Source: Halomonas sp. CH40
GTDB taxonomy: Bacteria > Pseudomonadota > Gammaproteobacteria > Pseudomonadales > Halomonadaceae
Direction: 5' to 3'
Assembly: GCA_041875495.1 (NCBI GenBank)
Contig: CP112982.1
Location: 992,001 to 1,056,000, forward strand
Length of the DNA: 64,000 bases
Made by a program: the position numbers and the translations under genes. The notes below the pieces were generated by a model. The model ran no database searches. It was given only the letters and a program-made list of their open reading frames with translations, and was not told the DNA's origin. Shown one piece after another: positions 1 through 64,000 of the stretch; position 1 is the first letter of the stretch, and each line of letters begins with the position of its first letter.

Positions 1-2
1 TG

Positions 3-59
3 GCGGCACCGCTGGCGCTGTCGGCAGCAGTAGATGCCCACGATGAAGGAGAAATGTGA
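3..59 (+). CDS. 3' end of an upstream gene (partial)
   Basis: Frame 3 is open from the window edge and ends at a TGA (57-59) that overlaps the astA start as TGATG, the usual arrangement of translationally coupled genes. Only 18 codons are visible, so the product cannot be recognised. In many bacteria the gene before astA is astC (succinylornithine transaminase), so that is the natural guess, from context only. Confidence 0.35.
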   Translation, partial: AAPLALSAAVDAHDEGEM

Positions 60-1087
60 TGCGCATTCGACCCATTGCCCGCGGCGATCTTGATGGGCTT
101 CAGGTGCTTGCGCAACAGGCAGGCGTTGGCTTTACCTCCTTACCGGATAACCGTGAGTTTCTGGCCAGCAAGATTGAATTGGCCGCCAGCGCCTTTGAAC
201 AGCGCACCCCCAAGAATGATCGTCTGTACTTTTTTGTGCTGGAAGATGAAACCAGCGGCGAGCTGGCCGGCTGCTGTGCCATTGAAGGTGAGATTGGCCA
301 CGAGGTGCCGTTTTACCACTATCGGTTGGGCACCCTGGCGCATTCCTCGGTGCAACTGGATCTGCACCGCACCATTGATACGCTGTTCTTAAGCTCTGAT
401 CACACCGGGGATGCGGAAGTCTGTTCGCTGTTCCTGCGCCCGGAGTTTCGCGGCGAAGCCCACAAGCACCTGCGTAATGGTGCACTGCTCTCCAAGGCGC
501 GCTGGCTGTTTATTGCCCAGTTCCGCGATCAGTTTCCCGGCAAGGTGCTGGCGGAAATGCGCGGTGTGTTTGATGACAATAACCGCAGCCCCTTCTGGGA
601 GAGCCTGGGCAAGCACTTTTTTCCGATGGACTTTGACGAGGCCGACCGCCTGACGGGCCTGGGCCAGAAGAGCTTTATCGGCGAGCTGATGCCCAAGTTC
701 CCGATCTACACTACCTTCATGTCAGAAGAGGCGCGCGGCTGTATCGGCCAGGTGCACCGTCATACCCGCCCGGCGCTGGAAATGCTCAAGAAGGAAGGCC
801 TGCGCTGGGAAGGCTTTATCGATATCTTCGACGGCGGCCCGACGGTGGAAGCCTATATCGACGATGTACGCGCGGTGCGCCATTCACACCTTTATGACGT
901 CAAGGTGTCGGCCACAGCCAGCGAGGAAAGTGTCAGCCGCTGGCTGGCTGCAACGACCGATATGCAAGACTTCTCGGCCTGCTGGATTGGCCGCGCGCCG
1001 CAAGATGATGTCATCACCCTCAGCGAAGAAGAAGCGCAGCGTCTCGGCGTTGTCAGCGGTGATAGCCTGCGCTTACTCGAAACCTAG
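59..1087 (+). CDS. astA: Arginine N-succinyltransferase
   Basis: This is the first enzyme of the AST pathway. It transfers succinyl from succinyl-CoA to the alpha-amino group of arginine in the cytoplasm. The 342-residue product has the family's usual length and conserved stretches such as FYHYRLGT, CSLFLRPEFR, the central FWESLGKHFF and the C-terminal DIFDGGPTVEA. I chose ATG 59 because AAGGAG lies 8 bases upstream and the codon overlaps the preceding stop; a GTG three bases earlier is possible. It is followed after 8 bp by astD and then astB, so the three are very likely one operon for using arginine as a carbon and nitrogen source. Confidence 0.95.
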   Translation: MRIRPIARGDLDGLQVLAQQAGVGFTSLPDNREFLASKIELAASAFEQRTPKNDRLYFFVLEDETSGELAGCCAIEGEIGHEVPFYHYRLGTLAHSSVQLDLHRTIDTLFLSSDHTGDAEVCSLFLRPEFRGEAHKHLRNGALLSKARWLFIAQFRDQFPGKVLAEMRGVFDDNNRSPFWESLGKHFFPMDFDEADRLTGLGQKSFIGELMPKFPIYTTFMSEEARGCIGQVHRHTRPALEMLKKEGLRWEGFIDIFDGGPTVEAYIDDVRAVRHSHLYDVKVSATASEESVSRWLAATTDMQDFSACWIGRAPQDDVITLSEEEAQRLGVVSGDSLRLLET

Positions 1088-1095
1088 GAGACTGT

Positions 1096-2583
1096 ATGCA
1101 CGCCAAGCCCATGAATCCCCAACAACAACAGCTGATCAATGGCGCCTGGGTCAACGGCGAGGCCGCTGAGCTGAGCAAGCACGACCCGGTATCTGCCACC
1201 CGCTTATGGCAGGGGGCCAGTGCCTCAGAGGCTCAGGTAGAAGCCTCCGTTGGTGCTGCTCGCCTGGCGTTTCCGAGTTGGGCACGCCAGCCCTTTGCCG
1301 AGCGCCAGGCACTGGTGGAACGTTTTGCCGAGGTGCTGGGAAAGCATCGTGAAGTCCTGGCTATTGCCATCGCCAGCGAAACCGGTAAACCGCTGTGGGA
1401 AGCCCGTACAGAAGTTGGCGCCATGATTGGTAAGGTGGCCCTGTCACTCAAGGCCTACCATGAGCGCACCGGCGAGCGTGAAAAGGACGTGGGCAGCACC
1501 AAGGCAGTGTTGCGCCACCGGCCCCATGGGGTGATGGCGGTGTTCGGGCCTTACAACTTCCCGGGCCACCTGCCCAATGGTCATATGGTGCCTGCGCTTT
1601 TGGCGGGTAACTGCGTGGTGTTCAAACCCAGCGACCAAACCCCGCTCACCGCTGATCTGACCCTGCAGTGCTGGCTGGAAGCTGGGCTGCCGGAAGGCGT
1701 GATCAATCTGGTGCAAGGCGGTGTAGCCGTGGGGCAGGCGCTGGCAGCGGCCCCAGGTATTGATGGCCTGCTGTTTACCGGCAGCGCCAAGGTAGGCGGC
1801 ATGCTGCACAAGCAGTTTGCCGGGCAGATCGACAAGATTCTGGCGCTGGAACTGGGGGGTAACAATCCGCTGGTGGTCAAGGATGTACCGGATCAGCGGG
1901 CCGCCGTGCTGGCCATACTGCAATCGGCGTTTCTCTCCGGCGGCCAGCGTTGCACCTGTGCTCGGCGTTTGATCGTGCCGGAAGGCGAGGTGGGGGATCA
2001 CCTGATTGATGCACTGGCCGAAGCGATTGGTCAGCTGCATCTGGCCGGGCAGTTCAGTAACGATCCTGAACCCTTCTACTCAGGCCTGGTCAGCGTGGCA
2101 GCGGCGGATGGTCTGCTCAAGGCCCAGGAGGCGCTCGAAAACCTGGGCGGCACCATCATCAACCGGATGCTGCGCCTGGAAGCCAATACCAGCCTGGTCA
2201 GCCCGGCGCTGATTAATGTGACCGGCCTGGACGTACCGGATGAAGAACACTTCGGCCCCTTGCTCAAAGTCTATCGTTACCGCGACTGGGATGAGGCACT
2301 GCGTCTGGCCAACGATACCCGCTATGGCCTGTCGGCGGGCCTGATTGGCGGTGAGCGAGCGGATTGGGATGACTTCCTGCTGCGTATCCGCGCGGGGATC
2401 GTCAACTGGAACCGCCAGACTACCGGCGCCTCAGGAGATGCGCCCTTTGGTGGCGTGGGCGATAGCGGCAACCATCGGCCAAGCGCTTTTTATGCCGCTG
2501 ATTACTGCGCCTATCCGGTGGCCTCGATGGAGGCCGACAGCCTGGAAATGCCTGAGAAGCTGCCTCCAGGAGTGCATTTATGA
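1096..2583 (+). CDS. astD: N-succinylglutamate 5-semialdehyde dehydrogenase
   Basis: This is the fourth AST-pathway enzyme, oxidising succinylglutamate semialdehyde to succinylglutamate with NAD+. The 495-residue product is a full-length aldehyde dehydrogenase: the Rossmann cofactor domain includes FGPYNFPGH and GLLFTGS, the general base is Glu252 (LELGGNNP) and the nucleophile is Cys286 ([10 protein letters not shown]). The start ATG has TAGGAG 5 bases upstream. Its 3' end overlaps the astB start by 4 bp (ATGA), a sign of coupled translation. The succinyl substrate is assigned from the flanking astA and astB and from overall family resemblance. Confidence 0.95.
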
Positions 2584-3935
2584 GTGAGTCACCTATGAGT
2601 GGGGTGCGCGAAGTCAATTTCGATGGTCTGGTGGGACTGACTCACAACTATTCCGGGCTGGCCCATGGCAACGTGGCGTCCATGAGCCATGGTGGCCTGG
2701 TCTCCAACCCCAAGGAGGGCGCGCTGCAGGGCCTGGCCAAGATGAAATCGCTGATGGACGCAGGCTATGCTCAAGGGGTACTGCCGCCCCAGCAGCGCCC
2801 GGATCTTGGCGCCTTGCGGGCGCTGGGATTCAGCGGCACGGATGGCGAGATTCTCAGGCGCGCCGCCAGCGAGGCGCCTCAGCTACTGCGCGCGGTATGT
2901 TCGGCGTCGAGCATGTGGACCGCCAACGCCGGTACGGTCACGCCGAGCGTGGACGCGCCAGATCGCCGGGTGCATTTTACCCCGGCCAATCTGCAGTCGA
3001 GCTTTCATCGCTACCTGGAGCCGCCGACCACAGGGCGTGTCCTGCAGGCGATTTTCCGCGCTGAGGAGCATTTTGCCCATCACCCGGCACTGCCTGGCAC
3101 CCCAGCATTCTCTGATGAAGGGGCGGCTAACCACACCCGCCTGTGCGGGGATTACGGCGAGCCCGGTGTGCATCTGTTTGTGTACGGCCGTCAGGCCTTT
3201 GGCGGCGAGCGTGAACCCCGGCGCTATCCGGCCCGCCAGACCCTGGAGGCCAGCCAGGCCGTGGCTCGCCAGCATGGCTTAAGCGAGGCACAGACGGTGT
3301 TTGCCCAGCAGCATCCTGATGCCATTGATGCCGGTGTCTTTCATAATGATGTGATTGCTGTAGGCAATGGGCCTGTGTTGCTGTATCACGAAATGGCCTT
3401 TATGGACGAAGAGCGCACCCTGAATGAACTGCGGGCCAAGATGTCTACCCCGCTGATTCCGGTACGGGTGCCGCTAGCGGCGGTGAGTATGGAAGATGCG
3501 GTGGCTTCTTATCTGTTCAACTCCCAGCTGCTTTTCAACCCAGATGGCAGCATGACGCTGGTGGTGCCCGGTGAGTGCCAGGAGCGCGAAACGGTGTGGC
3601 GCACTCTTCAGGATTTCATTCTGGCGGGCAACAACCCGATTGGCGAAGTGATCGTCAAGGATGTCAAACAGAGCATGCGCAACGGCGGTGGCCCGGCTTG
3701 CCTGCGCCTGCGTGTGGCGCTGTCAGAAACCGAACAGTCGGCCCTTTCAGGGCGTGTACTGCTCAACGATGATCTTTACGCGGATCTCACCGCCTGGGTT
3801 AACCGCCACTACCGTGACCGCCTGGCAGTGGATGATCTGGCTGACCCGCAGCTGGTGACGGAGTCATTAACCGCTCTGGATGAACTGACCCGCTTGCTGG
3901 ATATTGGCTCGGTGTATCCGTTCCAGTTGGATTGA
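2580..3935 (+). CDS. astB: N-succinylarginine dihydrolase
   Basis: This is the second AST enzyme. It hydrolyses succinylarginine to succinylornithine, CO2 and two ammonia. The 451-residue protein has the guanidine-modifying pentein fold. The catalytic triad known from E. coli AstB appears here as Glu180 (SDEGAANH), His255 (FHNDV) and Cys374 ([10 protein letters not shown]). The N-terminus [17 protein letters not shown] is the family signature. It overlaps astD by 4 bp and closes the visible operon; astE is not in the window. The gene runs convergently towards the RES toxin gene, 55 bp away. Confidence 0.96.
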
Positions 3936-3990
3936 TGCTGGCTGCCCAAAGCCCCATACCGTGTTAACAAGTGATTGATGGTAGGGGGCT

Positions 3991-4455
3991 TTACAGGCGT
4001 TGATCCGGGGCGAAATCAATATGCCGGGCGCTTTGCACAACCTGGCTGAAATCCGGGTGAGTAGGGTTAAGCAGATAGTTGAGTTCGCGGGGGACGACAA
4101 CGCTGGGAACCGCCAGCGCCAGGCTTGTCTGGCTGGCCAGCCAAGTATCACCCAGCTGAGCCGTTGAGGCTGGCGCGGGCTCTTCATACCAATCGGCTGG
4201 CCACTGTTCGCGAGGTAGCTGCAATATTCCATCATCAGGCAGCTGAATCTCGATCAAGGTGTAGTGCTGTAAAATCCGATAGTCCTGAAGATGAACCATC
4301 ACCTCAAGGATGGCCAACGATTCTGATCCCGCCAGATAGATACAGGGTCGTCCACGGCTGTTCCAGCGTCCTCCATAACGCCGTGCCCCCTCGCCATCAA
4401 AGGCGCTTCCCAACCATTTGTGTTTGACCAGGCGATAGACAAGCCGCTGGCTCAT
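3991..4455 (-). CDS. RES-domain toxin of a RES/Xre toxin-antitoxin pair
   Basis: The 154-residue protein is a RES-family toxin. Known members degrade or modify NAD+ with an ADP-ribosyltransferase-like fold. Visible family features are the N-terminal YRLVKHKW followed by GEGARRYGGRWNSRG, then YLAGSESLAILEVMVH, and the late SVVVPRELNYLLNPTHPDF. The start overlaps the stop of the antitoxin gene (ATGA, 4452-4455), as expected for a coupled antitoxin-toxin operon on the minus strand. The key Arg, Tyr and Glu regions look intact, so it is probably functional. It lies convergent to astB with no shared function implied. Confidence 0.9.
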   Translation of the reverse strand: MSQRLVYRLVKHKWLGSAFDGEGARRYGGRWNSRGRPCIYLAGSESLAILEVMVHLQDYRILQHYTLIEIQLPDDGILQLPREQWPADWYEEPAPASTAQLGDTWLASQTSLALAVPSVVVPRELNYLLNPTHPDFSQVVQSARHIDFAPDQRL

Positions 4456-4910
4456 GGGAAAACACCGTGCTCCAACCGGCCAATCAGGTCGAGGACGGCT
4501 TCTGTTTCCGCTGAGGTCGCAATCATGTCAACCGGGCGGCGCCCGCCGAGTCCGCGTAGCGAAGAAAGCAGCCAGACGCCTGCCTGATCCTGATCACCTT
4601 CGAATAGCTCGACGGTCGCATTGAGGACTTCGGCAAAGCGGTAGAGGCGATCACTTTCCTCAAGGCTGAACCTGTCGGCTTTGGCGCGACGTTGAAGGGT
4701 GGCAGGAGGAATCGCCACATAGCGGGCAAGCGCTTTTTGTTCCAGACCCGAGGCTGCTGCCAGCTTTTTGAAGACGCTGAAAGGCATGCCTTCTTTCAGC
4801 GTCATATACAGCTGTGTACCACGCGCCGGTATGCCCACCTTCTGCCAGAAAGTCGGCGGCGTATTGGCCGGTAGGTAGTAGCTATTCAGTACACTATTCA
4901 TGCCAGACAC
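4452..4910 (-). CDS. Xre/MbcA-type antitoxin (DUF2384)
   Basis: This is the antitoxin partner of the RES toxin. The 152-residue product has a helix-turn-helix-like N-terminal region (GLEQKALARYVAIPPATLQRR) and the C-terminal MbcA/ParS toxin-binding domain, with SEESDRLYRF-type and PVDMIATSAETEAVLDLIGRLEHG-type segments. Such antitoxins block the toxin active site and repress their own promoter. The start could be GTG 4910 or ATG 4901. The 11-base string ATGAATAGTGT occurs twice here, once from the out-of-frame ATG at 4917 and once from ATG 4901, and no clear ribosome-binding site decides between them. Confidence 0.88.
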   Translation of the reverse strand: MSGMNSVLNSYYLPANTPPTFWQKVGIPARGTQLYMTLKEGMPFSVFKKLAAASGLEQKALARYVAIPPATLQRRAKADRFSLEESDRLYRFAEVLNATVELFEGDQDQAGVWLLSSLRGLGGRRPVDMIATSAETEAVLDLIGRLEHGVFP

Positions 4911-5088
4911 TATTCATGGTAGATCCCGGAATTTATCATTTGGTATATTTTTAAACTATCAGTGGGTAGGTAGAAGTGCAAGCTATGCCTGCCTGACTCC
5001 CCCAAGATTGTCGTTTGGCGCTAACGCACCGATAATGAAGATATGTAAATAGACGATTCAATCAACCAGTCAATCAGAAGGGGCTACC

Positions 5089-6411
5089 ATGAGCCAGGCG
5101 CTTACCGGGCATAATCGCCCGCAGCAGGTTATCGATGCGATCACTGCCGCTAATGCCGGTTTGTCCACGGCAGACAGGCAGGCCAAGTTTGCCAAGATGG
5201 CCCTTTCACCCTATGCCTTTTTCCGTGGCACCAACCATCTCTACTGGGATGATGTCTGGCATGACTGGCGCTTTGCCCTGTTTGGTGGCTGGCCGGAGAC
5301 CCAGACCTGGCTGCAGGGCGACGCCCATGCCTATAACTTCGGCGCCTATGGTCATCATGATGATCAAGTGCGTTATGGTATGGATGATTTTGATGATGCC
5401 CTGGTAGCCGACTACCAATACGACCTGTGGCGCCTGGCCATCAGTGTGGTGCTTGATGCCAGTGAAAATCTTGAGCTGTCTCCCAAGGCGATTGGCAAGG
5501 CATTGAAAAAGCTGCTCAATGGCTATTATGACACCCTGATCGAGCACAGCGACGGTAAGCCGGTGGAGGCAGTGACCCTGGAAACGGCCAAAGGGCCGTT
5601 AAAGCCCTTTCTGCGCAAGGTGGCCGATAAACAGAGCCGAGCCAAGATGCTGGCCAAGTGGACAGAAGTGGATGAACACCAGAGCCGCCGGTTTACCAAG
5701 CGTCCGGGTAAGCTGGCCAATCTGCCTGCTGATAAGGCCAGCCAACTGACCCGGCTGATTGAGCAAAGCTATCAGCAGACCCTGAAGCACCCGGTGAAAG
5801 AAGCCGACGCTGACCATTTCAAGGTCAAGGACACCGCTCGCCGCCTGGATGCGGGCACCGGTTCTCTGGGCCTTGAGCGCTTTTATGTGTTGATTGAAGG
5901 CGGTAAGGATCACGAGCATGATGACGTGATTCTTGACATCAAGGAGCAGACAGCGCCGGAAGCCTTTGTCTTAATGAACCCAGCAGAAAAGCGTGCCTGG
6001 CAGCGCACTTTTATTAATGAAGGTATTCGCCACGCAGCGGCGTTTCATGCGATTGCCGAGCATCCGGACCGTTATCTCGGCTGGCTGGAAATGAACGGCA
6101 AGGTGTTTTCGGTACGCGAGCGTTCACCCTTCAAGAAAGATGTGCCTACTCACAAACTCTCCGGGGCCAAATCCTACCGTCAGTTAGCCCGCCAGTGGGG
6201 CGAGATCCTCGCCCGGGAACATCTACGCGGGGCCAGCGCCTTGAACCAGGGCGATCCGAGTGGCTTTGCCAAGGCCGTCTGTCAGCGCCTGTCATCCCGT
6301 GAAGACAGCTTTGTGCACGTGGTGACCACCCTGGCATTTGCCTATGCGGACTGCGCCACCCAGGATTACCAGGTTTTTATCGAACACTTTCTGGCCACTG
6401 ACACGCCCTGA
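5089..6411 (+). CDS. DUF2252 family protein
   Basis: The 440-residue protein belongs to DUF2252, a widespread family of unproven function with a kinase/aminoglycoside-phosphotransferase-like core. Typical features are YAFFRGTNHLYWDD near residue 43, WLQGDAHAYNFGAYG and MDDFDDALVADYQYDLWRLA, which resemble the H-x-D and metal-binding motifs of that fold, and a C-terminal REHLRGA region. The start has AGAAGGGG 8 bases upstream. It stands alone between the divergent antitoxin gene and the UPF0126 gene. No membrane segments are visible, so a cytoplasmic location is likely. Confidence 0.9.
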   Translation: MSQALTGHNRPQQVIDAITAANAGLSTADRQAKFAKMALSPYAFFRGTNHLYWDDVWHDWRFALFGGWPETQTWLQGDAHAYNFGAYGHHDDQVRYGMDDFDDALVADYQYDLWRLAISVVLDASENLELSPKAIGKALKKLLNGYYDTLIEHSDGKPVEAVTLETAKGPLKPFLRKVADKQSRAKMLAKWTEVDEHQSRRFTKRPGKLANLPADKASQLTRLIEQSYQQTLKHPVKEADADHFKVKDTARRLDAGTGSLGLERFYVLIEGGKDHEHDDVILDIKEQTAPEAFVLMNPAEKRAWQRTFINEGIRHAAAFHAIAEHPDRYLGWLEMNGKVFSVRERSPFKKDVPTHKLSGAKSYRQLARQWGEILAREHLRGASALNQGDPSGFAKAVCQRLSSREDSFVHVVTTLAFAYADCATQDYQVFIEHFLATDTP

Positions 6412-6493
6412 GTGCTGAATTCGCTACAAGGCTGAACGTGGCAGGCTCGGCTGTGCTAGGCTTGCGGCCGCTATTTTTTTGAGGAGAGCAGGC

Positions 6494-7216
6494 GTGTCGC
6501 AAGTCGTTTATTGGCTGGATATGGCCGGAGTAGTGGTGTTTGCGCTATCTGGCGTGGTGCTGGCCTGTCGCCATCGCATGGACCCTTTCGGGATGTTGGT
6601 GCTGGCGGCGGTGACCGGCATTGGCGGTGGCACCCTGCGCGATCTGGTGCTGGGTGTCAGGCCGGTCTTCTGGGTGAGCGACCCGACCTATCTATGGGTG
6701 ATCTTTGCCACCGTGGGCCTTGCCATGTTGGGCTTTCACTATATTCACCGCCTGTCGCGGGGCTTTCTGCCCGTGGCGGATGCCTTTGGCCTGGCCCTGT
6801 TCAGCGTGATTGGTGCCCACAAGGCGCTGCTGCTGGGTAGCCCTGGAGTGGTGGCGGTGCTGATGGGCATGATGACCGGTGTGGCTGGCGGGATGATCCG
6901 CGATGTATTGGCCCAGCGGGTGCCCATGGTGCTGCGTGAAGAAATCTATGCCACCGCAGCGATAGCTGGCGGCACGGTTTACGTGGTGCTGCATGGCCTG
7001 GGAGTCACCCCGGCAGTGACGATTCCTGCCGCCTTGTTCACAACCCTGGGGCTGCGCCTTTCTGCCATCTACTGGCATCTGTCGTTGCCGGTGTTTGCCT
7101 GGGTGACGTTGCCGCCCAAAAATGCGCCCAAAAAGGCAGCCAATGAACCCTTGGCTACGCCTCAAAAAGCCCGTGAACGGGTGCGCATGATTCGTCGTCA
7201 GCGTGACAAGGACTGA
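6494..7216 (+). CDS. UPF0126/TRIC-type membrane protein
   Basis: The product is a seven-helix inner-membrane protein with two copies of the UPF0126 (glycine-rich) domain. Each copy carries the pattern GxGGGxxRD, seen as GIGGGTLRDL and GVAGGMIRDV. Bacterial relatives form trimeric cation channels (TRIC fold), and some have been linked to glycine transport. I chose GTG 6494 (VSQVVYWLD) because GAGGAG sits 7 bases upstream; the longer TTG start at 6479 would overlap that site. The basic C-terminal tail is cytoplasmic and its last 19 bases overlap the 3' end of the convergent AsmA-like gene. Confidence 0.85.
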   Translation: MSQVVYWLDMAGVVVFALSGVVLACRHRMDPFGMLVLAAVTGIGGGTLRDLVLGVRPVFWVSDPTYLWVIFATVGLAMLGFHYIHRLSRGFLPVADAFGLALFSVIGAHKALLLGSPGVVAVLMGMMTGVAGGMIRDVLAQRVPMVLREEIYATAAIAGGTVYVVLHGLGVTPAVTIPAALFTTLGLRLSAIYWHLSLPVFAWVTLPPKNAPKKAANEPLATPQKARERVRMIRRQRDKD

Positions 7217-10200
7217 GCGGCCTGATGGGTTTGACGCCACTGTTCAAACCAGCGCCGTGGCTGTAACACCTTGAGCGTTGGCTCGCGGTCGATTAACTCA
7301 ATCCCCAGGCCCAGCTGCCCCAGCTGGGCGTAAAGCGCCCCGTTGGCAGTGCTGTCCGCCAGCGTCAGATCGGCGAGCAGGGTCAGCGGGCCGCCACTCA
7401 GGGTAAGCCCGCTCAAGGCCAGCTGCTGCCTGGCCAGCGATAGATGGGTTCGGCCTTGAATATCGCGCACGCTGAGCAGGCGGCCCAACCAGTCGTTGTC
7501 TCTGGCGCGGGCCAGAAACAGCCGTGCCAGCAGGCCACTATCGCGTAACGACAGATCAACATCGGCTTCAAGGGTGAGCGGGGTTTGCCAGACCAGGGAG
7601 GCATCTTCCAGGCCGAGTTCTGCCCACCAGCCAGCATCCTGATGCCCATCGCCACTAAGACGGCGAACGTTTTCCAGGCGCAGGAAAGAGTCATCGGCGC
7701 TAAAGCGCATCTGTTCAAGATCACCCTCGGTCAGCTTGAAGTCCAGCGTCAGATCGCCTTTCAGGCGCTGGTCAAGCAGGGTCAGCTCAGCGCCAAAGGC
7801 GCGCAGGCTGATGTCACCCGCACCGTCCAGGCCTTTCAGCACCATCTCACTGTCCAGGCTGGCTTCACCGCCGTGCAGGGCAATACCGGTGCCGTCAGGC
7901 AGGTAGTTATTGTAACGGCTTAAGTCCGGCACACTGATAATCGGCAGGCTGATACGCGTGGTGACATGGCGTGGGTCCTGGCTTTCCATCAGGCGGGAAA
8001 CCGCCTGTGTGGTGGTGGTCAGGGCAAGATGGCGGCCTTCCAGAGAAGCGCGTGAATCACCCTGGCGCTTGAGCCTGAAGCTGGGAATGCCCAGCGTCAG
8101 CTGAGCATCTTCAGGGCCGGAAAGCTGGGCGGTGAGTTCACCCCGCCCGTTGGCCTGGTAGTCCAGGAACTGCACTTCCAGTGGGGAAGCATCCACCCGC
8201 AAGCGGCTGGGGGCTATCAGGCGGTCATTGGCAAACTCACCTTCTGCCACCAGCTGGCCGCCGCCGCTGAGAGAAAGCCCATGGGCGTCAGGCAAGAAGG
8301 TATTCAGAAAGCCCAGCTGCTGCACGCTACCCTCGAGCGCAAAGCGGCCGCTGGGTGCGCCCTCTGTCTGATAAAACCTGCCTTCGCGCAGTACCAGCAG
8401 GCTTTCCAGCGATGGCTGCTGGGCAGCGTTTGCCAGCTGCCAACGCAAACGGGTGCCGTCAATATCCAGGCGACTGCCATCCAGCTGGGCATCGTTAACC
8501 TGAAGATCCAGCTGCATCTGGCTGGTCATCCTGTGATTCTGGGTGGCGCTTTGCCAATCCGTCACCCAGGCGGAACCGCTGAGGGTGGCAGAGCCGTCCA
8601 AACGCTTAGGCGTCAGGTTGAAGCTGCCCTGGCTTTGCGCTTGGCCACTGACTAGCGTAAGAGGGGCAGGCGAGGGCAGATAAGGAGCGAGATAGGCTTG
8701 CAGGGCGGCAATATCTGGCAGGCGAGCCTCGGCAAAGCTTAGCGTGGCGCGGGCATCCTGTCGGGCGCGTTCCGGGTCGATGGGGCTATCAAGATCAAAC
8801 GTTAGCTCAGCGCCTTGCAGCAGGGTGCGTGCTTGATGGGTCAGGTTGGCGTCACTAAGTATCAGGCGCGCGTTCAGGGTGTCAGCATCAGTCAGTTGAG
8901 CGGTCAGGCGCCCTTGGCCACCGGTGGTGACATCCAGCGCGGTCGCCTGTAAGGCATTGGCGGTGACCTCAAGTTGCGCTGATTGCAGTTGATCCACGGA
9001 GAACAGCCCGCTAGCGCTGATCTGGCCGTTGCCGGACAGGGTCAGGCCGTCGTCGTCCAACAGCTCTTCAAGCGCATTGTTTAACGGCCGTTCCAGCATA
9101 TCCAGCCGGGTGACCTGGCCGTTGAAGGCCAGCTGCGCCTGCTCAGGCACGCTAACCCGGTCAAGGCGGGTGTTGTCCACAGTGGTCGCAAAGGTGAGCG
9201 TCGCGCTATCCACATAAGGGGCTGAAAGAGGAGAATCAGAAGAGTCCGTATCCTTGGGCGCTTCATTAATACTGACGCCCTCAAGCGCGGCTTCAAGGGT
9301 TAACGTATTGGTATCAGGAACTTTCAGAGTGATGATGCCGTCGCCACGGGCCTGATGGCTGGGCGGCTGCGCATCTGGGCGAATCCAGCGGTGGTCGTCT
9401 TGGCGGCGCAGGGCTGCTTCATCAATACGTACGCCTAAGGCTGGCGCGGCAAGGGTCAGCTGGCTGTCGGCCTGTAAGTAGCCGTTGACAATATCCAGTG
9501 TGGCGTCGAGCTCACCGCGACCATCAACCGCCAGCCAGGGCAGCGGCGCCAGGTAGGGCATAAAGACATCCCAGGCATCGGCGTGGGCGCTTAGCTGAAT
9601 ATTGGCGGAGAGCGCCGCCGCCACTTCAGGGTTGAGTTCACCTTGGGCGGTGGTCAGGGTGATGGCATCCAGTTGGGCGTTGGCGTCAATCACGATATCC
9701 CGTGCCAGTACGGTGTTATCCTTGTCGCGTACAATCTGGCCGTTTTCCAGCTGTAATCGGGCTTGGGGGATGGCGAGGGTGTCACGGTTCAGGGTGGTAT
9801 CACGCAGGCTGAACCGGCCATCACCCTGAATCGCCTGGTCACCTATTCTGAGCCGCCGTATGCCGTTGGCGTCCAGCGCGATGATCTGCAGCTCACCGCG
9901 CAACAGGGCAAGTAGCGACAGCGTGAGGCTGGCGCGTTCCGCGTGGATCTGAAGGTTCAGCGCCTCATCTTCCCGGGTGATGATCAGGCCTTCGACTTCC
10001 CAGCGGCCCGGATGGCGGCTGCGGCCCTGTTCCCATTGGATATCAATGCCTTCCAACTGGGAAAGCCGCTCTGGCAGCCATTGGCTGTTAAGCAGCCAAT
10101 AAGTGCCACCTAGCCACAGCGCGACCAGGCCAAGGGCCGTAAACGTTGCTAATGCCAGCCAGCGGGGCCAGTGGCGCCTGGACTTATCAGCGCCAGGCGT

Positions 10201-10230
10201 CTGGGGATGTTCAGGTGTATCGGTTGTCAA
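7198..10230 (-). CDS. AsmA/YdbH-like large periplasmic protein
   Basis: The 1,010-residue protein has an N-terminal cytoplasmic tail, one membrane anchor at about residues 24-47 (LALATFTALGLVALWLGG) and a long periplasmic part made of beta-rich repeats with recurring short LxLxNxxL-type strands. This is the layout of the AsmA/TamB/YdbH clan, which bridges the inner and outer membranes and moves phospholipids. The C-terminal part, with DNDWLGRLLSVRDIQGRTHL, is most like YdbH. The start is a TTG with only a weak GTGAG upstream, so the exact N-terminus is uncertain. The gene is divergent from DUF3581. Confidence 0.75.
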   Translation of the reverse strand: MTTDTPEHPQTPGADKSRRHWPRWLALATFTALGLVALWLGGTYWLLNSQWLPERLSQLEGIDIQWEQGRSRHPGRWEVEGLIITREDEALNLQIHAERASLTLSLLALLRGELQIIALDANGIRRLRIGDQAIQGDGRFSLRDTTLNRDTLAIPQARLQLENGQIVRDKDNTVLARDIVIDANAQLDAITLTTAQGELNPEVAAALSANIQLSAHADAWDVFMPYLAPLPWLAVDGRGELDATLDIVNGYLQADSQLTLAAPALGVRIDEAALRRQDDHRWIRPDAQPPSHQARGDGIITLKVPDTNTLTLEAALEGVSINEAPKDTDSSDSPLSAPYVDSATLTFATTVDNTRLDRVSVPEQAQLAFNGQVTRLDMLERPLNNALEELLDDDGLTLSGNGQISASGLFSVDQLQSAQLEVTANALQATALDVTTGGQGRLTAQLTDADTLNARLILSDANLTHQARTLLQGAELTFDLDSPIDPERARQDARATLSFAEARLPDIAALQAYLAPYLPSPAPLTLVSGQAQSQGSFNLTPKRLDGSATLSGSAWVTDWQSATQNHRMTSQMQLDLQVNDAQLDGSRLDIDGTRLRWQLANAAQQPSLESLLVLREGRFYQTEGAPSGRFALEGSVQQLGFLNTFLPDAHGLSLSGGGQLVAEGEFANDRLIAPSRLRVDASPLEVQFLDYQANGRGELTAQLSGPEDAQLTLGIPSFRLKRQGDSRASLEGRHLALTTTTQAVSRLMESQDPRHVTTRISLPIISVPDLSRYNNYLPDGTGIALHGGEASLDSEMVLKGLDGAGDISLRAFGAELTLLDQRLKGDLTLDFKLTEGDLEQMRFSADDSFLRLENVRRLSGDGHQDAGWWAELGLEDASLVWQTPLTLEADVDLSLRDSGLLARLFLARARDNDWLGRLLSVRDIQGRTHLSLARQQLALSGLTLSGGPLTLLADLTLADSTANGALYAQLGQLGLGIELIDREPTLKVLQPRRWFEQWRQTHQAAQSLSR

Positions 10231-10368
10231 GCGCAGATCTCACTGTGAAGGTTGCGTTTGTTGTTGACTCCAGTTTGCCACGCTTTTGTGGCATGATGCG
10301 CGGCAGCAATGAGTCTGTTTTACTATTTATCAACTTTTAACGTTAACGCTAGGCAGGCAGCAACCGCC

Positions 10369-11082
10369 ATGTTCAAGGATTTTTACACGCAGAGCGGCGA
10401 TCTTGTGGTGATCTCCGCGATGCAGGCCAGCCGCTTCGCCAAAGGCGTTGCCGGTGATTACAACCCGATTCATAACCCGGATGCGCGACGTTTCTGCGTG
10501 CCGGGAGATTTGCTGTTTGCCCTGGTGCTTGAGCGCTTTGGTCTATGGCAGCAGATGGAATTCCGCTTCACCAACATGGTCGGCGCTGATACGCCGCTGT
10601 GTTTTCGTGAAACGGACGACGGTGTTGTGCAGGTGTGCGATGAGCAGGGCAAGTGCTATCTGACCGCCACGCGCAGTGGCGATGTAACCCATGATGCCGC
10701 CGCTATTGATGCCTTTACGCGCTGCTATGTGGCGTTTTCGGGCAAGAACTTTCCGCATTACCTGAAGCCGCTGATGGAAACCCACGGCGTCATGTTTAAC
10801 CCCAAGCGCCCGCTGGTGATCTACGACAGCATGGGGTTCAAGCTGGAACGCCTGGATGCTCAGGCGCCGGGGCTTGAGCTGACCGATTCATCGCTGACGG
10901 TGCAGGGCAAGCGTGCGGATGCCCGCCTGGAATTCTCGATTCAGTCCGGTGGGCAAGCCGTGGGAGTTGGCTCAAAAAAACTGGTGGTAAGCGGGCTGTG
11001 CGACTACGACCATGAACAGATGGACGCTATCGTCGCAGAGTTCTATCGCCTCAAGGCCGCCTATGAATCTGGTGGTGCCTAA
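10369..11082 (+). CDS. DUF3581 family protein
   Basis: The 237-residue protein matches the gammaproteobacterial DUF3581 family, which has no established function. The segment GVAGDYNPIHNPDARRFCVPGDLLFALVL resembles the substrate-binding helix of MaoC-like hotdog dehydratases (D-x-N-P-I-H), so a hotdog fold acting on an acyl substrate is a reasonable inference. I chose ATG 10369 over the in-frame upstream start because the extra residues are encoded by AT-rich leader DNA. Its stop overlaps the stop of the convergent universal stress gene by 4 bp. Confidence 0.85.
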   Translation: MFKDFYTQSGDLVVISAMQASRFAKGVAGDYNPIHNPDARRFCVPGDLLFALVLERFGLWQQMEFRFTNMVGADTPLCFRETDDGVVQVCDEQGKCYLTATRSGDVTHDAAAIDAFTRCYVAFSGKNFPHYLKPLMETHGVMFNPKRPLVIYDSMGFKLERLDAQAPGLELTDSSLTVQGKRADARLEFSIQSGGQAVGVGSKKLVVSGLCDYDHEQMDAIVAEFYRLKAAYESGGA

Positions 11083-11972
11083 ACCACCAGAGTAACCGGG
11101 CAGGCTGCCTTGGAGATAACCTGTTGACTGGTGCTGCCCATTAGCGTTGCCTGCCATGGCCCCAGGCCGCGTCGGCCCATGATGATAATCGGTGGTTCCG
11201 GGGATGCCTTGGCCTGCTCCACAATCGCCTTGGCGTATTGGTTCGAGCTGATTGTGCGCTGTGCCAGGCCACAAGGAACATGGCCAAGCGCTTCACGGGT
11301 GAGGGCAAAGACCCGTTCGGTCTCCTGATCGGCAAGCGCTTGTGTCTTTTCTCCACCGGCTGGTTGGCAAAACAGCATATCAACCGCCAGTTCGGCGCCG
11401 CGTGCCAGCTGGCCAGCAAAACGGGCCGCGTTAAGGCTATGCCGTGAGCCGTCGGTAGGCAGCAGAATCCGCCCGATGTGATCCAGTGACTGGCTGTTTT
11501 CATGCAGCACTGTGATCGGCTTATGAGTGCTATGGACAACCGCATTAGTGACGCTGGCGCGAATCAGTTTGCCCAGTTCGCCCAACCGTCTGGCACCCAT
11601 CACCAACATGGCGTTGGGGCGTGAGCGGGCATGCTCAACGATCGCACGGTCAGGGTGGGGAACATAGCTGTCTTCATGCAGGATAATATCGTCAACGGTC
11701 AAGCCACTGGCAAAGGGTAGCTCAGCCAATACCTGGTGAGCCTGGGCCAAGGCGGCGGTGGACTTGCTGTCAAACTGTTCCAGCGCGCGGTCGCCTTTGG
11801 GCTTGCGGTTGGCAGGCAGGTCGCTGAGCTCCGCCGGGTGCAGCGGCACCACATGCAATAACTCCAGTCTGGCATCCAGCAGATGTGCCAGCAAAGCACC
11901 ATGAACCACGGCGGCACGGGAGGCGGGGGAGCGGTCAACCGGCACGATGACGACTGCGATAGGCTTGCTCAT
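11079..11972 (-). CDS. Tandem universal stress protein (UspA family)
   Basis: The 297-residue cytoplasmic protein has two Usp domains. Each ends with the nucleotide-binding pattern GxxG(9-10x)G(S/T) or a variant: MGARRLGELGKLIRASVTN in the first and MGRRGLGPWQATLMGSTS in the second. The second copy has the full ATP-binding signature, while the first has Ala-Ser in place of Gly-Ser, so nucleotide binding by domain 1 is less certain. Start ATG 11972 (MSKPIAVVIVPVD) has AGGAG 7 bases upstream; a longer start at 12008 is less likely. It is divergent from the TRAP transporter genes. Confidence 0.9.
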   Translation of the reverse strand: MSKPIAVVIVPVDRSPASRAAVVHGALLAHLLDARLELLHVVPLHPAELSDLPANRKPKGDRALEQFDSKSTAALAQAHQVLAELPFASGLTVDDIILHEDSYVPHPDRAIVEHARSRPNAMLVMGARRLGELGKLIRASVTNAVVHSTHKPITVLHENSQSLDHIGRILLPTDGSRHSLNAARFAGQLARGAELAVDMLFCQPAGGEKTQALADQETERVFALTREALGHVPCGLAQRTISSNQYAKAIVEQAKASPEPPIIIMGRRGLGPWQATLMGSTSQQVISKAACPVTLVV

Positions 11973-12124
11973 GGCTGTTTCTCCTGCATGGTGGCCTTCT
12001 CTCATCAATCAGGTTGTCAGCATAGGCGGTGTGGTAAGTCAGGCGCAATATACAGTGATCTTCCCGCTATCTTGCTCCTTGGTCGTAACGGGTGCCATTG
12101 CAAGCCCGGCTGGGGTATTCTCTG

Positions 12125-12154
12125 TTGTTATATACGGCAACTTCGCGATAACAA
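12125..12154. promoter_or_regulatory. Inverted repeat upstream of the TRAP operon
   Basis: The arms TTGTTAT and ATAACAA are separated by 16 bases, about 60 bases before the dctP start. The size and place suit a dimeric repressor operator in the control region of the TRAP genes. No regulator gene lies beside it. This is a weak call from symmetry alone. Confidence 0.25.
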
Positions 12155-12214
12155 TTAAACTGGCGCGCTATTACAGCCAAATTAACCGCTGGATTCTTCA
12201 AGAGGTCATGCACA

Positions 12215-13198
12215 ATGCGACTAAAAACGCTAACGCTTGCTATCACTGCCACGGCCATTGCGGCTGCGTCAATGTCAGCTAATGCCCGGGATTTTCGCCT
12301 TGGCCTGATTACGCCAGCGCAACATATGTGGTCAACAGAGGCGGTTGCCTTTGCTGAGTCACTTCACGAGCGCTCTGACGGTGAGCACAGTGTCAGCGTT
12401 TTTCCTGCTCAGCAGCTGGGTAATGAAGCCCAGATGGTACAACAGTTGCAGACCGGCGCCCTGGATATGGCGTTTCTGACCATTGCGGAGATTTCCAACC
12501 GCATCTCGGATTTCGGCGCGCTTTACGCACCTTATCTGGTCGATGACGTTAACCATGCGGCGCGCCTGCTGCGTTCAGATGCCGCCGCTGAGCTGCTTGA
12601 GCTGATGCCGCAACAGGTCGGCCTGGTAGGCGTAGGCTATGGCATGGTGGGAATGCGCCAGGTGCTCAGCCGTGACCCGATTACGTCCGTTGACGATATG
12701 GATGGCCTGCGCTTGCGGATTACCCCCTTTGAGCCGATCCGCGATTTCTATACCGCCACAGGCGCGGCCCCGGAGCCCATGCCGCTGCTGGAGGTCTACG
12801 ATGCCCTCGCCAATGGCCAGGTCGATGCCATCGACATGGACTTTGATTCCATCCTGATTCTGAAATTCTATGAGCAAGCCGAAAATCTGCTGATCTCCAA
12901 CCATATGATGTTCCCCATGGTCGGCGTGGTATCCGGCCGCGTATGGCGCGAGCTTTCTGCTGAAGACCGTGAGCTGATTGACGCCACCATGGCCGAGCAC
13001 CTTGAAAACGTGCTGTCAGGTTTTGAAGCGATGGACGCCGAGCAGGAACAGGAAATCCGTGAGCTGGATATCAATATCGTCGAAGCGGATGCCGAATTCT
13101 TCTCCGAGGCGATTGCCGAATGGGAGAGCATCTGGGCACCCAAGGCGCCGATGCTGGAAACCCTGCGCGCTGAAGCAGATCGCCTGCGAGAGGACTGA
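12215..13198 (+). CDS. TRAP transporter substrate-binding protein, DctP family
   Basis: This is the periplasmic receptor of a tripartite ATP-independent transporter. The 327-residue product begins with a Sec signal peptide (MRLKTLTLAITATAIAAASMSANA, cleavage after ANA) and continues as a DctP-family extracytoplasmic receptor. The segment LRLRITPFEP holds the conserved Arg that pairs with the carboxylate of organic-acid ligands, and EVYDALANGQVDAID is also typical. AGAGG precedes the start. It is coupled to dctQ by a TGATG overlap. The ligand cannot be named from sequence; a carboxylate is the family expectation. Confidence 0.92.
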   Translation: MRLKTLTLAITATAIAAASMSANARDFRLGLITPAQHMWSTEAVAFAESLHERSDGEHSVSVFPAQQLGNEAQMVQQLQTGALDMAFLTIAEISNRISDFGALYAPYLVDDVNHAARLLRSDAAAELLELMPQQVGLVGVGYGMVGMRQVLSRDPITSVDDMDGLRLRITPFEPIRDFYTATGAAPEPMPLLEVYDALANGQVDAIDMDFDSILILKFYEQAENLLISNHMMFPMVGVVSGRVWRELSAEDRELIDATMAEHLENVLSGFEAMDAEQEQEIRELDINIVEADAEFFSEAIAEWESIWAPKAPMLETLRAEADRLRED

Positions 13199-13761
13199 TG
13201 CTGCAACGCTTATCCGCCGCTGTTGCCCATTGTGAAGAAATCACCGCCGCGCTGCTTGCCGCAGCGGTGACGTGTCTGATCCTGGCGAATGTCGCCATGC
13301 GCGCCTTGGGTAGCCCGCTGTATTTTGTCAGCGAGCTGGCGATCTACGCGATGATCTGGATGACTCTGCTGATTGCCAGCGCCATCCTCAAGCGTCGACA
13401 GGGAGTGGCGGTCACTCTGCTAAGCGATCTCCTGCCGCTGGCCGGGCGGCGCATGATAGGCCTTTGGGTTGACCTGAGCGTAGCGTTTTTCGGCTTGTCC
13501 ATGGTGTGGCTGTGCTGGCACTGGTTCCAGCCGCTAGCGTTATGGCAGGCGGGGTTTGATGTTGGCGCCTTCCAGGGGGAGACCTTCAACTTCATCTATT
13601 CAGAAAACACCACCACACTGGGCGTGAAAAAGGTCTGGTTCTGGCTGATTCTGCCCTGGTTTGCGTTCTCGCTTAGCTTGCATGGCATCACTAATCTGAT
13701 CGAGACCCTGACCGGCTGGCGCGACCCGGCAAAGCGCCGCGCTACGGAGACGCCGTCATGA
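13198..13761 (+). CDS. TRAP transporter small membrane subunit, DctQ family
   Basis: The 187-residue inner-membrane protein has four hydrophobic helices, with YAMIWMTLLIASAILKRRQG in the second, characteristic of the DctQ subunit that scaffolds the DctM permease. Its ATG overlaps the dctP stop and its own stop overlaps the dctM start (ATGA), so the three subunits are translated together. An unusually long loop between helices 3 and 4 (around GFDVGAFQGETFNF) is present; similar loops occur in some TRAP small subunits. Confidence 0.9.
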   Translation: MLQRLSAAVAHCEEITAALLAAAVTCLILANVAMRALGSPLYFVSELAIYAMIWMTLLIASAILKRRQGVAVTLLSDLLPLAGRRMIGLWVDLSVAFFGLSMVWLCWHWFQPLALWQAGFDVGAFQGETFNFIYSENTTTLGVKKVWFWLILPWFAFSLSLHGITNLIETLTGWRDPAKRRATETPS

Positions 13762-15023
13762 CCATCCTGGTTTTTTTTCTGCTGCTGTTTACGGCGGTGC
13801 CGATTGCCCTGGTGCTGGCGCTGACCGCCATGTGGTATATCCAGGCCTCGGGTAACACCGTGCTTTTCGAGTCTTACCCGCAGCAGCTATTCAGCGCGAT
13901 TGAAAGCTATGGCCTGCTGGCGATTCCGCTGTTTATGCTGGCCGGTGAGCTGATGAATGAAGGTGGATTGACCCGCCGCCTGATTGCCCTGGCGCGGATT
14001 TTTGTCGGTGGGTTTCGCGGTGGTTTGGCCTATATCAACCTGATCGCCAATATGATGATGGCCTCCATCATTGGATCTGCCGCGTCGCAGATTGCCATCA
14101 TGTCCCGAGCCATGGTGCCCGCCATGGAGCAGGAAGGTTATCCCAAGTCCTACAGTGCCGCGATTACCGCTGCCGGTGGGTTGCTGTCGCCAATTATTCC
14201 GCCTTCGATGTTGTTCGTGCTGTTTGGTGTGATGGCCCAGGTGCCGATTGCGGAAATGTTTCTGGCCGGGGTGCTGCCGGGGCTAGTGTTGGGGTTTACT
14301 TTTTTTATCGTGATTGCCGTTGTGGGGCTGATGCAGCAGTATCCAAAGGGCGAGTGGCCGAGTCGGCGTCAGGCGCTGCATGACTTTTTATGGGGGCTGC
14401 CCGCGCTATTGATTCCGGTGATTATCATCGGCGGTATTCTGCTGGGGATTGCCACACCAACGGAATCCGCTGCCTTGGCTTCTCTGGCTGCGCTGCTGAT
14501 CGGCCGCTTTGTCTACCGTGACCTGAAACTGACGCTGCTGCCCGAGGTGCTGCGTCGCACGGCCATCAATGCTGGCCTGGTGATCATGCTGATCGCCGCC
14601 GCCGGGGTATTCGGCTGGGTAGTGATCTATGAGCAGCTGCCGCAGATGGCCGCCAGCTGGATCGCGGCCCTGACCACCGACCCTTTTATGTTTCTGCTGC
14701 TGATGATTGGGGTGCTTCTATTGGTGGGGATGGTCATCGATGGGATTGCCGCCCTGATACTGGTAGTACCTATCCTCCTGCCAATTGCCCAGAACCAGTT
14801 CGATATCAGCGCCTACCAGTTTGGCGTGGTGGTATGCCTGACGCTGGTGATGGGCCTGTTGACGCCCCCAGTGGGCGCGGGCCTTTACGTTGCCTCCTCC
14901 ATGACGGGGGTTCCACCTCTGCGCATCTTCCGTTCGCTGCTGCCGTTTCTGCTCGCAACCCTGGTCACGCTGGTTTTGTTGGCCTGGCAACCCTGGCTGA
15001 CTGAGAGGCTGGTTGGGCGCTAG
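13758..15023 (+). CDS. TRAP transporter large permease, DctM family
   Basis: The 421-residue protein is the transport channel of the TRAP system. It has about twelve membrane helices and the conserved features GSAASQIAIMSRAMVPAMEQEGYP, SPIIPPSMLFVLFG and TPPVGAGLYVASS, which line the sodium and substrate sites. It completes a P-Q-M operon with overlapping genes, so the system is complete and probably drives sodium-coupled uptake of an organic acid. A long stem-loop follows 17 bp after the stop. Confidence 0.93.
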   Translation: MTILVFFLLLFTAVPIALVLALTAMWYIQASGNTVLFESYPQQLFSAIESYGLLAIPLFMLAGELMNEGGLTRRLIALARIFVGGFRGGLAYINLIANMMMASIIGSAASQIAIMSRAMVPAMEQEGYPKSYSAAITAAGGLLSPIIPPSMLFVLFGVMAQVPIAEMFLAGVLPGLVLGFTFFIVIAVVGLMQQYPKGEWPSRRQALHDFLWGLPALLIPVIIIGGILLGIATPTESAALASLAALLIGRFVYRDLKLTLLPEVLRRTAINAGLVIMLIAAAGVFGWVVIYEQLPQMAASWIAALTTDPFMFLLLMIGVLLLVGMVIDGIAALILVVPILLPIAQNQFDISAYQFGVVVCLTLVMGLLTPPVGAGLYVASSMTGVPPLRIFRSLLPFLLATLVTLVLLAWQPWLTERLVGR

Positions 15024-15489
15024 ATTCTTTCAAATATTGGGCATCACATTGATTTCATTGGTCATGTGATGCCTACAGGTAGTACTACCAATAAACGATG
15101 TTATTGTTTAAAAGTTAAGTCATGTAAAATTTTTGTGCTATCATTGTAAATCCAGCCTCTTTCTGTGATATTAGCAATGTTAATGTGTATTTAACAAGTT
15201 GATTAGCATCTGGTGATAATATAGTAGGCCATAATTTCAGGAAAAGCTTACTTTTAAAACTTCTTATAAACATATGTTGTAAGTTAGTGATTATAAAATG
15301 AACTCTGTCCGGAATACTTTTTATTTCTATTAATAAAGCATAGATCTGATATACACGTCATTTTTAGTCAAAGGCTATCTTGCTTCAGCTTAAAATCCAC
15401 GTATTACGGGTATCTTATCTATTGAGATATAGCTTTATTAGAAATAATTTTAATATTGTTTCTGTAGTTAATGAATGGGAAGGAATCTC
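15024..15489. other. AT-rich intergenic region before a lone response regulator
   Basis: This 466-bp stretch is much richer in A and T than the flanking genes and holds no credible gene. It contains the stem-loop after dctM, a motif also found before the rfb genes (15111-15131), a short palindrome TATCT-ATTG-AGATA near 15415, and the GGGAAGG ribosome-binding site of the regulator. Its composition suggests either a control region rich in binding sites or acquired DNA. Confidence 0.6.
15040..15073 (+). terminator. Stem-loop after the TRAP operon
   Basis: GGCATCACAT pairs perfectly with ATGTGATGCC across a 14-base loop, 17 bp after the dctM stop. No U-run follows directly, so it may act as a transcript-stabilising 3' structure rather than a classic intrinsic terminator. 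Confidence 0.5.
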
Positions 15490-16224
15490 ATGCGTATAGC
15501 CATTGTTGAAGATGACCCAATCGCCGCCAAGCTTGTTAGCAGCACTCTTGTCAAAGGGTTCAATAAATGTGGTTTTACAGTTGATATCACAGCCTTTGAA
15601 ACGGGCACGCATTTTATAAGCATTGCCAGTCGGGATACGTTTGATCTCGTCATACTCGATTGGCATCTGCCGGACAGAACCGGTATCGAAGTGCTGGACT
15701 GGATGAAACAATATCTGAAAACACTTCCTACTGTTGTTATGGTGACTCAGCGTGATCACGATAAGGATATTATTGAAGCACTGAATGAAGGTGCCGATGA
15801 CTTTATCAGCAAGCCTTTCAGCCCTAGCGTTTTGTATGCCCGTGTTTTTGCAGCCTATCGACGTCAATTATTTAACTCTTTGCGCGAGGCTAAGCAAAAT
15901 GAACTGGATTTTGGCAGTATCCTGCTGGATGAGAAAAATGAGGTGGCCTATGTCAATAGTGAGCCTGTCGCCTTGACGCGTCAGGAGCTCAAGTTGGCTT
16001 ACCTGCTGCTCAGCCGCGCAGGCAGTATACTTTCACGTTCCTATCTTTATGAATATGTCTGGGGAATCACCCATGGAGGTAAAACGCGTACTCTAGATGT
16101 CCACGTACACCGGGTGCGTAAAAAACTCAGCCTGACCGGCGAGCATGGCTGGAACCTGGAATCCGTCTACGGCCATGGATATCGGCTGGAAAGAATGGGG
16201 CCTCCCGAAGATACGGCAAGTTGA
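15490..16224 (+). CDS. OmpR/PhoB-type response regulator
   Basis: The 244-residue protein has an N-terminal receiver domain with the acidic pair Asp8-Asp9, phosphoacceptor Asp57 (VILDWHLP), Thr in MVTQRD and Lys in FISKPFS, then a winged-helix DNA-binding domain ending in TLDVHVHRVRKKL and YGHGYRLE. It should act as a phosphorylation-dependent transcription factor. ATG 15490 has GGGAAGGAA 5 bases upstream. No sensor kinase is adjacent; the nearest is at 37.3 kb. It is flanked on both sides by AT-rich DNA, which sets it apart from its neighbours. Confidence 0.9.
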   Translation: MRIAIVEDDPIAAKLVSSTLVKGFNKCGFTVDITAFETGTHFISIASRDTFDLVILDWHLPDRTGIEVLDWMKQYLKTLPTVVMVTQRDHDKDIIEALNEGADDFISKPFSPSVLYARVFAAYRRQLFNSLREAKQNELDFGSILLDEKNEVAYVNSEPVALTRQELKLAYLLLSRAGSILSRSYLYEYVWGITHGGKTRTLDVHVHRVRKKLSLTGEHGWNLESVYGHGYRLERMGPPEDTAS

Positions 16225-16313
16225 AATGATTTCACCCTCAGTTTGATGGCGAATTCCTTAACCCCCGCTGTAGACGAATTACTTTTCTCTTGGCTCATCG
16301 CTCACGCCTTGGA

Positions 16314-16355
16314 GCAGGTAATCTTACCTGCGGTTGTAGGTCTGGGAAACTACAA
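16314..16355 (+). terminator. Tandem hairpins after the response regulator gene
   Basis: The first hairpin is GCAGGTAA-TC-TTACCTGC (16314-16331) and the second is TTGTAG...CTACAA (16334-16355), followed within a few bases by TTTATTTTTT. Together they look like the transcription end of the regulator gene. Confidence 0.5.
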
Positions 16356-16541
16356 TCACTTTATTTTTTGCTCCTCCCTATATCATATATAGCTTAAAAA
16401 CCGTTTTATTAAGTTTCCACTATTTTAATGCCTGCGTAGATTTTCATAAAGAAATTACAATATAGAATAAAAATTAAATATTAATTTATGTTAAAAATTT
16501 TTCTTTTAATTGTATTTTTTGTTTTTTTTGGTAATGTGGTG

Positions 16542-16560
16542 GCCTTTAATATTTAAAGGC
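16542..16560 (+). promoter_or_regulatory. Perfect hairpin covering a ribosome-binding site
   Basis: GCCTTTAA-TAT-TTAAAGGC is an 8-bp perfect inverted repeat. Its 3' arm contains AAAGG, the only ribosome-binding-site-like sequence before ATG 16568, 8 bases away. In RNA the site would be paired and made of weak A-U pairs, as in simple RNA thermometers. A DNA operator is equally possible. Confidence 0.35.
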
Positions 16561-16567
16561 TGTTCTT

Positions 16568-16759
16568 ATGAAGTGCCCTGAATGTGGTGGCTATGGAATT
16601 TATAAAGTCAGGCGATCATGGCTGGCCAAGCTTTTAAAACTCGAAAATTACTGCGAGTGTATTGACTGTCGGTTTTCTGCTAAAAGCAAGGATTTTAAAT
16701 CGACTCGAAAAGCTCCAGATGACCATGGAAAAAAGTCAATAGATTCAAAGTGTCAGTAA
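16568..16759 (+). CDS. Small zinc-ribbon protein
   Basis: The 63-residue product begins MKCPECGGYGIYKVRRSW and has a second cysteine pair later (CECIDC), so Cys3, Cys6, Cys31 and Cys34 can form a single zinc ribbon (Cys29 is an alternative ligand). The arrangement CPxCG, a basic RR segment, a short LLKL helix and a CxxC pair is seen in small hypothetical proteins of many bacteria. The C-terminal tail is Lys- and Ser-rich. It stands alone between AT-rich DNA and a pseudogene; function unknown. The start is preceded by AAAGG in a hairpin. Confidence 0.6.
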   Translation: MKCPECGGYGIYKVRRSWLAKLLKLENYCECIDCRFSAKSKDFKSTRKAPDDHGKKSIDSKCQ

Positions 16760-16833
16760 CTTACGGGAAGTCTACCCTCTTGGGGAAACAGCATTTGTTA
16801 AGGGGCTTGATTGGATGCCAGTTGGCGCTGTTA

Positions 16834-16995
16834 TCAACTCTTGGGCATCACATCCACCTCGACGGTCATATGATGTTCGCCTCCGCCGTTCATCACCCCT
16901 TTGAGGGGAGTAACATCGGCATAGTCGCGCCCCCAGGCCAATACCGGATGTTGCTCGCTGGCAATGCTGCCATTGGTAGGGTCGAAGGGTGTATA
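16834..16995 (-). pseudogene. C-terminal remnant of a transglutaminase-like protein
   Basis: On the minus strand the reading frame encodes the end of a transglutaminase-superfamily protein: FDPTNG, then HPVLAWGRDYADVTPLKGV and GGGEHHMTVEVDVMP before a TGA stop. These are the conserved last 50 residues of that family, including the catalytic-Asp motif FDPTNG. The upstream part, with the Cys and His motifs, is absent. Homology stops at about 16995, where the left end of the TnpB element seems to begin, and the missing part does not reappear beyond the element. The gene was therefore cut and most of it lost. Confidence 0.75.
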
Positions 16996-17051
16996 TAGAT
17001 ATAGAAACTTAGGCATGGGAAAGTCTATTTACCACACCGCGCGTAAAGCAT

Positions 17052-17095
17052 CGCCCAATCGGGCGGTGATACAAGCGCGCACCGCAACGCGGTGC
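17052..17095 (+). repeat. Left-end hairpins of the TnpB element
   Basis: Two hairpins lie side by side: CGCCC-AATC-GGGCG (17052-17065) and GCACCGC-AAC-GCGGTGC (17079-17095). Subterminal hairpins of this kind are what TnpA recognises in IS200/IS605 elements. Confidence 0.55.
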
Positions 17096-17134
17096 CCGGT
17101 TGATTTTGTTCCATACCCCTGATATTTTTCCAGT

Positions 17135-18259
17135 ATGACAAAGCGCGCCTACAAAGAACGGTTTTATCCTACTCCCGAGCAAGCTGGGCTGTTGGCGCAG
17201 TCGTTCGGGTGTGTCCGCTTTATTTGGAATAATACCCTGGCTTATCGCATCGACGCGTATCAACAGCGCGGTGAGTCGGTATCTCACGCCCACGCTGAAA
17301 AGCGTCTGGTGGGCTTAAAGGCTGAGTTTCCGTGGCTCAAGGATGTATCAAGTGTGATCCTGCAGCAAACGCTCCGCGATCAGAAGGCCGCCTTCGACAA
17401 CTTTTTCAACCCCAAGCTCAAGGCGCGGTACCCACGTTTCAAGAAAAAAGATGGGCGCCAGTCGATCCGGCTGACCAAAGCGGCGTTCCGCTATCGTGAT
17501 GGTGAGATCACTATCGCAAAAGCGAAGACGCCGTTACCCATCCGGTGGAGTCGTCCGCTGCCCAGCGAACCTTCCAGCATCACGATTTCACGCGATCGTG
17601 CTGGACGCTACTTCATCAGCTGCCTGTGTGATTTCGCGCCCGTAGCACGCCCGGTCACGCCCAAGACAGTGGGCATTGATCTCGGGTTGACCGACCTGTT
17701 CATCACCAGCGACGGTGCAAAGTCTGGGAATCCGCGCCACCTGAAACGCTACGAAGCGAAGCTGGCCTACTTGCAGCGCCGGTTGGCGAAGAAGCAGAAA
17801 GATTCCAGCAACCGCAACAAATACCGTCAGAAAGTGGCACGGCTACATGCCAAGATCGCCGACTGCCGCCGTGACGCCACCCACAAAGCGACCCGCGCAC
17901 TCATTAACGAAAACCAAGTCCTGTGCGTCGAGTCACTCAATATCACGGGTATGATCAAGAATAAACGGCTCTCTAAAGCCATTAGCGATGCTGGGTGGGG
18001 TGAGTTCGTCCGGCAACTGGAATACAAGGCCGCCTGGGCGGGGCGCCAACTAGTGAAAGTGAGCCAGTGGTTTCCCAGCAGCAAGCTGTGTCATGGCTGC
18101 GGCCACAAGGTTGAGAAACTGCCGCTGTCGCAACGTCACTGGCACTGCGAAAGCTGCGGCCACCCCATTGACCGCGACATCAACGCGGCCAGGAATATAC
18201 AAACCGCCGGGCTGGCGGGGTTAGCCTGTGGAGCGACCGGAGCGGGGGCAGCGGCTTAG
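17135..18259 (+). CDS. tnpB: RNA-guided endonuclease TnpB (IS605 OrfB)
   Basis: The 374-residue protein is an apparently intact TnpB. The RuvC-like catalytic residues are present: Asp182 (GIDLGLTDL), Glu266 (CVESLNI) and Asp348 (DRDINAARN). The zinc finger between the last two is complete (CHGCG and CESCG). The N-terminal RAYKERFYPTPEQ and the FVRFIWN-like segment are typical. Studied TnpB proteins use an RNA made from the element's right end to cut DNA and keep the element in place. The whole set of catalytic residues suggests activity. No tnpA lies nearby. Confidence 0.95.
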   Translation: MTKRAYKERFYPTPEQAGLLAQSFGCVRFIWNNTLAYRIDAYQQRGESVSHAHAEKRLVGLKAEFPWLKDVSSVILQQTLRDQKAAFDNFFNPKLKARYPRFKKKDGRQSIRLTKAAFRYRDGEITIAKAKTPLPIRWSRPLPSEPSSITISRDRAGRYFISCLCDFAPVARPVTPKTVGIDLGLTDLFITSDGAKSGNPRHLKRYEAKLAYLQRRLAKKQKDSSNRNKYRQKVARLHAKIADCRRDATHKATRALINENQVLCVESLNITGMIKNKRLSKAISDAGWGEFVRQLEYKAAWAGRQLVKVSQWFPSSKLCHGCGHKVEKLPLSQRHWHCESCGHPIDRDINAARNIQTAGLAGLACGATGAGAAA

Positions 18260-18400
18260 CCACTGTCTAGTGAAGGCGTGTGGAAGCAGGAAGGTTCTGG
18301 GGGTGACCTTGGAACCCTCGCCCAAAGCGCGAAGCGCGGCGGGCGAGTGTCAGCTTTCTCATGCCTGTTCGCTGTAATGCCCGCCGAGCAAGCCATGTGG
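18260..18400 (+). ncRNA. Candidate omega RNA / right end of the TnpB element
   Basis: Just after tnpB the DNA folds well: AAGGT/ACCTT and GGTTC/GAACC alternatives (18291-18316), then CTCGCCC/GGGCGAG (18317-18347) enclosing GCGC-GAA-GCGC. TnpB guide RNAs come from this position and end at the element boundary. Exact 5' and 3' ends cannot be fixed from one copy. Confidence 0.35.
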
Positions 18401-18402
18401 TG

Positions 18403-19569
18403 TTATCGCTCACCCAGTGATTCACTTAGTGTCTTGATCACCGGTTTGGTCAAGTACTCAAGCACCGTGCGCTGGCCGGTCTTGATTTCCACGGTGGCGG
18501 TCATGCCCGGTTGAATATCCAGTTGCTGCGCTGGCGCGGCACTAAATGCGCGGCCATCGGTGCGTACCCGTACGCGGTAGTAGGGCGCCTGATCCTGTGA
18601 CTGTTCATCGGTAACAGTATCGGCACTGATAAACACCAGCTCGCCGCTGAGGTCACCGTAGATGGTGTAGTCATAGGCGTCTATCTTGATGGTGGCTGGA
18701 TAGCCGGTGGATAAAAAACCAATATCCCGAGGACTGACCTTAGCCTCAATCAGCAAGTTGTCTTCCAGCGGCACAATCTCCATGACCTCGTCACCAGCGC
18801 GGTAGACGCCGCCAATTGTGGTAATAGCGATGTTCTTGATTACCCCACGCATGGGCGAATAAATCTCGGTCTGTGCCAGCACGCTGCTCCGTTGGGCGAG
18901 CGTCTGGCGAGCGGATTCGAGCTGCTGTACCGTCTCTGAGAGTCGTGATTGACTTTCCTGACGGCGTTCATTACGCGCGGCTGAGATACTTGACCCCAGC
19001 TCCGCCACCTGACGTTCCAGGCGCAGTAACTCCGAGCGGCTGACATCGCCAGATTCAACCAGCGGCTCGTTCATTGCCATCTCTTCTTCGGCCAGTGCCT
19101 GCATCTGTTCCAGCCAGCGTAATTCTTCGGCCAATGCCTGGCGGCTGCTTTCCAACAGGGCTTGCTGGCTCTTGCGGATCTCGGCGTAGTCATCCAGCAG
19201 GGGTGTAAAAGTGATATCTGTTTCCAGAAGTTCAGCGCGAAGACGCGCGGATGTGGCCGAGAGACTGGCGACCTCGGCACGGGCTTCCAGGTAGTTGGCC
19301 TCGGCGCGGGTGCGGTCAATGCGAGCTAGCGGCTGACCTGGCGTGACGATATCGCCTTCCTTCACCAGCAGGGCTTCGAGTACGCCGCCGTCCTGAGTTT
19401 GCACCACTTGGGTGCGTGAACTAGAAATCACAGTGCCGGGCGCGCGGGTGACTTCATTTAGTTCAGCCCACCAGGCCCAACTGAAAAAAGCCGCTAATAC
19501 CAGCAGTACCCCCCAGATAACGCGTCGTGAACTACGGTGGTCTTGAAAAAGCGAACGGGATTGGCTCAT
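18403..19569 (-). CDS. Type I secretion membrane-fusion protein (HlyD family)
   Basis: This is the periplasmic adaptor that links the ABC exporter to the TolC-like pore for secretion of the giant adhesin. The 388-residue product has a short cytoplasmic N-terminus, one membrane helix at about residues 17-33 (VIWGVLLVLAAFFSWAWW), a lipoyl-like half motif (GGVLEALLVKEGDIV), a long coiled coil (about residues 90-220), and the C-terminal HlyD signature region YRVRVRTDGR to GMTATVEIKTG. It begins 16 bp after the ABC gene on the minus strand and is the last gene of the operon. The TnpB element ends just beyond it. Confidence 0.93.
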   Translation of the reverse strand: MSQSRSLFQDHRSSRRVIWGVLLVLAAFFSWAWWAELNEVTRAPGTVISSSRTQVVQTQDGGVLEALLVKEGDIVTPGQPLARIDRTRAEANYLEARAEVASLSATSARLRAELLETDITFTPLLDDYAEIRKSQQALLESSRQALAEELRWLEQMQALAEEEMAMNEPLVESGDVSRSELLRLERQVAELGSSISAARNERRQESQSRLSETVQQLESARQTLAQRSSVLAQTEIYSPMRGVIKNIAITTIGGVYRAGDEVMEIVPLEDNLLIEAKVSPRDIGFLSTGYPATIKIDAYDYTIYGDLSGELVFISADTVTDEQSQDQAPYYRVRVRTDGRAFSAAPAQQLDIQPGMTATVEIKTGQRTVLEYLTKPVIKTLSESLGER

Positions 19570-19585
19570 AAAGTGTCATTCTCAA

Positions 19586-21817
19586 TCATACGTAATGCGT
19601 TGTTTTCGCATCAGAAGGCTGGGTTGTGTGAGGCGTGGTGCTGGCCTTGGTAGTGGCAGGATTACTTGATGAAGCACGCTTTTGCTGCATTGCCGCGAGC
19701 ACTTTATCGCGCGGGCCATCGTACACACGCTGGCCTTTATCCAGCACGATAATACGCTCCACGTGCTTGAGCACAGCTGTTTTGTGCGTCACCACTACCA
19801 GCGAGGATTCCGGTGGAATTTCCTGGAAAAGATGCCGCATCACCCGGGCTTCCAGGGTGGCATCCATGGCAGCAGTGGGCTCGTCGAGCAGCATGATACG
19901 CGGTTTGAGCAGTAATAGCCGAGTCAGTCCTACTAGCTGGCGCTGGCCGCCGGAAAGCCCGCGCCCGCCTTCGGCAATGGGCAGTGCGAGCCCTTCGGGA
20001 TGGTTGGCAATCACCTGATCCAGGCCGGTAAGCTGGCAGGCTTGGAGCACCCGCGAATCGCTGGGCGTGGGCAGCGCCAGGGTCAGGTTATCGCGCAGGG
20101 TGCCGTTGAACAGACGAACATCCTGGGGCAGGTAGCCGATATGCTCGCGCAGAAACGCCGGGGCCAGGTGCTGCATGTCCATGTCATCCAGGTACACGCT
20201 GCCGGAGGTCGGCTTGTAAAGCCCGGAGAGCAGCTTGATCAGGGTAGATTTCCCTGAGCCGACTGCGCCGATCACCGCCACGCGCTCGCCGGGGGCGATA
20301 CGCAAATCTTCCAGCGAGAGCGCGGGGGCCGATTCATGAAAGTGAAACGCGGCCTTGGTAATACTCACTTCTCCCCGGCACTGTTCGGGCACCACCAGGC
20401 GGGCATCGTGGTCGCGGTCACTGGGCATCGCCATGATGTTATCCAGCGCCTCCAGGGCGATGCGTGCGTGGTTCCACTGCATTACCATCTGCGGTAGCTG
20501 GGAAATCGGCGTGAGCGCACGCCCAGCGATGATCGAGCAGGCGATCAGCGCGCCCATGGTCAGCAAGCCCTCAGTAATGGCAAACGCCCCTACCGCAATC
20601 ATGCCCACATAGTTGGCCTGTTGCACCGCCTGGCTCATATTGGTGGCGCGGGTGGAGAGCTTGCGCAGCTTCAGGTCACTCTGGGCGATAGTGGCAGTAA
20701 GCTCACGGTGGCGATCAGCCATCTTCCACTCACCGCCGGCGGCCTTCACCGACTCGATTCCGTCAATAGCTTCAATTAACAGGCCGTTCTTCTGGTTGGA
20801 TTCCTGCATATGTTCGGCGGTAATCGCCTTGATCTTGCGTAGAAAGAACAGGCTGGAAAGTAGCGCCACCGGAATCATCACCAGTGGCACCAACGCTACC
20901 GGCCCGCCAATCATCGCAATCACCCCGACAAAAAACAACGCCAGCGGCGCATCGGCCAGCAGGTAAAGTGTTGAAGACGTCATGAAGTTGCGCACGGATT
21001 CGAAGTGGCGGATTTGCGAAGCAAGGGTGCCCACGGTAGCCGGGCGCGCATCCATGCGGATATCCATTGCCTTACCGAAGAACACCTCCGAGAGCTCCAA
21101 GTCGATCTTCTTCGATGCAAGATCGACGATATAGGCGCGCGACTGCTTCATCAGAAACTCCAGCGCAATCGCCACTGCCACACCCACACTCAGCACCCAT
21201 AGGGTGGAAAACCCCTTGGTAGGCACCACGCGGTCATAGACCTGCATGGTGTAGAGCGCTGTGAACAGCCCCAGCAGGCTGATCACCACGCTGGCAATGA
21301 TGCCTTCAACAAAGACCCGCTTATGCTGGCCCAGCGCATAGCGAAACCACGCCTTGGCCGTTTGTGGGCGCGGTGCAGAGCGCGTGCTGCCATATTCCAG
21401 GGTAGGCGTCAGGTGTAGCAGCTGGCCCTTGGCGGCCTGCTCCGCGGTGAGCTCCGTGGCGTTGCCCTCACTATCCTCAGCGCTGAACACGCCATTGCTC
21501 TGGCGGCCACGGATCAGTAGCGCGTGCTCGTTATCTGCCGCTACCCACAGCAGGGGGTAGTCGCCGCGTTGCACCTTACGCAGTGCCAGTGGCGTTACAC
21601 CTCCTTCAGGGAAGCGAGCTTGCCACCTTTCACAGGCCTGTCTATCACGTGCCAAAGTGGCTAGTTCAGCGCCGTCGCGGCCATGTTCAAGCAATTCGAA
21701 GCGAAATGCTGGCACAGCCTCGCCTTGTAGAGCGGCAAGCCGAGATAGCAGCTTGGCCAGAGTCACGTTAAAAGTGGCACTCTGCGAAGACAGTGCAGCA
21801 GTGTCAGCGTCATTCAT
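19586..21817 (-). CDS. Type I secretion ABC transporter (LapB/RtxB type)
   Basis: The 743-residue protein has an N-terminal C39-like domain (about residues 20-150), which lacks the catalytic Cys and so binds rather than cleaves substrate, a six-helix membrane domain (about 165-460), and an ATPase domain with Walker A GAVGSGKST near residue 520, signature LSGGQRQ and Walker B IMLLDEP. This is the pattern of exporters for RTX adhesins. Its start overlaps the end of the outer-membrane gene by 8 bp, so the two are coupled. It has an unusual Ser/Thr/Ala-rich C-terminal tail. Confidence 0.95.
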   Translation of the reverse strand: MNDADTAALSSQSATFNVTLAKLLSRLAALQGEAVPAFRFELLEHGRDGAELATLARDRQACERWQARFPEGGVTPLALRKVQRGDYPLLWVAADNEHALLIRGRQSNGVFSAEDSEGNATELTAEQAAKGQLLHLTPTLEYGSTRSAPRPQTAKAWFRYALGQHKRVFVEGIIASVVISLLGLFTALYTMQVYDRVVPTKGFSTLWVLSVGVAVAIALEFLMKQSRAYIVDLASKKIDLELSEVFFGKAMDIRMDARPATVGTLASQIRHFESVRNFMTSSTLYLLADAPLALFFVGVIAMIGGPVALVPLVMIPVALLSSLFFLRKIKAITAEHMQESNQKNGLLIEAIDGIESVKAAGGEWKMADRHRELTATIAQSDLKLRKLSTRATNMSQAVQQANYVGMIAVGAFAITEGLLTMGALIACSIIAGRALTPISQLPQMVMQWNHARIALEALDNIMAMPSDRDHDARLVVPEQCRGEVSITKAAFHFHESAPALSLEDLRIAPGERVAVIGAVGSGKSTLIKLLSGLYKPTSGSVYLDDMDMQHLAPAFLREHIGYLPQDVRLFNGTLRDNLTLALPTPSDSRVLQACQLTGLDQVIANHPEGLALPIAEGGRGLSGGQRQLVGLTRLLLLKPRIMLLDEPTAAMDATLEARVMRHLFQEIPPESSLVVVTHKTAVLKHVERIIVLDKGQRVYDGPRDKVLAAMQQKRASSSNPATTKASTTPHTTQPSDAKTTHYV

Positions 21818-23126
21818 TTAGGGTCGTGCTCCTCATTAAAGGGCGAAAGGCACCGGTCAGTGCCTGTAGGCGGAACTTGGCCAGCAACAGAGGCATCTCG
21901 ATATCGGTTTTCAGGTAGTAGGCTTGGGCTTTCTCGCCTTGGGCGTTGAGCACATCAAGCCAGCTTTTCTTGCCCACGCGAAATTGGCGCAGGTAAGACG
22001 CCACCATGGCCTCGGAGCCTTCGACAATGGCCTGCATGGGGCCACGCTGAGTATCAAGCGCCTCAATCTCAGCCCAGAGCGATTCTACCTGCTGACGTAG
22101 TGCCCGGGCCTGGTCATCCAGGGCATCCTGCGTGGCCGCCCGGCGAGCGCTGGCGGCACTCACGGTGGCACGGCTGGAAAGCCCGGCGCCGCTCTCGACG
22201 TTCAGGGTCAGATAGACCTCGCCTTCATCGCCGCGCAGGTTTTCGCGGTCATTCAGGGTCTGACGATATCCGAGTGCCAGGGTGGGTAGCGTTTGTGCCC
22301 GTGCCAGAGTGATATCCGCTGAGCTTTGCTCACGAGTAGCGGCCAGCCGCGCGCGCTCCGGGGAGAGGCGCAGGGCGGCTTCCATCAGCGCCTCCAGCGG
22401 CTGCTCTATCAGCGCAATATCCGCCGGAGGTGTGAGAATGGTAAGCGGGCGCCCCAACGAACGGGCCAGCGCTGTGCGCGCCTCAGCCAGCTGGCGCTGA
22501 GTCTGGATACGCTGAGTGGTCGCGCGCTGCAATCGCGACGCGGCCAGCACGGCATCAGAGGCGGGGCTGATCTCTGCCGCTACGCGGCGCTCAATCATTT
22601 CCAGCAGGCGCTGATGCTCGGTTTCATTATCCTGAGCTACCGCCAGGCGGTCGGTCAGGCGCAGGGTCTCGAAAAATGCCTCGCCGGTGGCCAGCAGCAC
22701 CTCGCGCTGGGCCTGGGCCAAGGCCGCTTCGGCTACCTGCTCGCCAGCGGCGGTACGATCAATCTGCCCGCTGAGACGGCCACCGGCCCACAGCGGTTGT
22801 TCAACCCGGGCGGTGAGCGCTACGCCATCGTCCAGCGCCTCGCTTTCCAACCCCGCGGTGGGGAAGCGCCCCCACTCGGCGGCATCACGCTCGAAGCCAG
22901 CGGCTTCACGCTCGCCCTGGCGCTGGCGCACCTGGGGGTGGCGCGCCAGTGCCTCCTGCAGCGTGGCGGCTAAATTAGAGCCCGGCGCGGCAATGATCGG
23001 GCTTGCCGCTAAGTGGGCCTGGGCGTGCGCCTGGGGCGCGGCAAGCCAAAGCCCTATGGCCAAACCTCCCGCACCTAATAACAGTGTGCCGCACCCGAAG
23101 GCGCGGCGAAGAGAAAACCACAACAC
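21810..23126 (-). CDS. TolC-family outer-membrane channel of the type I system
   Basis: The product is a TolC/LapE-like outer-membrane channel protein of about 438 residues. After a signal peptide (helix GCGTLLLGAGGLAIGLWLA, cleavage near AHAQA) come the two outer-membrane-efflux repeats, with LQEALARHPQVRQRQGE and SPERARLAATREQSSADI as the matching helices. I chose GTG 23126 (MLWFSLRRAFG) because it gives a clean signal peptide and has CGAGG 6 bases upstream; a longer frame reaches 23240 but adds residues unlike a signal peptide. It lies between the adhesin and the ABC gene. Confidence 0.9.
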   Translation of the reverse strand: MLWFSLRRAFGCGTLLLGAGGLAIGLWLAAPQAHAQAHLAASPIIAAPGSNLAATLQEALARHPQVRQRQGEREAAGFERDAAEWGRFPTAGLESEALDDGVALTARVEQPLWAGGRLSGQIDRTAAGEQVAEAALAQAQREVLLATGEAFFETLRLTDRLAVAQDNETEHQRLLEMIERRVAAEISPASDAVLAASRLQRATTQRIQTQRQLAEARTALARSLGRPLTILTPPADIALIEQPLEALMEAALRLSPERARLAATREQSSADITLARAQTLPTLALGYRQTLNDRENLRGDEGEVYLTLNVESGAGLSSRATVSAASARRAATQDALDDQARALRQQVESLWAEIEALDTQRGPMQAIVEGSEAMVASYLRQFRVGKKSWLDVLNAQGEKAQAYYLKTDIEMPLLLAKFRLQALTGAFRPLMRSTTLNE

Positions 23127-23138
23127 AGATAACCTCGT

Positions 23139-23159
23139 TGGCGGCCAGAGTGGCCGCCA
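23139..23159 (-). promoter_or_regulatory. Stem-loop between adhesin and tolC-like gene
   Basis: The 9-bp perfect stem TGGCGGCCA/TGGCCGCCA with a 3-base loop lies 1-2 bases before the ribosome-binding site of the TolC-like gene on the minus strand. No U-run follows, so it is more likely an RNA-processing or attenuation structure than a terminator. Confidence 0.45.
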
Positions 23160-23269
23160 TTGGTGTGTTTGATTGTTGATCGGATGATCGTATGCGCAGA
23201 AAGCCTTTAACGGCGCAGGCAGGGCAGGGTAACCGCCCAACCTGCGCTCGTTCAGGTGCTTAGCTGTAC

Positions 23270-26200
23270 TTAGGCATAGATAGGGCCTTGTGCTTCAGGC
23301 AGCCAGTTGCTGCTACCGAAGTCGTCATCCCCCAGCGTGTGCAGCAGCGCCAGCTGGTTGAGCTCGCTGCCCTCGATGGTGGCATCGTCACTGCTGGACT
23401 GGGTATGCGCCCAGATCGCCGTCTGGCTGGCATCGTCGGAGGCGGTGACCGCAAACAGCGTGGTATTCAGCTCGCCGTTGTCATCGCTACCGAGCTGGGC
23501 GTCCGGGAGGCTAAACAGCTCGTTGAGCAGCGTGGCCACCGCTTCAGCGTCGCCCAGTTCTGCGGCCGCGACTGAAGCACTCGTCGGAGTAGATAGCGTA
23601 CTGGCAAGGCTTACCTCAGGGAATACGATCGCATTCTGGTTGGCATTGCTGGAAACGCTGGCAAACTCCGTGGTGCTAAGATCCAGAGAGTTGTACTCAC
23701 TAATAGCGCTAACGTCGCCTTCCACGGTGGATTCCAGCAGTGCCCCTTCCAGCTGAATCACATCCTGGCCGAGCTGGAAGTTGTGCACCACGTCCGGCGC
23801 CTCGTTGCCCAACGCCACCACCGTGACCTGCGCTTCACCTTCGCCATCGCCCCAGTCGAAGGGCGCAAAGCCTTTATCGTCCTGGGCGATCGCATCATCG
23901 CTGACGGCGTCTTCCGTGGCGTTTTCGCCGGCGATGCCGGCATCACCGTCTGTGCTGCCATCGGCGATATTGATGCGGCCGTTCAGTTCCTCGTCATCGC
24001 GGCTTTCGTAGGTGCCGTCATCATTATCATCCGTGCCGCCGGAGAGGTAGGTGGTCTCCAGGCCATCATCCACGTACTGGCCCGGGTCGGAGCCGAAGAG
24101 GTCGCTATCGCCCTCGGTAGTGCCATTTTCGTTTGTGGCGGGTGAGTCGTTTTTGGCGTCATAGCCGCTATCTGGATTGGTGACGGTCTGGTTAACGCCC
24201 TCTTCGCCGGTTGCCGCGGGGTCGCCGTTGAGGGCGGCGTTACCGTTCTCACTGCTGGCTAGCCCGTTAATGCCAAGCTCGCCCGCGGTCTGGGTGTAGC
24301 CGTTTTCCGGGTTGGTGAAGGTCTGGGTCGCGCCTTCGCCTTCACCGGTCAGGGCTGTGTCACCGGCCAGGGTTGGGTCGGTGTTGGCGCCGCTCGCGTT
24401 ATCGCTAACAGTGTCACCGGGGTTGGTCCAGCGTTGGTCTTGCGTGCCACCGGGGGCAATGCCCTGGCGCAGCTGGTCGTTGATATCTAGCGTGCCAGCA
24501 AACTCATTCGCTGGTGCGGGCATGAGCGTATTGCCGTTGGTATCGGTGAAGGTGTAATCATTCGCCATGGCCGCCTCGCTGCCACCATCGCCTTCGCTCT
24601 CGCTGTAGCTCAGCACGCCCGGCGCACGGCCGGTCGCGGCGCTGCCTTCGCCGGTTTCATCGTTGATGGTGGCGGTATCGTCACCGTCGATGAAGGTGAG
24701 GTCGCCCGCTTGAGGTTCTCTAATTAGATAAAAACCATCAGCGATCGTGTCATTGATGCGTACTTTGATTTCTTGCTCACTGACATCGCCCAGTACATCG
24801 GCACCGTTACGAGTCGCGGTCAGATTCAGCGGTGTGAAACCAAACTCTTCCGCACTGATCGTGGCAGTGGCGACGTTGCTGTGATTGTCGTCAAGATCCT
24901 GCTTAAGGCCTTCTACAATGGCACTGAGCAGCGTCTCGCTCGCTTCGTTGTCTGTCACGGTGTAGCTCAAGGTGACATCACCGAGTGTAAGCGTAATGGT
25001 ATCCTCAGCTACAAGGTTATTAAATCCGCTGTCATCAAAAAGTACTGATACTTTTTGCGCGCTGCTCTTCTCGGGATCTTCCACCTCATAGCTGAAGCTG
25101 CCTACGTTCAGGGGGTCTTCGCCTGAATCTTTGGCATTCACCAGTAGGCGGTCACCGCTGATGGTAACGGCGTCATCGCCTTCGGCGAGTACATCCACGA
25201 TTGCCTGTGCCTGAGTGGCTCCATTGCTGCCATCGCGGGCATTCAAAATGGCCTGCTTGAGGTTGGTAAGGGTTTCGGCCTTGTCAGCGCCGGAGTCGGC
25301 GCTGATGGTGGTACCGTCGATTTCCAGGCTTACTTGGGCACGGTTGTCCTCGGCATCCATGCGGTCATCCTCAAATGCCACACTGCTGACATCCACCTCG
25401 GTGACCTGGCGCACACCCTCAACACTCAGGCTGGCTTCGGTGATATTGATAGCGCCGTAGCCATTGGTGGCTTCAGCAGCCGTGAAGGTGACCGCGTAGG
25501 GCACACCATCCTCGCCACCGGAAAGCGTGGCATCGCCGATTTTCTGAATCAAGGATTTGCCAACATCACCCTCGAATTCAGTTTTAGTGCTTAGTAGCTG
25601 GTTATCTTGATCCGTATCTACCAACTCCATGGAAAAAACCACAACCTCAAATGGCTCGTTGCTTTCCTGTTTTATGATGAGTTCATTACTGGTCTCATCA
25701 ATTGTGATCGTCAGGTCCGTGTTGTTTTCAACGTCTGTCTTAAGCCGTGACAGTGTTGGAGCACTGTCAGAACTGCTCTTAAATTGTCGTGGGAGACTGT
25801 TTTCGTCTTTAGGTGGCAAAGTAAAGGTACCCAGCCAGTTCGAGTTACCATCAATATCAACGACATCGTCATTTTCATCCTTGAATTGCAGCCGCAGCAC
25901 AGGCTCTGGATTCAGCAAGGTGTCGATTTCATTGTTGAGAGCATCCAGCGTGCCTGCGGCGTTACTATCGATCATATCAACGCTGATCTCTTCACCATTC
26001 ACCGTCAGGCCAAGGGTGCCGCCGCCGAAGTAATCGGCATCATCGCTGGAGAAGTTGACCGAGGCTTGTTGCGTCTGCTCTTCGACGCTGAGCGTGGCGT
26101 CGGTTACATCAAAGGTATTGACCCCACCTTCGGCGGCAGTGAAGGTAAGCTTGCCGTCTTGCTGGGCGACGGACTCGATAATGACGGAGAGATCGCCCTC

Positions 26201-29200
26201 CGTGCCTAATTGGGCGTTGATGGCATCAAGCAGGTTGTCGAGGGCTGTTTCTGCAGAAGTGGCAAAAGTAGTGTTCGCTTCGAAAAAGAAACTGTCCAAT
26301 GCCTGTTTTTCATCAAGGGTACCAATCAAACCAGCAGTGGCAACAAATGAAGCTTGGGGGATACCTTCTTTAAAGGAAACCTCAAAACCTGGGTTGGTGT
26401 CGTCGTTGTATTTCTTCGTGGAAACGCTAGTAACCTCGTCCAGGCTTTCAATCCATCCAGCCAAAATGTGGGCATAAGGGCTACTGCCGCCAGTTGTGAT
26501 GGAGGTATTGATATTACCTAGATATTGATCAAAATCCTCTCGGCCATAGATTTTTTCTCCAATCTTGAGCTCAAAGGCAAGTGTGTCTTCTGTATCACCG
26601 TCAAAGAGGTAAACATTTTTTAAATCATCTGCTTCGATATTGGCTACAATATTGAGCGGTTCAGCTGTGGGTGTTGTAGGCGCCATAGCCGCCTTGACGG
26701 TAACAGGCGCGCCTGGGCCATTTTCACCCTGCGGCGTAATCATTACTGCCAGCTCGCCATCTGCATAGTAATCAGCATCATCGGTGCTGAACTCCGCCGT
26801 GGCAATCTGCTTGACGCCCTGGTAGTCCAGCGACACGTCACTGACTTCGAACAGATCCTGGCCCTTGTCCTTCGAGGTCAGAATGATCTCGCCGTCATCG
26901 TTCAGAGTCGCGCCTTCGAGGAGGGTAGAAAGAACATCATTGGGTTCTGATGCGAAAGTTTCATCGCTACCTTGCTCATCCAAAATTGTATTTAATGTAT
27001 CTGGTTGGTCGCCCACCTTGAGACTGAATGTTAAGTTGCTACCGCTTCCAACCAGCTCGTTTGTCAGTACAAAATTTCCTGAATCATCGATCTGCGCCGT
27101 CACTCCGTCAGGCAGGCCTAAGTCATTCAGATAACTGACCAGATCATTTACTCCTAAAAAGTCATCTTTAGCTGCAACAGATGATTCGAGATCAAAGCCA
27201 TTCAGGTCAACCTGAAGAGAATTCTTTGAATTTCCTTCCAGAACAAAACTTTTTTCCTCACCGTCAACAGACCAGGAAATATTAAGTACCTCCGACAAAC
27301 CACCAGTTGTCGATCCTCCAATACGAGAGACGTCTTGCAGATCAAATGCACCGGTTCCGAAAACGTCTTCAAATTCACTCTGTTTGATAACAATCTTTGG
27401 CGACTCGGCTTCTGCGACTACGCCGGTAATCTGCTTGTTGATCTCATCAACCAGGGCCTGGGAAGTGGCAGCGGCGGGGTCAGCTGAAACAAAAGAGTTA
27501 AGGGAAGCACCTTGTGATAATTCAACTGTGTCTTTTCCGTTGGATGCAGACAAAACATGACCACCGAAAGAAAGAGTATCGCTGAATTGTATGAGCTGAA
27601 AAGTGACACCCTCCGAAAAACTAGATATTAACTCAGGCGAAACCAGTAACTCTACAACACCATCTTTGAACTCATAAGACTCTATGCTATTAGTATCCTT
27701 AAGGTCATCAAGGTATTCCTCAAGTGTATCAGCAGAGCTAACTAAAACATCTTCCCGTTTACTTTCCGCAGAATTGAAGGTGGTTCGGCCAGGATTGTCT
27801 GCCTGCATGTTCAAAGCAAGCGGTTCGCTATCTTTACCCGCGAGCGTTAGCACCAACGGAGGTGGAACAAGCCCCGTCATATCAACCGACACCGTGGTTT
27901 CCCGAGCCGCCACTCCACTCAAAGTGGCATTGGCATCCGCCTCTTCCTTGATGGTCACATACGCTTTGCCGCCTTCGTAGTAGACCGGTGCGCCTTCGAT
28001 CCCGGTATCGGTCAGGTCAGTGCCGTCGCTAAGCTGGGTGTAGTTCTCGGTCGTGTCGAGGGAGAAGGTGGCTTTCTGCTTCACGCCCTGGTAATCGAGG
28101 GTGACATCGCTGATTTCGAAGGTCTGCTTGCCCGGCTCGGCGGCGGTGAGGGTGACGGTGCCGTCGTCCAGTGAGGCGCCTTCGAGCACAAAATCTTTCC
28201 CTACTCCATTACGGAAAGTAGCTCCTTCAGGCGTTTCGATCCGAAAAGTAAGGTACTGGTTAGCACCCTTCTCAAGGGAAGAAAGCACAAGGTCTCCGTC
28301 TTCATTAGTGCCCGCTTCAAAGTTGGGGATGCCAACTGAGTTCAGAAAATCGACTAAACCCTTAACACCCGTAAACTGGTCAGGAACTGAGCCTTCGAAT
28401 TCAATGGAACCCGAAGTATCAACGGTATACGAACCATCAGTTAGTGTCACTTGGAAGAAATCAGTTGTGAAATAACCGTCTTCTGGATCAAGTAAGGCAA
28501 CAGAGAGACTGTTTAAATAACTGGACGCAGGCTGGGAGAGTTCTATACCACCACTATCTGCTGTTACACCCTCACCAAAGATGCTCTCGAAGTCTTCAGC
28601 TTTAATTACTACTTGTGCTGGGGTTCCCTCAGCCAGTTTGTTGATCTCATCAACCAGGGCTTGGGACGTCATTTCGTCTGAACTTAAGACATCCTGCCCG
28701 ACAAAGGCGGTGGGACTGTCATCGTTGAACCTAACCTTACCGTTAGGTGGCACGATGCTGACACCAAATTCCGGTTTAATCAGCAGTACGGCACCCGTGA
28801 TGTCAGCACTGGCAATGCCCGGCTGTTCTTCAAAGAATTCGGCCATACCTGCGAGCGTTTGCGGCTTGTCACTCACAGAAAAAGCCGCATTGGTGATATT
28901 GGCATCGCTACCATCAGCGAGGGTTACCTGCCATGCACCGATATTGGTGATCTTCGCATCAGGGGCTATTTTGCTTGTATCAACGCGAACACTTTCAGGT
29001 TGCATCTCCGCTGATACAGTAATCGGATCGCCACCATCGGTTGGGGTGATGGTTACATACGCCTTGCCGCCATTGAAATAGACCTCGGCGCCGTCTACCC
29101 AGGTACCATCGCTGAGTTGATCGTACTGCTCTGCATTTTCCAGGGAGAAGGTGGCCTGCTGCGCCTCGCCGGGGAAGGAGAGGGCCGCGGTGGCTTCCAG

Positions 29201-32200
29201 CGGGTCGGGTTCCTCGGTGGCAGCGGTGAGGATCAGTTGAGTAGTAGTGTTGGCAACTGTTAGAGCGTTGATATCCGTGCTTGGAAGTTTGGCACTCTCC
29301 AACACCCCATGCAGCACTCCCCCTTCAGCAGTAGCGTCGTTTATTGCCTGTTGCAATGCGGCCAAAGATTCAGCAGCACTACCGGCGACCATATCCGCAG
29401 TGATGGTCTCACCCGCGATGGTGGCGCTGAGCGTGCCGCCTTCGTAGTAATCATCGCCGTTTTCGCTGAAGGTCAGCACGGTTTCCTGCTGCACGCCATT
29501 CTGATCAATCGCGGCAGAGTCGACGGTGAAGGTCGGTGCGCCGTCGTCAGTGCCAGGAATTTGCGCGCCAATGAATGTCATTGTGAGACCGTCCACCATG
29601 ACATCTTCGATAACGCCATCCAGTGCGGACGTGTTTTTAACCGCCTTCGCCAGTGCCTCAACGGAGGCTACCGGATTTGGATTGTCGGGATTGTCGGGAA
29701 CATCGTAAACGACATCTACCGCAACCACTGTGGTCACTCCGTCGACATCGATGTTCACGCGCAGTTTGCGGGTGAACTCGGTGGTGTTGTCGCCGTTGGT
29801 CTCTGTCGGCCAGTTACCCTCTGGTTGATCAGGGAAGGTGACATCGAACCGCGTGACAAGGCCGTTATTGACGATGGCAGCGGTATTCTCGCCGCCCGCC
29901 GCTACGTCCAGGGGTTCACCGGCCTGGCCGTACAGTGTCAGGGTGTTGCCATCAATACGGATGTCTGTAAGGGCGCCGCCTTCACCGACAATGTAATCAC
30001 TTACCTTACTGGCCGCTTCGGAGCGGGCTTCATCCCTCTGATCAGCAGTCGCCTCAGAATAATCCTCCACCTCGAGAACGTTCTCCAAGTAAGAGCGGGC
30101 AAGCAGATCTTCCACCAGATTTTGGGAGAGGCTGAGCAGGGGGAGCTCCTCGGTACCTAACGCTCCATCGAAGGGGTCAAAACTTCCCTCGAAGTTAAAG
30201 ATCGGATCCTGATCAAGATAAACGCGATCGCCACCGCCTTTCAGGGCCGTTATTGCAGCAATTTCTGAACTTGCGCCATCCATAGCAAGCATCAATAGGT
30301 CGTTGATGGTGATGAAGAGGTTGCCTGAGGGTACGGTATAGCTTCCGTCTGCGGCGAGATCAGCCTGGGTGATAACATTACCTTCAGATAATATCTCGGT
30401 GAATCCATCGATGTTGTTGCTAATCACAATCCCGACGAGAGTGTTATCAGGTTTCTGCACCGTGCGCTCGACCAGATACTCCTTGAATTTCGCCAGCTCA
30501 TCCTCAACCAGGTCATCAACGATATCCGTGTCGCCGTCATCAGAGCTAACTGTGTAGGTGTACTCTTTGCCGTTGATGGTGATGTTAAGTTGCGAGCCCT
30601 CGCGGTAGTCACTCGGCTCATCTGAGAAGTTCAGCGTCGTTTTGGGTACGACTTTCCCGTCGTTAACGCTCTGGTAAACAATTTTATCCGGGGACTCATC
30701 GACATAGGTGAGATTAATAGTATCGGCACCCAAGCCGCCGACGATCTCGGTATCCGCATCCGAGGAGTTGAGGAAGTCATCACCTTCGCCGAGCTCTACG
30801 CGGATGGCGGTGCTTTCGTACTCATCCAGTTCAACACGGTTGTCGAGCTCGTTGCGCTGGATCAGCTCGGGCTTGACGATATCGTCGATCTGAGGCTGCA
30901 GATCTTTGACATCTTTTAAGAGTTTTTCCACTTCAGTTTGCACGTCGCCAAAATCACCTGTTGCCAAGCTCTGAAGTGATTGTACTGTTTCATTCAACTC
31001 ATTGAGTTTAACGTTAACGGCTTCTAGGTCTTCGACGTCATTCTGAAGTTCTTGATCCAACTGGCTTATCTGGCCTTGCAGGTTGCTGACGCTGGTGTTG
31101 AGCTGCTCGGCCAGGGCGTCGATAGCGCCTTGCAGAGTGTTCTGAGCACTGGCAAGGTTCTCGGTGGCAGCCGTGGCGTTATCACCCACCAGGCCTTCCA
31201 ACGCACTCAGGGCATTTTGCAGGTCACCCAGCTCAGCGGCGTTGCCCGCTATGTCGCTGTCGTTGCCGTTGATCTGACCTTGCAGGTTGCTGACGCTGGT
31301 GTTGAGCTGCTCGGCCAGGGCGTCGATAGCTCCTTGCAGAGTGTTCTGAGCACTGGCGAGGTTCTCGGCGGCAGTCGCAGCGTTATCACCCACCAGGCCT
31401 TCCAACGCACTCAGGGCATTTTGCAGGTCACCCAGCTCAGCGGCGTTGCCTGCTATGTCGCTGTCGTTGCCGTTGATCTGGCCTTGAAGGTCATTGACGC
31501 TGCTGTTGAGCTGCTCGGCCAGGGCGTCGATAGCGCCTTGCAGGGTGTTCTGGGCGCTGGCGAGGTTCTCGGCAGCAGCCGTGGCGTTATCGCCCACCAG
31601 GCCTTCCAACGCACTCAGGGCATTTTGCAGGTCACTCAGCTCAGCGGCGTTGCCCGCTATGTCGCTGTCGTTGCCGTTGATCTGGCCTTGAAGGTCGTTG
31701 ACGCTGCTGTTGAGCTGCTCGGCCAGGGCGTCGATAGCGCCTTGCAGGGTGTTCTGGGCGCTGGCGAGGTTCTCGGCAGCAGCCGTGGCGTTATCACCCA
31801 CCAGGCCTTCCAACGCACTCAGGGCATTTTGCAGGTCACTCAGCTCAGCGGCGTTGCCCGCTATGTCGCTGTCGTTGCCGTTGATCTGGCCTTGAAGGTC
31901 GTTGACGCTGCTGTTGAGCTGCTCGGCTAGGGCGTCGATAGCGCCTTGCAGGGTGTTCTGGGCGCTGGCGAGGTTCTCGGCAGCAGCCGTGGCGTTATCA
32001 CCCACCAGGCCTTCCAGCGCAGTCAAGGCATTTTGCAGGTCACCCAGCTCAGCGGCGTTGGTGGCAATATCGCCCTCGTTGCCGTCGATCTGGGCCTGGA
32101 GGTTGCTTTTCAGCGTATTAATAGCTGTTGCCACCGTCTCACCAAGGTTATCCAACCCGGCTTGCGCGATGGCTACCGCCTGTTCGAGGGTCAGCTCGCC

Positions 32201-35200
32201 GTTAATCTGCAGCGGAATCGTCGTGGGGTTGTAGCCGGCAATCTGGGCGGTGAAATCGTCGCTGAAGGTGTTGCTATCAGCGTTGAAAACCTCGCTGGCC
32301 GCGAGGATTAGCGGTGAATCGCCGCTCCAGTCGGCATTCACGGTGAAGGCGAGCGTGTCGCTGGCGCCGCTTGCGGTGGAAGGGTTGCCTGCTGGGTCAA
32401 GGGCGATGGCTTTGAGTGTATTCTCACCTTGCAGCAAGGCGGTAATAGACCACTGGCCGTTCTGATTGGCCACTACCGTGCCAAGTACATTATCCGCAGT
32501 TTCACCTTCGCCTTCGATCAACAGGGTGACTTCAGCGCCTGCTTCGGCGGTGCCGCTGATCACGTGGGTGGCGTCCAGCGAGGTGATCTCGCCGCTGGTA
32601 ATTACAGGCGCCTGCGGGTTGACGTTATCAAAGCTGTACAGGGTGTTGGAGGGCACGCCGTCGGCCCCCGGCTGTTCAGCGGTGGCGGTGGTGGCACGAA
32701 TCGAAATGCTGATGTCGTAAACTTCGATGTTTTCACGCGGAGTGAAGACAAAAAGAGCTTCATCATCAGCACCGGCTTCACTATCAAATGTGAAGATCGG
32801 GTTGTCGAGTTCGTCACTTGCCAGCGAGCTGCCGATCAAGCTGCTGCCGCTGTAGATGCGCACGCCGTTGGAGGTATCTTCATCGGAGGTTTGTGCAGTC
32901 TTGACGCGCACTGTGCCGTTTTCAGGGTTGACTTCAAACTGCGAAATCAGCGGCCCCACTAGTGAAAGCGCGCTGGCTACCTGCTCTTGCAGCACTGCCA
33001 GTTGATCCTGCAGTACGTTGAGTTCCGCACCGGCAGTTGAGTCGTCACCTGCTGCATCGGTAATAATGCCGACTAAAGTTGTCAGGTTGTTCAGCTTCGT
33101 GACATTGCCCGCTATGTCAGTGTCGTTGCCGTCGATCTGGCCTTGCAGGTTGCTGACGCTGGTGTTGAGCTGCTCGGCCAGGGTGTCGATAGCGCCTTGC
33201 AGGGTGTTCTGAGCACTGGCGAGGTTCTCGGCGGCGGCCGTGGCGTTATCACCCACCAGGCCTTCCAACGCACTCAGGGCATTTTGCAGCTCATCCAGCT
33301 TCGTGACATTGCCCGCTATGTCAGTGTCGTTGCCGTCGATCTGGCCTTGAAGGTCGTTGACGCTGCTGTCGAGCTGCTCGGCCAGGGCGTCGATAGCGCC
33401 TTGCAGAGTGTTCTGAGCACTGGCGAGGCTCTCGGCGGCGGCCGTGGCGTTTTCACCTACCACGCTTTCCAGCGCACTCAGGGCATTTTGCAGGTCACCC
33501 AGCTCAGCGGCGTTGCCCGCTATGTCGCTGTCGTTGCCGTCAATCTGGCCTTGCAGGTTGCTGACGCTGGTGTTGAGCTGCTCGGCCAGGGTGTCGATAG
33601 CGCTTTGCAGGGTGTTCTGGGCGCTGGCGAGGCTCTCGGCGGCGGCCGTGGCGTTTTCACCTACCACGCTTTCCAGCGCACTCAGGGCATTTTGCAGCTC
33701 ATCCAGCTTTGTGACATTGCCCGCTATGTCAGTGTCGTTGCCGTCGATCTGGCCTTGCAGGTTGCTGACGCTGGTGTTGAGCTGCTCGGCCAGGGTGTCG
33801 ATAGCGCCTTGCAGGGTGTTCTGAGCACTGGCGAGGTTCTCGGCGGCGGCCGTGGCGTTATCACCCACCAGGCCTTCCAACGCACTCAGGGCATTTTGCA
33901 GCTCATCCAGCTTCGTGACATTGCCCGCTATGTCAGTGTCGTTGCCGTCGATCTGGCCTTGAAGGTCGTTGACGCTGCTGTCGAGCTGCTCGGCCAGGGT
34001 GTCGATAGCGCCTTGCAGGGTGTTCTGAGCACTGGCGAGGCTCTCGGCGGCGGCCGTGGCGTTTTCACCTACCACGCTTTCCAGCGCACTCAGGGCATTT
34101 TGCAGCTCACCCAGCTCAGCGGCGTTGCCCGCTATGTCGCTGTCGTTGCCGTCAATCTGGCCTTGCAGGTTGCTGACGCTGGTGTTGAGCTGCTCGGCCA
34201 GGGTGTCGATAGCGCTTTGCAGGGTGTTCTGGGCGCTGGCGAGGCTCTCGGCGGCGGCCGTGGCGTTTTCACCTACCACGCTTTCCAGCGCACTCAGGGC
34301 ATTTTGCAGGTCACCCAGCTCAGCGGCGTTGCCCGCTATGTCGCTGTCGTTGCCGTCGATCTGGCCTTGCAGGTTGCTGACGCTGGTGTTGAGCTGCTCG
34401 GCCAGGGTGTCGATAGCGCCTTGCAGGGTGTTCTGAGCACTGGCGAGGTTCTCGGCGGCGGCCGTGGCGTTATCACCCACCAGGCCTTCCAACGCACTCA
34501 GGGCATTTTGCAACTCACCCAGGTCAGTGGCGTTGCCCGTTATGTCGCTGTCGTTGCCGTCAATCTGGGCCTGGAGGTCATCGTCCAGGGCATCAATTTG
34601 TGCCTCAAGCCTGCTGACCAACGTGCTATTCAGCGCTTCAATATCGGCCCACAGCCCTGTAGCTGCTGAGCTCTCAGTGGATCGTTGGCCGATGGCGCTG
34701 GCAATCTGCCCACTTACGGAGCCTTCACCGTCGCCGGTCAAAGTATCAAGTTGGGAACTTAATGCGGCCAAGCCATTGCTGAGTGACACCAAGGTTCCAA
34801 GGGGGGTACCTGCTGCGAGATTCGACTCATCACCGCGTATTTCGCTAACGGTCTCTTCCAGGTCGCGCAGTTGACCAGTGAGTTTAGTGACGGAGGGGAA
34901 TGAAGCTTCGCGAATCGCAGCGATGACATCATCTATCGCTTGCTGTTCAATATCCGCACCCTCTGCAGCCTCGATAGTAATGTTCTGCGCTTCACCTGGT
35001 TCGTTATCACCAAAACCAATGATAATTTTATCGCTGAGTAGTGTCACCAGTTCCTCAAGCTGGGCCTGATTATCAACTTCCAGCGTCAAGCGACCCAGGC
35101 CGGTGCTACTGACCAAGCCGGTAGCAGTAACAAACTGATTGTAGGTAAGCACTACCTCAGAGTTGACCACGTACTCAACATCGTCTGCCACACGTACCGA

Positions 35201-36283
35201 ACGCAGATCTGCGGTACCTTTCTGAACTTCGATGGTATTGAAATTGGAAAGGTCGCTTTTCTCGGAGATGACCACAAAGTCCAAATTATCTTCAAAGCTG
35301 AAGATAATTTGCTGGACTTTATCGCCCATACCTGTGGTGTTGAGGGTAAGGTTCTTGCGGTCGGCTTTACCCTCCTGCACATCATTGATATCAAATACGA
35401 CCGCTTCAACGCTATCTGGCTGGCCACTGAAGTTGATTTCAGCACCGTCGTCGGCGCGGATACGCAGCGACTTGACAGTATCACCGTCACCGGTACTACG
35501 GTTGGTAGTGAAATCGGTAATACGGAACTCGACGTTCTGGTTGGCGCCACCCCGCGATAAAGTGGCACCGTCCAGCTCGTTTTCGCCATCACCATCACCA
35601 TCGCGAGCACTGCCAGTGAAGTCGATACTGATAGGGCCTGTGGCTGTGCCAGAAAAAGTGACAACGCCGTCGTCTTCGTTGTTGCTATCGCCTGTGTCTG
35701 AATCGGTTCTGGTATTGGGCTGTACAACTTCAATAGTAGGGAGTTCGGTTTCAGAGGCGTTGCTATCATTGTCACGAGTGGCGATTAGCGCTCCGCCTAC
35801 ACCCACCAAGCCTAAGCCGAGCAGGGCAGGGTTGATGCCAGCACTGACACCGGAGCCTGCTTCGAGCAGTTTGGCGGCAGCTTCGTCATCGCTCTCTTCA
35901 GCGGCAGCACTACCGCCAGCGGCTGCAGTTCCCTCTGGGTCGGCTGGCATAACCTCCTGTGTGGATGGCTCTGAGGAAGTCTCGTTTTCATCTGGAGCAT
36001 TCTGCTCCTTAGAAGCTTCTTTCTCGTCTTTTTCGCTTATATTATCTTGAGTATCAGTATGTTGCGTTTTATTTTTTGTCTCAATTCCCGTCTCAGAAGC
36101 ATCATCTGGCACACTATCAAGCGCAATTATAGGCTGCTCGGGCATCTGTGATAGATCCTCCCCACCAGCAATCAGTATATCCGGCTGTTGTTGAGAGGCA
36201 TTTATCGAGGTATCTGAAGAAGTGGCAGCGATTGAGGAGTTAGTGCCTGGGGAGTTGATGTCTGACGTGTTGTTTGCGGCCAT
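23270..36283 (-). CDS. Giant type I-secreted repeat adhesin
   Basis: This approximately 4,340-residue protein is the substrate of the adjacent type I system and should be displayed on or released from the cell surface for adhesion and biofilm. Order: Ser/Asn/Glu-rich N-terminus; a hydrophobic Gly-rich segment (LLGLGLVGVGGALIA) near 35.8 kb; a beta region; seven 68-residue coiled-coil repeats (34.6-33.1 kb); a bacterial Ig-like domain (SGTAEAGAEVTLLIEG, about 32.6-32.3 kb); five more repeats (32.1-31.05 kb); many degenerate beta modules (30.7-24.7 kb); an Asp/Asn/Gly-rich linker; and a C-terminal 'bluetail' secretion region (FAVTASDDASQTAIWAH, LALLHTLGDDDF). No Cys-rich region is seen. ATG 36283 has AAGAGA 8 bases upstream; ATGs at 36316 and 36358 lack a site. 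It has no clear LapA-type N-terminal retention domain. Confidence 0.95.
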   Translation of the reverse strand: MAANNTSDINSPGTNSSIAATSSDTSINASQQQPDILIAGGEDLSQMPEQPIIALDSVPDDASETGIETKNKTQHTDTQDNISEKDEKEASKEQNAPDENETSSEPSTQEVMPADPEGTAAAGGSAAAEESDDEAAAKLLEAGSGVSAGINPALLGLGLVGVGGALIATRDNDSNASETELPTIEVVQPNTRTDSDTGDSNNEDDGVVTFSGTATGPISIDFTGSARDGDGDGENELDGATLSRGGANQNVEFRITDFTTNRSTGDGDTVKSLRIRADDGAEINFSGQPDSVEAVVFDINDVQEGKADRKNLTLNTTGMGDKVQQIIFSFEDNLDFVVISEKSDLSNFNTIEVQKGTADLRSVRVADDVEYVVNSEVVLTYNQFVTATGLVSSTGLGRLTLEVDNQAQLEELVTLLSDKIIIGFGDNEPGEAQNITIEAAEGADIEQQAIDDVIAAIREASFPSVTKLTGQLRDLEETVSEIRGDESNLAAGTPLGTLVSLSNGLAALSSQLDTLTGDGEGSVSGQIASAIGQRSTESSAATGLWADIEALNSTLVSRLEAQIDALDDDLQAQIDGNDSDITGNATDLGELQNALSALEGLVGDNATAAAENLASAQNTLQGAIDTLAEQLNTSVSNLQGQIDGNDSDIAGNAAELGDLQNALSALESVVGENATAAAESLASAQNTLQSAIDTLAEQLNTSVSNLQGQIDGNDSDIAGNAAELGELQNALSALESVVGENATAAAESLASAQNTLQGAIDTLAEQLDSSVNDLQGQIDGNDTDIAGNVTKLDELQNALSALEGLVGDNATAAAENLASAQNTLQGAIDTLAEQLNTSVSNLQGQIDGNDTDIAGNVTKLDELQNALSALESVVGENATAAAESLASAQNTLQSAIDTLAEQLNTSVSNLQGQIDGNDSDIAGNAAELGDLQNALSALESVVGENATAAAESLASAQNTLQGAIDALAEQLDSSVNDLQGQIDGNDTDIAGNVTKLDELQNALSALEGLVGDNATAAAENLASAQNTLQGAIDTLAEQLNTSVSNLQGQIDGNDTDIAGNVTKLNNLTTLVGIITDAAGDDSTAGAELNVLQDQLAVLQEQVASALSLVGPLISQFEVNPENGTVRVKTAQTSDEDTSNGVRIYSGSSLIGSSLASDELDNPIFTFDSEAGADDEALFVFTPRENIEVYDISISIRATTATAEQPGADGVPSNTLYSFDNVNPQAPVITSGEITSLDATHVISGTAEAGAEVTLLIEGEGETADNVLGTVVANQNGQWSITALLQGENTLKAIALDPAGNPSTASGASDTLAFTVNADWSGDSPLILAASEVFNADSNTFSDDFTAQIAGYNPTTIPLQINGELTLEQAVAIAQAGLDNLGETVATAINTLKSNLQAQIDGNEGDIATNAAELGDLQNALTALEGLVGDNATAAAENLASAQNTLQGAIDALAEQLNSSVNDLQGQINGNDSDIAGNAAELSDLQNALSALEGLVGDNATAAAENLASAQNTLQGAIDALAEQLNSSVNDLQGQINGNDSDIAGNAAELSDLQNALSALEGLVGDNATAAAENLASAQNTLQGAIDALAEQLNSSVNDLQGQINGNDSDIAGNAAELGDLQNALSALEGLVGDNAATAAENLASAQNTLQGAIDALAEQLNTSVSNLQGQINGNDSDIAGNAAELGDLQNALSALEGLVGDNATAATENLASAQNTLQGAIDALAEQLNTSVSNLQGQISQLDQELQNDVEDLEAVNVKLNELNETVQSLQSLATGDFGDVQTEVEKLLKDVKDLQPQIDDIVKPELIQRNELDNRVELDEYESTAIRVELGEGDDFLNSSDADTEIVGGLGADTINLTYVDESPDKIVYQSVNDGKVVPKTTLNFSDEPSDYREGSQLNITINGKEYTYTVSSDDGDTDIVDDLVEDELAKFKEYLVERTVQKPDNTLVGIVISNNIDGFTEILSEGNVITQADLAADGSYTVPSGNLFITINDLLMLAMDGASSEIAAITALKGGGDRVYLDQDPIFNFEGSFDPFDGALGTEELPLLSLSQNLVEDLLARSYLENVLEVEDYSEATADQRDEARSEAASKVSDYIVGEGGALTDIRIDGNTLTLYGQAGEPLDVAAGGENTAAIVNNGLVTRFDVTFPDQPEGNWPTETNGDNTTEFTRKLRVNIDVDGVTTVVAVDVVYDVPDNPDNPNPVASVEALAKAVKNTSALDGVIEDVMVDGLTMTFIGAQIPGTDDGAPTFTVDSAAIDQNGVQQETVLTFSENGDDYYEGGTLSATIAGETITADMVAGSAAESLAALQQAINDATAEGGVLHGVLESAKLPSTDINALTVANTTTQLILTAATEEPDPLEATAALSFPGEAQQATFSLENAEQYDQLSDGTWVDGAEVYFNGGKAYVTITPTDGGDPITVSAEMQPESVRVDTSKIAPDAKITNIGAWQVTLADGSDANITNAAFSVSDKPQTLAGMAEFFEEQPGIASADITGAVLLIKPEFGVSIVPPNGKVRFNDDSPTAFVGQDVLSSDEMTSQALVDEINKLAEGTPAQVVIKAEDFESIFGEGVTADSGGIELSQPASSYLNSLSVALLDPEDGYFTTDFFQVTLTDGSYTVDTSGSIEFEGSVPDQFTGVKGLVDFLNSVGIPNFEAGTNEDGDLVLSSLEKGANQYLTFRIETPEGATFRNGVGKDFVLEGASLDDGTVTLTAAEPGKQTFEISDVTLDYQGVKQKATFSLDTTENYTQLSDGTDLTDTGIEGAPVYYEGGKAYVTIKEEADANATLSGVAARETTVSVDMTGLVPPPLVLTLAGKDSEPLALNMQADNPGRTTFNSAESKREDVLVSSADTLEEYLDDLKDTNSIESYEFKDGVVELLVSPELISSFSEGVTFQLIQFSDTLSFGGHVLSASNGKDTVELSQGASLNSFVSADPAAATSQALVDEINKQITGVVAEAESPKIVIKQSEFEDVFGTGAFDLQDVSRIGGSTTGGLSEVLNISWSVDGEEKSFVLEGNSKNSLQVDLNGFDLESSVAAKDDFLGVNDLVSYLNDLGLPDGVTAQIDDSGNFVLTNELVGSGSNLTFSLKVGDQPDTLNTILDEQGSDETFASEPNDVLSTLLEGATLNDDGEIILTSKDKGQDLFEVSDVSLDYQGVKQIATAEFSTDDADYYADGELAVMITPQGENGPGAPVTVKAAMAPTTPTAEPLNIVANIEADDLKNVYLFDGDTEDTLAFELKIGEKIYGREDFDQYLGNINTSITTGGSSPYAHILAGWIESLDEVTSVSTKKYNDDTNPGFEVSFKEGIPQASFVATAGLIGTLDEKQALDSFFFEANTTFATSAETALDNLLDAINAQLGTEGDLSVIIESVAQQDGKLTFTAAEGGVNTFDVTDATLSVEEQTQQASVNFSSDDADYFGGGTLGLTVNGEEISVDMIDSNAAGTLDALNNEIDTLLNPEPVLRLQFKDENDDVVDIDGNSNWLGTFTLPPKDENSLPRQFKSSSDSAPTLSRLKTDVENNTDLTITIDETSNELIIKQESNEPFEVVVFSMELVDTDQDNQLLSTKTEFEGDVGKSLIQKIGDATLSGGEDGVPYAVTFTAAEATNGYGAINITEASLSVEGVRQVTEVDVSSVAFEDDRMDAEDNRAQVSLEIDGTTISADSGADKAETLTNLKQAILNARDGSNGATQAQAIVDVLAEGDDAVTISGDRLLVNAKDSGEDPLNVGSFSYEVEDPEKSSAQKVSVLFDDSGFNNLVAEDTITLTLGDVTLSYTVTDNEASETLLSAIVEGLKQDLDDNHSNVATATISAEEFGFTPLNLTATRNGADVLGDVSEQEIKVRINDTIADGFYLIREPQAGDLTFIDGDDTATINDETGEGSAATGRAPGVLSYSESEGDGGSEAAMANDYTFTDTNGNTLMPAPANEFAGTLDINDQLRQGIAPGGTQDQRWTNPGDTVSDNASGANTDPTLAGDTALTGEGEGATQTFTNPENGYTQTAGELGINGLASSENGNAALNGDPAATGEEGVNQTVTNPDSGYDAKNDSPATNENGTTEGDSDLFGSDPGQYVDDGLETTYLSGGTDDNDDGTYESRDDEELNGRINIADGSTDGDAGIAGENATEDAVSDDAIAQDDKGFAPFDWGDGEGEAQVTVVALGNEAPDVVHNFQLGQDVIQLEGALLESTVEGDVSAISEYNSLDLSTTEFASVSSNANQNAIVFPEVSLASTLSTPTSASVAAAELGDAEAVATLLNELFSLPDAQLGSDDNGELNTTLFAVTASDDASQTAIWAHTQSSSDDATIEGSELNQLALLHTLGDDDFGSSNWLPEAQGPIYA
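31045..32110 (-). repeat. Second block of 204-bp adhesin repeats (five units)
   Basis: Five tandem 204-bp units encode 68-residue repeats with the pattern QGQINGND-DIAGNAAEL-DLQNALSALEGLVGDNAT-AAENLASAQNTLQGAIDALAEQL. Units at 31494, 31698 and 31902 start exactly 204 bp apart and are nearly identical. Most use 'INGND', unlike the 'IDGND' of the other block. The heptad-like spacing of Leu and Ala predicts a coiled coil. The last unit decays into a different coiled coil (NVKLNELNETVQSLQ). Confidence 0.95.
33090..34590 (-). repeat. First block of 204-bp adhesin repeats (seven units plus a partial)
   Basis: Seven full 204-bp units and a degenerate eighth encode the same 68-residue repeat. Two unit types alternate: those with 'ALEGLVGDNATAAAENLAS' and those with 'ALESVVGENATAAAESLAS'; a second independent variation is 'NAAELG' versus 'NVTKLD'. 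The mosaic of these variants suggests unequal crossing-over or gene conversion. The reverse strand holds a long open frame here, which is a by-product of the repeat. Confidence 0.95.
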
Positions 36284-36358
36284 ATTGATATTCTCTTGAG
36301 TAATCGTGGATGCCATGAAAGCGGCGACTGTCGTATACCAAGTGGTACCAGTAGGCAT

Positions 36359-36603
36359 CAGTTATTTAGCCAGCGTGAAGCAGTACCTGAGACAGTATTT
36401 AGTAAAATTTAGTGTCATGAATGTAAGCAATAAGCCGGGTGGTTAATACAGTCAAACACCGACTTTTTGCGACGAAATCCGACATTTTTGAATAAAAATT
36501 AACTTTTTGACCTTTAACCTATTATTCGCCGATGATACGAAGCTTTCTTTTGCTTTTGATTAAGAAAATAGCAATTAAGAAAATAATTAATGAGAGACTT
36601 TAA
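36359..36603. promoter_or_regulatory. Divergent control region of the adhesin and the regulator cassette
   Basis: This 245-bp AT-rich region separates the adhesin start from the divergent response regulator. It contains three copies of AC(A)TTTTTG starting at 36462, 36482 and 36502, exactly 20 bp apart, and two ATTTAGT words 10 bp apart (36397 and 36407). Sites on one face of the helix at this spacing suit binding by OmpR-type regulators, such as the products of the flanking cassette. Confidence 0.5.
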
Positions 36604-37299
36604 ATGTCAAGGCGTCATGTATTAGTGGTTACCGATGATATTGCTCTGTTGGAAACATTGGTGACCTTTCTCAATACACAGGGGTTGTGTACGGATGGCT
36701 TAACATCTGTAGCGGGGCTGCCCGCCTGGCGGGAAACGCATGATGTTGATACCGTTGTAATAGATCTGGATATTGCGGCTCTTGGATCTGATTGGCTGGA
36801 ACAGCAAACTCATTGGCTGCAACCCCTCAGTGTTATTGCATTAAGTAAACACGAAACGCCACAGTTACGTATTCGGGCTGTTCGCGCTGGGGCAAACAAT
36901 TATCTGAAAAAGCCGTGTGATAAAACGGAGCTTTACCATCTTATTGAGAACTTGGCAGCGAGGCGGTTAGCAAAAAATTTGATGGTGCCACAATGGAAAC
37001 TGGATCTTGTAACGTCTCGGTTAGTGGCGCCAAACCAGTGTGATGTCAAAGTCACTCCTCTACAGAAGCAGTTATTGATAGCGCTGGGTCAGAAGCCCGG
37101 CACGTTATGCACTAAAGCGGAAATGGCGGCTGCCATTGGTCAAGCGGTTGAGCATTATGATATGCGTCGACTGGAAGTGCTGATGCGTCGGCTACGCAAT
37201 AAAGTAAGTGCTCAGACAGGATTGATACTACCAGTGGATACGGTTCATGGTAGGGGATATTGCCTGACAGCGGTGTTGATAATGGAGGAAGCTTTTTGA
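36604..37299 (+). CDS. Response regulator with winged-helix output (adhesin cassette, first)
   Basis: The 231-residue protein has a receiver domain with Asp11-Asp12, phosphoacceptor Asp54 (VVIDLDIA) and Lys in YLKKPCD, then a C-terminal winged-helix domain ending DMRRLEVLMRRLRNKV and DTVHGRGYCL. The receiver is somewhat degenerate: the usual Thr/Ser after beta-4 is Ser in ALSKHE. It lies divergent to the giant adhesin and its 3' end overlaps the start of the sensor kinase. Control of the adhesin genes is the obvious inference but rests on position. Confidence 0.88.
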   Translation: MSRRHVLVVTDDIALLETLVTFLNTQGLCTDGLTSVAGLPAWRETHDVDTVVIDLDIAALGSDWLEQQTHWLQPLSVIALSKHETPQLRIRAVRAGANNYLKKPCDKTELYHLIENLAARRLAKNLMVPQWKLDLVTSRLVAPNQCDVKVTPLQKQLLIALGQKPGTLCTKAEMAAAIGQAVEHYDMRRLEVLMRRLRNKVSAQTGLILPVDTVHGRGYCLTAVLIMEEAF

Positions 37300-39329
37300 T
37301 CAGGCAACGCCTTTTGGGTGCTTTTCTTCACGTTGTTATATTCATATATTTGACAGTTGGGAGCGGTACAAGTATTGCTGCTGAGCCGCCAGTGATTAAC
37401 GAGCATCTTAATTTACTGGACTATATAAGCTTCTATGTTGATCCAACGGGTGAGGCAACCTTTGAGCAGGTAAGTAAAGGTTCGCTTGCTAACGCTTTCA
37501 TACCGACAGATGAAGCAGGCCATAGTATCAATGCTGGCTTTACCACGGCAGCCTATTGGGTGCGTGTAGACCCTGCCTTCGTGCGTGCACAGCAGGGGCG
37601 CGAATGGCTATTGGAGCTTGGCTATTACTATCTGAATGACGTGCGCGCCTATATTGGCGATCAGCCGATGATTCAGACAGGGAGCCTTTATCCGTTTGAT
37701 TCTCGACCAGTGCCGCATAGGCATTATGTCTTTCCTATTGATGAAAAAGTTGCCGATGATCGCATTTTGTTGCGCATCGAAACGGATCAGATCATGACGC
37801 TGCTGTTAAATGCCTGGGATGTCTCGACTTTCACCTTGGCCACTCAGCGTGATGCTTGGACAAAAGTGCTGTATTTCGGGGGCCTATTGTCGCTGGTGCT
37901 GTTTAATCTGATGCTATTCAGCGTGCTGCGCGAGCGCAGTTTTTTGCTGTATTCGCTGTTTACACTCTCCATCGGCATGACAGTGGCTGCTTCAAACGGT
38001 TTTGCTCGCATGGGTCTGTGGCCTGAGTGGCTCCTATGGGATCACATCGCCGAGATGGTTTTTTACTGTGTCGCGGGTACGCTAGGTGTGCTGTTTACCC
38101 AGACATTTCTCAGAACGTCTGTGTATGCGCGTGGCTTTTATCATGCCATGTCAGGATTCGCCGTCGGGTATCTGGTGTTTTTGGCCCTGATTGTCTGGGG
38201 AGCAGTAGTGCATCAGACGCTGATTCGTATCTGGACACCGCTGGTCATTTTTATTCTTATTTCGGGCGTTGTGGTGTTGTGGTCGGCTATTGTGGTCTAT
38301 TTCCGGGGGCATCAGGCAGCCCGATTTTTTATTCTTGCCTGGGCGGTACTATGGATAGGGGGTCTGATCGCCGTATTGCGCGGGTTTGAATTGCTTCCCA
38401 CCAATATATTTACTGTGTACGCCATTCAAATTTGTTCTGCCCTTGAAATGATCTTGCTCGCATTATCGCTGGCGGACCGTATGCACCTTGATCGTCAGGC
38501 GAAGGAACGCACGCAGCAAGCATTGATAGAGAGCGAGCAACGTCGCCTGGCTGTTTTAAGTGTCAGTGAGAAGCGGCTTGAAAAGGAGGTCTCGCAACGT
38601 ACGGCAGAGCTCTCAACGGCGCTGGATACGGAGCGCTTGTTGCGTGCTCGCCATCAGCGCCTCAATGCGATGATTTCACATGAGTTTCGTAATCCCTTGG
38701 CGATTATCAGCAGCCAGATAAGTTTGTACCATAAAGAACACGCCAGAGGGATTCACAATATGACAAAACGCTTGCGAGCAATTGAAAGCGCCACCCAGCG
38801 TCTTCAAGTGCTGGTACAACAGTGGTTGCGCAGCGATCGTTTGCACCATAGTGAATTGATTCCTCAGAAACAGCCGTTGGAACTCGCAGCGTATCTGGAC
38901 GAACAGCGCGCCATGTTACAACAGCTGCATATGCATCATTCGCTCTGTATCGAAATAGATGACCAGCCAGTATGGGTCAAAGTCGACGCAGAGTTGCTGG
39001 ATGCAGTGGTATTCAATCTGGTTGAAAACGCCTGTAAGTACTCACCTGCAGGCACGACAGTCACCATCAAGCTCAGGGCTATGGAGATGTATGCAGACAT
39101 TGCCATTATTGATCAAGGTGTTGGCATCCCAGAGCATCAGCAAGAGATGATCTGGGACGACTACTGCAGGGGCGAGGCTCAGCGGCTTGCCAGTGGTTTG
39201 GGGTTAGGCTTGTCGTTTGTCAGACGGATAGTAGATCTTCATCAGGGCGATATTGTGTTGGAAAGCGTGTTTGGGCAAGGTAGCTGTTTCTGTACGCGCT
39301 GGCCGCTTCTCGACGATATGTCTACTTGA
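37296..39329 (+). CDS. Hybrid-sensing histidine kinase with 7TMR-DISM input
   Basis: The product is an inner-membrane sensor kinase of 677 residues. After a signal-like helix (AFLHVVIFIYLTVG) comes a periplasmic 7TMR-DISM extracellular domain (about residues 35-170, with AYWVRVDPAF and DVRAYIGD), seven membrane helices (about 180-390), a coiled coil, the HisKA domain with His462 (MISHEFRNPL), and an HATPase domain with N-box NLVENACKYSP, G1 DQGVGIP and G2 GLGLGLSFV. TTG 37296 is chosen because GGAGGA lies 6 bases upstream and it overlaps the regulator stop (TTGA). 7TMR-DISM inputs often bind carbohydrates or similar ligands. Confidence 0.92.
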   Translation: MIRQRLLGAFLHVVIFIYLTVGSGTSIAAEPPVINEHLNLLDYISFYVDPTGEATFEQVSKGSLANAFIPTDEAGHSINAGFTTAAYWVRVDPAFVRAQQGREWLLELGYYYLNDVRAYIGDQPMIQTGSLYPFDSRPVPHRHYVFPIDEKVADDRILLRIETDQIMTLLLNAWDVSTFTLATQRDAWTKVLYFGGLLSLVLFNLMLFSVLRERSFLLYSLFTLSIGMTVAASNGFARMGLWPEWLLWDHIAEMVFYCVAGTLGVLFTQTFLRTSVYARGFYHAMSGFAVGYLVFLALIVWGAVVHQTLIRIWTPLVIFILISGVVVLWSAIVVYFRGHQAARFFILAWAVLWIGGLIAVLRGFELLPTNIFTVYAIQICSALEMILLALSLADRMHLDRQAKERTQQALIESEQRRLAVLSVSEKRLEKEVSQRTAELSTALDTERLLRARHQRLNAMISHEFRNPLAIISSQISLYHKEHARGIHNMTKRLRAIESATQRLQVLVQQWLRSDRLHHSELIPQKQPLELAAYLDEQRAMLQQLHMHHSLCIEIDDQPVWVKVDAELLDAVVFNLVENACKYSPAGTTVTIKLRAMEMYADIAIIDQGVGIPEHQQEMIWDDYCRGEAQRLASGLGLGLSFVRRIVDLHQGDIVLESVFGQGSCFCTRWPLLDDMST

Positions 39330-39375
39330 TGAGTCGTGTACACTGGTCAATAACGCTGTAGCTGTGGTGTTCATT

Positions 39376-40089
39376 ATGCAACCTTCTTCTATTCCTTTAT
39401 GTTCGATTAACGTGCTTGTTGTTGAAGATGAACAAGACCTTCGCGAAGCGATAGCCGATTATCTCTCTCTTGATGGTATGCAAGTCATTAGTGCAGCGAC
39501 GTTAGAGCAAGCAGAGCACCACATGGCACATTTTTCGGTAGATATACTGGTGCTGGATCTTGGGCTGGGTGAAGATGATGGCCTTGTCTGGATTCAGCAA
39601 CGGCGAGATATATTAAGCCAATGTGGCTTGATTATGGCCACCGCGCGTGGACAGCAAGAGGATCGTATTCTAGGGGTGCAGGCAGGTGCAGATGTTTATC
39701 TGACAAAACCGTTTGTCCTTGAAGAACTAAGTGTATTGATCCGTAATCTCTATCAAACGTTGAGTGCTGATAGCGCATCGCCATGTTGGATCTTGTTATA
39801 TATCCTGAGCTGTTTGAACGCGCCCAATGGCAAGCATGTCAAGTTGAATTTTTCGGAAAAGCGTGTGCTTGAAATGCTGGAGCAATATGCGCCTGATGTG
39901 TGTCCCCGTGATAACTTAATAGAAGCTTTGGGCGAGGATGTAGATACCTTTGACCCTAAACGTCTTGAAGTGATGTGCCGGCGTCTCAAACAGCGTGTTA
40001 AAAAACATACAGAGTATGAATTGCCCATCGAGACGGTTCATGCCCAAGGTTATCGCCTGATAGCTCCAATATTGATTGAGAGAGGCTGA
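39376..40089 (+). CDS. Response regulator with winged-helix output (adhesin cassette, second)
   Basis: The 237-residue regulator follows the kinase by 46 bp. Its receiver has Glu17-Asp18, phosphoacceptor Asp61 (LVLDLGLG), Thr in MATARG and Lys in YLTKPF. The output domain ends KRLEVMCRRLKQRV and ETVHAQGYRL, clearly related to that of the first regulator, so the two may be ancient duplicates. A segment CWILLYILSC between receiver and DNA-binding domain is unusually hydrophobic. The start has no strong ribosome-binding site; the upstream open frame overlaps the kinase end. A terminator follows. Confidence 0.9.
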   Translation: MQPSSIPLCSINVLVVEDEQDLREAIADYLSLDGMQVISAATLEQAEHHMAHFSVDILVLDLGLGEDDGLVWIQQRRDILSQCGLIMATARGQQEDRILGVQAGADVYLTKPFVLEELSVLIRNLYQTLSADSASPCWILLYILSCLNAPNGKHVKLNFSEKRVLEMLEQYAPDVCPRDNLIEALGEDVDTFDPKRLEVMCRRLKQRVKKHTEYELPIETVHAQGYRLIAPILIERG

Positions 40090-40147
40090 TGCTATCTTGC
40101 CTGCTACCTTTAGCTGAAGCTGGGTGCTGAGTTCAGAATGATAACTC

Positions 40148-40179
40148 AAGGCCTTCCCCTAACCGGGCAGGCCTTTTTT
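40148..40179 (+). terminator. Rho-independent terminator after the regulator cassette
   Basis: AAGGCCT pairs with AGGCCTT around a 14-base loop and is followed by a T-run (40174-40179), 58 bp after the second regulator stop. This closes the regulator-kinase-regulator cassette. Confidence 0.85.
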
Positions 40180-40236
40180 GTTGGCGGCTGGTGACGGGTA
40201 TTGGTCTTTTGTCGGGTTAACTGTTTTTATCTGAAT

Positions 40237-40267
40237 GTTGACGCTTACGTCAACTTCTTGCTATACC
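40237..40267 (+). promoter_or_regulatory. Palindromic operator over a promoter before mmsA
   Basis: GTTGACG-CTTA-CGTCAAC is a perfect 7-4-7 palindrome. It contains a -35-like TTGACG, and a -10-like TATACC follows at 40262 with 18-bp spacing. Palindromes placed this way are typical of MerR-family sites; from memory it resembles operators of branched-chain amino acid breakdown regulators (LiuR type), which fits mmsA 110 bp downstream. No regulator gene is adjacent. Confidence 0.45.
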
Positions 40268-40376
40268 ATTGACCCTGTAGCAATCATCCTGTTTCCAATG
40301 GTGCGCCATCAAGCGCGCCCGATAAATACAAGAGCGTCGCCCCTCAAGGAGTGCGCCAGCCAACTGGAGAGATGTA

Positions 40377-41876
40377 ATGCCGATTCGCGAAATCCCCATG
40401 TATATTGACGGCCAGCCGGTACAATCACAAAGTCAAGACTGGCGCGATGTCGTCAATCCGGCCACTCAGGAAGTGGTTGCCCGGGTGCCTTTCTGTACCG
40501 CAGAAGAGGTTGAGCGTGCCGTGGCCAGCGCCAAGGAAGCGTTCAAGACATGGCGTAAGGTGCCGCTGGGCAAGCGCATGCGCATCATGCTCAAGTTGCA
40601 GGCGCTGATTCGTGACAACACCGCTGAGCTGGCGGCACTGATTACCGAAGAGCATGGCAAGACCCTGCCGGATGCCGAAGGCGAAGTCGGCCGTGGCCTG
40701 GAAGTGGTTGAGCATGCCTGCTCGATTACCTCTTTGCAGTTGGGCGAGTTGGCCGAGAACGCGGCGAACGAAGTGGATGTCTACACCATGCACCAGCCGC
40801 TGGGCGTGGGTGCAGGTATCACGGCGTTCAACTTCCCGATAATGCTGCCATGCTTTATGTTCCCCCTGGCGATTGCCACGGGCAATACCTTCGTGCTTAA
40901 GCCTTCCGAGCAGGACCCGACTTCAACCATGCGCCTGGTGGAACTGACCCATGAAGCCGGTATCCCCGCCGGTGTTCTGAACGTGGTTCACGGCGGGCCG
41001 GATGTCGCTAATCAGATTGCGGATCATCAGGATATCAAGGCGCTGTCGTTTATCGGTTCAAGCCATGTCGGCTCGCTGCTGTATAACCGCTCAGCCGCTG
41101 CGGGCAAGCGCATGCAATCCATGATGGGCGCCAAGAACCACTGTGTGGTCATGCCGGATGCCAACCGCAGCCAGGCGATCAACAACCTCTTGGGCTCCGC
41201 CTTTGGGGCGGCGGGTCAACGCTGTATGGCCAACTCCGTGGTTGTGCTGGTAGGCGAAGCGCGTGAGTGGCTCGGTGATATCGTTGCCGGAGCCCAAGGC
41301 ATGAAGGTAGGGCCGGGTACCCAGCGTGATGCTGATCTTGGGCCGCTGGTATCGCCCCAGGCCAAGGATCGCGTTGAGCGCCTGATTACCGCCGGTGAAA
41401 AGGAAGGTGCCAAGCTACTGGTCGATGGCCGAGGCTGCACGGTGGAAGGTTACTCGGACGGCAACTTTGTAGGCCCGACCCTGTTTGCCGATGTGACCGC
41501 TGATATGACCATTTATCGCGAAGAGGTTTTTGGCCCGGTGCTGTGTGTGGTGTCGGTTGAAACCCTGGATGATGCCATTGAGTTCATCAATGCCAACCCG
41601 AACGGTAATGGCACGTCTATCTTCACCAATTCCGGCTGGGTCGCCCGCCGCTTCGAGACCGATATTGATGTTGGCCAGATTGGCATCAATGTGCCGATCC
41701 CAGTGCCGGTTGCCTACTTCAGCTTCACCGGCTCACGCGGTTCCAAGCTGGGTGATCTAGGCCCCAACGGTAAGCAGGCCATTGCTTTCTGGACACAAAC
41801 CAAGACCGTCACCGCTCGCTGGTTTGAGCCTGAGAACGTTTCCAGTGGCATCAATAGCACGATTTCACTCAGTTAA
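40377..41876 (+). CDS. mmsA: CoA-acylating methylmalonate-semialdehyde dehydrogenase
   Basis: This enzyme oxidises methylmalonate semialdehyde (from valine) or malonate semialdehyde to propionyl- or acetyl-CoA with NAD+ and CoA. The 499-residue protein shows the family signatures: ITAFNFPIMLPCFMFPLA, LKPSEQDP, GAKNHCVVMPDA (Asn replaces the general-base Glu of ordinary aldehyde dehydrogenases), nucleophile Cys283 (GAAGQRCMA) and SFTGSRGSKLGDL. GGAGAG lies just before the start. No mmsB or other valine gene is next to it. A hairpin after the stop separates it from the convergent hypothetical gene. Confidence 0.95.
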   Translation: MPIREIPMYIDGQPVQSQSQDWRDVVNPATQEVVARVPFCTAEEVERAVASAKEAFKTWRKVPLGKRMRIMLKLQALIRDNTAELAALITEEHGKTLPDAEGEVGRGLEVVEHACSITSLQLGELAENAANEVDVYTMHQPLGVGAGITAFNFPIMLPCFMFPLAIATGNTFVLKPSEQDPTSTMRLVELTHEAGIPAGVLNVVHGGPDVANQIADHQDIKALSFIGSSHVGSLLYNRSAAAGKRMQSMMGAKNHCVVMPDANRSQAINNLLGSAFGAAGQRCMANSVVVLVGEAREWLGDIVAGAQGMKVGPGTQRDADLGPLVSPQAKDRVERLITAGEKEGAKLLVDGRGCTVEGYSDGNFVGPTLFADVTADMTIYREEVFGPVLCVVSVETLDDAIEFINANPNGNGTSIFTNSGWVARRFETDIDVGQIGINVPIPVPVAYFSFTGSRGSKLGDLGPNGKQAIAFWTQTKTVTARWFEPENVSSGINSTISLS

Positions 41877-41909
41877 GGCTGGGGAAGATTGGCTATTAGA
41901 TAAACGCAT

Positions 41910-41933
41910 AACGCCCCGCTCAGGTGGGGCGTT
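41910..41933. terminator. Hairpin between convergent genes
   Basis: AACGCCCC pairs with GGGGCGTT across an 8-base loop between mmsA and the convergent gene. AT-rich sequence flanks both sides, so it may serve both strands. Confidence 0.65.
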
Positions 41934-41957
41934 ATTGTCGTTATGATCAAGTTCAGC

Positions 41958-42650
41958 TCAGGGCGGGCCGAAAAGCGGCAGGCTTTCAGCAAGCAGCCTC
42001 TCGAAAGGCTCCAACTGGCTTTCATGCAATACCAGTACAGAGGCTTCACTGATAAAGTCGCGCTCCGGCGGCGTCAGGAAGGCAAATTCGCCGTCCTCCA
42101 GGTGGAATTCATGAATTTCACGCATCCCCGCCGAGGTATGGCATTGGCTGCTGCGATAGGCATCGTCTTCGCTGTAGGTCAGGCGGTGATACATTTTAAA
42201 CAGCGTATAAAGTGCCAGGCCGCCTTCAAAATCAGGCCAATGGGCGGGATGGTTGCGGGTGTCGTGATCCAGCAAGGCACCCTTCGTCTGAGCGTTAGCA
42301 ATTGCCTGGGCTAGAGGGGCGGCCAGCAGGGCATCATCGGTTATCGGAAAGGGAGACGCTTGCCGAGTAGAGGCATGGAAAATGGCGCTGACACGCTGCA
42401 AGTCAGCAAGCGCGCTCATAGTGTATTCAACGTACTGCAGATCGCCAGGTTCGCAGCCACCGTTTTGCCAACCATGAATCACCCTCAAGGTTAACAGCCC
42501 CCTTTGCATGGGAAGGACAGCCAGTTGGTAGAGCATCACACGAATATGCAACCGACGCTCGTGGCTATCGTTATCGAACGCCGTGTAAGGGTCGGCAAAT
42601 AGCTCATGCAGGCGGCCAGGGGTGTGTTCCTTCGCTTCGTTGTAGCGCAT
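41958..42650 (-). CDS. Hypothetical protein
   Basis: I do not recognise this family. The product is 230 residues from ATG 42650 (MRYNEAKEHTPGRLHELF), or 245 from GTG 42695. It is predicted soluble and rich in helices, with segments RLHIRVMLYQLAVLPMQRG and DFEGGLALYTLFKMYHRL and several conserved-looking His and Cys. No signal peptide, membrane helix or known catalytic motif is visible. Codon use matches its neighbours, so it is likely a real resident gene. It converges on mmsA and is divergent from the repeat-rich stretch at 42.8 kb. Confidence 0.65.
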   Translation of the reverse strand: MRYNEAKEHTPGRLHELFADPYTAFDNDSHERRLHIRVMLYQLAVLPMQRGLLTLRVIHGWQNGGCEPGDLQYVEYTMSALADLQRVSAIFHASTRQASPFPITDDALLAAPLAQAIANAQTKGALLDHDTRNHPAHWPDFEGGLALYTLFKMYHRLTYSEDDAYRSSQCHTSAGMREIHEFHLEDGEFAFLTPPERDFISEASVLVLHESQLEPFERLLAESLPLFGPP

Positions 42651-42779
42651 GGGGACGTCTCTGAATAGTCGAACAAGCAGCGGTGCTGGGCACACGCAAT
42701 TAAATTAATAAGTGTTAATTCGTCTGTCTTCAAGTATGGCGAGCGAATAGATAAAAGGAAAGCCTTCACCACTTTTATG

Positions 42780-42871
42780 GCCACGGACCCTCACGGACAG
42801 CACGGACAAAACCTTTTTTTATGAAAATGTTGGTTTTGACCTTGTCCGTGTTGTCCGTGAGGGTCCGTGGC
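42780..42871. repeat. Palindromic CACGGA element, copy R1
   Basis: The arms GCCACGGACCCTCACGGACA (42780-42799) and their perfect complement (42852-42871) enclose a further GCACGGACAA/TTGTCCGTG pairing and an AT-rich loop. Three CACGGA words lie in each arm. It is the first of six related elements in the window. Confidence 0.9.
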
Positions 42872-42876
42872 AACTC

Positions 42877-42925
42877 ACACAACACACAACACACAACACA
42901 CAACACACAACACACAACACACAAC
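42877..42925. repeat. Seven tandem copies of the heptamer ACACAAC
   Basis: Seven perfect ACACAAC units lie between element R1 and a CATTCCCG-type repeat. The region is non-coding. Such heptamers are prone to copy-number change by slippage. Confidence 0.95.
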
Positions 42926-43053
42926 ATTCCCGAATCACCCCCAGCCCCGTCATTCCCGAATGGGGTTATCGGGAATCCACCTTGACCTTTCCCGCTGAAG
43001 CCCGAAAACCAAGGTCAAAATGGATTCCCGCTAAAGGCATGCGGGAATGACAG
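42926..43053. repeat. BIME-like pair of CATTCCCG repeats
   Basis: One unit reads GTCATTCCCGAATGGGG...CGGGAATCCACCTTGACC and a second, inverted, GGTCAAAATGGATTCCCG...GCGGGAATGAC. Two REP-like palindromes in opposite orientation form a BIME-like structure. It lies 43 bp before the CMD gene. Confidence 0.75.
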
Positions 43054-43095
43054 GTGTGGAGCACCATTCACCATTGACAAAAACAAGGAACCACT

Positions 43096-43686
43096 ATGAA
43101 CACATCACTCAGCCGCTTCGGCGTGCCGGAAGAACTCACTGATTTGCCCGCCGATATTCGCGATACCATCCTGGCCGTGCAGGAAAAAGCCGGTTTCGTG
43201 CCCAATGTATTTTTGATGCTGGCCCATCGGCCGGACGAGTTCCGCGCTTTTTTCGCCTATCACGACGCCTTGATGGAGCGTGAAGCCGATACTCTGACCA
43301 AGGCCGAAAAAGAAATGATCGTGGTAGCCACCAGTGCCCGCAACCGCTGCCTTTACTGTGTGGTGGCCCACGGCGCCCTGGTGCGTATCTACAGTAAGGA
43401 CCCATTGTTGGCAGACCAAGTAGCCATCAACCATCGCACCGCACCGATCAGCGAGCGCCACCGAGTGATGCTGGATTTTGCCCTGTATTGCGGGTTGGAA
43501 GTGGGCGAACTGACCGACGACTGGGAAGCACGGCTGGCGGCGGTCGGGTTCACCCGTGACGATATCTGGGATATTGGCGCCATCACCGCCTTTTTTGGCC
43601 TCTCCAATCGCCTGGTCACTCTGACAGGCACGCCGCCCAATCCTGAGTTCTACCTGATGGGCCGGGTACCGCGTGACAAGGCCTGA
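43096..43686 (+). CDS. Peroxidase-related carboxymuconolactone decarboxylase-family protein
   Basis: The 196-residue protein is of the AhpD-like 'peroxidase-related enzyme' group. The redox motif CLYCVVAHG (CxxC followed by His) near residue 83 is intact, and the helices on either side (LTKAEKEMIVVATSARNR, QVAINHRTAPISERHRVML) match the CMD fold. Such proteins may reduce peroxides or relay thiols; the true substrate is not known. It is alone, between repeats upstream and a TPP riboswitch downstream. AAGGA stands 9 bases before the start. Confidence 0.88.
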   Translation: MNTSLSRFGVPEELTDLPADIRDTILAVQEKAGFVPNVFLMLAHRPDEFRAFFAYHDALMEREADTLTKAEKEMIVVATSARNRCLYCVVAHGALVRIYSKDPLLADQVAINHRTAPISERHRVMLDFALYCGLEVGELTDDWEARLAAVGFTRDDIWDIGAITAFFGLSNRLVTLTGTPPNPEFYLMGRVPRDKA

Positions 43687-43744
43687 TGCTTTACTAAGTA
43701 TGGGCAATCCGCAACAATAACGCCGACAACTTACATTCACTGTC

Positions 43745-43833
43745 GCCAGGGGAGCCAACCGGCTGAGAAGGCAGGCGTTGTATCGCGCTTGCAGACCCTG
43801 GAACCTGATCCGGTTAATACCGGCGGAGGAAGT
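43745..43833 (+). promoter_or_regulatory. TPP riboswitch (THI element)
   Basis: The leader shows the thi-box order: CCAGGGGAGCC, GGCTGAGAAGG, a variable P3 arm, GACCCTGGAACCTGATC and CCGGTTAATACCGGCGGAGG. CTGAGA and the ACCTGATC...GGTTAATACC string are the conserved thiamine-pyrophosphate-binding parts. The last bases GGAGGAAGT include the ribosome-binding site of the downstream gene, so control is probably at translation start. Confidence 0.95.
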
Positions 43834-43838
43834 GCGGC

Positions 43839-45236
43839 ATGCCATACTTGACCGCCGCTGCGCTTGGCGCGGCACTTTTCTGCTTTGCATTTTTGGGCCT
43901 GCGGGCGCGTCGGGCGCATAGCCTGACGGGTGCCAATGCCGTGGATGACTATCTGTCGGCGCGCAACTCCCAATCCTCGCTGACCATTGGTTTGTCCTTT
44001 CTGGCCTCCGGTATGGGCGCCTGGATTCTGTTTGCTCCCCCCGAGATCGGCGCCTTTGTCGGCCCGGTAGCCTTGGCTGGCTATGCCATTGGCTCGGCGC
44101 TGCCGTTTATCGTGCTGGGCCTCTATGGCCCAAAAATCCGCCGTGCCTTGCCTCATGGGCGCAGCATCGCCGAATTTGCCGAGGCTTGCTATGGGCGCGG
44201 CGTGCGCCACTGGGTGTCTCTGGTGTCGGTGGCCTATATGGCGTGTTTTCTGGCTGCTGAACTGACCGCCATCGGGGCGATTACTGCGCTGTTATCGGAT
44301 GTGCCGCCGGCTCTGGTAGTCATGGGCGTGGCGCTGACCACGCTACTTTACACCGCCGTGGGCGGCCTGCGTGCCAGTCTGGCCACTGACCGCTGGCAGG
44401 CCTGGCTGCTGATTGCCCTGCTGGTGATTGTCGGCGGCGTGGCGTTAACAGCCTTGCCGGAGCTGCCCAGCGAAGCGGCCATGCCCTCGGCGCCGCTGGG
44501 CAGCGCGCTGAGCGTTGCCCTGACTCTGGTGATTGCGGTCACCGCCGCCAACCTTTTCCACCAGGGCTATTGGCAGCGGGTATGGGCGGCGGAAGACAAC
44601 CAGAGCCTGTCGCGGGGCGCCTGGCTGGGCGGCGCCGCTACCGTGGTAGTGGTGATGGTGATTGGCGGCCTGGGCATTATTGCTGCTATGAGCGGTGTGG
44701 CCCTGGGTGAGCCGCCGATTCCGTTTTTTGCACTGCTTTCCGAAGCTCCCGCCTGGCTGGCGCTGCCCGCCTTGGTGCTGGCGGTCACTCTGGTAGCCTC
44801 CAGTGTGGATACGCTGCAAAGCGCGATTGCCTCACTGGCCAGCGAACAGTTCTCCACCCAGGGCGGCTCGCTACCCCTGGCCCGCTGGGCGACGGTAGCC
44901 TTGATGGTGCCGGTGGTGATCGTGGCACTGCAGGGCGTTTCGGTACTGCGACTTTTCCTGATCGCCGACCTGCTGTGCGCCGCTATCGTGGTGCCGGTAT
45001 TGCTCGGCTTGTGGCAACGGATGACCCCGTTCGCGGCGATTGCCGGCGGGCTTGCTGGCATGCTCGGCGCCATCCTGCCCGGCTGGGTGATGCAAGGCAG
45101 CCTCAGCGCTGGCCTGCTGGCAGCCAGTTTCCCCAACAGCATTCCCACTCTGGCGCCTTTTGTCGGCGCGCTGCTGGCCTCCACATTGGTCAGCGTAGGG
45201 CTGGCGCTTAGTGCTCGCCGCGTGGCAGCGGCTTGA
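43839..45236 (+). CDS. Sodium:solute symporter, probable thiamine or thiamine-precursor uptake
   Basis: The 465-residue inner-membrane protein has about 13 helices and SSS-family features near SFLASGMGAWILFAPPEIG, ELTAIGAITALLS and TAVGGLRASLATDRWQAWLL. The TPP riboswitch directly upstream marks it as a thiamine-pathway gene. A sodium-dependent PanF-like transporter found under THI control in other bacteria has been called ThiV, and this may be its counterpart, for thiamine or a pyrimidine or thiazole precursor. The final 29 bases overlap the end of the convergent MFS gene. Confidence 0.88.
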   Translation: MPYLTAAALGAALFCFAFLGLRARRAHSLTGANAVDDYLSARNSQSSLTIGLSFLASGMGAWILFAPPEIGAFVGPVALAGYAIGSALPFIVLGLYGPKIRRALPHGRSIAEFAEACYGRGVRHWVSLVSVAYMACFLAAELTAIGAITALLSDVPPALVVMGVALTTLLYTAVGGLRASLATDRWQAWLLIALLVIVGGVALTALPELPSEAAMPSAPLGSALSVALTLVIAVTAANLFHQGYWQRVWAAEDNQSLSRGAWLGGAATVVVVMVIGGLGIIAAMSGVALGEPPIPFFALLSEAPAWLALPALVLAVTLVASSVDTLQSAIASLASEQFSTQGGSLPLARWATVALMVPVVIVALQGVSVLRLFLIADLLCAAIVVPVLLGLWQRMTPFAAIAGGLAGMLGAILPGWVMQGSLSAGLLAASFPNSIPTLAPFVGALLASTLVSVGLALSARRVAAA

Positions 45237-46422
45237 CGGCCTCGGAGTGAGTGGCTCGGCCCCTCAGGGCGCGTAACCGAAGTGCCAGCAGCCCGAGGCC
45301 AGCGCTCATCAATATGACCAGGCCCGCCAGCAGCAGCGGGAAAGCCCCGGCGCCCAGCCAGTCAAGCAGGGGGCCGGTCAGCGAGGGCACCACCAGGGCG
45401 CCGCTGCCAGCGGCGGTGAAAATTGCCCCTGTGGTGCGTCCGCGCATTTCCATTACCTGGTTGCTCAGCGCGTAGAGGGTCGGGAAGAAGGCTGAAGCCG
45501 CCAGCCCGAACAGTAGGGCACCGATAGACAGCGGCACCCACAGCGCATGCAGCGCCCAGGCAGTAAGAAGCCCAAGCGCCGCACAGCCACACAGCACCCA
45601 CCAGGGCGAGACCACCCGCAGTAGCGGAATAGCTAACAGCCGCCCGGCAGACAGCGTCAGCCAGAACAGGGTGGCCAGAATAGCAGCGTCCTTGGCGGCC
45701 AGCCCCACCAGCACCCCGTAGGAGGTCACCCAGCCGGCGAAGGTGATCTCCATACCCACATAAAGTGCGAAAATCAGCATGAACAGCACTAGCAAAACAG
45801 TATCGCTGTGCTTGGGGATGGCAGGCAGTGTGTCACTATCAACAGGGGGCGTTTTGTGCGGGCTGGCAAAGCGCAGCAAAGGCAACAGAGTGAGCAGGGC
45901 AAGGGCACCGACGACCCAGAATGCCCAGTGAAACTGGCCGGTGAGGGAAAGCGCCGCTACCATGACAAGCGGGGTCAGCATATTGCCAAAGCTGAAGCAG
46001 AAGTGCAGGGCGCTGATATTCGGCCCGGCATCATCACGATGCAACCAGATCAGCAGGGTATTGCCGCCGGAATTCAGCGCCACCTCGGCAAATCCAAGTA
46101 CGCCAAACAGCCCCGCCAGGAGGATCAGCAGCGGGCTAAAAGGGGTAATCGCCAGCCCCGTCACCATGATGGCGCCCATGGCAAACAGCACCCTGTGGCC
46201 ATCAAAGCGGTCGAGCAGCAGGCCCGTTACAAAGGCACCGCTCATATTGCCCACCGCGCGGGCGGTAAACAGAATGGCAATCTGGCTCATGCTGGCGCCC
46301 ACGCTATCCGCCAGGTGCGGCAAGGCAGGGCCAAGCAGGCCGCCGGTCATGCCGATGGCAATAAACAGCGCAAAGTAACGCCAGGTCAAACGGCGGTGAT
46401 AGGCAGTGGCAAAGGGCAGCAT
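45208..46422 (-). CDS. Major facilitator superfamily transporter
   Basis: The product is an inner-membrane transporter of about 404 residues with 12 helices. The first half has RAVGNMSGAFVTGLLLDRFDGHRVL, the MFS loop 2-3 motif; the second half has SNQVMEMRGRTTGAIFTAAG. The best start is ATG 46422 (MLPFATAYHRRLTW); the frame continues to 46518 but the added residues look untranslated. It resembles fucose/glucose-type (FucP-like) and YfkF-type MFS proteins, but the substrate cannot be given. It overlaps the convergent symporter gene by 29 bp. Confidence 0.85.
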   Translation of the reverse strand: MLPFATAYHRRLTWRYFALFIAIGMTGGLLGPALPHLADSVGASMSQIAILFTARAVGNMSGAFVTGLLLDRFDGHRVLFAMGAIMVTGLAITPFSPLLILLAGLFGVLGFAEVALNSGGNTLLIWLHRDDAGPNISALHFCFSFGNMLTPLVMVAALSLTGQFHWAFWVVGALALLTLLPLLRFASPHKTPPVDSDTLPAIPKHSDTVLLVLFMLIFALYVGMEITFAGWVTSYGVLVGLAAKDAAILATLFWLTLSAGRLLAIPLLRVVSPWWVLCGCAALGLLTAWALHALWVPLSIGALLFGLAASAFFPTLYALSNQVMEMRGRTTGAIFTAAGSGALVVPSLTGPLLDWLGAGAFPLLLAGLVILMSAGLGLLALRLRALRGRATHSEAVKPLPRGEH

Positions 46423-46554
46423 GCAAAACTCGTCAGTAGCAGGAGAATACGTATCAATACAAAAAAGCCGCCTAGCTTGAAGCGCTCGGCGGCCTGCTGC
46501 AAGCCGCAATATCATCACGGCTTATCTCACGGGTAGGTTGAGGTGGTTGAACGG

Positions 46555-47055
46555 CTAGGTTAGCGGCGCCTGGTGTGCATCTTTGTGTGCCTGTTCATGT
46601 TCAAGCAGCCAGCGCTTGCATGCCAAACCACCGGAGTAGCCGGTCAGCTGGCCATTGGCGCCAATCACTCTATGGCAGGGCACAATAATCGGCAGCGGGT
46701 TGCGCCCGTTGGCCATGCCCACCGCACGGCTAGCGGTGGGCTTGCCAAGCGCGCTGGCGATAGCCCCATAGCTTGCGGTTTCGCCAAAGGGAATCTCCCG
46801 CAGCGCCGCCCATACCTGCTGCTGAAAAGGCGTGCCTTCAGCCGCCAAAGGGATATCAAACGCCTGGCGCTGGCCCTTAAAAAACGCCTCCAGCTGCTCC
46901 CAGCAGCGCTCAAGCAGCGGGTGAGATTCAACTGCGTTGAGCGCTGACCCTTCCTGATCAAAGTAAATCGACGTGATGCCCTCATCATGGCCCTCAAGGC
47001 GAATGACACCGAAGGGCGCAGGGGCAGTGAAGTATGCTGTATATAATGTTTTCAC
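46555..47055 (-). CDS. ogt: Methylated-DNA-[protein]-cysteine S-methyltransferase
   Basis: This suicide DNA-repair enzyme moves the methyl from O6-methylguanine to its own cysteine. The 166-residue protein has the N-terminal Methyltransf_1N-like part and the DNA-binding domain with TPFQQQVWAAL, ASYGAIASALG, the Arg finger region ASRAVGMANG, and the active-site PCHRVIG. Its size and lack of an Ada domain fit Ogt. GTG 47055 (VKTLYTAYFTAP) has AAGGAG 6 bases upstream and is preferred over the longer frame to 47112. Confidence 0.93.
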   Translation of the reverse strand: MKTLYTAYFTAPAPFGVIRLEGHDEGITSIYFDQEGSALNAVESHPLLERCWEQLEAFFKGQRQAFDIPLAAEGTPFQQQVWAALREIPFGETASYGAIASALGKPTASRAVGMANGRNPLPIIVPCHRVIGANGQLTGYSGGLACKRWLLEHEQAHKDAHQAPLT

Positions 47056-47192
47056 GAGGGCTCCTTCTGATAGGCTTTCAGGAGTATGACGAGTTTTCAA
47101 GCAACCCATCAATATTAAATTCTCCTACCCCGCTGGCACCGAGAACGAAATTTGCTATCTTCTCGCAGATTACGCACGCCTTCGAATAAAGA

Positions 47193-47287
47193 GAATAAAG
47201 AGGGTCAGATCCAAATTAACTGACTGGCTTTCATTAACTGTCAAGGAAAGTGCGGAATGATTAATTTGGATCTGACCCTTTTTATTC
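47193..47287. repeat. Long inverted repeat before the MDR gene
   Basis: AGGGTCAGATCCAAATTAA (47201-47219) is perfectly complementary to 47261-47279, and the match extends outward to about 47193 and 47287 with a mismatch. The loop is 41 bases. The GGGTCAGATCC string is typical of palindromic mobile repeats found in many proteobacteria. A T-run follows the right arm, so it may also stop transcription entering the MDR gene. Confidence 0.9.
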
Positions 47288-47299
47288 AGGAGCCTTTTA

Positions 47300-48481
47300 A
47301 TGACCCAGACCGCTACTTCTCCCAAGGTGCCCGTGACGTTGCCGGATACCATGGCCGCCATGGTGCTGACCGGCCACGGTGATATCGACAAGCTGGAATA
47401 TCGCCAGGATGTACCGGTGCCGACACCCAAGGCGGGGGAAGTGCTGGTGCAGGTGACCGCCACCGCCAAGAACAATACCGACCGCAAGGCCCGCGAAGGG
47501 CTTTATCCGACCAAGGACAAAGGCGATGTGACTTCCTTTGCCATGGGCGGCGAGCCAACCTTCACCTTTCCGCGCATTCAGGGCGCCGATATTGTCGGGC
47601 GCATTGCCGCGGTAGGAGAGGGCGTTGATGCTAGCCGGATAGGTGAGCGCGGCCTGCTGGATTTCAACCTCTACGCCGATGCTCGTCGGGATATCAACCT
47701 CACGCCGGATTACTACGGCCACGGTGCCGATGGCGGCTATGCCGAATACGTCGCCGTGCCAGCGGATCAGTTCCATCATATTCCCAATCCGGAACTGGCC
47801 GATGCGGAGCTGGCCAGTATGGGCATGTGCTCCTACCAGACGGCGTATCACATGATGACCTCGGCCAATGTTAGCCGTGGGGAACGGGTGCTGGTTACAG
47901 GCGCCAGCGGCGGCGTAGGCACAGCGCTGATTCAGCTGTGCCGCATTATCGGCGCCATTCCCTACGCGGTCAGCCAGCTGGACAAGGCTGATGCGCTGAA
48001 AGCCATGGGCGCAGAAGACGTCATCGACCGCGGCGACCTGCCCACCTTTGTTGAGCGCGTACTGGTAGCGACTGGCGGCGCGCCGATTGATGCGGTGATG
48101 GATCTGGTTGGCGGTGATATGACCAACCTTTTCATCGACACCATGATCAATGACATGCAGGCGCGGAAAAGCTACCCACGGCTGTCGATTGCTGGCGCCA
48201 GTGGCGGTAATCTCAGCGAAATGATGTGGACCCGCATCTACCTGTATCAGGTACAGATCTTCGGCGTCTCCCACGGCACCCGCGAAGAAGCCGAGCAGCT
48301 GATGGCCTGGATTCGCAGCGGCGACCTCAAGCCCGTTCTGCATGCGGCTTTCAGACTTTCTGAGCTGCACGACGCCGAGCGTTACTTCGTCAACCGTGAC
48401 AGCAACTACCTGGGAAAGATCGTTATCGTCCCCGATAGCCAGTGGCACACCCACGGCGCCCCCTTCAGCCTGAACGGCTGA
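47300..48481 (+). CDS. Zinc-type alcohol dehydrogenase-like / quinone oxidoreductase (MDR)
   Basis: The 393-residue protein is a medium-chain dehydrogenase/reductase. The N-terminal GroES-like domain (PTPKAGEVLVQVTATAKNNTD) is followed by a Rossmann domain with nucleotide motif VTGASGGVGTALIQL (GxGGVG type), a mark of NADPH-using enoyl or quinone reductases. It has no recognisable structural zinc Cys cluster. RBS AGGAG sits 8 bases upstream, at the edge of the long inverted repeat. The next gene, a proline-racemase-family enzyme, follows after 17 bp, so the two are likely co-transcribed and may act on one substrate. Confidence 0.88.
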   Translation: MTQTATSPKVPVTLPDTMAAMVLTGHGDIDKLEYRQDVPVPTPKAGEVLVQVTATAKNNTDRKAREGLYPTKDKGDVTSFAMGGEPTFTFPRIQGADIVGRIAAVGEGVDASRIGERGLLDFNLYADARRDINLTPDYYGHGADGGYAEYVAVPADQFHHIPNPELADAELASMGMCSYQTAYHMMTSANVSRGERVLVTGASGGVGTALIQLCRIIGAIPYAVSQLDKADALKAMGAEDVIDRGDLPTFVERVLVATGGAPIDAVMDLVGGDMTNLFIDTMINDMQARKSYPRLSIAGASGGNLSEMMWTRIYLYQVQIFGVSHGTREEAEQLMAWIRSGDLKPVLHAAFRLSELHDAERYFVNRDSNYLGKIVIVPDSQWHTHGAPFSLNG

Positions 48482-48498
48482 GCCAGGAGAACAACAGC

Positions 48499-49533
48499 AT
48501 GAAAACACGTCATAGCATCCAGCTAATGGATACCCATGCGGGTGGGGATGTCAGCCGTATCGTTACCGGCGGGATTGACCCGCTACTCGGCAAGACAGTG
48601 CGCGAGAAGATGGAATACCTGCGCGACAACGCCGATGGCCTGCGCGAACTGCTACTGTTTGAACCCTACGGCATTCCCGAAATGTCGGTGGACCTGATTG
48701 TGCCCGCCACCGACCCCCAGGCCGCCGCGGGCTATATCATCATGGAAGTAATGGGCTACCCGATCTACTCCGGCTCCAACACCTTGTGCACCGCCACGGC
48801 CGTACTCGAAGCCGGTATTGTTGAAAAGCGCGAAGGCGTGCAGCATTTCAAGCTTGAAGCGCCAGCCGGTCTGGTCAACATTGAAGCTACGGTCAAGGAC
48901 GGCGTCGTTGAAGCGATTACCTGTGAAGGCCTGCCCAGCTACATCGATACCTACCGCGCCTCTATCCATGTGCCCGATATCGGTGACGTCACCTACTCCA
49001 TTGCCTACAGCGGCGGCTTCTATGCCCTGGTGGATGCAGGGCAGCTCGGCTTCAAGCTGGTGCGTGAAGAAGAGCGCGCCCTGGCGGAATGTGCTTACAA
49101 GATTGTCGAAGCCATCAAGGCGGAGCGCGGTTTCTCCCACTACACCCTGGGCGATGTCGGGCCGCTGCCGTTTTTGCACTTTATGGGGCCGGAAGAGCAG
49201 GTGGCGGATGGCTATATCCGCTCGCGTTCCACCACCTATGTACACCCGGGCGTGATCTGCCGCAGCACCACCGGCACCGGCACATCAGCGCGGCTGGCGC
49301 TGATGAACCATGAAGGGCGCCTGAATATCGGCGACAAGCTGGAAACCGTCTCGCTGCGGGAAACCGGCTTTATCGGCACCGCCACCGGTTGGCACCAGCA
49401 AGGCACCTTCCAGGTGGTCGAAAACACGATTACTGGGCGCAGCTATGTACTCGCCAACTCGGAAATCGTCATCAACTGCGACGACCCCATGGTCAACTGC
49501 GGCAAACTCCACCACCTCCTCACTGATCGTTAG
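48499..49533 (+). CDS. Proline racemase superfamily protein with both catalytic Cys replaced
   Basis: The 344-residue protein has the proline-racemase fold (MDTHAGGDVSRIVTGG, EPYGIPEMSVDLIVPATD, STTGTGTSARLA). In true racemases and 4-hydroxyproline epimerases the two catalytic residues are Cys in MCGHGT and SPCGTGT. Here they are Ser91 (YSGSNTLC) and Thr258 (RSTTGTGT). The neighbouring His is also Ser93. A trans-3-hydroxyproline dehydratase keeps at least one Cys, so neither standard activity is predicted. AGCCAGGAG precedes the ATG. It pairs with the MDR reductase upstream. Confidence 0.9.
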   Translation: MKTRHSIQLMDTHAGGDVSRIVTGGIDPLLGKTVREKMEYLRDNADGLRELLLFEPYGIPEMSVDLIVPATDPQAAAGYIIMEVMGYPIYSGSNTLCTATAVLEAGIVEKREGVQHFKLEAPAGLVNIEATVKDGVVEAITCEGLPSYIDTYRASIHVPDIGDVTYSIAYSGGFYALVDAGQLGFKLVREEERALAECAYKIVEAIKAERGFSHYTLGDVGPLPFLHFMGPEEQVADGYIRSRSTTYVHPGVICRSTTGTGTSARLALMNHEGRLNIGDKLETVSLRETGFIGTATGWHQQGTFQVVENTITGRSYVLANSEIVINCDDPMVNCGKLHHLLTDR

Positions 49534-49554
49534 ATTTTTTAACCACGTTTTTTA

Positions 49555-49634
49555 GCCACGGATGTACACGGATAACCACGGATAAGGTCAAAACCAAAAA
49601 GGTTTTATCCGTGGAAATCCGTGTTATTCGTGGC
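49555..49634. repeat. Palindromic CACGGA element, copy R2
   Basis: GCCACGGATGTACACGGATA and CCACGGATAA are mirrored by TTATCCGTGG and ATCCGTGTTATTCGTGGC. This is the 'GGATA' subtype, shared with R6. It lies directly before the broken DUF4351 copy and supplies the DNA that replaced its start. Confidence 0.85.
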
Positions 49635-49653
49635 GGTTTTGTTATTCCTCACG

Positions 49654-50216
49654 CCGCCGTGCCGATCACGATAGCCCGTGGAAGATGGCGTTGGAGTCAT
49701 ATTTTCAAGAGTTTCTGGACCTGCTGTTCCCCGCCATTAATGAACAGGTGGACTGGTCACAAGGTTACAGTTTCCTTGATAAGGAGCTTCAGCAGATTAC
49801 GTCGGATGCAGACAGTGGAAGACGCCACGCGCAAAGATGTCAAGGTTGCCCTGATTCGGCTGCTGTATGAGCGGGGCTACAGCCGAGAACAGATAGTGCG
49901 GTTGTTCAATATCATCGACTGGATGCTGCAGCTACCCAGAGCACTGGAACCCGAATTTGTCCAGGCGGTCTACGCCATACAGGAGGAAAAGCAAATGCCT
50001 TATGTGAACACAATTGAGCGCCTGGGTATCGAGAAAGGCGAAAAGTTGGGTATTGAGAAAGGCCGACAAGAAGCCGAACAACGCGCTCTGGAAAGCAAGC
50101 GCAATGCTGCCCGTAAGTTAATTGCCTTGACTGAGATGAGCGACCAGCTTATTGCGGAGATTGAAGAGCTTCCGGTTGAGGAAGTCGAAAGGCTGCGCGC
50201 CGAAACGCGACATTGA
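49654..50216 (+). pseudogene. Broken copy of a DUF4351/Rpn-type PD-(D/E)XK gene
   Basis: The sequence is nearly identical to the intact gene at 53898-54890 but lacks the first 19 bases with the start codon and has lost 362 bp at CGCCACGCG (49823-49831). In the intact gene that 9-mer occurs at both ends of the lost segment, so deletion between short direct repeats is the clear cause. It removes the nuclease core (IKVY...HVEVQ) and shifts the frame. The tail (TRKDVKVALIRLLYERGYSREQI to the end) stays open. It has one IEKGEKLG unit rather than three. Confidence 0.9.
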
Positions 50217-50246
50217 AACTTTTTACGTCGCTACGAAAGGTCATTA

Positions 50247-50342
50247 GCACGGACGCTCACGGACGGCACGGACAAACCCCTTCCGTTTTTTATGAGCAGT
50301 TTGGTTTTGGCCTTGTCCGTGTTTTCCGTGAGGGTCCGTGGC
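50247..50342. repeat. Palindromic CACGGA element, copy R3
   Basis: Arms GCACGGACGCTCACGGAC and GTCCGTG...GTCCGTGGC enclose an AT-rich loop with GTTTGGTTTTGGCC. It starts 30 bp after the end of the broken DUF4351 copy and ends a few bases from the stop of the disrupted Rpn gene. R5 has the same spacing after the intact copy. Confidence 0.9.
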
Positions 50343-50348
50343 CATTTT

Positions 50349-50784
50349 TTACTCACCATGCCGCCTAAGCGCTTTAACATCTGCTTCGCTGAGTCCTGAA
50401 GCAGTCGCGATCTGAGCATCAGTCAGCAGCCCCATATCAATCAGGTTTAGCGCCACTGCTTCACGCCCTTGCTCCAGCCCTTGCTCCAGCCCTTGCTTCA
50501 AGCCTTCTTGCCTGGCGTCACTCAACAACGAGACTTCATCATGTAGGGCGCGTTCGCGAACAAAGGCAAGGCGACGGGTTTCTTCATCGGCACTTAGCTC
50601 CCGGATACGGTTCATCGCCCGTTTAACCGGTTCATGCGATACATTGGCCATGGTGAGTTCCTCCTGCCAGTGTTTGAAGAAAATGATCCAGGCGCCGAGA
50701 GGGCCTTTTGACAAACCCAAACGATCTGCCTTATTTAATTCGATCAGATTCATCTGCAGCGTGTTCCCGAGAGTGACCTCAGGC
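50349..50784 (-). pseudogene. 3' part of an Rpn-family nuclease gene split by an IS10-like element
   Basis: The fragment encodes the last half of the Rpn-type protein, from EVTLGNTLQMNLIELNK to the end (SGLSEADVKALRRHGE), nearly identical to the intact gene at 52792-53685. It is cut at the 9-bp target site of the IS and its first half continues at 52117 on the other side. It has two tandem GLEQ units fewer than the intact copy. Confidence 0.92.
50776..50784. repeat. Left target-site duplication of the IS10-like element
   Basis: ACCTCAGGC is repeated at 52117-52125 and occurs once in the uninterrupted Rpn copy. Nine bp is the duplication length of IS10. Confidence 0.9.
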
Positions 50785-52116
50785 CTGAGGGATCCCCACA
50801 AATATTTCAATAAAATCAGCAGGTAATGTTGAAGGAGCCTGCATGAGTCGGCATGTTGTTAATCGCCAAACAAACAATATGCCTAAGGAGACCCATGCAG
50901 GCCCCACGATTCTTACACAATTGGCTCACATCAGCACTCCCCTCAATACATGCCAAACGTCTTCAAGCACTTCTGGATACGGTGGGTGCCTTGCTGACGG
51001 ATCGTCGATTGGGGTTAACAGCGCTCGGGCGTGCTTTGCCAGGGCCGGTAGCGCCTCGGCATACCATTAAGCGCGTCGACCGGCTATTGGGCAACCACCA
51101 TTTGCACGAGGAGCGCCCCTTGTTTTATTGGCTGGTGGCTAATGTGTTGATCGGTCATATGACACGTCCCCTGATTCTGGTCGATTGGTCGCCTATCGAT
51201 CATTATGGGCAGCAATTTTTGCTGCGTGCTGCTATCCCCTTTGCCGGGCGCTCATTGCCGATCTTTGAAAAGGTTCATCACAAAAATGGATGTGCGTATT
51301 GCGAAGCGTATCTATTAGAAGCCATTGCCCGCCTGTTGCCTGAAGGGGCAACGCCTGTGCTGGTGACCGATGCCGGTTTTCGTAACCCGTGGTTTCGCGC
51401 TGTAGAGAAGCGTGGCTGGTATTACGTCGGGCGTGTACGTAGCCCCACCCATTATCAGGCATCCGGTGCAGCGTGGCAGGCGGTCAGTTCATTGTTTCAG
51501 CAAGCCACCTCGGTACCCAGTGCCCTTGGAGAAGTTCAGATAGCGCGCAGCAACCCACTGACGACTCAGATGGTGCTCTATCACCAATCGCCCAAGGGGC
51601 GTAAAGATCGTAACAAGCGTGGACAGGCCTCTCAGGACAGTGCGAGCAGAGCCATCGCCCGCCGTCAGGAAGAACCCTGGGTATTGGTCACTAATCTGCC
51701 GAAGCGCTCGACACAGGCGAAAAAAGTGGTCGCCATCTACCGGCAACGAATGCAGATCGAAGAAGGTTTTCGCGACGTCAAAAGCCCCCTTTTTGGGCTG
51801 GGCTTTGGTATGCATCAATCGCGTCAGGGCAGGCGTATCGAGATCCTGCTGCTGATCGCGATGTTGGCCAATATGGCGATGATGGTCGCTGGCCTGGGCG
51901 TGAAAACCAGAGGGCAGCAGAAACACTACCAGAGCAACAGTATCAATCATCGCAATGTTTTATCGGTATGGCGCCTTGGGCTGGAATGGCTGCGTCGACA
52001 ACCTTCCGGCGCTGTGCCCTGGCCTTGCTGGACATCGCTGAAGGCCAGCCTGAGAGAAGAAGCCCACGATCAGGCATTATGCGACGCATAGCGCCAAATC
52101 CGTGGGGATTCTTCAG
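50785..52116 (+). mobile_element. IS10-like insertion sequence (IS4 family), 1,332 bp
   Basis: The left end CTGAGGGATCCCCACAAAT matches the right end CTGAAGAATCCCCAC (read inwards) in 13 of the first 15 bases and resembles the known IS10 end CTGAGAGATCCCC. The size, 1,332 bp, is that of IS10. A 9-bp direct repeat (ACCTCAGGC) flanks it, and the reading frame of the Rpn gene is restored if the element and one copy of the repeat are removed. The insertion looks recent because the ends, duplication and transposase are intact. Confidence 0.95.
50895..52091 (+). CDS. IS10-like (IS4-family) transposase
   Basis: The 398-residue DDE transposase resembles IS10 transposase throughout: RLLGNHHLHEERP, LILVDWSPID (first Asp), PVLVTDAGFRNPWF (second Asp), EPWVLVTNLP, and YRQRMQIEEGFRDVKSP with the catalytic Glu of the YREK-type region. 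ATG 50895 (MQAPRFLHNWL) has AAGGAG 6 bases upstream; an upstream TTG start is unlikely. The frame is intact, so the element may still be active. Confidence 0.95.
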   Translation: MQAPRFLHNWLTSALPSIHAKRLQALLDTVGALLTDRRLGLTALGRALPGPVAPRHTIKRVDRLLGNHHLHEERPLFYWLVANVLIGHMTRPLILVDWSPIDHYGQQFLLRAAIPFAGRSLPIFEKVHHKNGCAYCEAYLLEAIARLLPEGATPVLVTDAGFRNPWFRAVEKRGWYYVGRVRSPTHYQASGAAWQAVSSLFQQATSVPSALGEVQIARSNPLTTQMVLYHQSPKGRKDRNKRGQASQDSASRAIARRQEEPWVLVTNLPKRSTQAKKVVAIYRQRMQIEEGFRDVKSPLFGLGFGMHQSRQGRRIEILLLIAMLANMAMMVAGLGVKTRGQQKHYQSNSINHRNVLSVWRLGLEWLRRQPSGAVPWPCWTSLKASLREEAHDQALCDA

Positions 52117-52562
52117 ACCTCAGGCTGGTATTCATCACGCATTTCAAACCGCCAAGTAGCTTGCGCTTGCTCTCTTTCATTCGCGGTAAACAAATCAAAA
52201 TCGAGGAGATGCAAACCCACGGAAGCACGCAGATCCTGATAATTCTCACCGGTGCTCAACTGCCGGCTCAAGGTGCGAGCCAGATAAAATAAGCCGCGTT
52301 TATGCCAAGCATTATATCGTCGCACCTGTACCTCTACATTATAGCAGTCGCCCGCATTATCACGCGCCAGCACATCGAGGATAATGTATTTCCCTGTCAG
52401 TTCGACCGGTTCAATGTTGGGGTTAATAATTTCGACGGAAACAATATCCGGCAGATCAGGGCGTAAATCATTAATCAGATCAACTAATAACGCGGGAGCC
52501 TCAGCAAACAAACGCTTGAAGACATAATCATTGGTAGGGTCCAGTAATTCGTTCATACGCAT
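52117..52562 (-). pseudogene. 5' part of the Rpn-family gene split by the IS10-like element
   Basis: From ATG 52562 (MRMNELLDPTNDYVFKRLF) the fragment encodes the PD-(D/E)XK core (GKYIILDVLARD, CYNVEVQVRR) up to EYQPEV, where the IS interrupts it. AAAGG lies 5 bases upstream. The upstream DNA is the same as that of the intact copy at 53685, including the adjoining CATTCCCG repeat, which shows that the pair arose by duplication with flanks. Confidence 0.92.
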
Positions 52563-52620
52563 CCATGCCTTTATAGTTTTCACTAATATTATCACAATAC
52601 CGTAGGATAACGGCACCAAA

Positions 52621-52680
52621 CCGTCATTCCCGAACACCCCCAGTACCCGTCATTCCCGAGGGGTAATCGGGAATCCACTT
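52621..52680. repeat. CATTCCCG repeat, copy 2
   Basis: CGTCATTCCCGAACACCCCC and CGTCATTCCCGAGGGG...CGGGAATCCACTT match the repeats at 42.93 kb and 53.74 kb. It lies upstream of the split Rpn gene, as copy 3 does for the intact one. Confidence 0.8.
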
Positions 52681-52696
52681 CAAAAAAGGCCAGTTA

Positions 52697-52792
52697 GCCA
52701 CGGACTCTCACGGACGCCACGGACAAACCCCTTTCGTTTTTACTGATAGTTTGGTTTTGACCTTGTCCGTGTTATCCGTGAGGGTCCGTGGC
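52697..52792. repeat. Palindromic CACGGA element, copy R4
   Basis: Arms GCCACGGACTCTCACGGAC and GTCCGTG...GAGGGTCCGTGGC enclose the loop with TTTGGTTTTGACC. Its end touches the stop codon of the intact Rpn gene, so it may form the 3' end of that transcript. Confidence 0.9.
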
Positions 52793-53685
52793 TATTCACG
52801 CCGCCGCAGCGCTTTAACATCTGCTTCGCTGAGCCCTGAAGCAGTCGCGATCTGAGCATCAGTCAGCAGCCCCATATCAATCAGGTTTAGCGCCACTGCT
52901 TCACGCCCTTGCTCCAGCCCTTGCTCCAGCCCTTGTTCCAGTCCTTGCTCCAGCCCTTGCTTCAAGCCTTCTTGCCTGGCGTCACTCAACAACGAGACTT
53001 CATCATGTAGGGCGCGTTCGCGAACAAAGGCAAGGCGACGGGTTTCTTCATCGGCACTTAGCTCCCGGATACGGTTCATCGCCCGTTTAACCGGTTCATG
53101 CGATACATTGGCCATGGTGAGTTCCTCCTGCCAGTGTTTGAAGAAAATGATCCAGGCGCCGAGAGGGCCTTTTGACAAACCCAGGCGATCTGCCTTATTC
53201 AATTCGATCAGGTTCATCTGCAGCGTGTTCCCAAGCGTGACCTCAGGCTGGTTTTCATCACGCATTTCAAACCGCCAAGTAGCCTGCGCTTGCTCTCTTT
53301 CATTCGCGGTAAACAAATCAAAATCGAGAAGATGCAAACCCACGGAAGCACGCAGATCCTGATAATTCTCACCGGTGCTCAACTGCCGGCTCAAGGTGCG
53401 AGCCAGATAAAATAAGCCGCGTTTGTGCCAAGCGTTATATCGTCGCACCTGTACCTCTACATTATAGCAGTCCCCCGCATTATCACGCGCCAGCACATCG
53501 AGGATAATGTATTTCCCTGTCAGTTCGACCGGTTCAATGTTGGGGTTAATAATTTCGACGGAAACAATATCCGGCAGATCAGGGCGTAAATCGTTAATCA
53601 GATCAACTAATAACGCGGGAGCCTCAGCAAACAAACGCTTGAAGACATAATCATTGGTAGGGTCCAGTAATTCGTTCATACGCAT
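52792..53685 (-). CDS. Rpn-family recombination-promoting nuclease / putative transposase
   Basis: The 297-residue protein belongs to the PDDEXK_2/Rpn group. The PD-(D/E)XK core is visible as GKYIILDVLARD followed by CYNVEVQVRR. E. coli RpnA-type proteins of this group are DNA endonucleases that promote RecA-independent recombination. The C-terminal part has the 4-residue tandem GLKQGLEQGLEQGLEQGLEQ. I chose ATG 53685 (MRMNELLDPTND), which has AAAGG upstream; the frame runs on to 53742. It is the intact version of the split copy at 50.3-52.6 kb, and is divergent from the DUF4351 gene. Confidence 0.88.
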   Translation of the reverse strand: MRMNELLDPTNDYVFKRLFAEAPALLVDLINDLRPDLPDIVSVEIINPNIEPVELTGKYIILDVLARDNAGDCYNVEVQVRRYNAWHKRGLFYLARTLSRQLSTGENYQDLRASVGLHLLDFDLFTANEREQAQATWRFEMRDENQPEVTLGNTLQMNLIELNKADRLGLSKGPLGAWIIFFKHWQEELTMANVSHEPVKRAMNRIRELSADEETRRLAFVRERALHDEVSLLSDARQEGLKQGLEQGLEQGLEQGLEQGREAVALNLIDMGLLTDAQIATASGLSEADVKALRRRE

Positions 53686-53742
53686 CCATGCCTTTATAGT
53701 TTTCACTAATATTATCACAATACCGTAGGATAACGGCACCAA

Positions 53743-53812
53743 ACCGTCATTCCCGAATTGCCCCCAAAACTGTCATTCCCGAGTGGGGTTATCGGGGATC
53801 CACCTTGACCTT
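53743..53812. repeat. CATTCCCG repeat, copy 3
   Basis: CGTCATTCCCGAATTGCCCCC and TGTCATTCCCGAGTGGGGTTATCGGGGATCCACCTTGACC closely match the unit at 42.93 kb. It sits between the divergent intact Rpn and DUF4351 genes. Confidence 0.85.
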
Positions 53813-53897
53813 TGCCTGATGTTGCCTAGCTGGTAATGAGCCACGTCAGTTAAGCACGTTGTGCTAAAGTAATGGCACTAAGCGACAAGGAGTCATT

Positions 53898-54890
53898 ATG
53901 AGCGATCAGGACGATGGCCGCCGTGCCGATCACGATAGCCCGTGGAAGATGGCGTTGGAGTCATATTTTCAAGAGTTTCTGGACCTGCTGTTCCCCGCTA
54001 TTAATGAACAGGTGGACTGGTCACAAGGTTACAGTTTCCTTGATAAGGAGCTTCAGCAGATTACGCCGGATGCAGACAGTGGAAGACGCCACGCGGATAA
54101 ACTGATCAAGGTGTACGCAAAAGATGGCAGTGAGACCTGGGTGTTAATTCATGTCGAGGTTCAAGGCGAACCTGAAGAAGCGTTTGCCGAGCGGATGTAT
54201 ACCTATCAATATCGGCTACGAGATCGCTACAACATGGACGTTGTCAGCTTGGCGGTATTGACGGATACCCGCCAGAACTTTCGTCCGACAACGTTCCACT
54301 TTGCACGCTGGGGATGCGAGCTGACGTTTACTTTCCCCACGGCTAAACTGATTGACTGGGAAACGCATTGGGCAGACCTGGAAACGAGCAATAACGTCTT
54401 CGCGTTGGTAGTGATGGCTCAGGTTCAAGCCAAACGGGTAAAGGACGGCGCCACGCGCAAAGATGTCAAGGTTGCCCTGATTCGGCTGCTGTATGAGCGG
54501 GGCTACAGCCGAGAACAGATAGTGCGGTTGTTCAATATCATCGACTGGATGCTGCAGCTACCCAGAGCACTGGAACCCGAATTTGTCCAGGCGGTCTACG
54601 CCATACAGGAGGAAAAGCAAATGCCTTATGTGAACACAATTGAGCGCCTGGGTATCGAGAAAGGCGAAAAGTTGGGTATCGAGAAAGGCGAAAAGTTGGG
54701 TATCGAGAAAGGCGAAAAGTTGGGTATCGAGAAAGGCCGACAAGAAGCCGAACAACGCGCTCTGGAAAGTAAGCGCAATGCTGCCCGTAAGTTAATTGCC
54801 TTGACTGAGATGAGCGACCAGCTTATTGCAGAGATTGAAGAGCTTCCGGTTGAGGAAGTCGAAAGGCTGCGCGCCGAAACGCGACATTGA
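53898..54890 (+). CDS. DUF4351/Rpn-like PD-(D/E)XK family protein
   Basis: The 330-residue protein is of a large group of transposase-associated hypothetical proteins with a PD-(D/E)XK nuclease core, here DKLIKVYAKD followed by WVLIHVEVQGE. After it come YTYQYRLRDRYNMDVVSLAVLTD, FARWGCELTFTFP and the helical YERGYSREQIVRLFNIIDWML. A 24-bp tandem repeat encodes three IEKGEKLG units before a Lys/Glu-rich coiled coil. ATG 53898 has AAGGAG 7 bases upstream. Function is not established. It is the parent of the broken copy at 49.65 kb. Confidence 0.85.
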   Translation: MSDQDDGRRADHDSPWKMALESYFQEFLDLLFPAINEQVDWSQGYSFLDKELQQITPDADSGRRHADKLIKVYAKDGSETWVLIHVEVQGEPEEAFAERMYTYQYRLRDRYNMDVVSLAVLTDTRQNFRPTTFHFARWGCELTFTFPTAKLIDWETHWADLETSNNVFALVVMAQVQAKRVKDGATRKDVKVALIRLLYERGYSREQIVRLFNIIDWMLQLPRALEPEFVQAVYAIQEEKQMPYVNTIERLGIEKGEKLGIEKGEKLGIEKGEKLGIEKGRQEAEQRALESKRNAARKLIALTEMSDQLIAEIEELPVEEVERLRAETRH

Positions 54891-54920
54891 AACTTTTTAC
54901 GTCGCTACGAAAGGTCATTA

Positions 54921-55016
54921 GCCACGGACCCTCACAGACGGCACGGACAAACCCCTTTCGTTTTTACTGGCAGTTTGGTTTTGACCTTGTCCGTGTTTTC
55001 CGTGAGGGTCCGTAGC
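54921..55016. repeat. Palindromic CACGGA element, copy R5
   Basis: Arms GCCACGGACCCTCACAGAC and GTCCGTG...GAGGGTCCGTAGC enclose the loop GGCAGTTTGGTTTTGACC. It starts 30 bp after the intact DUF4351 stop, with the same intervening sequence found between the broken copy and R3. Confidence 0.9.
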
Positions 55017-55105
55017 CATTTTCACTCACCCGTAGTACCCCATTAATACCCGTCGTGCTTTGGGAGTTGCTACGCTCATAGAACAATTCCAACAGGAGCA
55101 CGACA

Positions 55106-55675
55106 ATGAGCGCCAAACGCATTCTGATGATTACCGGTGACTTCACCGAAGACTACGAAACCATGGTGCCGTTCCAGGCGCTGATGGCGGTGGGGCATCA
55201 GGTCGATGCCGTCTGCCCGGACAAAAAAGCTGGCGACAGCGTGGCAACGGCGATCCACGATTTTGAAGGCGACCAGACCTACACCGAAAAAACCGGCCAC
55301 CGCTTTGCCCTGACTGCAACCTTTGCTGATATCGACCCGGCCAACTACGATGCCCTGGTCATCCCCGGTGGCCGAGCGCCAGAATACCTGCGCCTCAACG
55401 GTGCGGTGCTGGCCATGGTGAGGCACTTTTTCGAACACGATAAACCGGTTGCGGCGGTGTGCCACGGTGCCCAGCTGCTGGCGGCGGCAGGCGTGCTCAA
55501 GGGCAAACAATGCTCTGCCTACCCGGCCTGCCAGCCAGAAGTGGAACTGGCCGGTGGCCACTTTGCCGATATTGAGGTCACGGATGCGGTTACCGATGGC
55601 AATCTGGTAACCGCCCCCGCATGGCCCGCACACCCGGCTTGGCTGGCCCAGTTTATGGTGCTGTTGGATCGCTAA
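55106..55675 (+). CDS. DJ-1/PfpI family protein
   Basis: The 189-residue cytoplasmic protein has the class I amidotransferase-like fold of DJ-1/PfpI. Cys119 in AVCHGAQLL is the nucleophile-elbow Cys, and the acidic residue near the N-terminus lies in GDFTEDYET. Family roles include glyoxalase III/deglycase-like stress protection and peptidase activity, and no choice can be made here. It is slightly larger than the typical stress form and has a C-terminal extension with [13 protein letters not shown], like the group near PfpI-type lyases. AGGAG precedes ATG. It may be followed by the ribbon-helix-helix gene in one operon (58 bp gap). Confidence 0.9.
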
Positions 55676-55733
55676 AGAGGTCTATACTTGGGCGGTAAAA
55701 ACGCAGATAAATCGCAGCTGACCAGGAGGCCCT

Positions 55734-56096
55734 ATGTGCAGGCTATTTATCAATGCCGACCCGACGCTATGGCAAAGCCAGACCCATTCGCTGCGCATCG
55801 ACGGCATGGTGACCAGCGTACGCATGGAAAACTACTTCTGGCAGCTGCTGGAAGAAATGGCCCGCCGCGACGCCATGAACACCGCCCAGCTGATCACCCG
55901 GCTCTATCATGAATCGATAGACGCCGGGCACGATCTGGGGAATTTCACCTCTTTCCTGCGGGTCTGTGTGTTGCGCTACCAGGCACTACTGGCCAGCGGC
56001 GAGATTCCCCCCAGCCCCGATGTGCCCATCAACTCGCTAGATGCCGACGCCATCCTCGAACGCGAACAGACCAAAGCCCACCGCTCACTGCATTAA
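55734..56096 (+). CDS. Ribbon-helix-helix domain protein
   Basis: The 120-residue protein has a predicted ribbon-helix-helix DNA-binding domain: the strand SLRIDGMVTSVRMENYFW followed by two helices (LLEEMARRDAMNTAQLITRLYHES, SFLRVCVLRYQALL). This is the RHH_4 family seen in many proteobacteria. AGGAGG stands 7 bases upstream of ATG. The N-terminal MCRLFINADPTLW is a common opening of this family. DNA target and partners are unknown. Confidence 0.8.
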   Translation: MCRLFINADPTLWQSQTHSLRIDGMVTSVRMENYFWQLLEEMARRDAMNTAQLITRLYHESIDAGHDLGNFTSFLRVCVLRYQALLASGEIPPSPDVPINSLDADAILEREQTKAHRSLH

Positions 56097-56109
56097 CCGG
56101 ATCTTGTTA

Positions 56110-56195
56110 GCCACGGATAACACGGATAAATGCGGATAAGTTCAAAACCAAAAACAAAAGGTTTTTATCCGTGAAAATCCGTGTGCATCCGTGGC
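56110..56195. repeat. Palindromic CACGGA element, copy R6
   Basis: GCCACGGATAACACGGATAA is mirrored by TTTTATCCGTG, AATCCGTG and ATCCGTGGC. It is the GGATA subtype, like R2, and is the last copy, 13 bp after the ribbon-helix-helix gene and before the lipoprotein. Confidence 0.85.
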
Positions 56196-56265
56196 GGTTT
56201 TAACTCATCTCTTAGCACTCACCTGTTATATTAGCATTGTGACCCTTCATAAAACGGAGCTTGTG

Positions 56266-57000
56266 ATGAGTAAACCTAACATCGAAAAATGCCTGTCCAC
56301 TGGCCTGGTGGCGGGGATTGCAGCCCTGGCACTCAGCGGTTGTGCGGCAACATCGGCACCTTCCGGCACAGGCAGCGTGGCTGAAAAAGCCCCCTTGCTG
56401 CCTTCCAGCCTGTTTGCTGGCCAGGCAGAGCGCTTTGATGGCTGGCGCTGTTCGCCTGCCAACCAGAACCTGGTGACCGCCGTGAATGATGAAAGCCTGC
56501 GTCTCTGGTCAATGCACGGTGCCTGGCAATTACCCCAGGCCATTGTGGCCAGCGGTGCGCGCTACCAGCAAGGCGATATCAGCTTATGGAACCGCGGCGA
56601 TAAGGCGCAGGTAGAAACCCCCCGTGGGCAACTGCAATGCCAGCTGGCCCAACAGCGCCAAGCCTTCACTCGGGAAGATTACCCGGATGTCATGTTTCTT
56701 GGCCGAGGCAATGAACCCGGCTGGATAGTCAAGCTCTCCAGCCAGACCCCCGAAATGACCCTGATCTCTAACTACGGCCGTGAAACCCGCACCATGCCCT
56801 ATATGGTCAGCGTGATGGATAATGACGCAGGGCGGGTGGTGATCGAAAACGCCAAGGCCGATGACTTCTTTCGCGTACGCATCGAATCCAGCGCCTGCTT
56901 TGATGATATGAGCGGCGAACCCTTCCCTGCACGCGTCACTCTCTCCATTGATGGCGAGCAATATAAAGGCTGTGGCCAAGGTATTGCTTCAACAAATTAA
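56266..57000 (+). CDS. Outer-membrane or periplasmic lipoprotein with COG3650-like and MliC-like parts
   Basis: The 244-residue product begins with a lipoprotein signal (lipobox LSGC at about residue 25). The mature part has a region RFDGWRCSPANQNLVTAV to LQCQLAQQRQAF, like the C-type lysozyme inhibitor MliC fold with paired Cys, then DVMFLGRGNEPGWIVKLSSQ to RVRIESSACFDDMSGEPFPARVTL, the COG3650-like domain. It may bind a ligand or inhibit host lysozyme, which is inference. GGAG lies 8 bases before ATG. Confidence 0.75.
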   Translation: MSKPNIEKCLSTGLVAGIAALALSGCAATSAPSGTGSVAEKAPLLPSSLFAGQAERFDGWRCSPANQNLVTAVNDESLRLWSMHGAWQLPQAIVASGARYQQGDISLWNRGDKAQVETPRGQLQCQLAQQRQAFTREDYPDVMFLGRGNEPGWIVKLSSQTPEMTLISNYGRETRTMPYMVSVMDNDAGRVVIENAKADDFFRVRIESSACFDDMSGEPFPARVTLSIDGEQYKGCGQGIASTN

Positions 57001-57274
57001 CAATAAAATGCCGATGGTCATCCAATTGCGGTCAAAAATATGTTAAAAACTCTCAAATCTTTTCAGGGTTACGCAAATTTCACAGCAAATTTTACAAATA
57101 CCCCTGTATAAATAGACAGCTTGAGTAAGCAGTCTGACAAACAGTGCTGTAGTATGCAGGCGCATCTTTTGGTGCAGCATAAATGCAACACACGGGCAGT
57201 ATATAAGTGAATTTTTGGCTGACAGCTCTATTCGCCAGGGCAACCCCTGGCGAATCCATCTATCTGGGTAAGGT
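57001..57274 (+). promoter_or_regulatory. AT-rich control region of the polysaccharide locus
   Basis: This 274-bp stretch has no gene and precedes the tyrosine phosphatase. It is AT-rich and holds a TATAAAT-like -10 near 57113 and other promoter-like words. No wza or other export gene lies upstream, so the locus seems to begin here. Confidence 0.5.
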
Positions 57275-57718
57275 ATGTTTCAACATATTCTGGTGGTCTG
57301 TATCGGTAATATCTGCCGCAGCCCGGTGGCGGAGGCAATGCTGCGTAAGCGGCTGCCCGGCAAGCAGCTATCCTCAGCCGGGCTGAGTGCCGTGGTGGAT
57401 GAAGGGGTAGACCCCAAAGCCCGCCAGCTGGCCGAACAGGCCGGGCTGGAAGTGGCCAGCCACAAAGCCCGCCAGCTGACCCCGGCCATGCTGCAAGCCG
57501 CTGACCTGGTGCTGGTAATGAGCGATGGCCAACGCCGCGCGATAGCCGATATGTCGCCGGCGATGCTGGGCAAGACCATGCGCCTCGGCCAATGGCTGGA
57601 AAACGGCCAGGGCAAGGACATCCCCGACCCCTACCAGAAAAGCCAGGAAGTCTTCGATTATGTACACCGGTTAATGGATGACGCCACACGCGCCTGGGCC
57701 AGCAAGCTTGGCCGATAG
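57275..57718 (+). CDS. wzb: Low-molecular-weight protein-tyrosine phosphatase
   Basis: The 147-residue cytoplasmic enzyme removes phosphate from the tyrosine autokinase encoded next and so controls polysaccharide assembly. The active-site loop is CIGNICRS (Cys9, Arg15, Ser16), and the general acid lies in DIPDPYQ. Its stop (TAG) overlaps the extended frame of the kinase gene. Wzb/Etk-type partners are usually next to a Wza outer-membrane protein; none is seen. Confidence 0.9.
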   Translation: MFQHILVVCIGNICRSPVAEAMLRKRLPGKQLSSAGLSAVVDEGVDPKARQLAEQAGLEVASHKARQLTPAMLQAADLVLVMSDGQRRAIADMSPAMLGKTMRLGQWLENGQGKDIPDPYQKSQEVFDYVHRLMDDATRAWASKLGR

Positions 57719-57768
57719 TGCCGCCGCCACCTAATGTCGAGATTCAAAAACGTGGATACCAAGAAAGC

Positions 57769-60024
57769 ATGAGTGACGTCATTTCCCAGCAAAACACCGC
57801 CCAGCAAAGCACCGCCCCACAGGATGATGAAATTGACCTGGGCCGGCTGTTTGGCCTGCTGATAGACCATAAATACCTGATTGTCGGCATTACCGTGCTA
57901 TTTGCCGCTATCGGCGTGGTCTACGCCATGCTGGCCACCCCGGTTTACCAAGGCGATGCGCTGGTACAGGTTGAGCAGCGTTCCTCAATCAACCCAATGG
58001 GTGAGCTAAGCGAAGTGCTTGGCCAGGAGAGTGAATCTTCTACCTCAGCTGAAATACAGATCCTGCAATCCCGCATGGTGCTGGGGCAGGTGGTAGACAG
58101 AATTTCCCTGGATACCTCAGTCACCCCACGCACCTTGCCGCTAGTGGGTGATTTCATCCAACGGCGCGGCATTCAGCGCCCCGGCTTTATGCAGGAAAGC
58201 CCCTATGTATGGGGCGGAGAATATATCAATGTCTCCCGGCTGGAAGTTCACGATAGCTACCGGGGCCAGCCATTCACGCTGCAAACAGAACCCAGCTCAC
58301 CCGGCCAGCCAGCTCAATATTCCCTCTGGCTGGAGGGCGAACGTCTGGGCACCGGCCAGGTCAGCCAGCAAAGCCAGTTTCTGCAGGGTGAAGTGATCGT
58401 TAATGTATCTGAGCTACAGGCAGCCCCCGGGGCAGAATTCACGCTTACCAAGCTTGTGCGTTCTAACGCCGTCAACAATTTGAAAAGCCGTTTAAGCATT
58501 GCCGAAGTAGGTGGAGGGCGTGGTGGTAGTTCCGGTATGCTGCGCCTGACGTTAAGCGGTGAAAACCGCGAAGAAATTCGCCGCTCACTGGATGCCGTCA
58601 CCCAAACCTTCCTGACCCAGAACGTTGAACGCCAATCTGCCCAGGCGGAGCAAAGCCTGGCGTTTCTGGAAGAGCAGGCGCCGGAAATTCGCAGCGAGCT
58701 GGACCAAGCCGAAAACCGCCTGAATGAATTCCGGGTGGAATCCCAGAACGTCGGTTTGGACTCTGAAGCCCAGTCCGCGATCAACCGCTACATTGAGCTG
58801 GAAGAGCGCCTTAACGAATTGCAATTCCAGGAAGCCGAGCTGGCCCAGCGCTATACTCCGAGTCATCCCGCTTATCAGGCACTGCTGCGCCAGAAGCGCT
58901 TTGTGGAAAGTGACCTTGACGAGCTGGATGCACGAGTAAGCGAGCTACCCGCTGCCCAGCAGGAAATTATCCGCCGCACCCGTGATGTCGAAGTCACTCA
59001 GGCCATTTACGTGAATGTGCTGAACAAGATGCAGGAACTACAGATGGCCAAGGCGGGTACCGTGGGCAACGTGCGAATTATTGACGATGCCCTGGTAGGC
59101 GGCGCCATTGCCCCCAAAAAGCCTCTGATTGTGGTGCTGGCTACACTTATGGGTGGCATGCTGGCCGTGGGCGGCGTATTGCTGGTAGGCCTGCTGCGCC
59201 GTGGGGTAGAAGGCCCGGAGCAGCTGGAACAGGCAGGTTTGCCGGTGTATGCCAGTGTGCCGCTTTCTGCTACCCAGCAACAGCTGGTGCGCAAGATAAA
59301 AGTAAAAGGCAGCAAAAAAGCCCATGAAGTGAATACCGGCGTGTTGGCCCACTATGAACCGGCAGACCTTGCCGTAGAGGCCCTGCGCGGGCTGCGCACT
59401 AGCCTGCACTTTGCCATGATGGAAGCCAAGAACCGCAGCATCATGATTACCGGTTCCAGCCCGGATATCGGCAAAAGCTTTATTACCATCAACCTGGGCG
59501 CCGTGTGTGCCAACGCAGGCCAGAAGGTGCTGGTAATAGATGCGGATATGCGCAAGGGCCATGTTCACACCGCCTTTAACGGCAAAAGCGAGGGTGGCCT
59601 TTCAGATGTGCTCTCTGGGCGCAGCACCTGGCAAACTCAGCTGCGTACCACCCCGATAGAGAACCTTAGCTATATGGCCCGCGGTTTGGCGCCCCCCAAC
59701 CCCTCAGAGCTACTGATGAACGAGCGCTTTGCGCAAATGCTGGAAGAAGCCGAGCAAGAATACGACCTGGTGATTGTGGATACCCCACCGGTGCTGGCCG
59801 TAACCGACCCGGCCGTAGTGGGCAGCCTGTGCGGCACCACTCTGCTGATTGCGCGCTTTGAGCGCAACACGGTAAAAGAGGTGCAGCAAGCCGCCAACCG
59901 CCTGACCAGCGCCGGTGTAGTGGTAAAAGGCACCATTCTAAACGCCATGGAAAAGAAAGCCGCCAGCAGCTACGGCTATGGTTACGGCTACTACCACTAC
60001 AGCTACAAGCCCACGATTGATTAA
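57769..60024 (+). CDS. wzc: Polysaccharide co-polymerase and tyrosine autokinase (Wzc/BY-kinase)
   Basis: The roughly 751-residue inner-membrane protein has an N-terminal Wzz chain-length domain with membrane helices near residues 40 and 460, a long coiled-coil periplasmic region, and a cytoplasmic BY-kinase. Kinase motifs are Walker A GSSPDIGKSF, A' VLVIDADMRKG and B YDLVIVDTPPV. The C-terminus is a Tyr cluster (SSYGYGYGYYHYSY), the autophosphorylation site. The frame reaches back to a GTG at 57718; ATG 57769 (MSDVISQQ) is more likely. It should control capsule or exopolysaccharide length with the phosphatase. Confidence 0.92.
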   Translation: MSDVISQQNTAQQSTAPQDDEIDLGRLFGLLIDHKYLIVGITVLFAAIGVVYAMLATPVYQGDALVQVEQRSSINPMGELSEVLGQESESSTSAEIQILQSRMVLGQVVDRISLDTSVTPRTLPLVGDFIQRRGIQRPGFMQESPYVWGGEYINVSRLEVHDSYRGQPFTLQTEPSSPGQPAQYSLWLEGERLGTGQVSQQSQFLQGEVIVNVSELQAAPGAEFTLTKLVRSNAVNNLKSRLSIAEVGGGRGGSSGMLRLTLSGENREEIRRSLDAVTQTFLTQNVERQSAQAEQSLAFLEEQAPEIRSELDQAENRLNEFRVESQNVGLDSEAQSAINRYIELEERLNELQFQEAELAQRYTPSHPAYQALLRQKRFVESDLDELDARVSELPAAQQEIIRRTRDVEVTQAIYVNVLNKMQELQMAKAGTVGNVRIIDDALVGGAIAPKKPLIVVLATLMGGMLAVGGVLLVGLLRRGVEGPEQLEQAGLPVYASVPLSATQQQLVRKIKVKGSKKAHEVNTGVLAHYEPADLAVEALRGLRTSLHFAMMEAKNRSIMITGSSPDIGKSFITINLGAVCANAGQKVLVIDADMRKGHVHTAFNGKSEGGLSDVLSGRSTWQTQLRTTPIENLSYMARGLAPPNPSELLMNERFAQMLEEAEQEYDLVIVDTPPVLAVTDPAVVGSLCGTTLLIARFERNTVKEVQQAANRLTSAGVVVKGTILNAMEKKAASSYGYGYGYYHYSYKPTID

Positions 60025-60031
60025 GGTAGCT

Positions 60032-60055
60032 GGGCCTGTTGATGCCAACAGGCCC
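60032..60055 (+). terminator. GC-rich hairpin after wzc
   Basis: GGGCCTGTTG pairs perfectly with CAACAGGCCC across a 4-base loop. A T-run follows 17 bases on (60073-60079). It probably ends the wzb-wzc transcript. Confidence 0.7.
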
Positions 60056-60214
60056 GGTACCCCAACCCGAAATTTTTTTGCCCTAAAGTGGATGTTAAAA
60101 AAAGTTAGGTCATGTAGTATTATGTTCAATTGTAAGTAAGCGATAAATGTGGCTTAGAAAGAAACAAAAAGACAGGGCAAGCAGGGCACGAGGAAAGCCC
60201 GGACACAACCTCCG

Positions 60215-60226
60215 GGCGGTAGCGTG
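60215..60226 (+). promoter_or_regulatory. ops element (JUMPStart) before the rfb genes
   Basis: GGCGGTAGCGTG is the exact ops sequence. In enterobacteria RNA polymerase pauses here and recruits the antiterminator RfaH, which lets long polysaccharide operons be read through. The match lies in the 5' leader, 43 bp before rfbB, and follows the terminator, as it should. Confidence 0.8.
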
Positions 60227-60268
60227 CCTGAACGCTTTTCGAACATGGTTAAGGTCTAGGGAAGATCA

Positions 60269-61339
60269 ATGAAATTACTGATCACCGGCGGTGCGGGTTT
60301 TATCGGCTCAGCCGTTATTCGTCACATCATCCGCAACACTACAGATAGCGTGGTGAACGTTGATAAGCTCACCTACGCCGGTAACCTGGATTCACTTGTA
60401 GAAATCAGCACGAGCGAACGTTATACCTTCGAGCAGGTTGATATCTGCGACCGTGCAGCACTTGATCGGGTGTTTCGTGAGCATCAGCCGGATGCAGTGA
60501 TGCACCTAGCGGCTGAAAGCCATGTAGATCGTTCCATTGATGGCCCGGCAGACTTTATCGAAACCAATATTGTGGGCACTTACACCTTGCTGGAAGCCGC
60601 CCGCCACTATTGGCAGGCGTTGGAACAAGGCCGCAAAAACGCCTTTCGCTTCCATCATATCAGCACGGATGAAGTCTACGGTGACTTACCTCACCCCGAC
60701 GAGATCGACAACGCCAGTCAACACCTCTTTACTGAATCAACGGCCTACGCACCCAGCAGCCCTTATTCCGCCAGCAAAGCCAGCTCAGATCATCTGGTGC
60801 GTGCCTGGCGGCGCACCTACGGCCTGCCAACGCTTATCACCAATTGCTCAAATAATTACGGCCCTTACCACTTTCCTGAGAAGCTGATCCCACTGGTCAT
60901 TCTCAATGCGCTGCAAGAAAAGCCACTGCCGGTGTACGGCAAGGGTGATCAGATCCGCGACTGGCTGTATGTCGAAGATCATGCCAGAGCGCTTTATCAG
61001 GTTGCTACCCAAGGGAAAGCAGGGGAGACCTACAACATCGGCGGGCATAACGAGAAGCAGAACCTGGAGGTTGTGCAAACGATTTGCGACATCCTTCAGG
61101 AGCTTCGCCCTCAAACAAGCCATTACCGCGACCTGATTACCTACGTAACGGATCGCCCCGGCCACGACAGGCGCTACGCCATAGATGCCAGCAAGATTGA
61201 ACGTGAACTGGGCTGGCAGCCTAAAGAAACCTTTGAAAGCGGTATCCGTAAAACCGTGCAGTGGTATCTGGATAACCTTGAATGGTGCCAGCGGGTACAG
61301 GATGGCAGCTACCAAGGCGAACGCCTCGGGCAAATTTAA
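60269..61339 (+). CDS. rfbB: dTDP-glucose 4,6-dehydratase
   Basis: This is the second step of dTDP-L-rhamnose synthesis. It converts dTDP-glucose to dTDP-4-keto-6-deoxyglucose with NAD+. The 356-residue protein has the SDR nucleotide motif GGAGFIGS, the catalytic STDEVYGDL (Thr-Asp-Glu) and the YSASKAS Tyr-Lys pair, all intact. It opens the operon just after the JUMPStart leader, with rfbA 18 bp on. Confidence 0.97.
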
Positions 61340-61357
61340 GGTTCAAAAGGAGCGTTT

Positions 61358-62230
61358 ATGAAAGGCATCGTTCTGGCAGGTGGCTCCGGCACCCGCTTGT
61401 ACCCCATCACCCGTGGCATCTCCAAGCAGCTGCTGCCGGTGTATGACAAGCCGATGATCTATTACCCGCTTTCGGTGCTAATGCTGGCAGGTATTCGCGA
61501 TATCCTGGTGATTACTACCCCGGAAGACCAAGACGGCTTCAAGCGCCTGCTTAATGATGGCAGCCAGTGGGGCGTTAACCTTAGTTATGCCGCCCAGCCC
61601 AGCCCGGATGGCCTGGCGCAGGCGTTTATCATCGGTGAAGAATTTATTGGCGACGATAATGTGTGCCTGGTGCTGGGCGACAATATCTACTACGGCCAAA
61701 GCTTTTCCAGAATGCTGCAATCCGCCGCAGCACGCATCAGCGGTGCTACCGTATTTGGTTACCAGGTAACAGACCCAGAACGCTTTGGAGTAGTGGAGTT
61801 TGACGACCAAAAGCGCGCCATCTCCATCGAAGAAAAGCCGACCCATCCAAAATCCGACTACGCGGTCACTGGCCTTTACTTCTACGACAACGATGTAGTG
61901 GACATTGCCAAGAAGGTACAGCCTTCACACCGTGGCGAACTGGAAATCACCAGTGTCAACCAGGCCTATCTTGAGCGCGGCGACCTTAACGTTGAACTGC
62001 TTGGCCGTGGCTTTGCCTGGCTGGATACCGGCACCTTTGACTCCCTGCACGAAGCCTCAGGGTTTATCGAAACCCTGGAAAAACGCCAAGGCTTGAAAAT
62101 TGCCTGCCTGGAAGAGATCGCCTACCGCATGGGCTTTATCCAGGCCGAACAACTGGCAGCAGAAGCCGAGCTGTTGAAGAAGAATAGCTACGGCGCCTAC
62201 CTGAAAAAACTGCTTAACGCCACGACCTAA
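61358..62230 (+). CDS. rfbA: Glucose-1-phosphate thymidylyltransferase
   Basis: This enzyme makes dTDP-glucose from dTTP and glucose-1-phosphate. The 290-residue protein starts with the pyrophosphorylase signature [14 protein letters not shown], followed by [14 protein letters not shown] and the Mg-binding [15 protein letters not shown] lies 6 bases before ATG. It is followed by rfbC after 10 bp. Confidence 0.97.
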
Positions 62231-62240
62231 GCGAGCCAGC

Positions 62241-62795
62241 ATGCTGATCACGCCCACCCGTATTCCTGATGTCAAACTGATTGAACCCAAAGTCTTTGGT
62301 GATGAACGCGGTTTCTTTATGGAAACCTGGAACGCTAAAGCCTTTGCCGAGGCAGGCATTCACCACACCTTTGTACAGGACAACCACAGCCGCTCAGTCA
62401 AAAATACCCTGCGCGGCCTGCATTACCAGATCAAACAGCCCCAGGGAAAGCTGGTGCGGGTAACCCGAGGAGAAGTGTTTGATGTGGCCGTAGACCTACG
62501 CCAGGGGTCATCTACCTTTGGCGAGTGGGTAGGCGAAACACTTTCTGAAGATAACCAGCGCATGCTATGGGTGCCGCCGGGCTTTGCCCACGGCTTTCTG
62601 GTGACCAGTGACACCGCGGATTTTCAGTACAAATGCACGGACTTCTACGCGCCGGAGTATGAGCGCTGTATTCGCTGGGATGACAATGCCCTGGCAATTG
62701 ATTGGCCGCTACCTGAAGGCGAACTACCCACCGTCTCAGCCAAGGATGCTGTGGGCATGGGTTACGCTCAAGCGCCCACCTATCCAGACCTATAA
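62241..62795 (+). CDS. rfbC: dTDP-4-dehydrorhamnose 3,5-epimerase
   Basis: This enzyme epimerises C3 and C5 of dTDP-4-keto-6-deoxyglucose. The 184-residue cupin protein has the base His in LRGLHYQIKQPQGK and the conserved VPPGFAHGFLV and Tyr in QYKCTDFYAPEYE. GCGAGCC is the only weak ribosome-binding site. Only rfbD, the reductase, is missing to complete dTDP-rhamnose synthesis; it is neither here nor before the window end. Confidence 0.96.
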   Translation: MLITPTRIPDVKLIEPKVFGDERGFFMETWNAKAFAEAGIHHTFVQDNHSRSVKNTLRGLHYQIKQPQGKLVRVTRGEVFDVAVDLRQGSSTFGEWVGETLSEDNQRMLWVPPGFAHGFLVTSDTADFQYKCTDFYAPEYERCIRWDDNALAIDWPLPEGELPTVSAKDAVGMGYAQAPTYPDL

Positions 62796-62843
62796 TGGCC
62801 CCTTTTTCCTTTCATGCATCGCAACGTTGATGTTTGAGGTTTC

Positions 62844-64000
62844 ATGTTCGCTCGTCTAAAAAAACTTTACTCCCTGCTGACTGCTGAACAGCGCCGCAAG
62901 CTGATTGCTCTGCAAGGCCTGGTGGTATTAATGGCTTTTGCCGAGGTGGCGGGTGTGGCCGCCATTGGCCCCTTTATGGCCGTGGTGGGCGATATCAGCC
63001 GCCTGGAAGGCGAGGGCACACTGGCACAGCTCTACGCGGCCAGCGGCATGCAAACCCCAAGGCAGTTTCTGTTCTGGTTGGGCATTGCCGTCATGGTGGC
63101 GCTAACCGGTGCGGCGCTGGTTTCCATGTTTGTCACCTGGAAGCTGGCCCTCTATGCCCAACAGGTAGGCGCTGAGCTTTCCACCCGGCTTTACCACCAC
63201 TATATGCAGCAGCCGTGGCTGTTTCATGCCAGCGGCAGCAGTAGTCAGTTGACCAACAAGATTGCTCAGGAAACGACGCGCATAACCAATCAGGTTATCC
63301 AGCCACTGATGCAGATGAATGCCAAAGCAGTAATGGCGTTGGTGATGGCGACGGCAATTTTTCTGTTTAGCCCTGTGGTGGCGATTACGGGGCTAGTGAT
63401 TTTTGGAGTGGCGTATCTGGTGCTGTTTCGTACCGTGCGCAAGCGGCTTGCGCGGAACGGAAAGATTATTACCGATACCAATCAGCTGCGCTTCAAACTG
63501 ATGAACGAAGGCTTTGGCGGGATTAAAGACACCTTACTGCTCGGCCGCCAGGCAGACTTTAACCAGCGCTTTGCTAAGGCCAGTAAAGAAATGGGCGTTG
63601 CACAGGGCGTCAACGTTGGTTTCTCTCAAGTGCCTCGCTATGCCATGGAGCTAATTGCCTTTGGCGCCGTGATCTCTCTGGTGCTCTATTTGCTGGCAGC
63701 CTATGAGGGCAATCTAGGCAATATCCTGCCGGTACTTTCCGTCTATGCTCTGGCGGGCTTCAAGTTACTGCCTGCCTTCCAGCAGATCTACACTAGCTTG
63801 GCGAATGTGAAAGGCAATATTGCCGCCTTTGATAGCCTGGAATATGACCTGATAGCCAGCCAAAACGCCACCCCCGGCAAGCCAGCCGTAGAGGCCGGTA
63901 AATGCAACCCCCAGCAGAACATTACCCTGGATAACATCCACTTTGCCTACCCTGGTAAAGAAGAAAAAGCACTGGATGGCCTGACGCTGGAAATTCCCCG
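62844..64000 (+). CDS. ABC transporter of the flippase type (PglK-like), 3' truncated by the window
   Basis: The gene starts at ATG 62844 with TTGAGG 5 bases upstream and stays open to the end of the window (385 codons). The N-terminal half has several membrane helices (LIALQGLVVLMAFAEVAGVAAIGPFM, FWLGIAVMVALTGAALVSM) and a transmembrane domain like PglK and other lipid-linked oligosaccharide flippases. The ATPase domain is just beginning at NITLDNIHFAYPGKEEKALDGL, before the Walker A motif. Its place after rfbC suggests it flips a lipid-linked glycan across the inner membrane. Confidence 0.85.
   Translation, partial: MFARLKKLYSLLTAEQRRKLIALQGLVVLMAFAEVAGVAAIGPFMAVVGDISRLEGEGTLAQLYAASGMQTPRQFLFWLGIAVMVALTGAALVSMFVTWKLALYAQQVGAELSTRLYHHYMQQPWLFHASGSSSQLTNKIAQETTRITNQVIQPLMQMNAKAVMALVMATAIFLFSPVVAITGLVIFGVAYLVLFRTVRKRLARNGKIITDTNQLRFKLMNEGFGGIKDTLLLGRQADFNQRFAKASKEMGVAQGVNVGFSQVPRYAMELIAFGAVISLVLYLLAAYEGNLGNILPVLSVYALAGFKLLPAFQQIYTSLANVKGNIAAFDSLEYDLIASQNATPGKPAVEAGKCNPQQNITLDNIHFAYPGKEEKALDGLTLEIP

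Follow-up and report, generated by a model that had tools for sequence, protein, structure and literature searches.

The locus described here raises the question of what controls the gene for a giant protein and its exporter when a histidine kinase and two response regulators are encoded right next to them. The control of giant adhesins is mostly discussed in terms of c-di-GMP and LapD/LapG, and an earlier sequence-only reading had proposed that the adjacent kinase cassette would represent a different logic. The window, i.e., the whole 64,000-nt stretch of DNA analyzed, lies in a 3.67-Mb single-contig genome (G000), and coordinates are positions within the window unless a genome or contig is named. 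The features needed for the argument are:

18403..19569, minus strand: HlyD-type membrane fusion protein, 388 aa (TIGR01843, 337.9 bits, cut-off 208.65; PF13437)
19586..21817, minus strand: LssB/LapB-type type I secretion ABC transporter, 743 aa (TIGR03375, 736.5 bits, cut-off 693.1)
21810..23240, minus strand: TolC-type outer membrane channel, 476-aa open reading frame (PF02321, E 1.3e-31; TIGR01844, 145.5 bits, below the cut-off of 225.15)
23270..36358, minus strand: giant protein, likely a secreted adhesin, 4,362-aa open reading frame (from the frame, its repeats and its homologs)
36359..36603: shared control region, 245 bp, 33% G+C (from composition)
36460..36490, plus strand: operator-like array with CGAC half-sites at 36460, 36470 and 36480 (from sequence comparison)
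36604..37299, plus strand: RR1, receiver and winged-helix regulator, 231 aa (PF00072, PF00486)
37296..39329 (open frame from 37260), plus strand: LadS-like 7TMR-DISMED2/7TM histidine kinase, 677 aa from the likely start, as in a 677-aa database copy (PF07696, PF07695, PF00512, PF02518)
39376 (likely start)..40089 (open frame from 39253), plus strand: RR2, receiver and winged-helix regulator (PF00072, PF00486)
16215..40145, left edge approximate: block absent from G1320, the closest relative found, which carries the flanks (from alignment)

The Pfam scan covered ten genes of the window in total. Open reading frames, Pfam and NCBIfam gave the gene content and strands of the adhesin, exporter and cassette as previously described. 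The ABC, HlyD and TolC genes are linked and all lie on the strand of the giant gene, while the RR1-kinase-RR2 cassette is divergent from this operon, one 245-bp control region being common to both. The G+C content of this region is 33%, compared to 56% for the window; a promoter scan gave three hits there versus 1.4 expected and a terminator scan none versus 0.3 expected. We take LapB to be a member of the LssB-type exporter subfamily to which the transporter was assigned.

The previous description of a type I adhesin of about 4,340 residues held in that a single open frame is present, of 4,362 aa; that the product is a type I-secreted adhesin is likely, and we infer this role from its size, its repeats and the linked exporter genes. 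The protein has no Cys and is strongly acidic (Asp and Glu 17.5%, Lys and Arg 3.6%). Coiled-coil-type repeats of 68 residues occupy about 600-1100 and 1420-1800; copies at about 663-1071 and 1488-1760 are near-identical, with the motif LQGQIxGNDxDIAGN. Against Pfam and NCBIfam, coiled-coil-type matches were the only ones obtained: no adhesin, RTX, Ig-like or retention family was found, nor any recognized C-terminal type I secretion domain or RTX repeats, and one isolated RTX-like motif occurs at residue 1874. A database search returned at least seven homologous proteins including the query; among the matches listed, the best relative is 57% identical over 36% and the next is a Marinobacter protein. 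Similar 68-residue repeats may be behind some of the distant matches. The most hydrophobic stretch is a glycine-rich segment at residues 175-193, and the giant protein of another genome of our set, G784, has a comparable segment near residue 161; these segments could be retention plugs.

The sequence-only reading had noted that no LapG is encoded in the window, and indeed the sole match to PF06035 in the 3.67-Mb genome is at 3,079,656, about 2 Mb away, where it adjoins other adhesins rather than the window giant. The 633-aa product of the gene beside it has LapD as its best NCBIfam match (379 bits, below the model cut-off of 1,020). In this region (G000:C1:3062565-3108600), two LapA-type adhesins (3,175 aa and 6,336 aa), both scoring above cut-off for the retention module, flank the LapG and LapD-like genes, one on either side of LapG; the larger carries TIGR03661, and both adhesin genes are preceded by genes with the size and order of exporter genes (judged from size and order alone). 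The LapA retention module NF033682 has three matches in the genome, none of them in the window, and none was obtained when the giant protein was scanned directly. The organism thus encodes the window giant separately from its Lap-type adhesins. Control of the latter by LapD/LapG was rejected, as it has no retention module and LapG is about 2 Mb off. The proposal that the logic of control is new because Lap is absent is not supported: outside the window, the same genome encodes LapG, a LapD-like protein and two adhesins of LapA type.

The kinase has DISMED2 (PF07696), 7TM (PF07695), HisKA (PF00512) and HATPase (PF02518) domains, each above cut-off, with H, N and G boxes intact by eye and no receiver domain in the Pfam scan. 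Its structure model (mean pLDDT 81.4, pTM 0.59) consists, on visual reading, of N-terminal strands followed by seven long helices. By sequence, the RetS periplasmic structures matched weakly (3jyb, E 0.06), and in a Foldseek search with the model, kinase cores led the best 50 rows, with no sensor match among these. A protein search yielded at least two relatives at 79-80% identity and at least 35 at 31-39%, nearly all with the same four domains. Among the matches listed, the bit scores of full-length matches drop from 311 to below 170 after these relatives. In a 54-row tree they fall in a clade that holds 47 of the rows (support 93/98, just under the starred threshold of the program). At the class level, nine of 369 genomes had a match at E <= 1e-80 (best foreign 375 bits versus 857); at the order level there were two in 399, both already in the set, and viral contigs gave six weak kinase-core matches.

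The gene neighborhoods of the clade members were then compared. The genome scan gave at least eight members, to which 399 genomes of the family of G151 added G784 and G837, and surroundings were read for the window and nine members (about 19-50 kb per side, less at contig ends). Outside this count of ten are G157, whose contig is 3,128 bp long, G237 and G691, which the tree does not place in the clade, and G896, G734 and G629 (surroundings read, not on the tree); L010 and L027 (G078) are absent from the tree as they had no frame with the required motif. A giant-protein export locus lies beside the kinase in seven of the ten readable members (window, G151, G152, G153, G155, G158 and G784), among the matches listed. 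In the other three, G837, G154 (Polynucleobacter) and G156 (Spiribacter), no giant gene was found in the stretch read, so that related genomes with a cassette away from an adhesin, which the sequence-only reading would have counted against itself, do exist. Two regulators around one kinase were seen in the window only; the other nine have one regulator per kinase.

The giants are of several kinds. G151, G152, G153 and G155 are Limnohabitans and another Comamonadaceae, and there the kinase-regulator pair is divergent from genes for SapC, TolC, HlyD, GAF/HlyD, M50-like/HlyD, a SecA-like ATPase and a LEPR-XLL giant (LEPR group). These export genes were assigned by domain scan in G152 (L029), with an M50 match short of its cut-off, and for SapC in G151, and by likeness and order in the others. 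LEPR-XLL matches are above cut-off in all four genomes; the open frames reach 14,209 aa (G151) and 14,731 aa (G155), and are cut by contig ends at 6,176 aa (G152) and 1,410 aa (G153). LEPR-XLL frames of about 14,200-14,700 aa were seen at G151:C2, G155:C94 and G158:C4 (L125, L131, L208), preceded by an operon that encodes SapC, TolC, a SecA-like ATPase and three proteins of HlyD type, of which one has GAF and one is M50-like. G784 follows the plan of the window: its kinase-regulator pair is divergent from genes for TolC, an ABC transporter that matches LssB best (607 bits, short of the cut-off), HlyD and a giant of 4,589 aa that has Ca_tandemer repeats. In G158, two kinase-regulator pairs are divergent from the gene for a giant of 3,322 aa that includes one RTX stretch; on their other side, an FG-GAP/Ca_tandemer giant of 6,414 aa is encoded. 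G152 nearly duplicates G153, which leaves as separate lineages the window, the LEPR group, and G784 paired with G158.

Giant genes were also seen beside more distant kinases. A second 7TMR kinase-regulator family adjoins them at G158:C15 (L035), 7193-9822, and G152:C56 (L211), 13373-16220, the G158 copy having four CAAC half-sites at 10-bp spacing. A weaker relative of the window kinase in G734 (L163, G734:C126, 1-6812) is separated by about 0.9 kb from an open frame that runs off the contig end after 1,273 aa.

The control regions were found to contain a recurrent candidate operator of tandem half-sites with a basic spacing of 10 bp. Besides the window, arrays occur at six further giant-operon control regions, one of them at a locus without an adjacent cassette. 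The CGAC words are 10 bp apart in the window, 21 bp in G151, 20 bp in G152, G153 and G155, and 10, 21 and 10 bp in G784. The word was picked by eye from these same regions, with only G158:C4 and G837 being out-of-sample, and the shuffling results must be read with this choice in mind: none of 2000 shuffles reached the CGAC pairing of the window or of G784, and between 2 and 17 of 2000 reached that of the remaining four. A repeat test free of any chosen word gave p 0.007 for the window and 0 of 2000 for G784; G151 (p 0.05) and G155 (p 0.03) were modest, and G152 (p 0.31) and G153 (p 0.22) did not stand out. CGACATT preceded by CGAC at 10, 11, 20 or 21 bp was found at eight places on both strands of 922,046 bp (the window and most neighborhoods, leaving out G151:C36 and the genus stretches), namely the seven giant-operon control regions and one G+C-rich stray; pair counts were 10 versus a mean of 1.45 in 20 shuffles. 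Relative to the giant operon, the array is on the other strand in each of the seven control regions.

TCCGACATTTTT occurs once in the window versus 0.25 expected with one mismatch allowed. In six whole genomes, the exact pattern CGACNNNNNNCGACATT was found once each in G000, G158, G154 and G156, three times in G784 (one at the known site) and not at all in G837; its sole match in G000 is the window control region. As the reversed control pattern has seven matches in G000 versus one, the evidence lies in the place of the match and not in the count. A search for triple arrays in the 399 genomes of the family of G151 gave 16 places in 15 genomes versus eight (manual count) for the reversed control, most spacers of these 16 being G+C-rich. 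No array was found near the cassettes of G154 and G156, and the G158:C15 control region, on the contig that carries the sole full-length clade kinase found in that genome, has CAAC repeats and no paired CGAC.

At G158 C4:115134-115160, three half-sites 10 bp apart precede the LEPR operon, between SapC and a divergent gene unlike any two-component gene. This locus and its G155 counterpart align at 83-89% as far as the array, and the alignment resumes past it; where G155 has 3.4 kb that encode kinase and regulator, G158 has 266 bp. A giant operon can thus carry the array without an adjacent cassette, and the difference may reflect gain in G155 rather than loss in G158. In G837 (L156), a triple CGAC array (ending CGACAAT) lies by the start of a PAS-MCP (chemotaxis receptor) gene, with kinase and regulator genes downstream on the same strand. 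Since no giant was found in the stretch read, the G837 array is tied to regulators rather than to giants.

Both window regulators have the receiver plus Trans_reg_C winged-helix make-up of the OmpR family, and are 32% identical to each other. The clade regulators have a common winged-helix signature around YDxRRLEvlvRRLRnK...LPxETVHxxGYxxtA, from which G158_RRb (a second-type regulator) and the outgroup G237 deviate. Of the nine clade regulators, seven are closer to RR2 than to RR1, one (G158_RRa) is equally close to both and one (G154) is closer to RR1. By eye, RR1 and RR2 both have the canonical receiver residues. Just two homologs of RR1 above 40% were found (71-72%); both have Gly for Ser at the receiver Thr/Ser position and one has Asn for an acidic receiver residue, while the recognition helix is nearly unchanged. 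The receiver thus looks degenerate in these two homologs, and from their loss of the Ser/Thr we infer that RR1 may be a partner that binds without phosphorylation. One RR1 homolog and one kinase homolog both come with a longest contig of 5,244 bp, which suggests the same gene order there.

The distribution of the block in relatives was explored next. Among 41 genomes of the genus, G1320 was taken as the closest relative found because its copy of the flanking aldehyde dehydrogenase is the best foreign match (98% identical); its assembly is 89% complete. In a plasmid collection, the best match to this dehydrogenase was the Halomonas sp. PA16-9 copy, at 79%. G1320 aligns at 88-96% with window positions 1-3930, 4999-15024, 15467-16214 and 40146-40376, after which the dehydrogenase follows, and about 160 bp stand for window 16215-40145. 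In G129 and G1314 the match to the window stops near 15.0 kb, close to the dehydrogenase; G125, G1333 and G1317 have other genes at the corresponding place, and no match to window 16990-40145 was found in the 20-kb stretches of the six relatives. Being absent from G1320, the block (about 16.2-40.15 kb) is, on this alignment evidence, a unit that would have been gained in the lineage of the window or lost in the others. When the block ends were compared by script, no word of at least 9 bases, direct or inverted, was common to both. A lone TnpB gene (IS200/IS605 type) is present at 17135-18259, near the left edge. A third OmpR-type regulator gene at 15475-16224, just outside the block, was counted outside the module as G1320 has the same gene.

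The C-terminal half of the adhesin was found at E <= 1e-10 in one of 151 family genomes, its own. Kinase matches at E <= 1e-40 were present in 22 of the 151 (own included), the best foreign one, covering mostly the sensor half, scoring 167 bits versus 1,556 for self, and no close kinase was found among the other 150. Vertical inheritance within the family was rejected on these weak kinase matches and on the restriction of the adhesin C-half to its own genome among the 151.

Taken together, the gene order, the kinase domains, the array, its recurrence at giant operons and the absence of the block from the closest relative favor a model where the block is probably a transferable two-component switch for giant surface proteins, acting through the predicted CGAC operator. 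The periplasmic DISMED2 domain of the kinase would sense an outside cue, for which the analogy to LadS and RetS suggests calcium or a glycan. The kinase would phosphorylate RR2, which could then bind the tandem half-sites as OmpR-family regulators do with direct repeats spaced by about one helical turn. RR1, having the same kind of DNA-binding domain, would likely bind the same array without phosphorylation and tune or compete with RR2. The regulators at the 36460-36490 array would turn on the adhesin-exporter operon and the cassette itself, activation being our choice of direction; the division of labor between RR1 and RR2, the ligand and the direction of control are guesses. For the broader proposal, we see an even chance that a mobile module of CGAC array, LadS-like kinase and winged-helix regulator serves giants whatever their fold or export route. 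This module would have been linked separately to type I coiled-coil, Ig-like type I and LEPR-XLL giants (frames up to about 14,700 residues, with a SecA-like/HlyD/TolC operon), would act in trans where array and cassette are apart, and would have been joined in the window by a second regulator whose receiver is decaying.

One could argue that only the kinase cassette is controlled through the array, by autoregulation, the adhesin having co-arrived on one element and the real targets of the regulators being elsewhere. The G837 array, which precedes MCP, kinase and regulator genes with no giant in the stretch read, fits this idea, as does the window block differing as one piece from the closest relative. 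We nevertheless consider it unlikely: an array precedes the G158 LEPR operon without an adjacent cassette, the cassette is repeatedly found next to giants unrelated in type and export route, the array keeps one orientation relative to the giant operon in seven of seven loci, and exact CGACNNNNNNCGACATT is nowhere else in G000.

Alternatively, the cassette might be a repressor, RR1 and/or RR2 keeping a costly giant operon silent as long as the kinase senses no surface or ligand. An array between divergent genes is where a repressor could also sit, and RR1 looks phosphorylation-independent, as a standing repressor could be. In G151, however, the last half-site is 17 bp before the kinase-side TATAAT (manual count), i.e., at the place of the -35 box, a position typical of activators. 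The analogues PprB and RstA also activate their adhesins (PMC3510237, PMC12758282), and repression appears quite unlikely. That the adhesin belongs to the c-di-GMP LapD/LapG retention circuit of the organism, the kinase being incidental, seems highly improbable: the genome does encode LapG, a LapD-like protein and two LapA-type adhesins, and the window transporter is of the LssB/LapB subfamily, but the window giant has none of the three retention-module matches and LapG is about 2 Mb away on the contig. A two-component switch remains the preferred model.

How does this predicted switch compare to known systems? LadS is a hybrid kinase that feeds Gac/Rsm; the window kinase differs from it in having no receiver domain and in being paired with OmpR-type regulators beside a likely target. 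The window kinase has the periplasmic DISMED2 and 7TM sensor architecture of LadS and RetS, and the DISMED2 pocket of LadS is reported to bind calcium (PMC7695008). In Pseudomonas aeruginosa, PprB controls the large type I secreted adhesin BapA and its exporter and shifts bap promoter DNA in EMSA (PMC3510237), BapA being one part of a wider PprB regulon with CupE fimbriae and Flp pili. The window resembles PprAB-BapA in that a response regulator goes with a large type I adhesin and exporter, the control being predicted in our case; it differs in having the cassette divergent from the giant operon in the same block, a 7TMR-DISMED2 sensor and relatives with unrelated giants. In E. coli O157:H7, calcium is the cue and RstA the activator for OI-28, an island for a type I secretion/RTX adhesin (PMC12758282). 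Here also a two-component regulator goes with type I adhesin genes, as is predicted for the window, whereas a linked 7TMR kinase cassette and CGAC array are not reported for OI-28 in the sections consulted. With LapA-LapD-LapG (PMC6890996), the window giant has in common an LssB/LapB-type exporter; it differs in having no retention module or linked LapD/LapG, and its control is predicted to be transcriptional rather than by proteolytic release.

Two-component control of type I adhesins is already known from PprAB-BapA and RstA-OI-28 (PMC3510237, PMC12758282), and the earlier suggestion of a new logic of control is not supported on that ground either. The proposed control link itself fared better: it lost the novelty drawn from the absence of Lap and gained the related kinase-regulator pairs at giant export loci elsewhere, with a common operator-like array. 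In the open-access literature, we found nothing joining 7TMR-DISM, adhesin and type I secretion and, among the papers listed, no linked kinase module recurring with unrelated giants and keeping a common operator. What is new here is that the clade kinases recur at giant export loci of unrelated kinds, together with a common operator-like array. The array offers a defined site of about 30 bp for testing the control claim, and G158 C4, with its array and no adjacent cassette, is a natural test case for control in trans. If true, a portable kinase-regulator-operator module would provide a route to find and predict the switches of giant adhesins from sequence alone.
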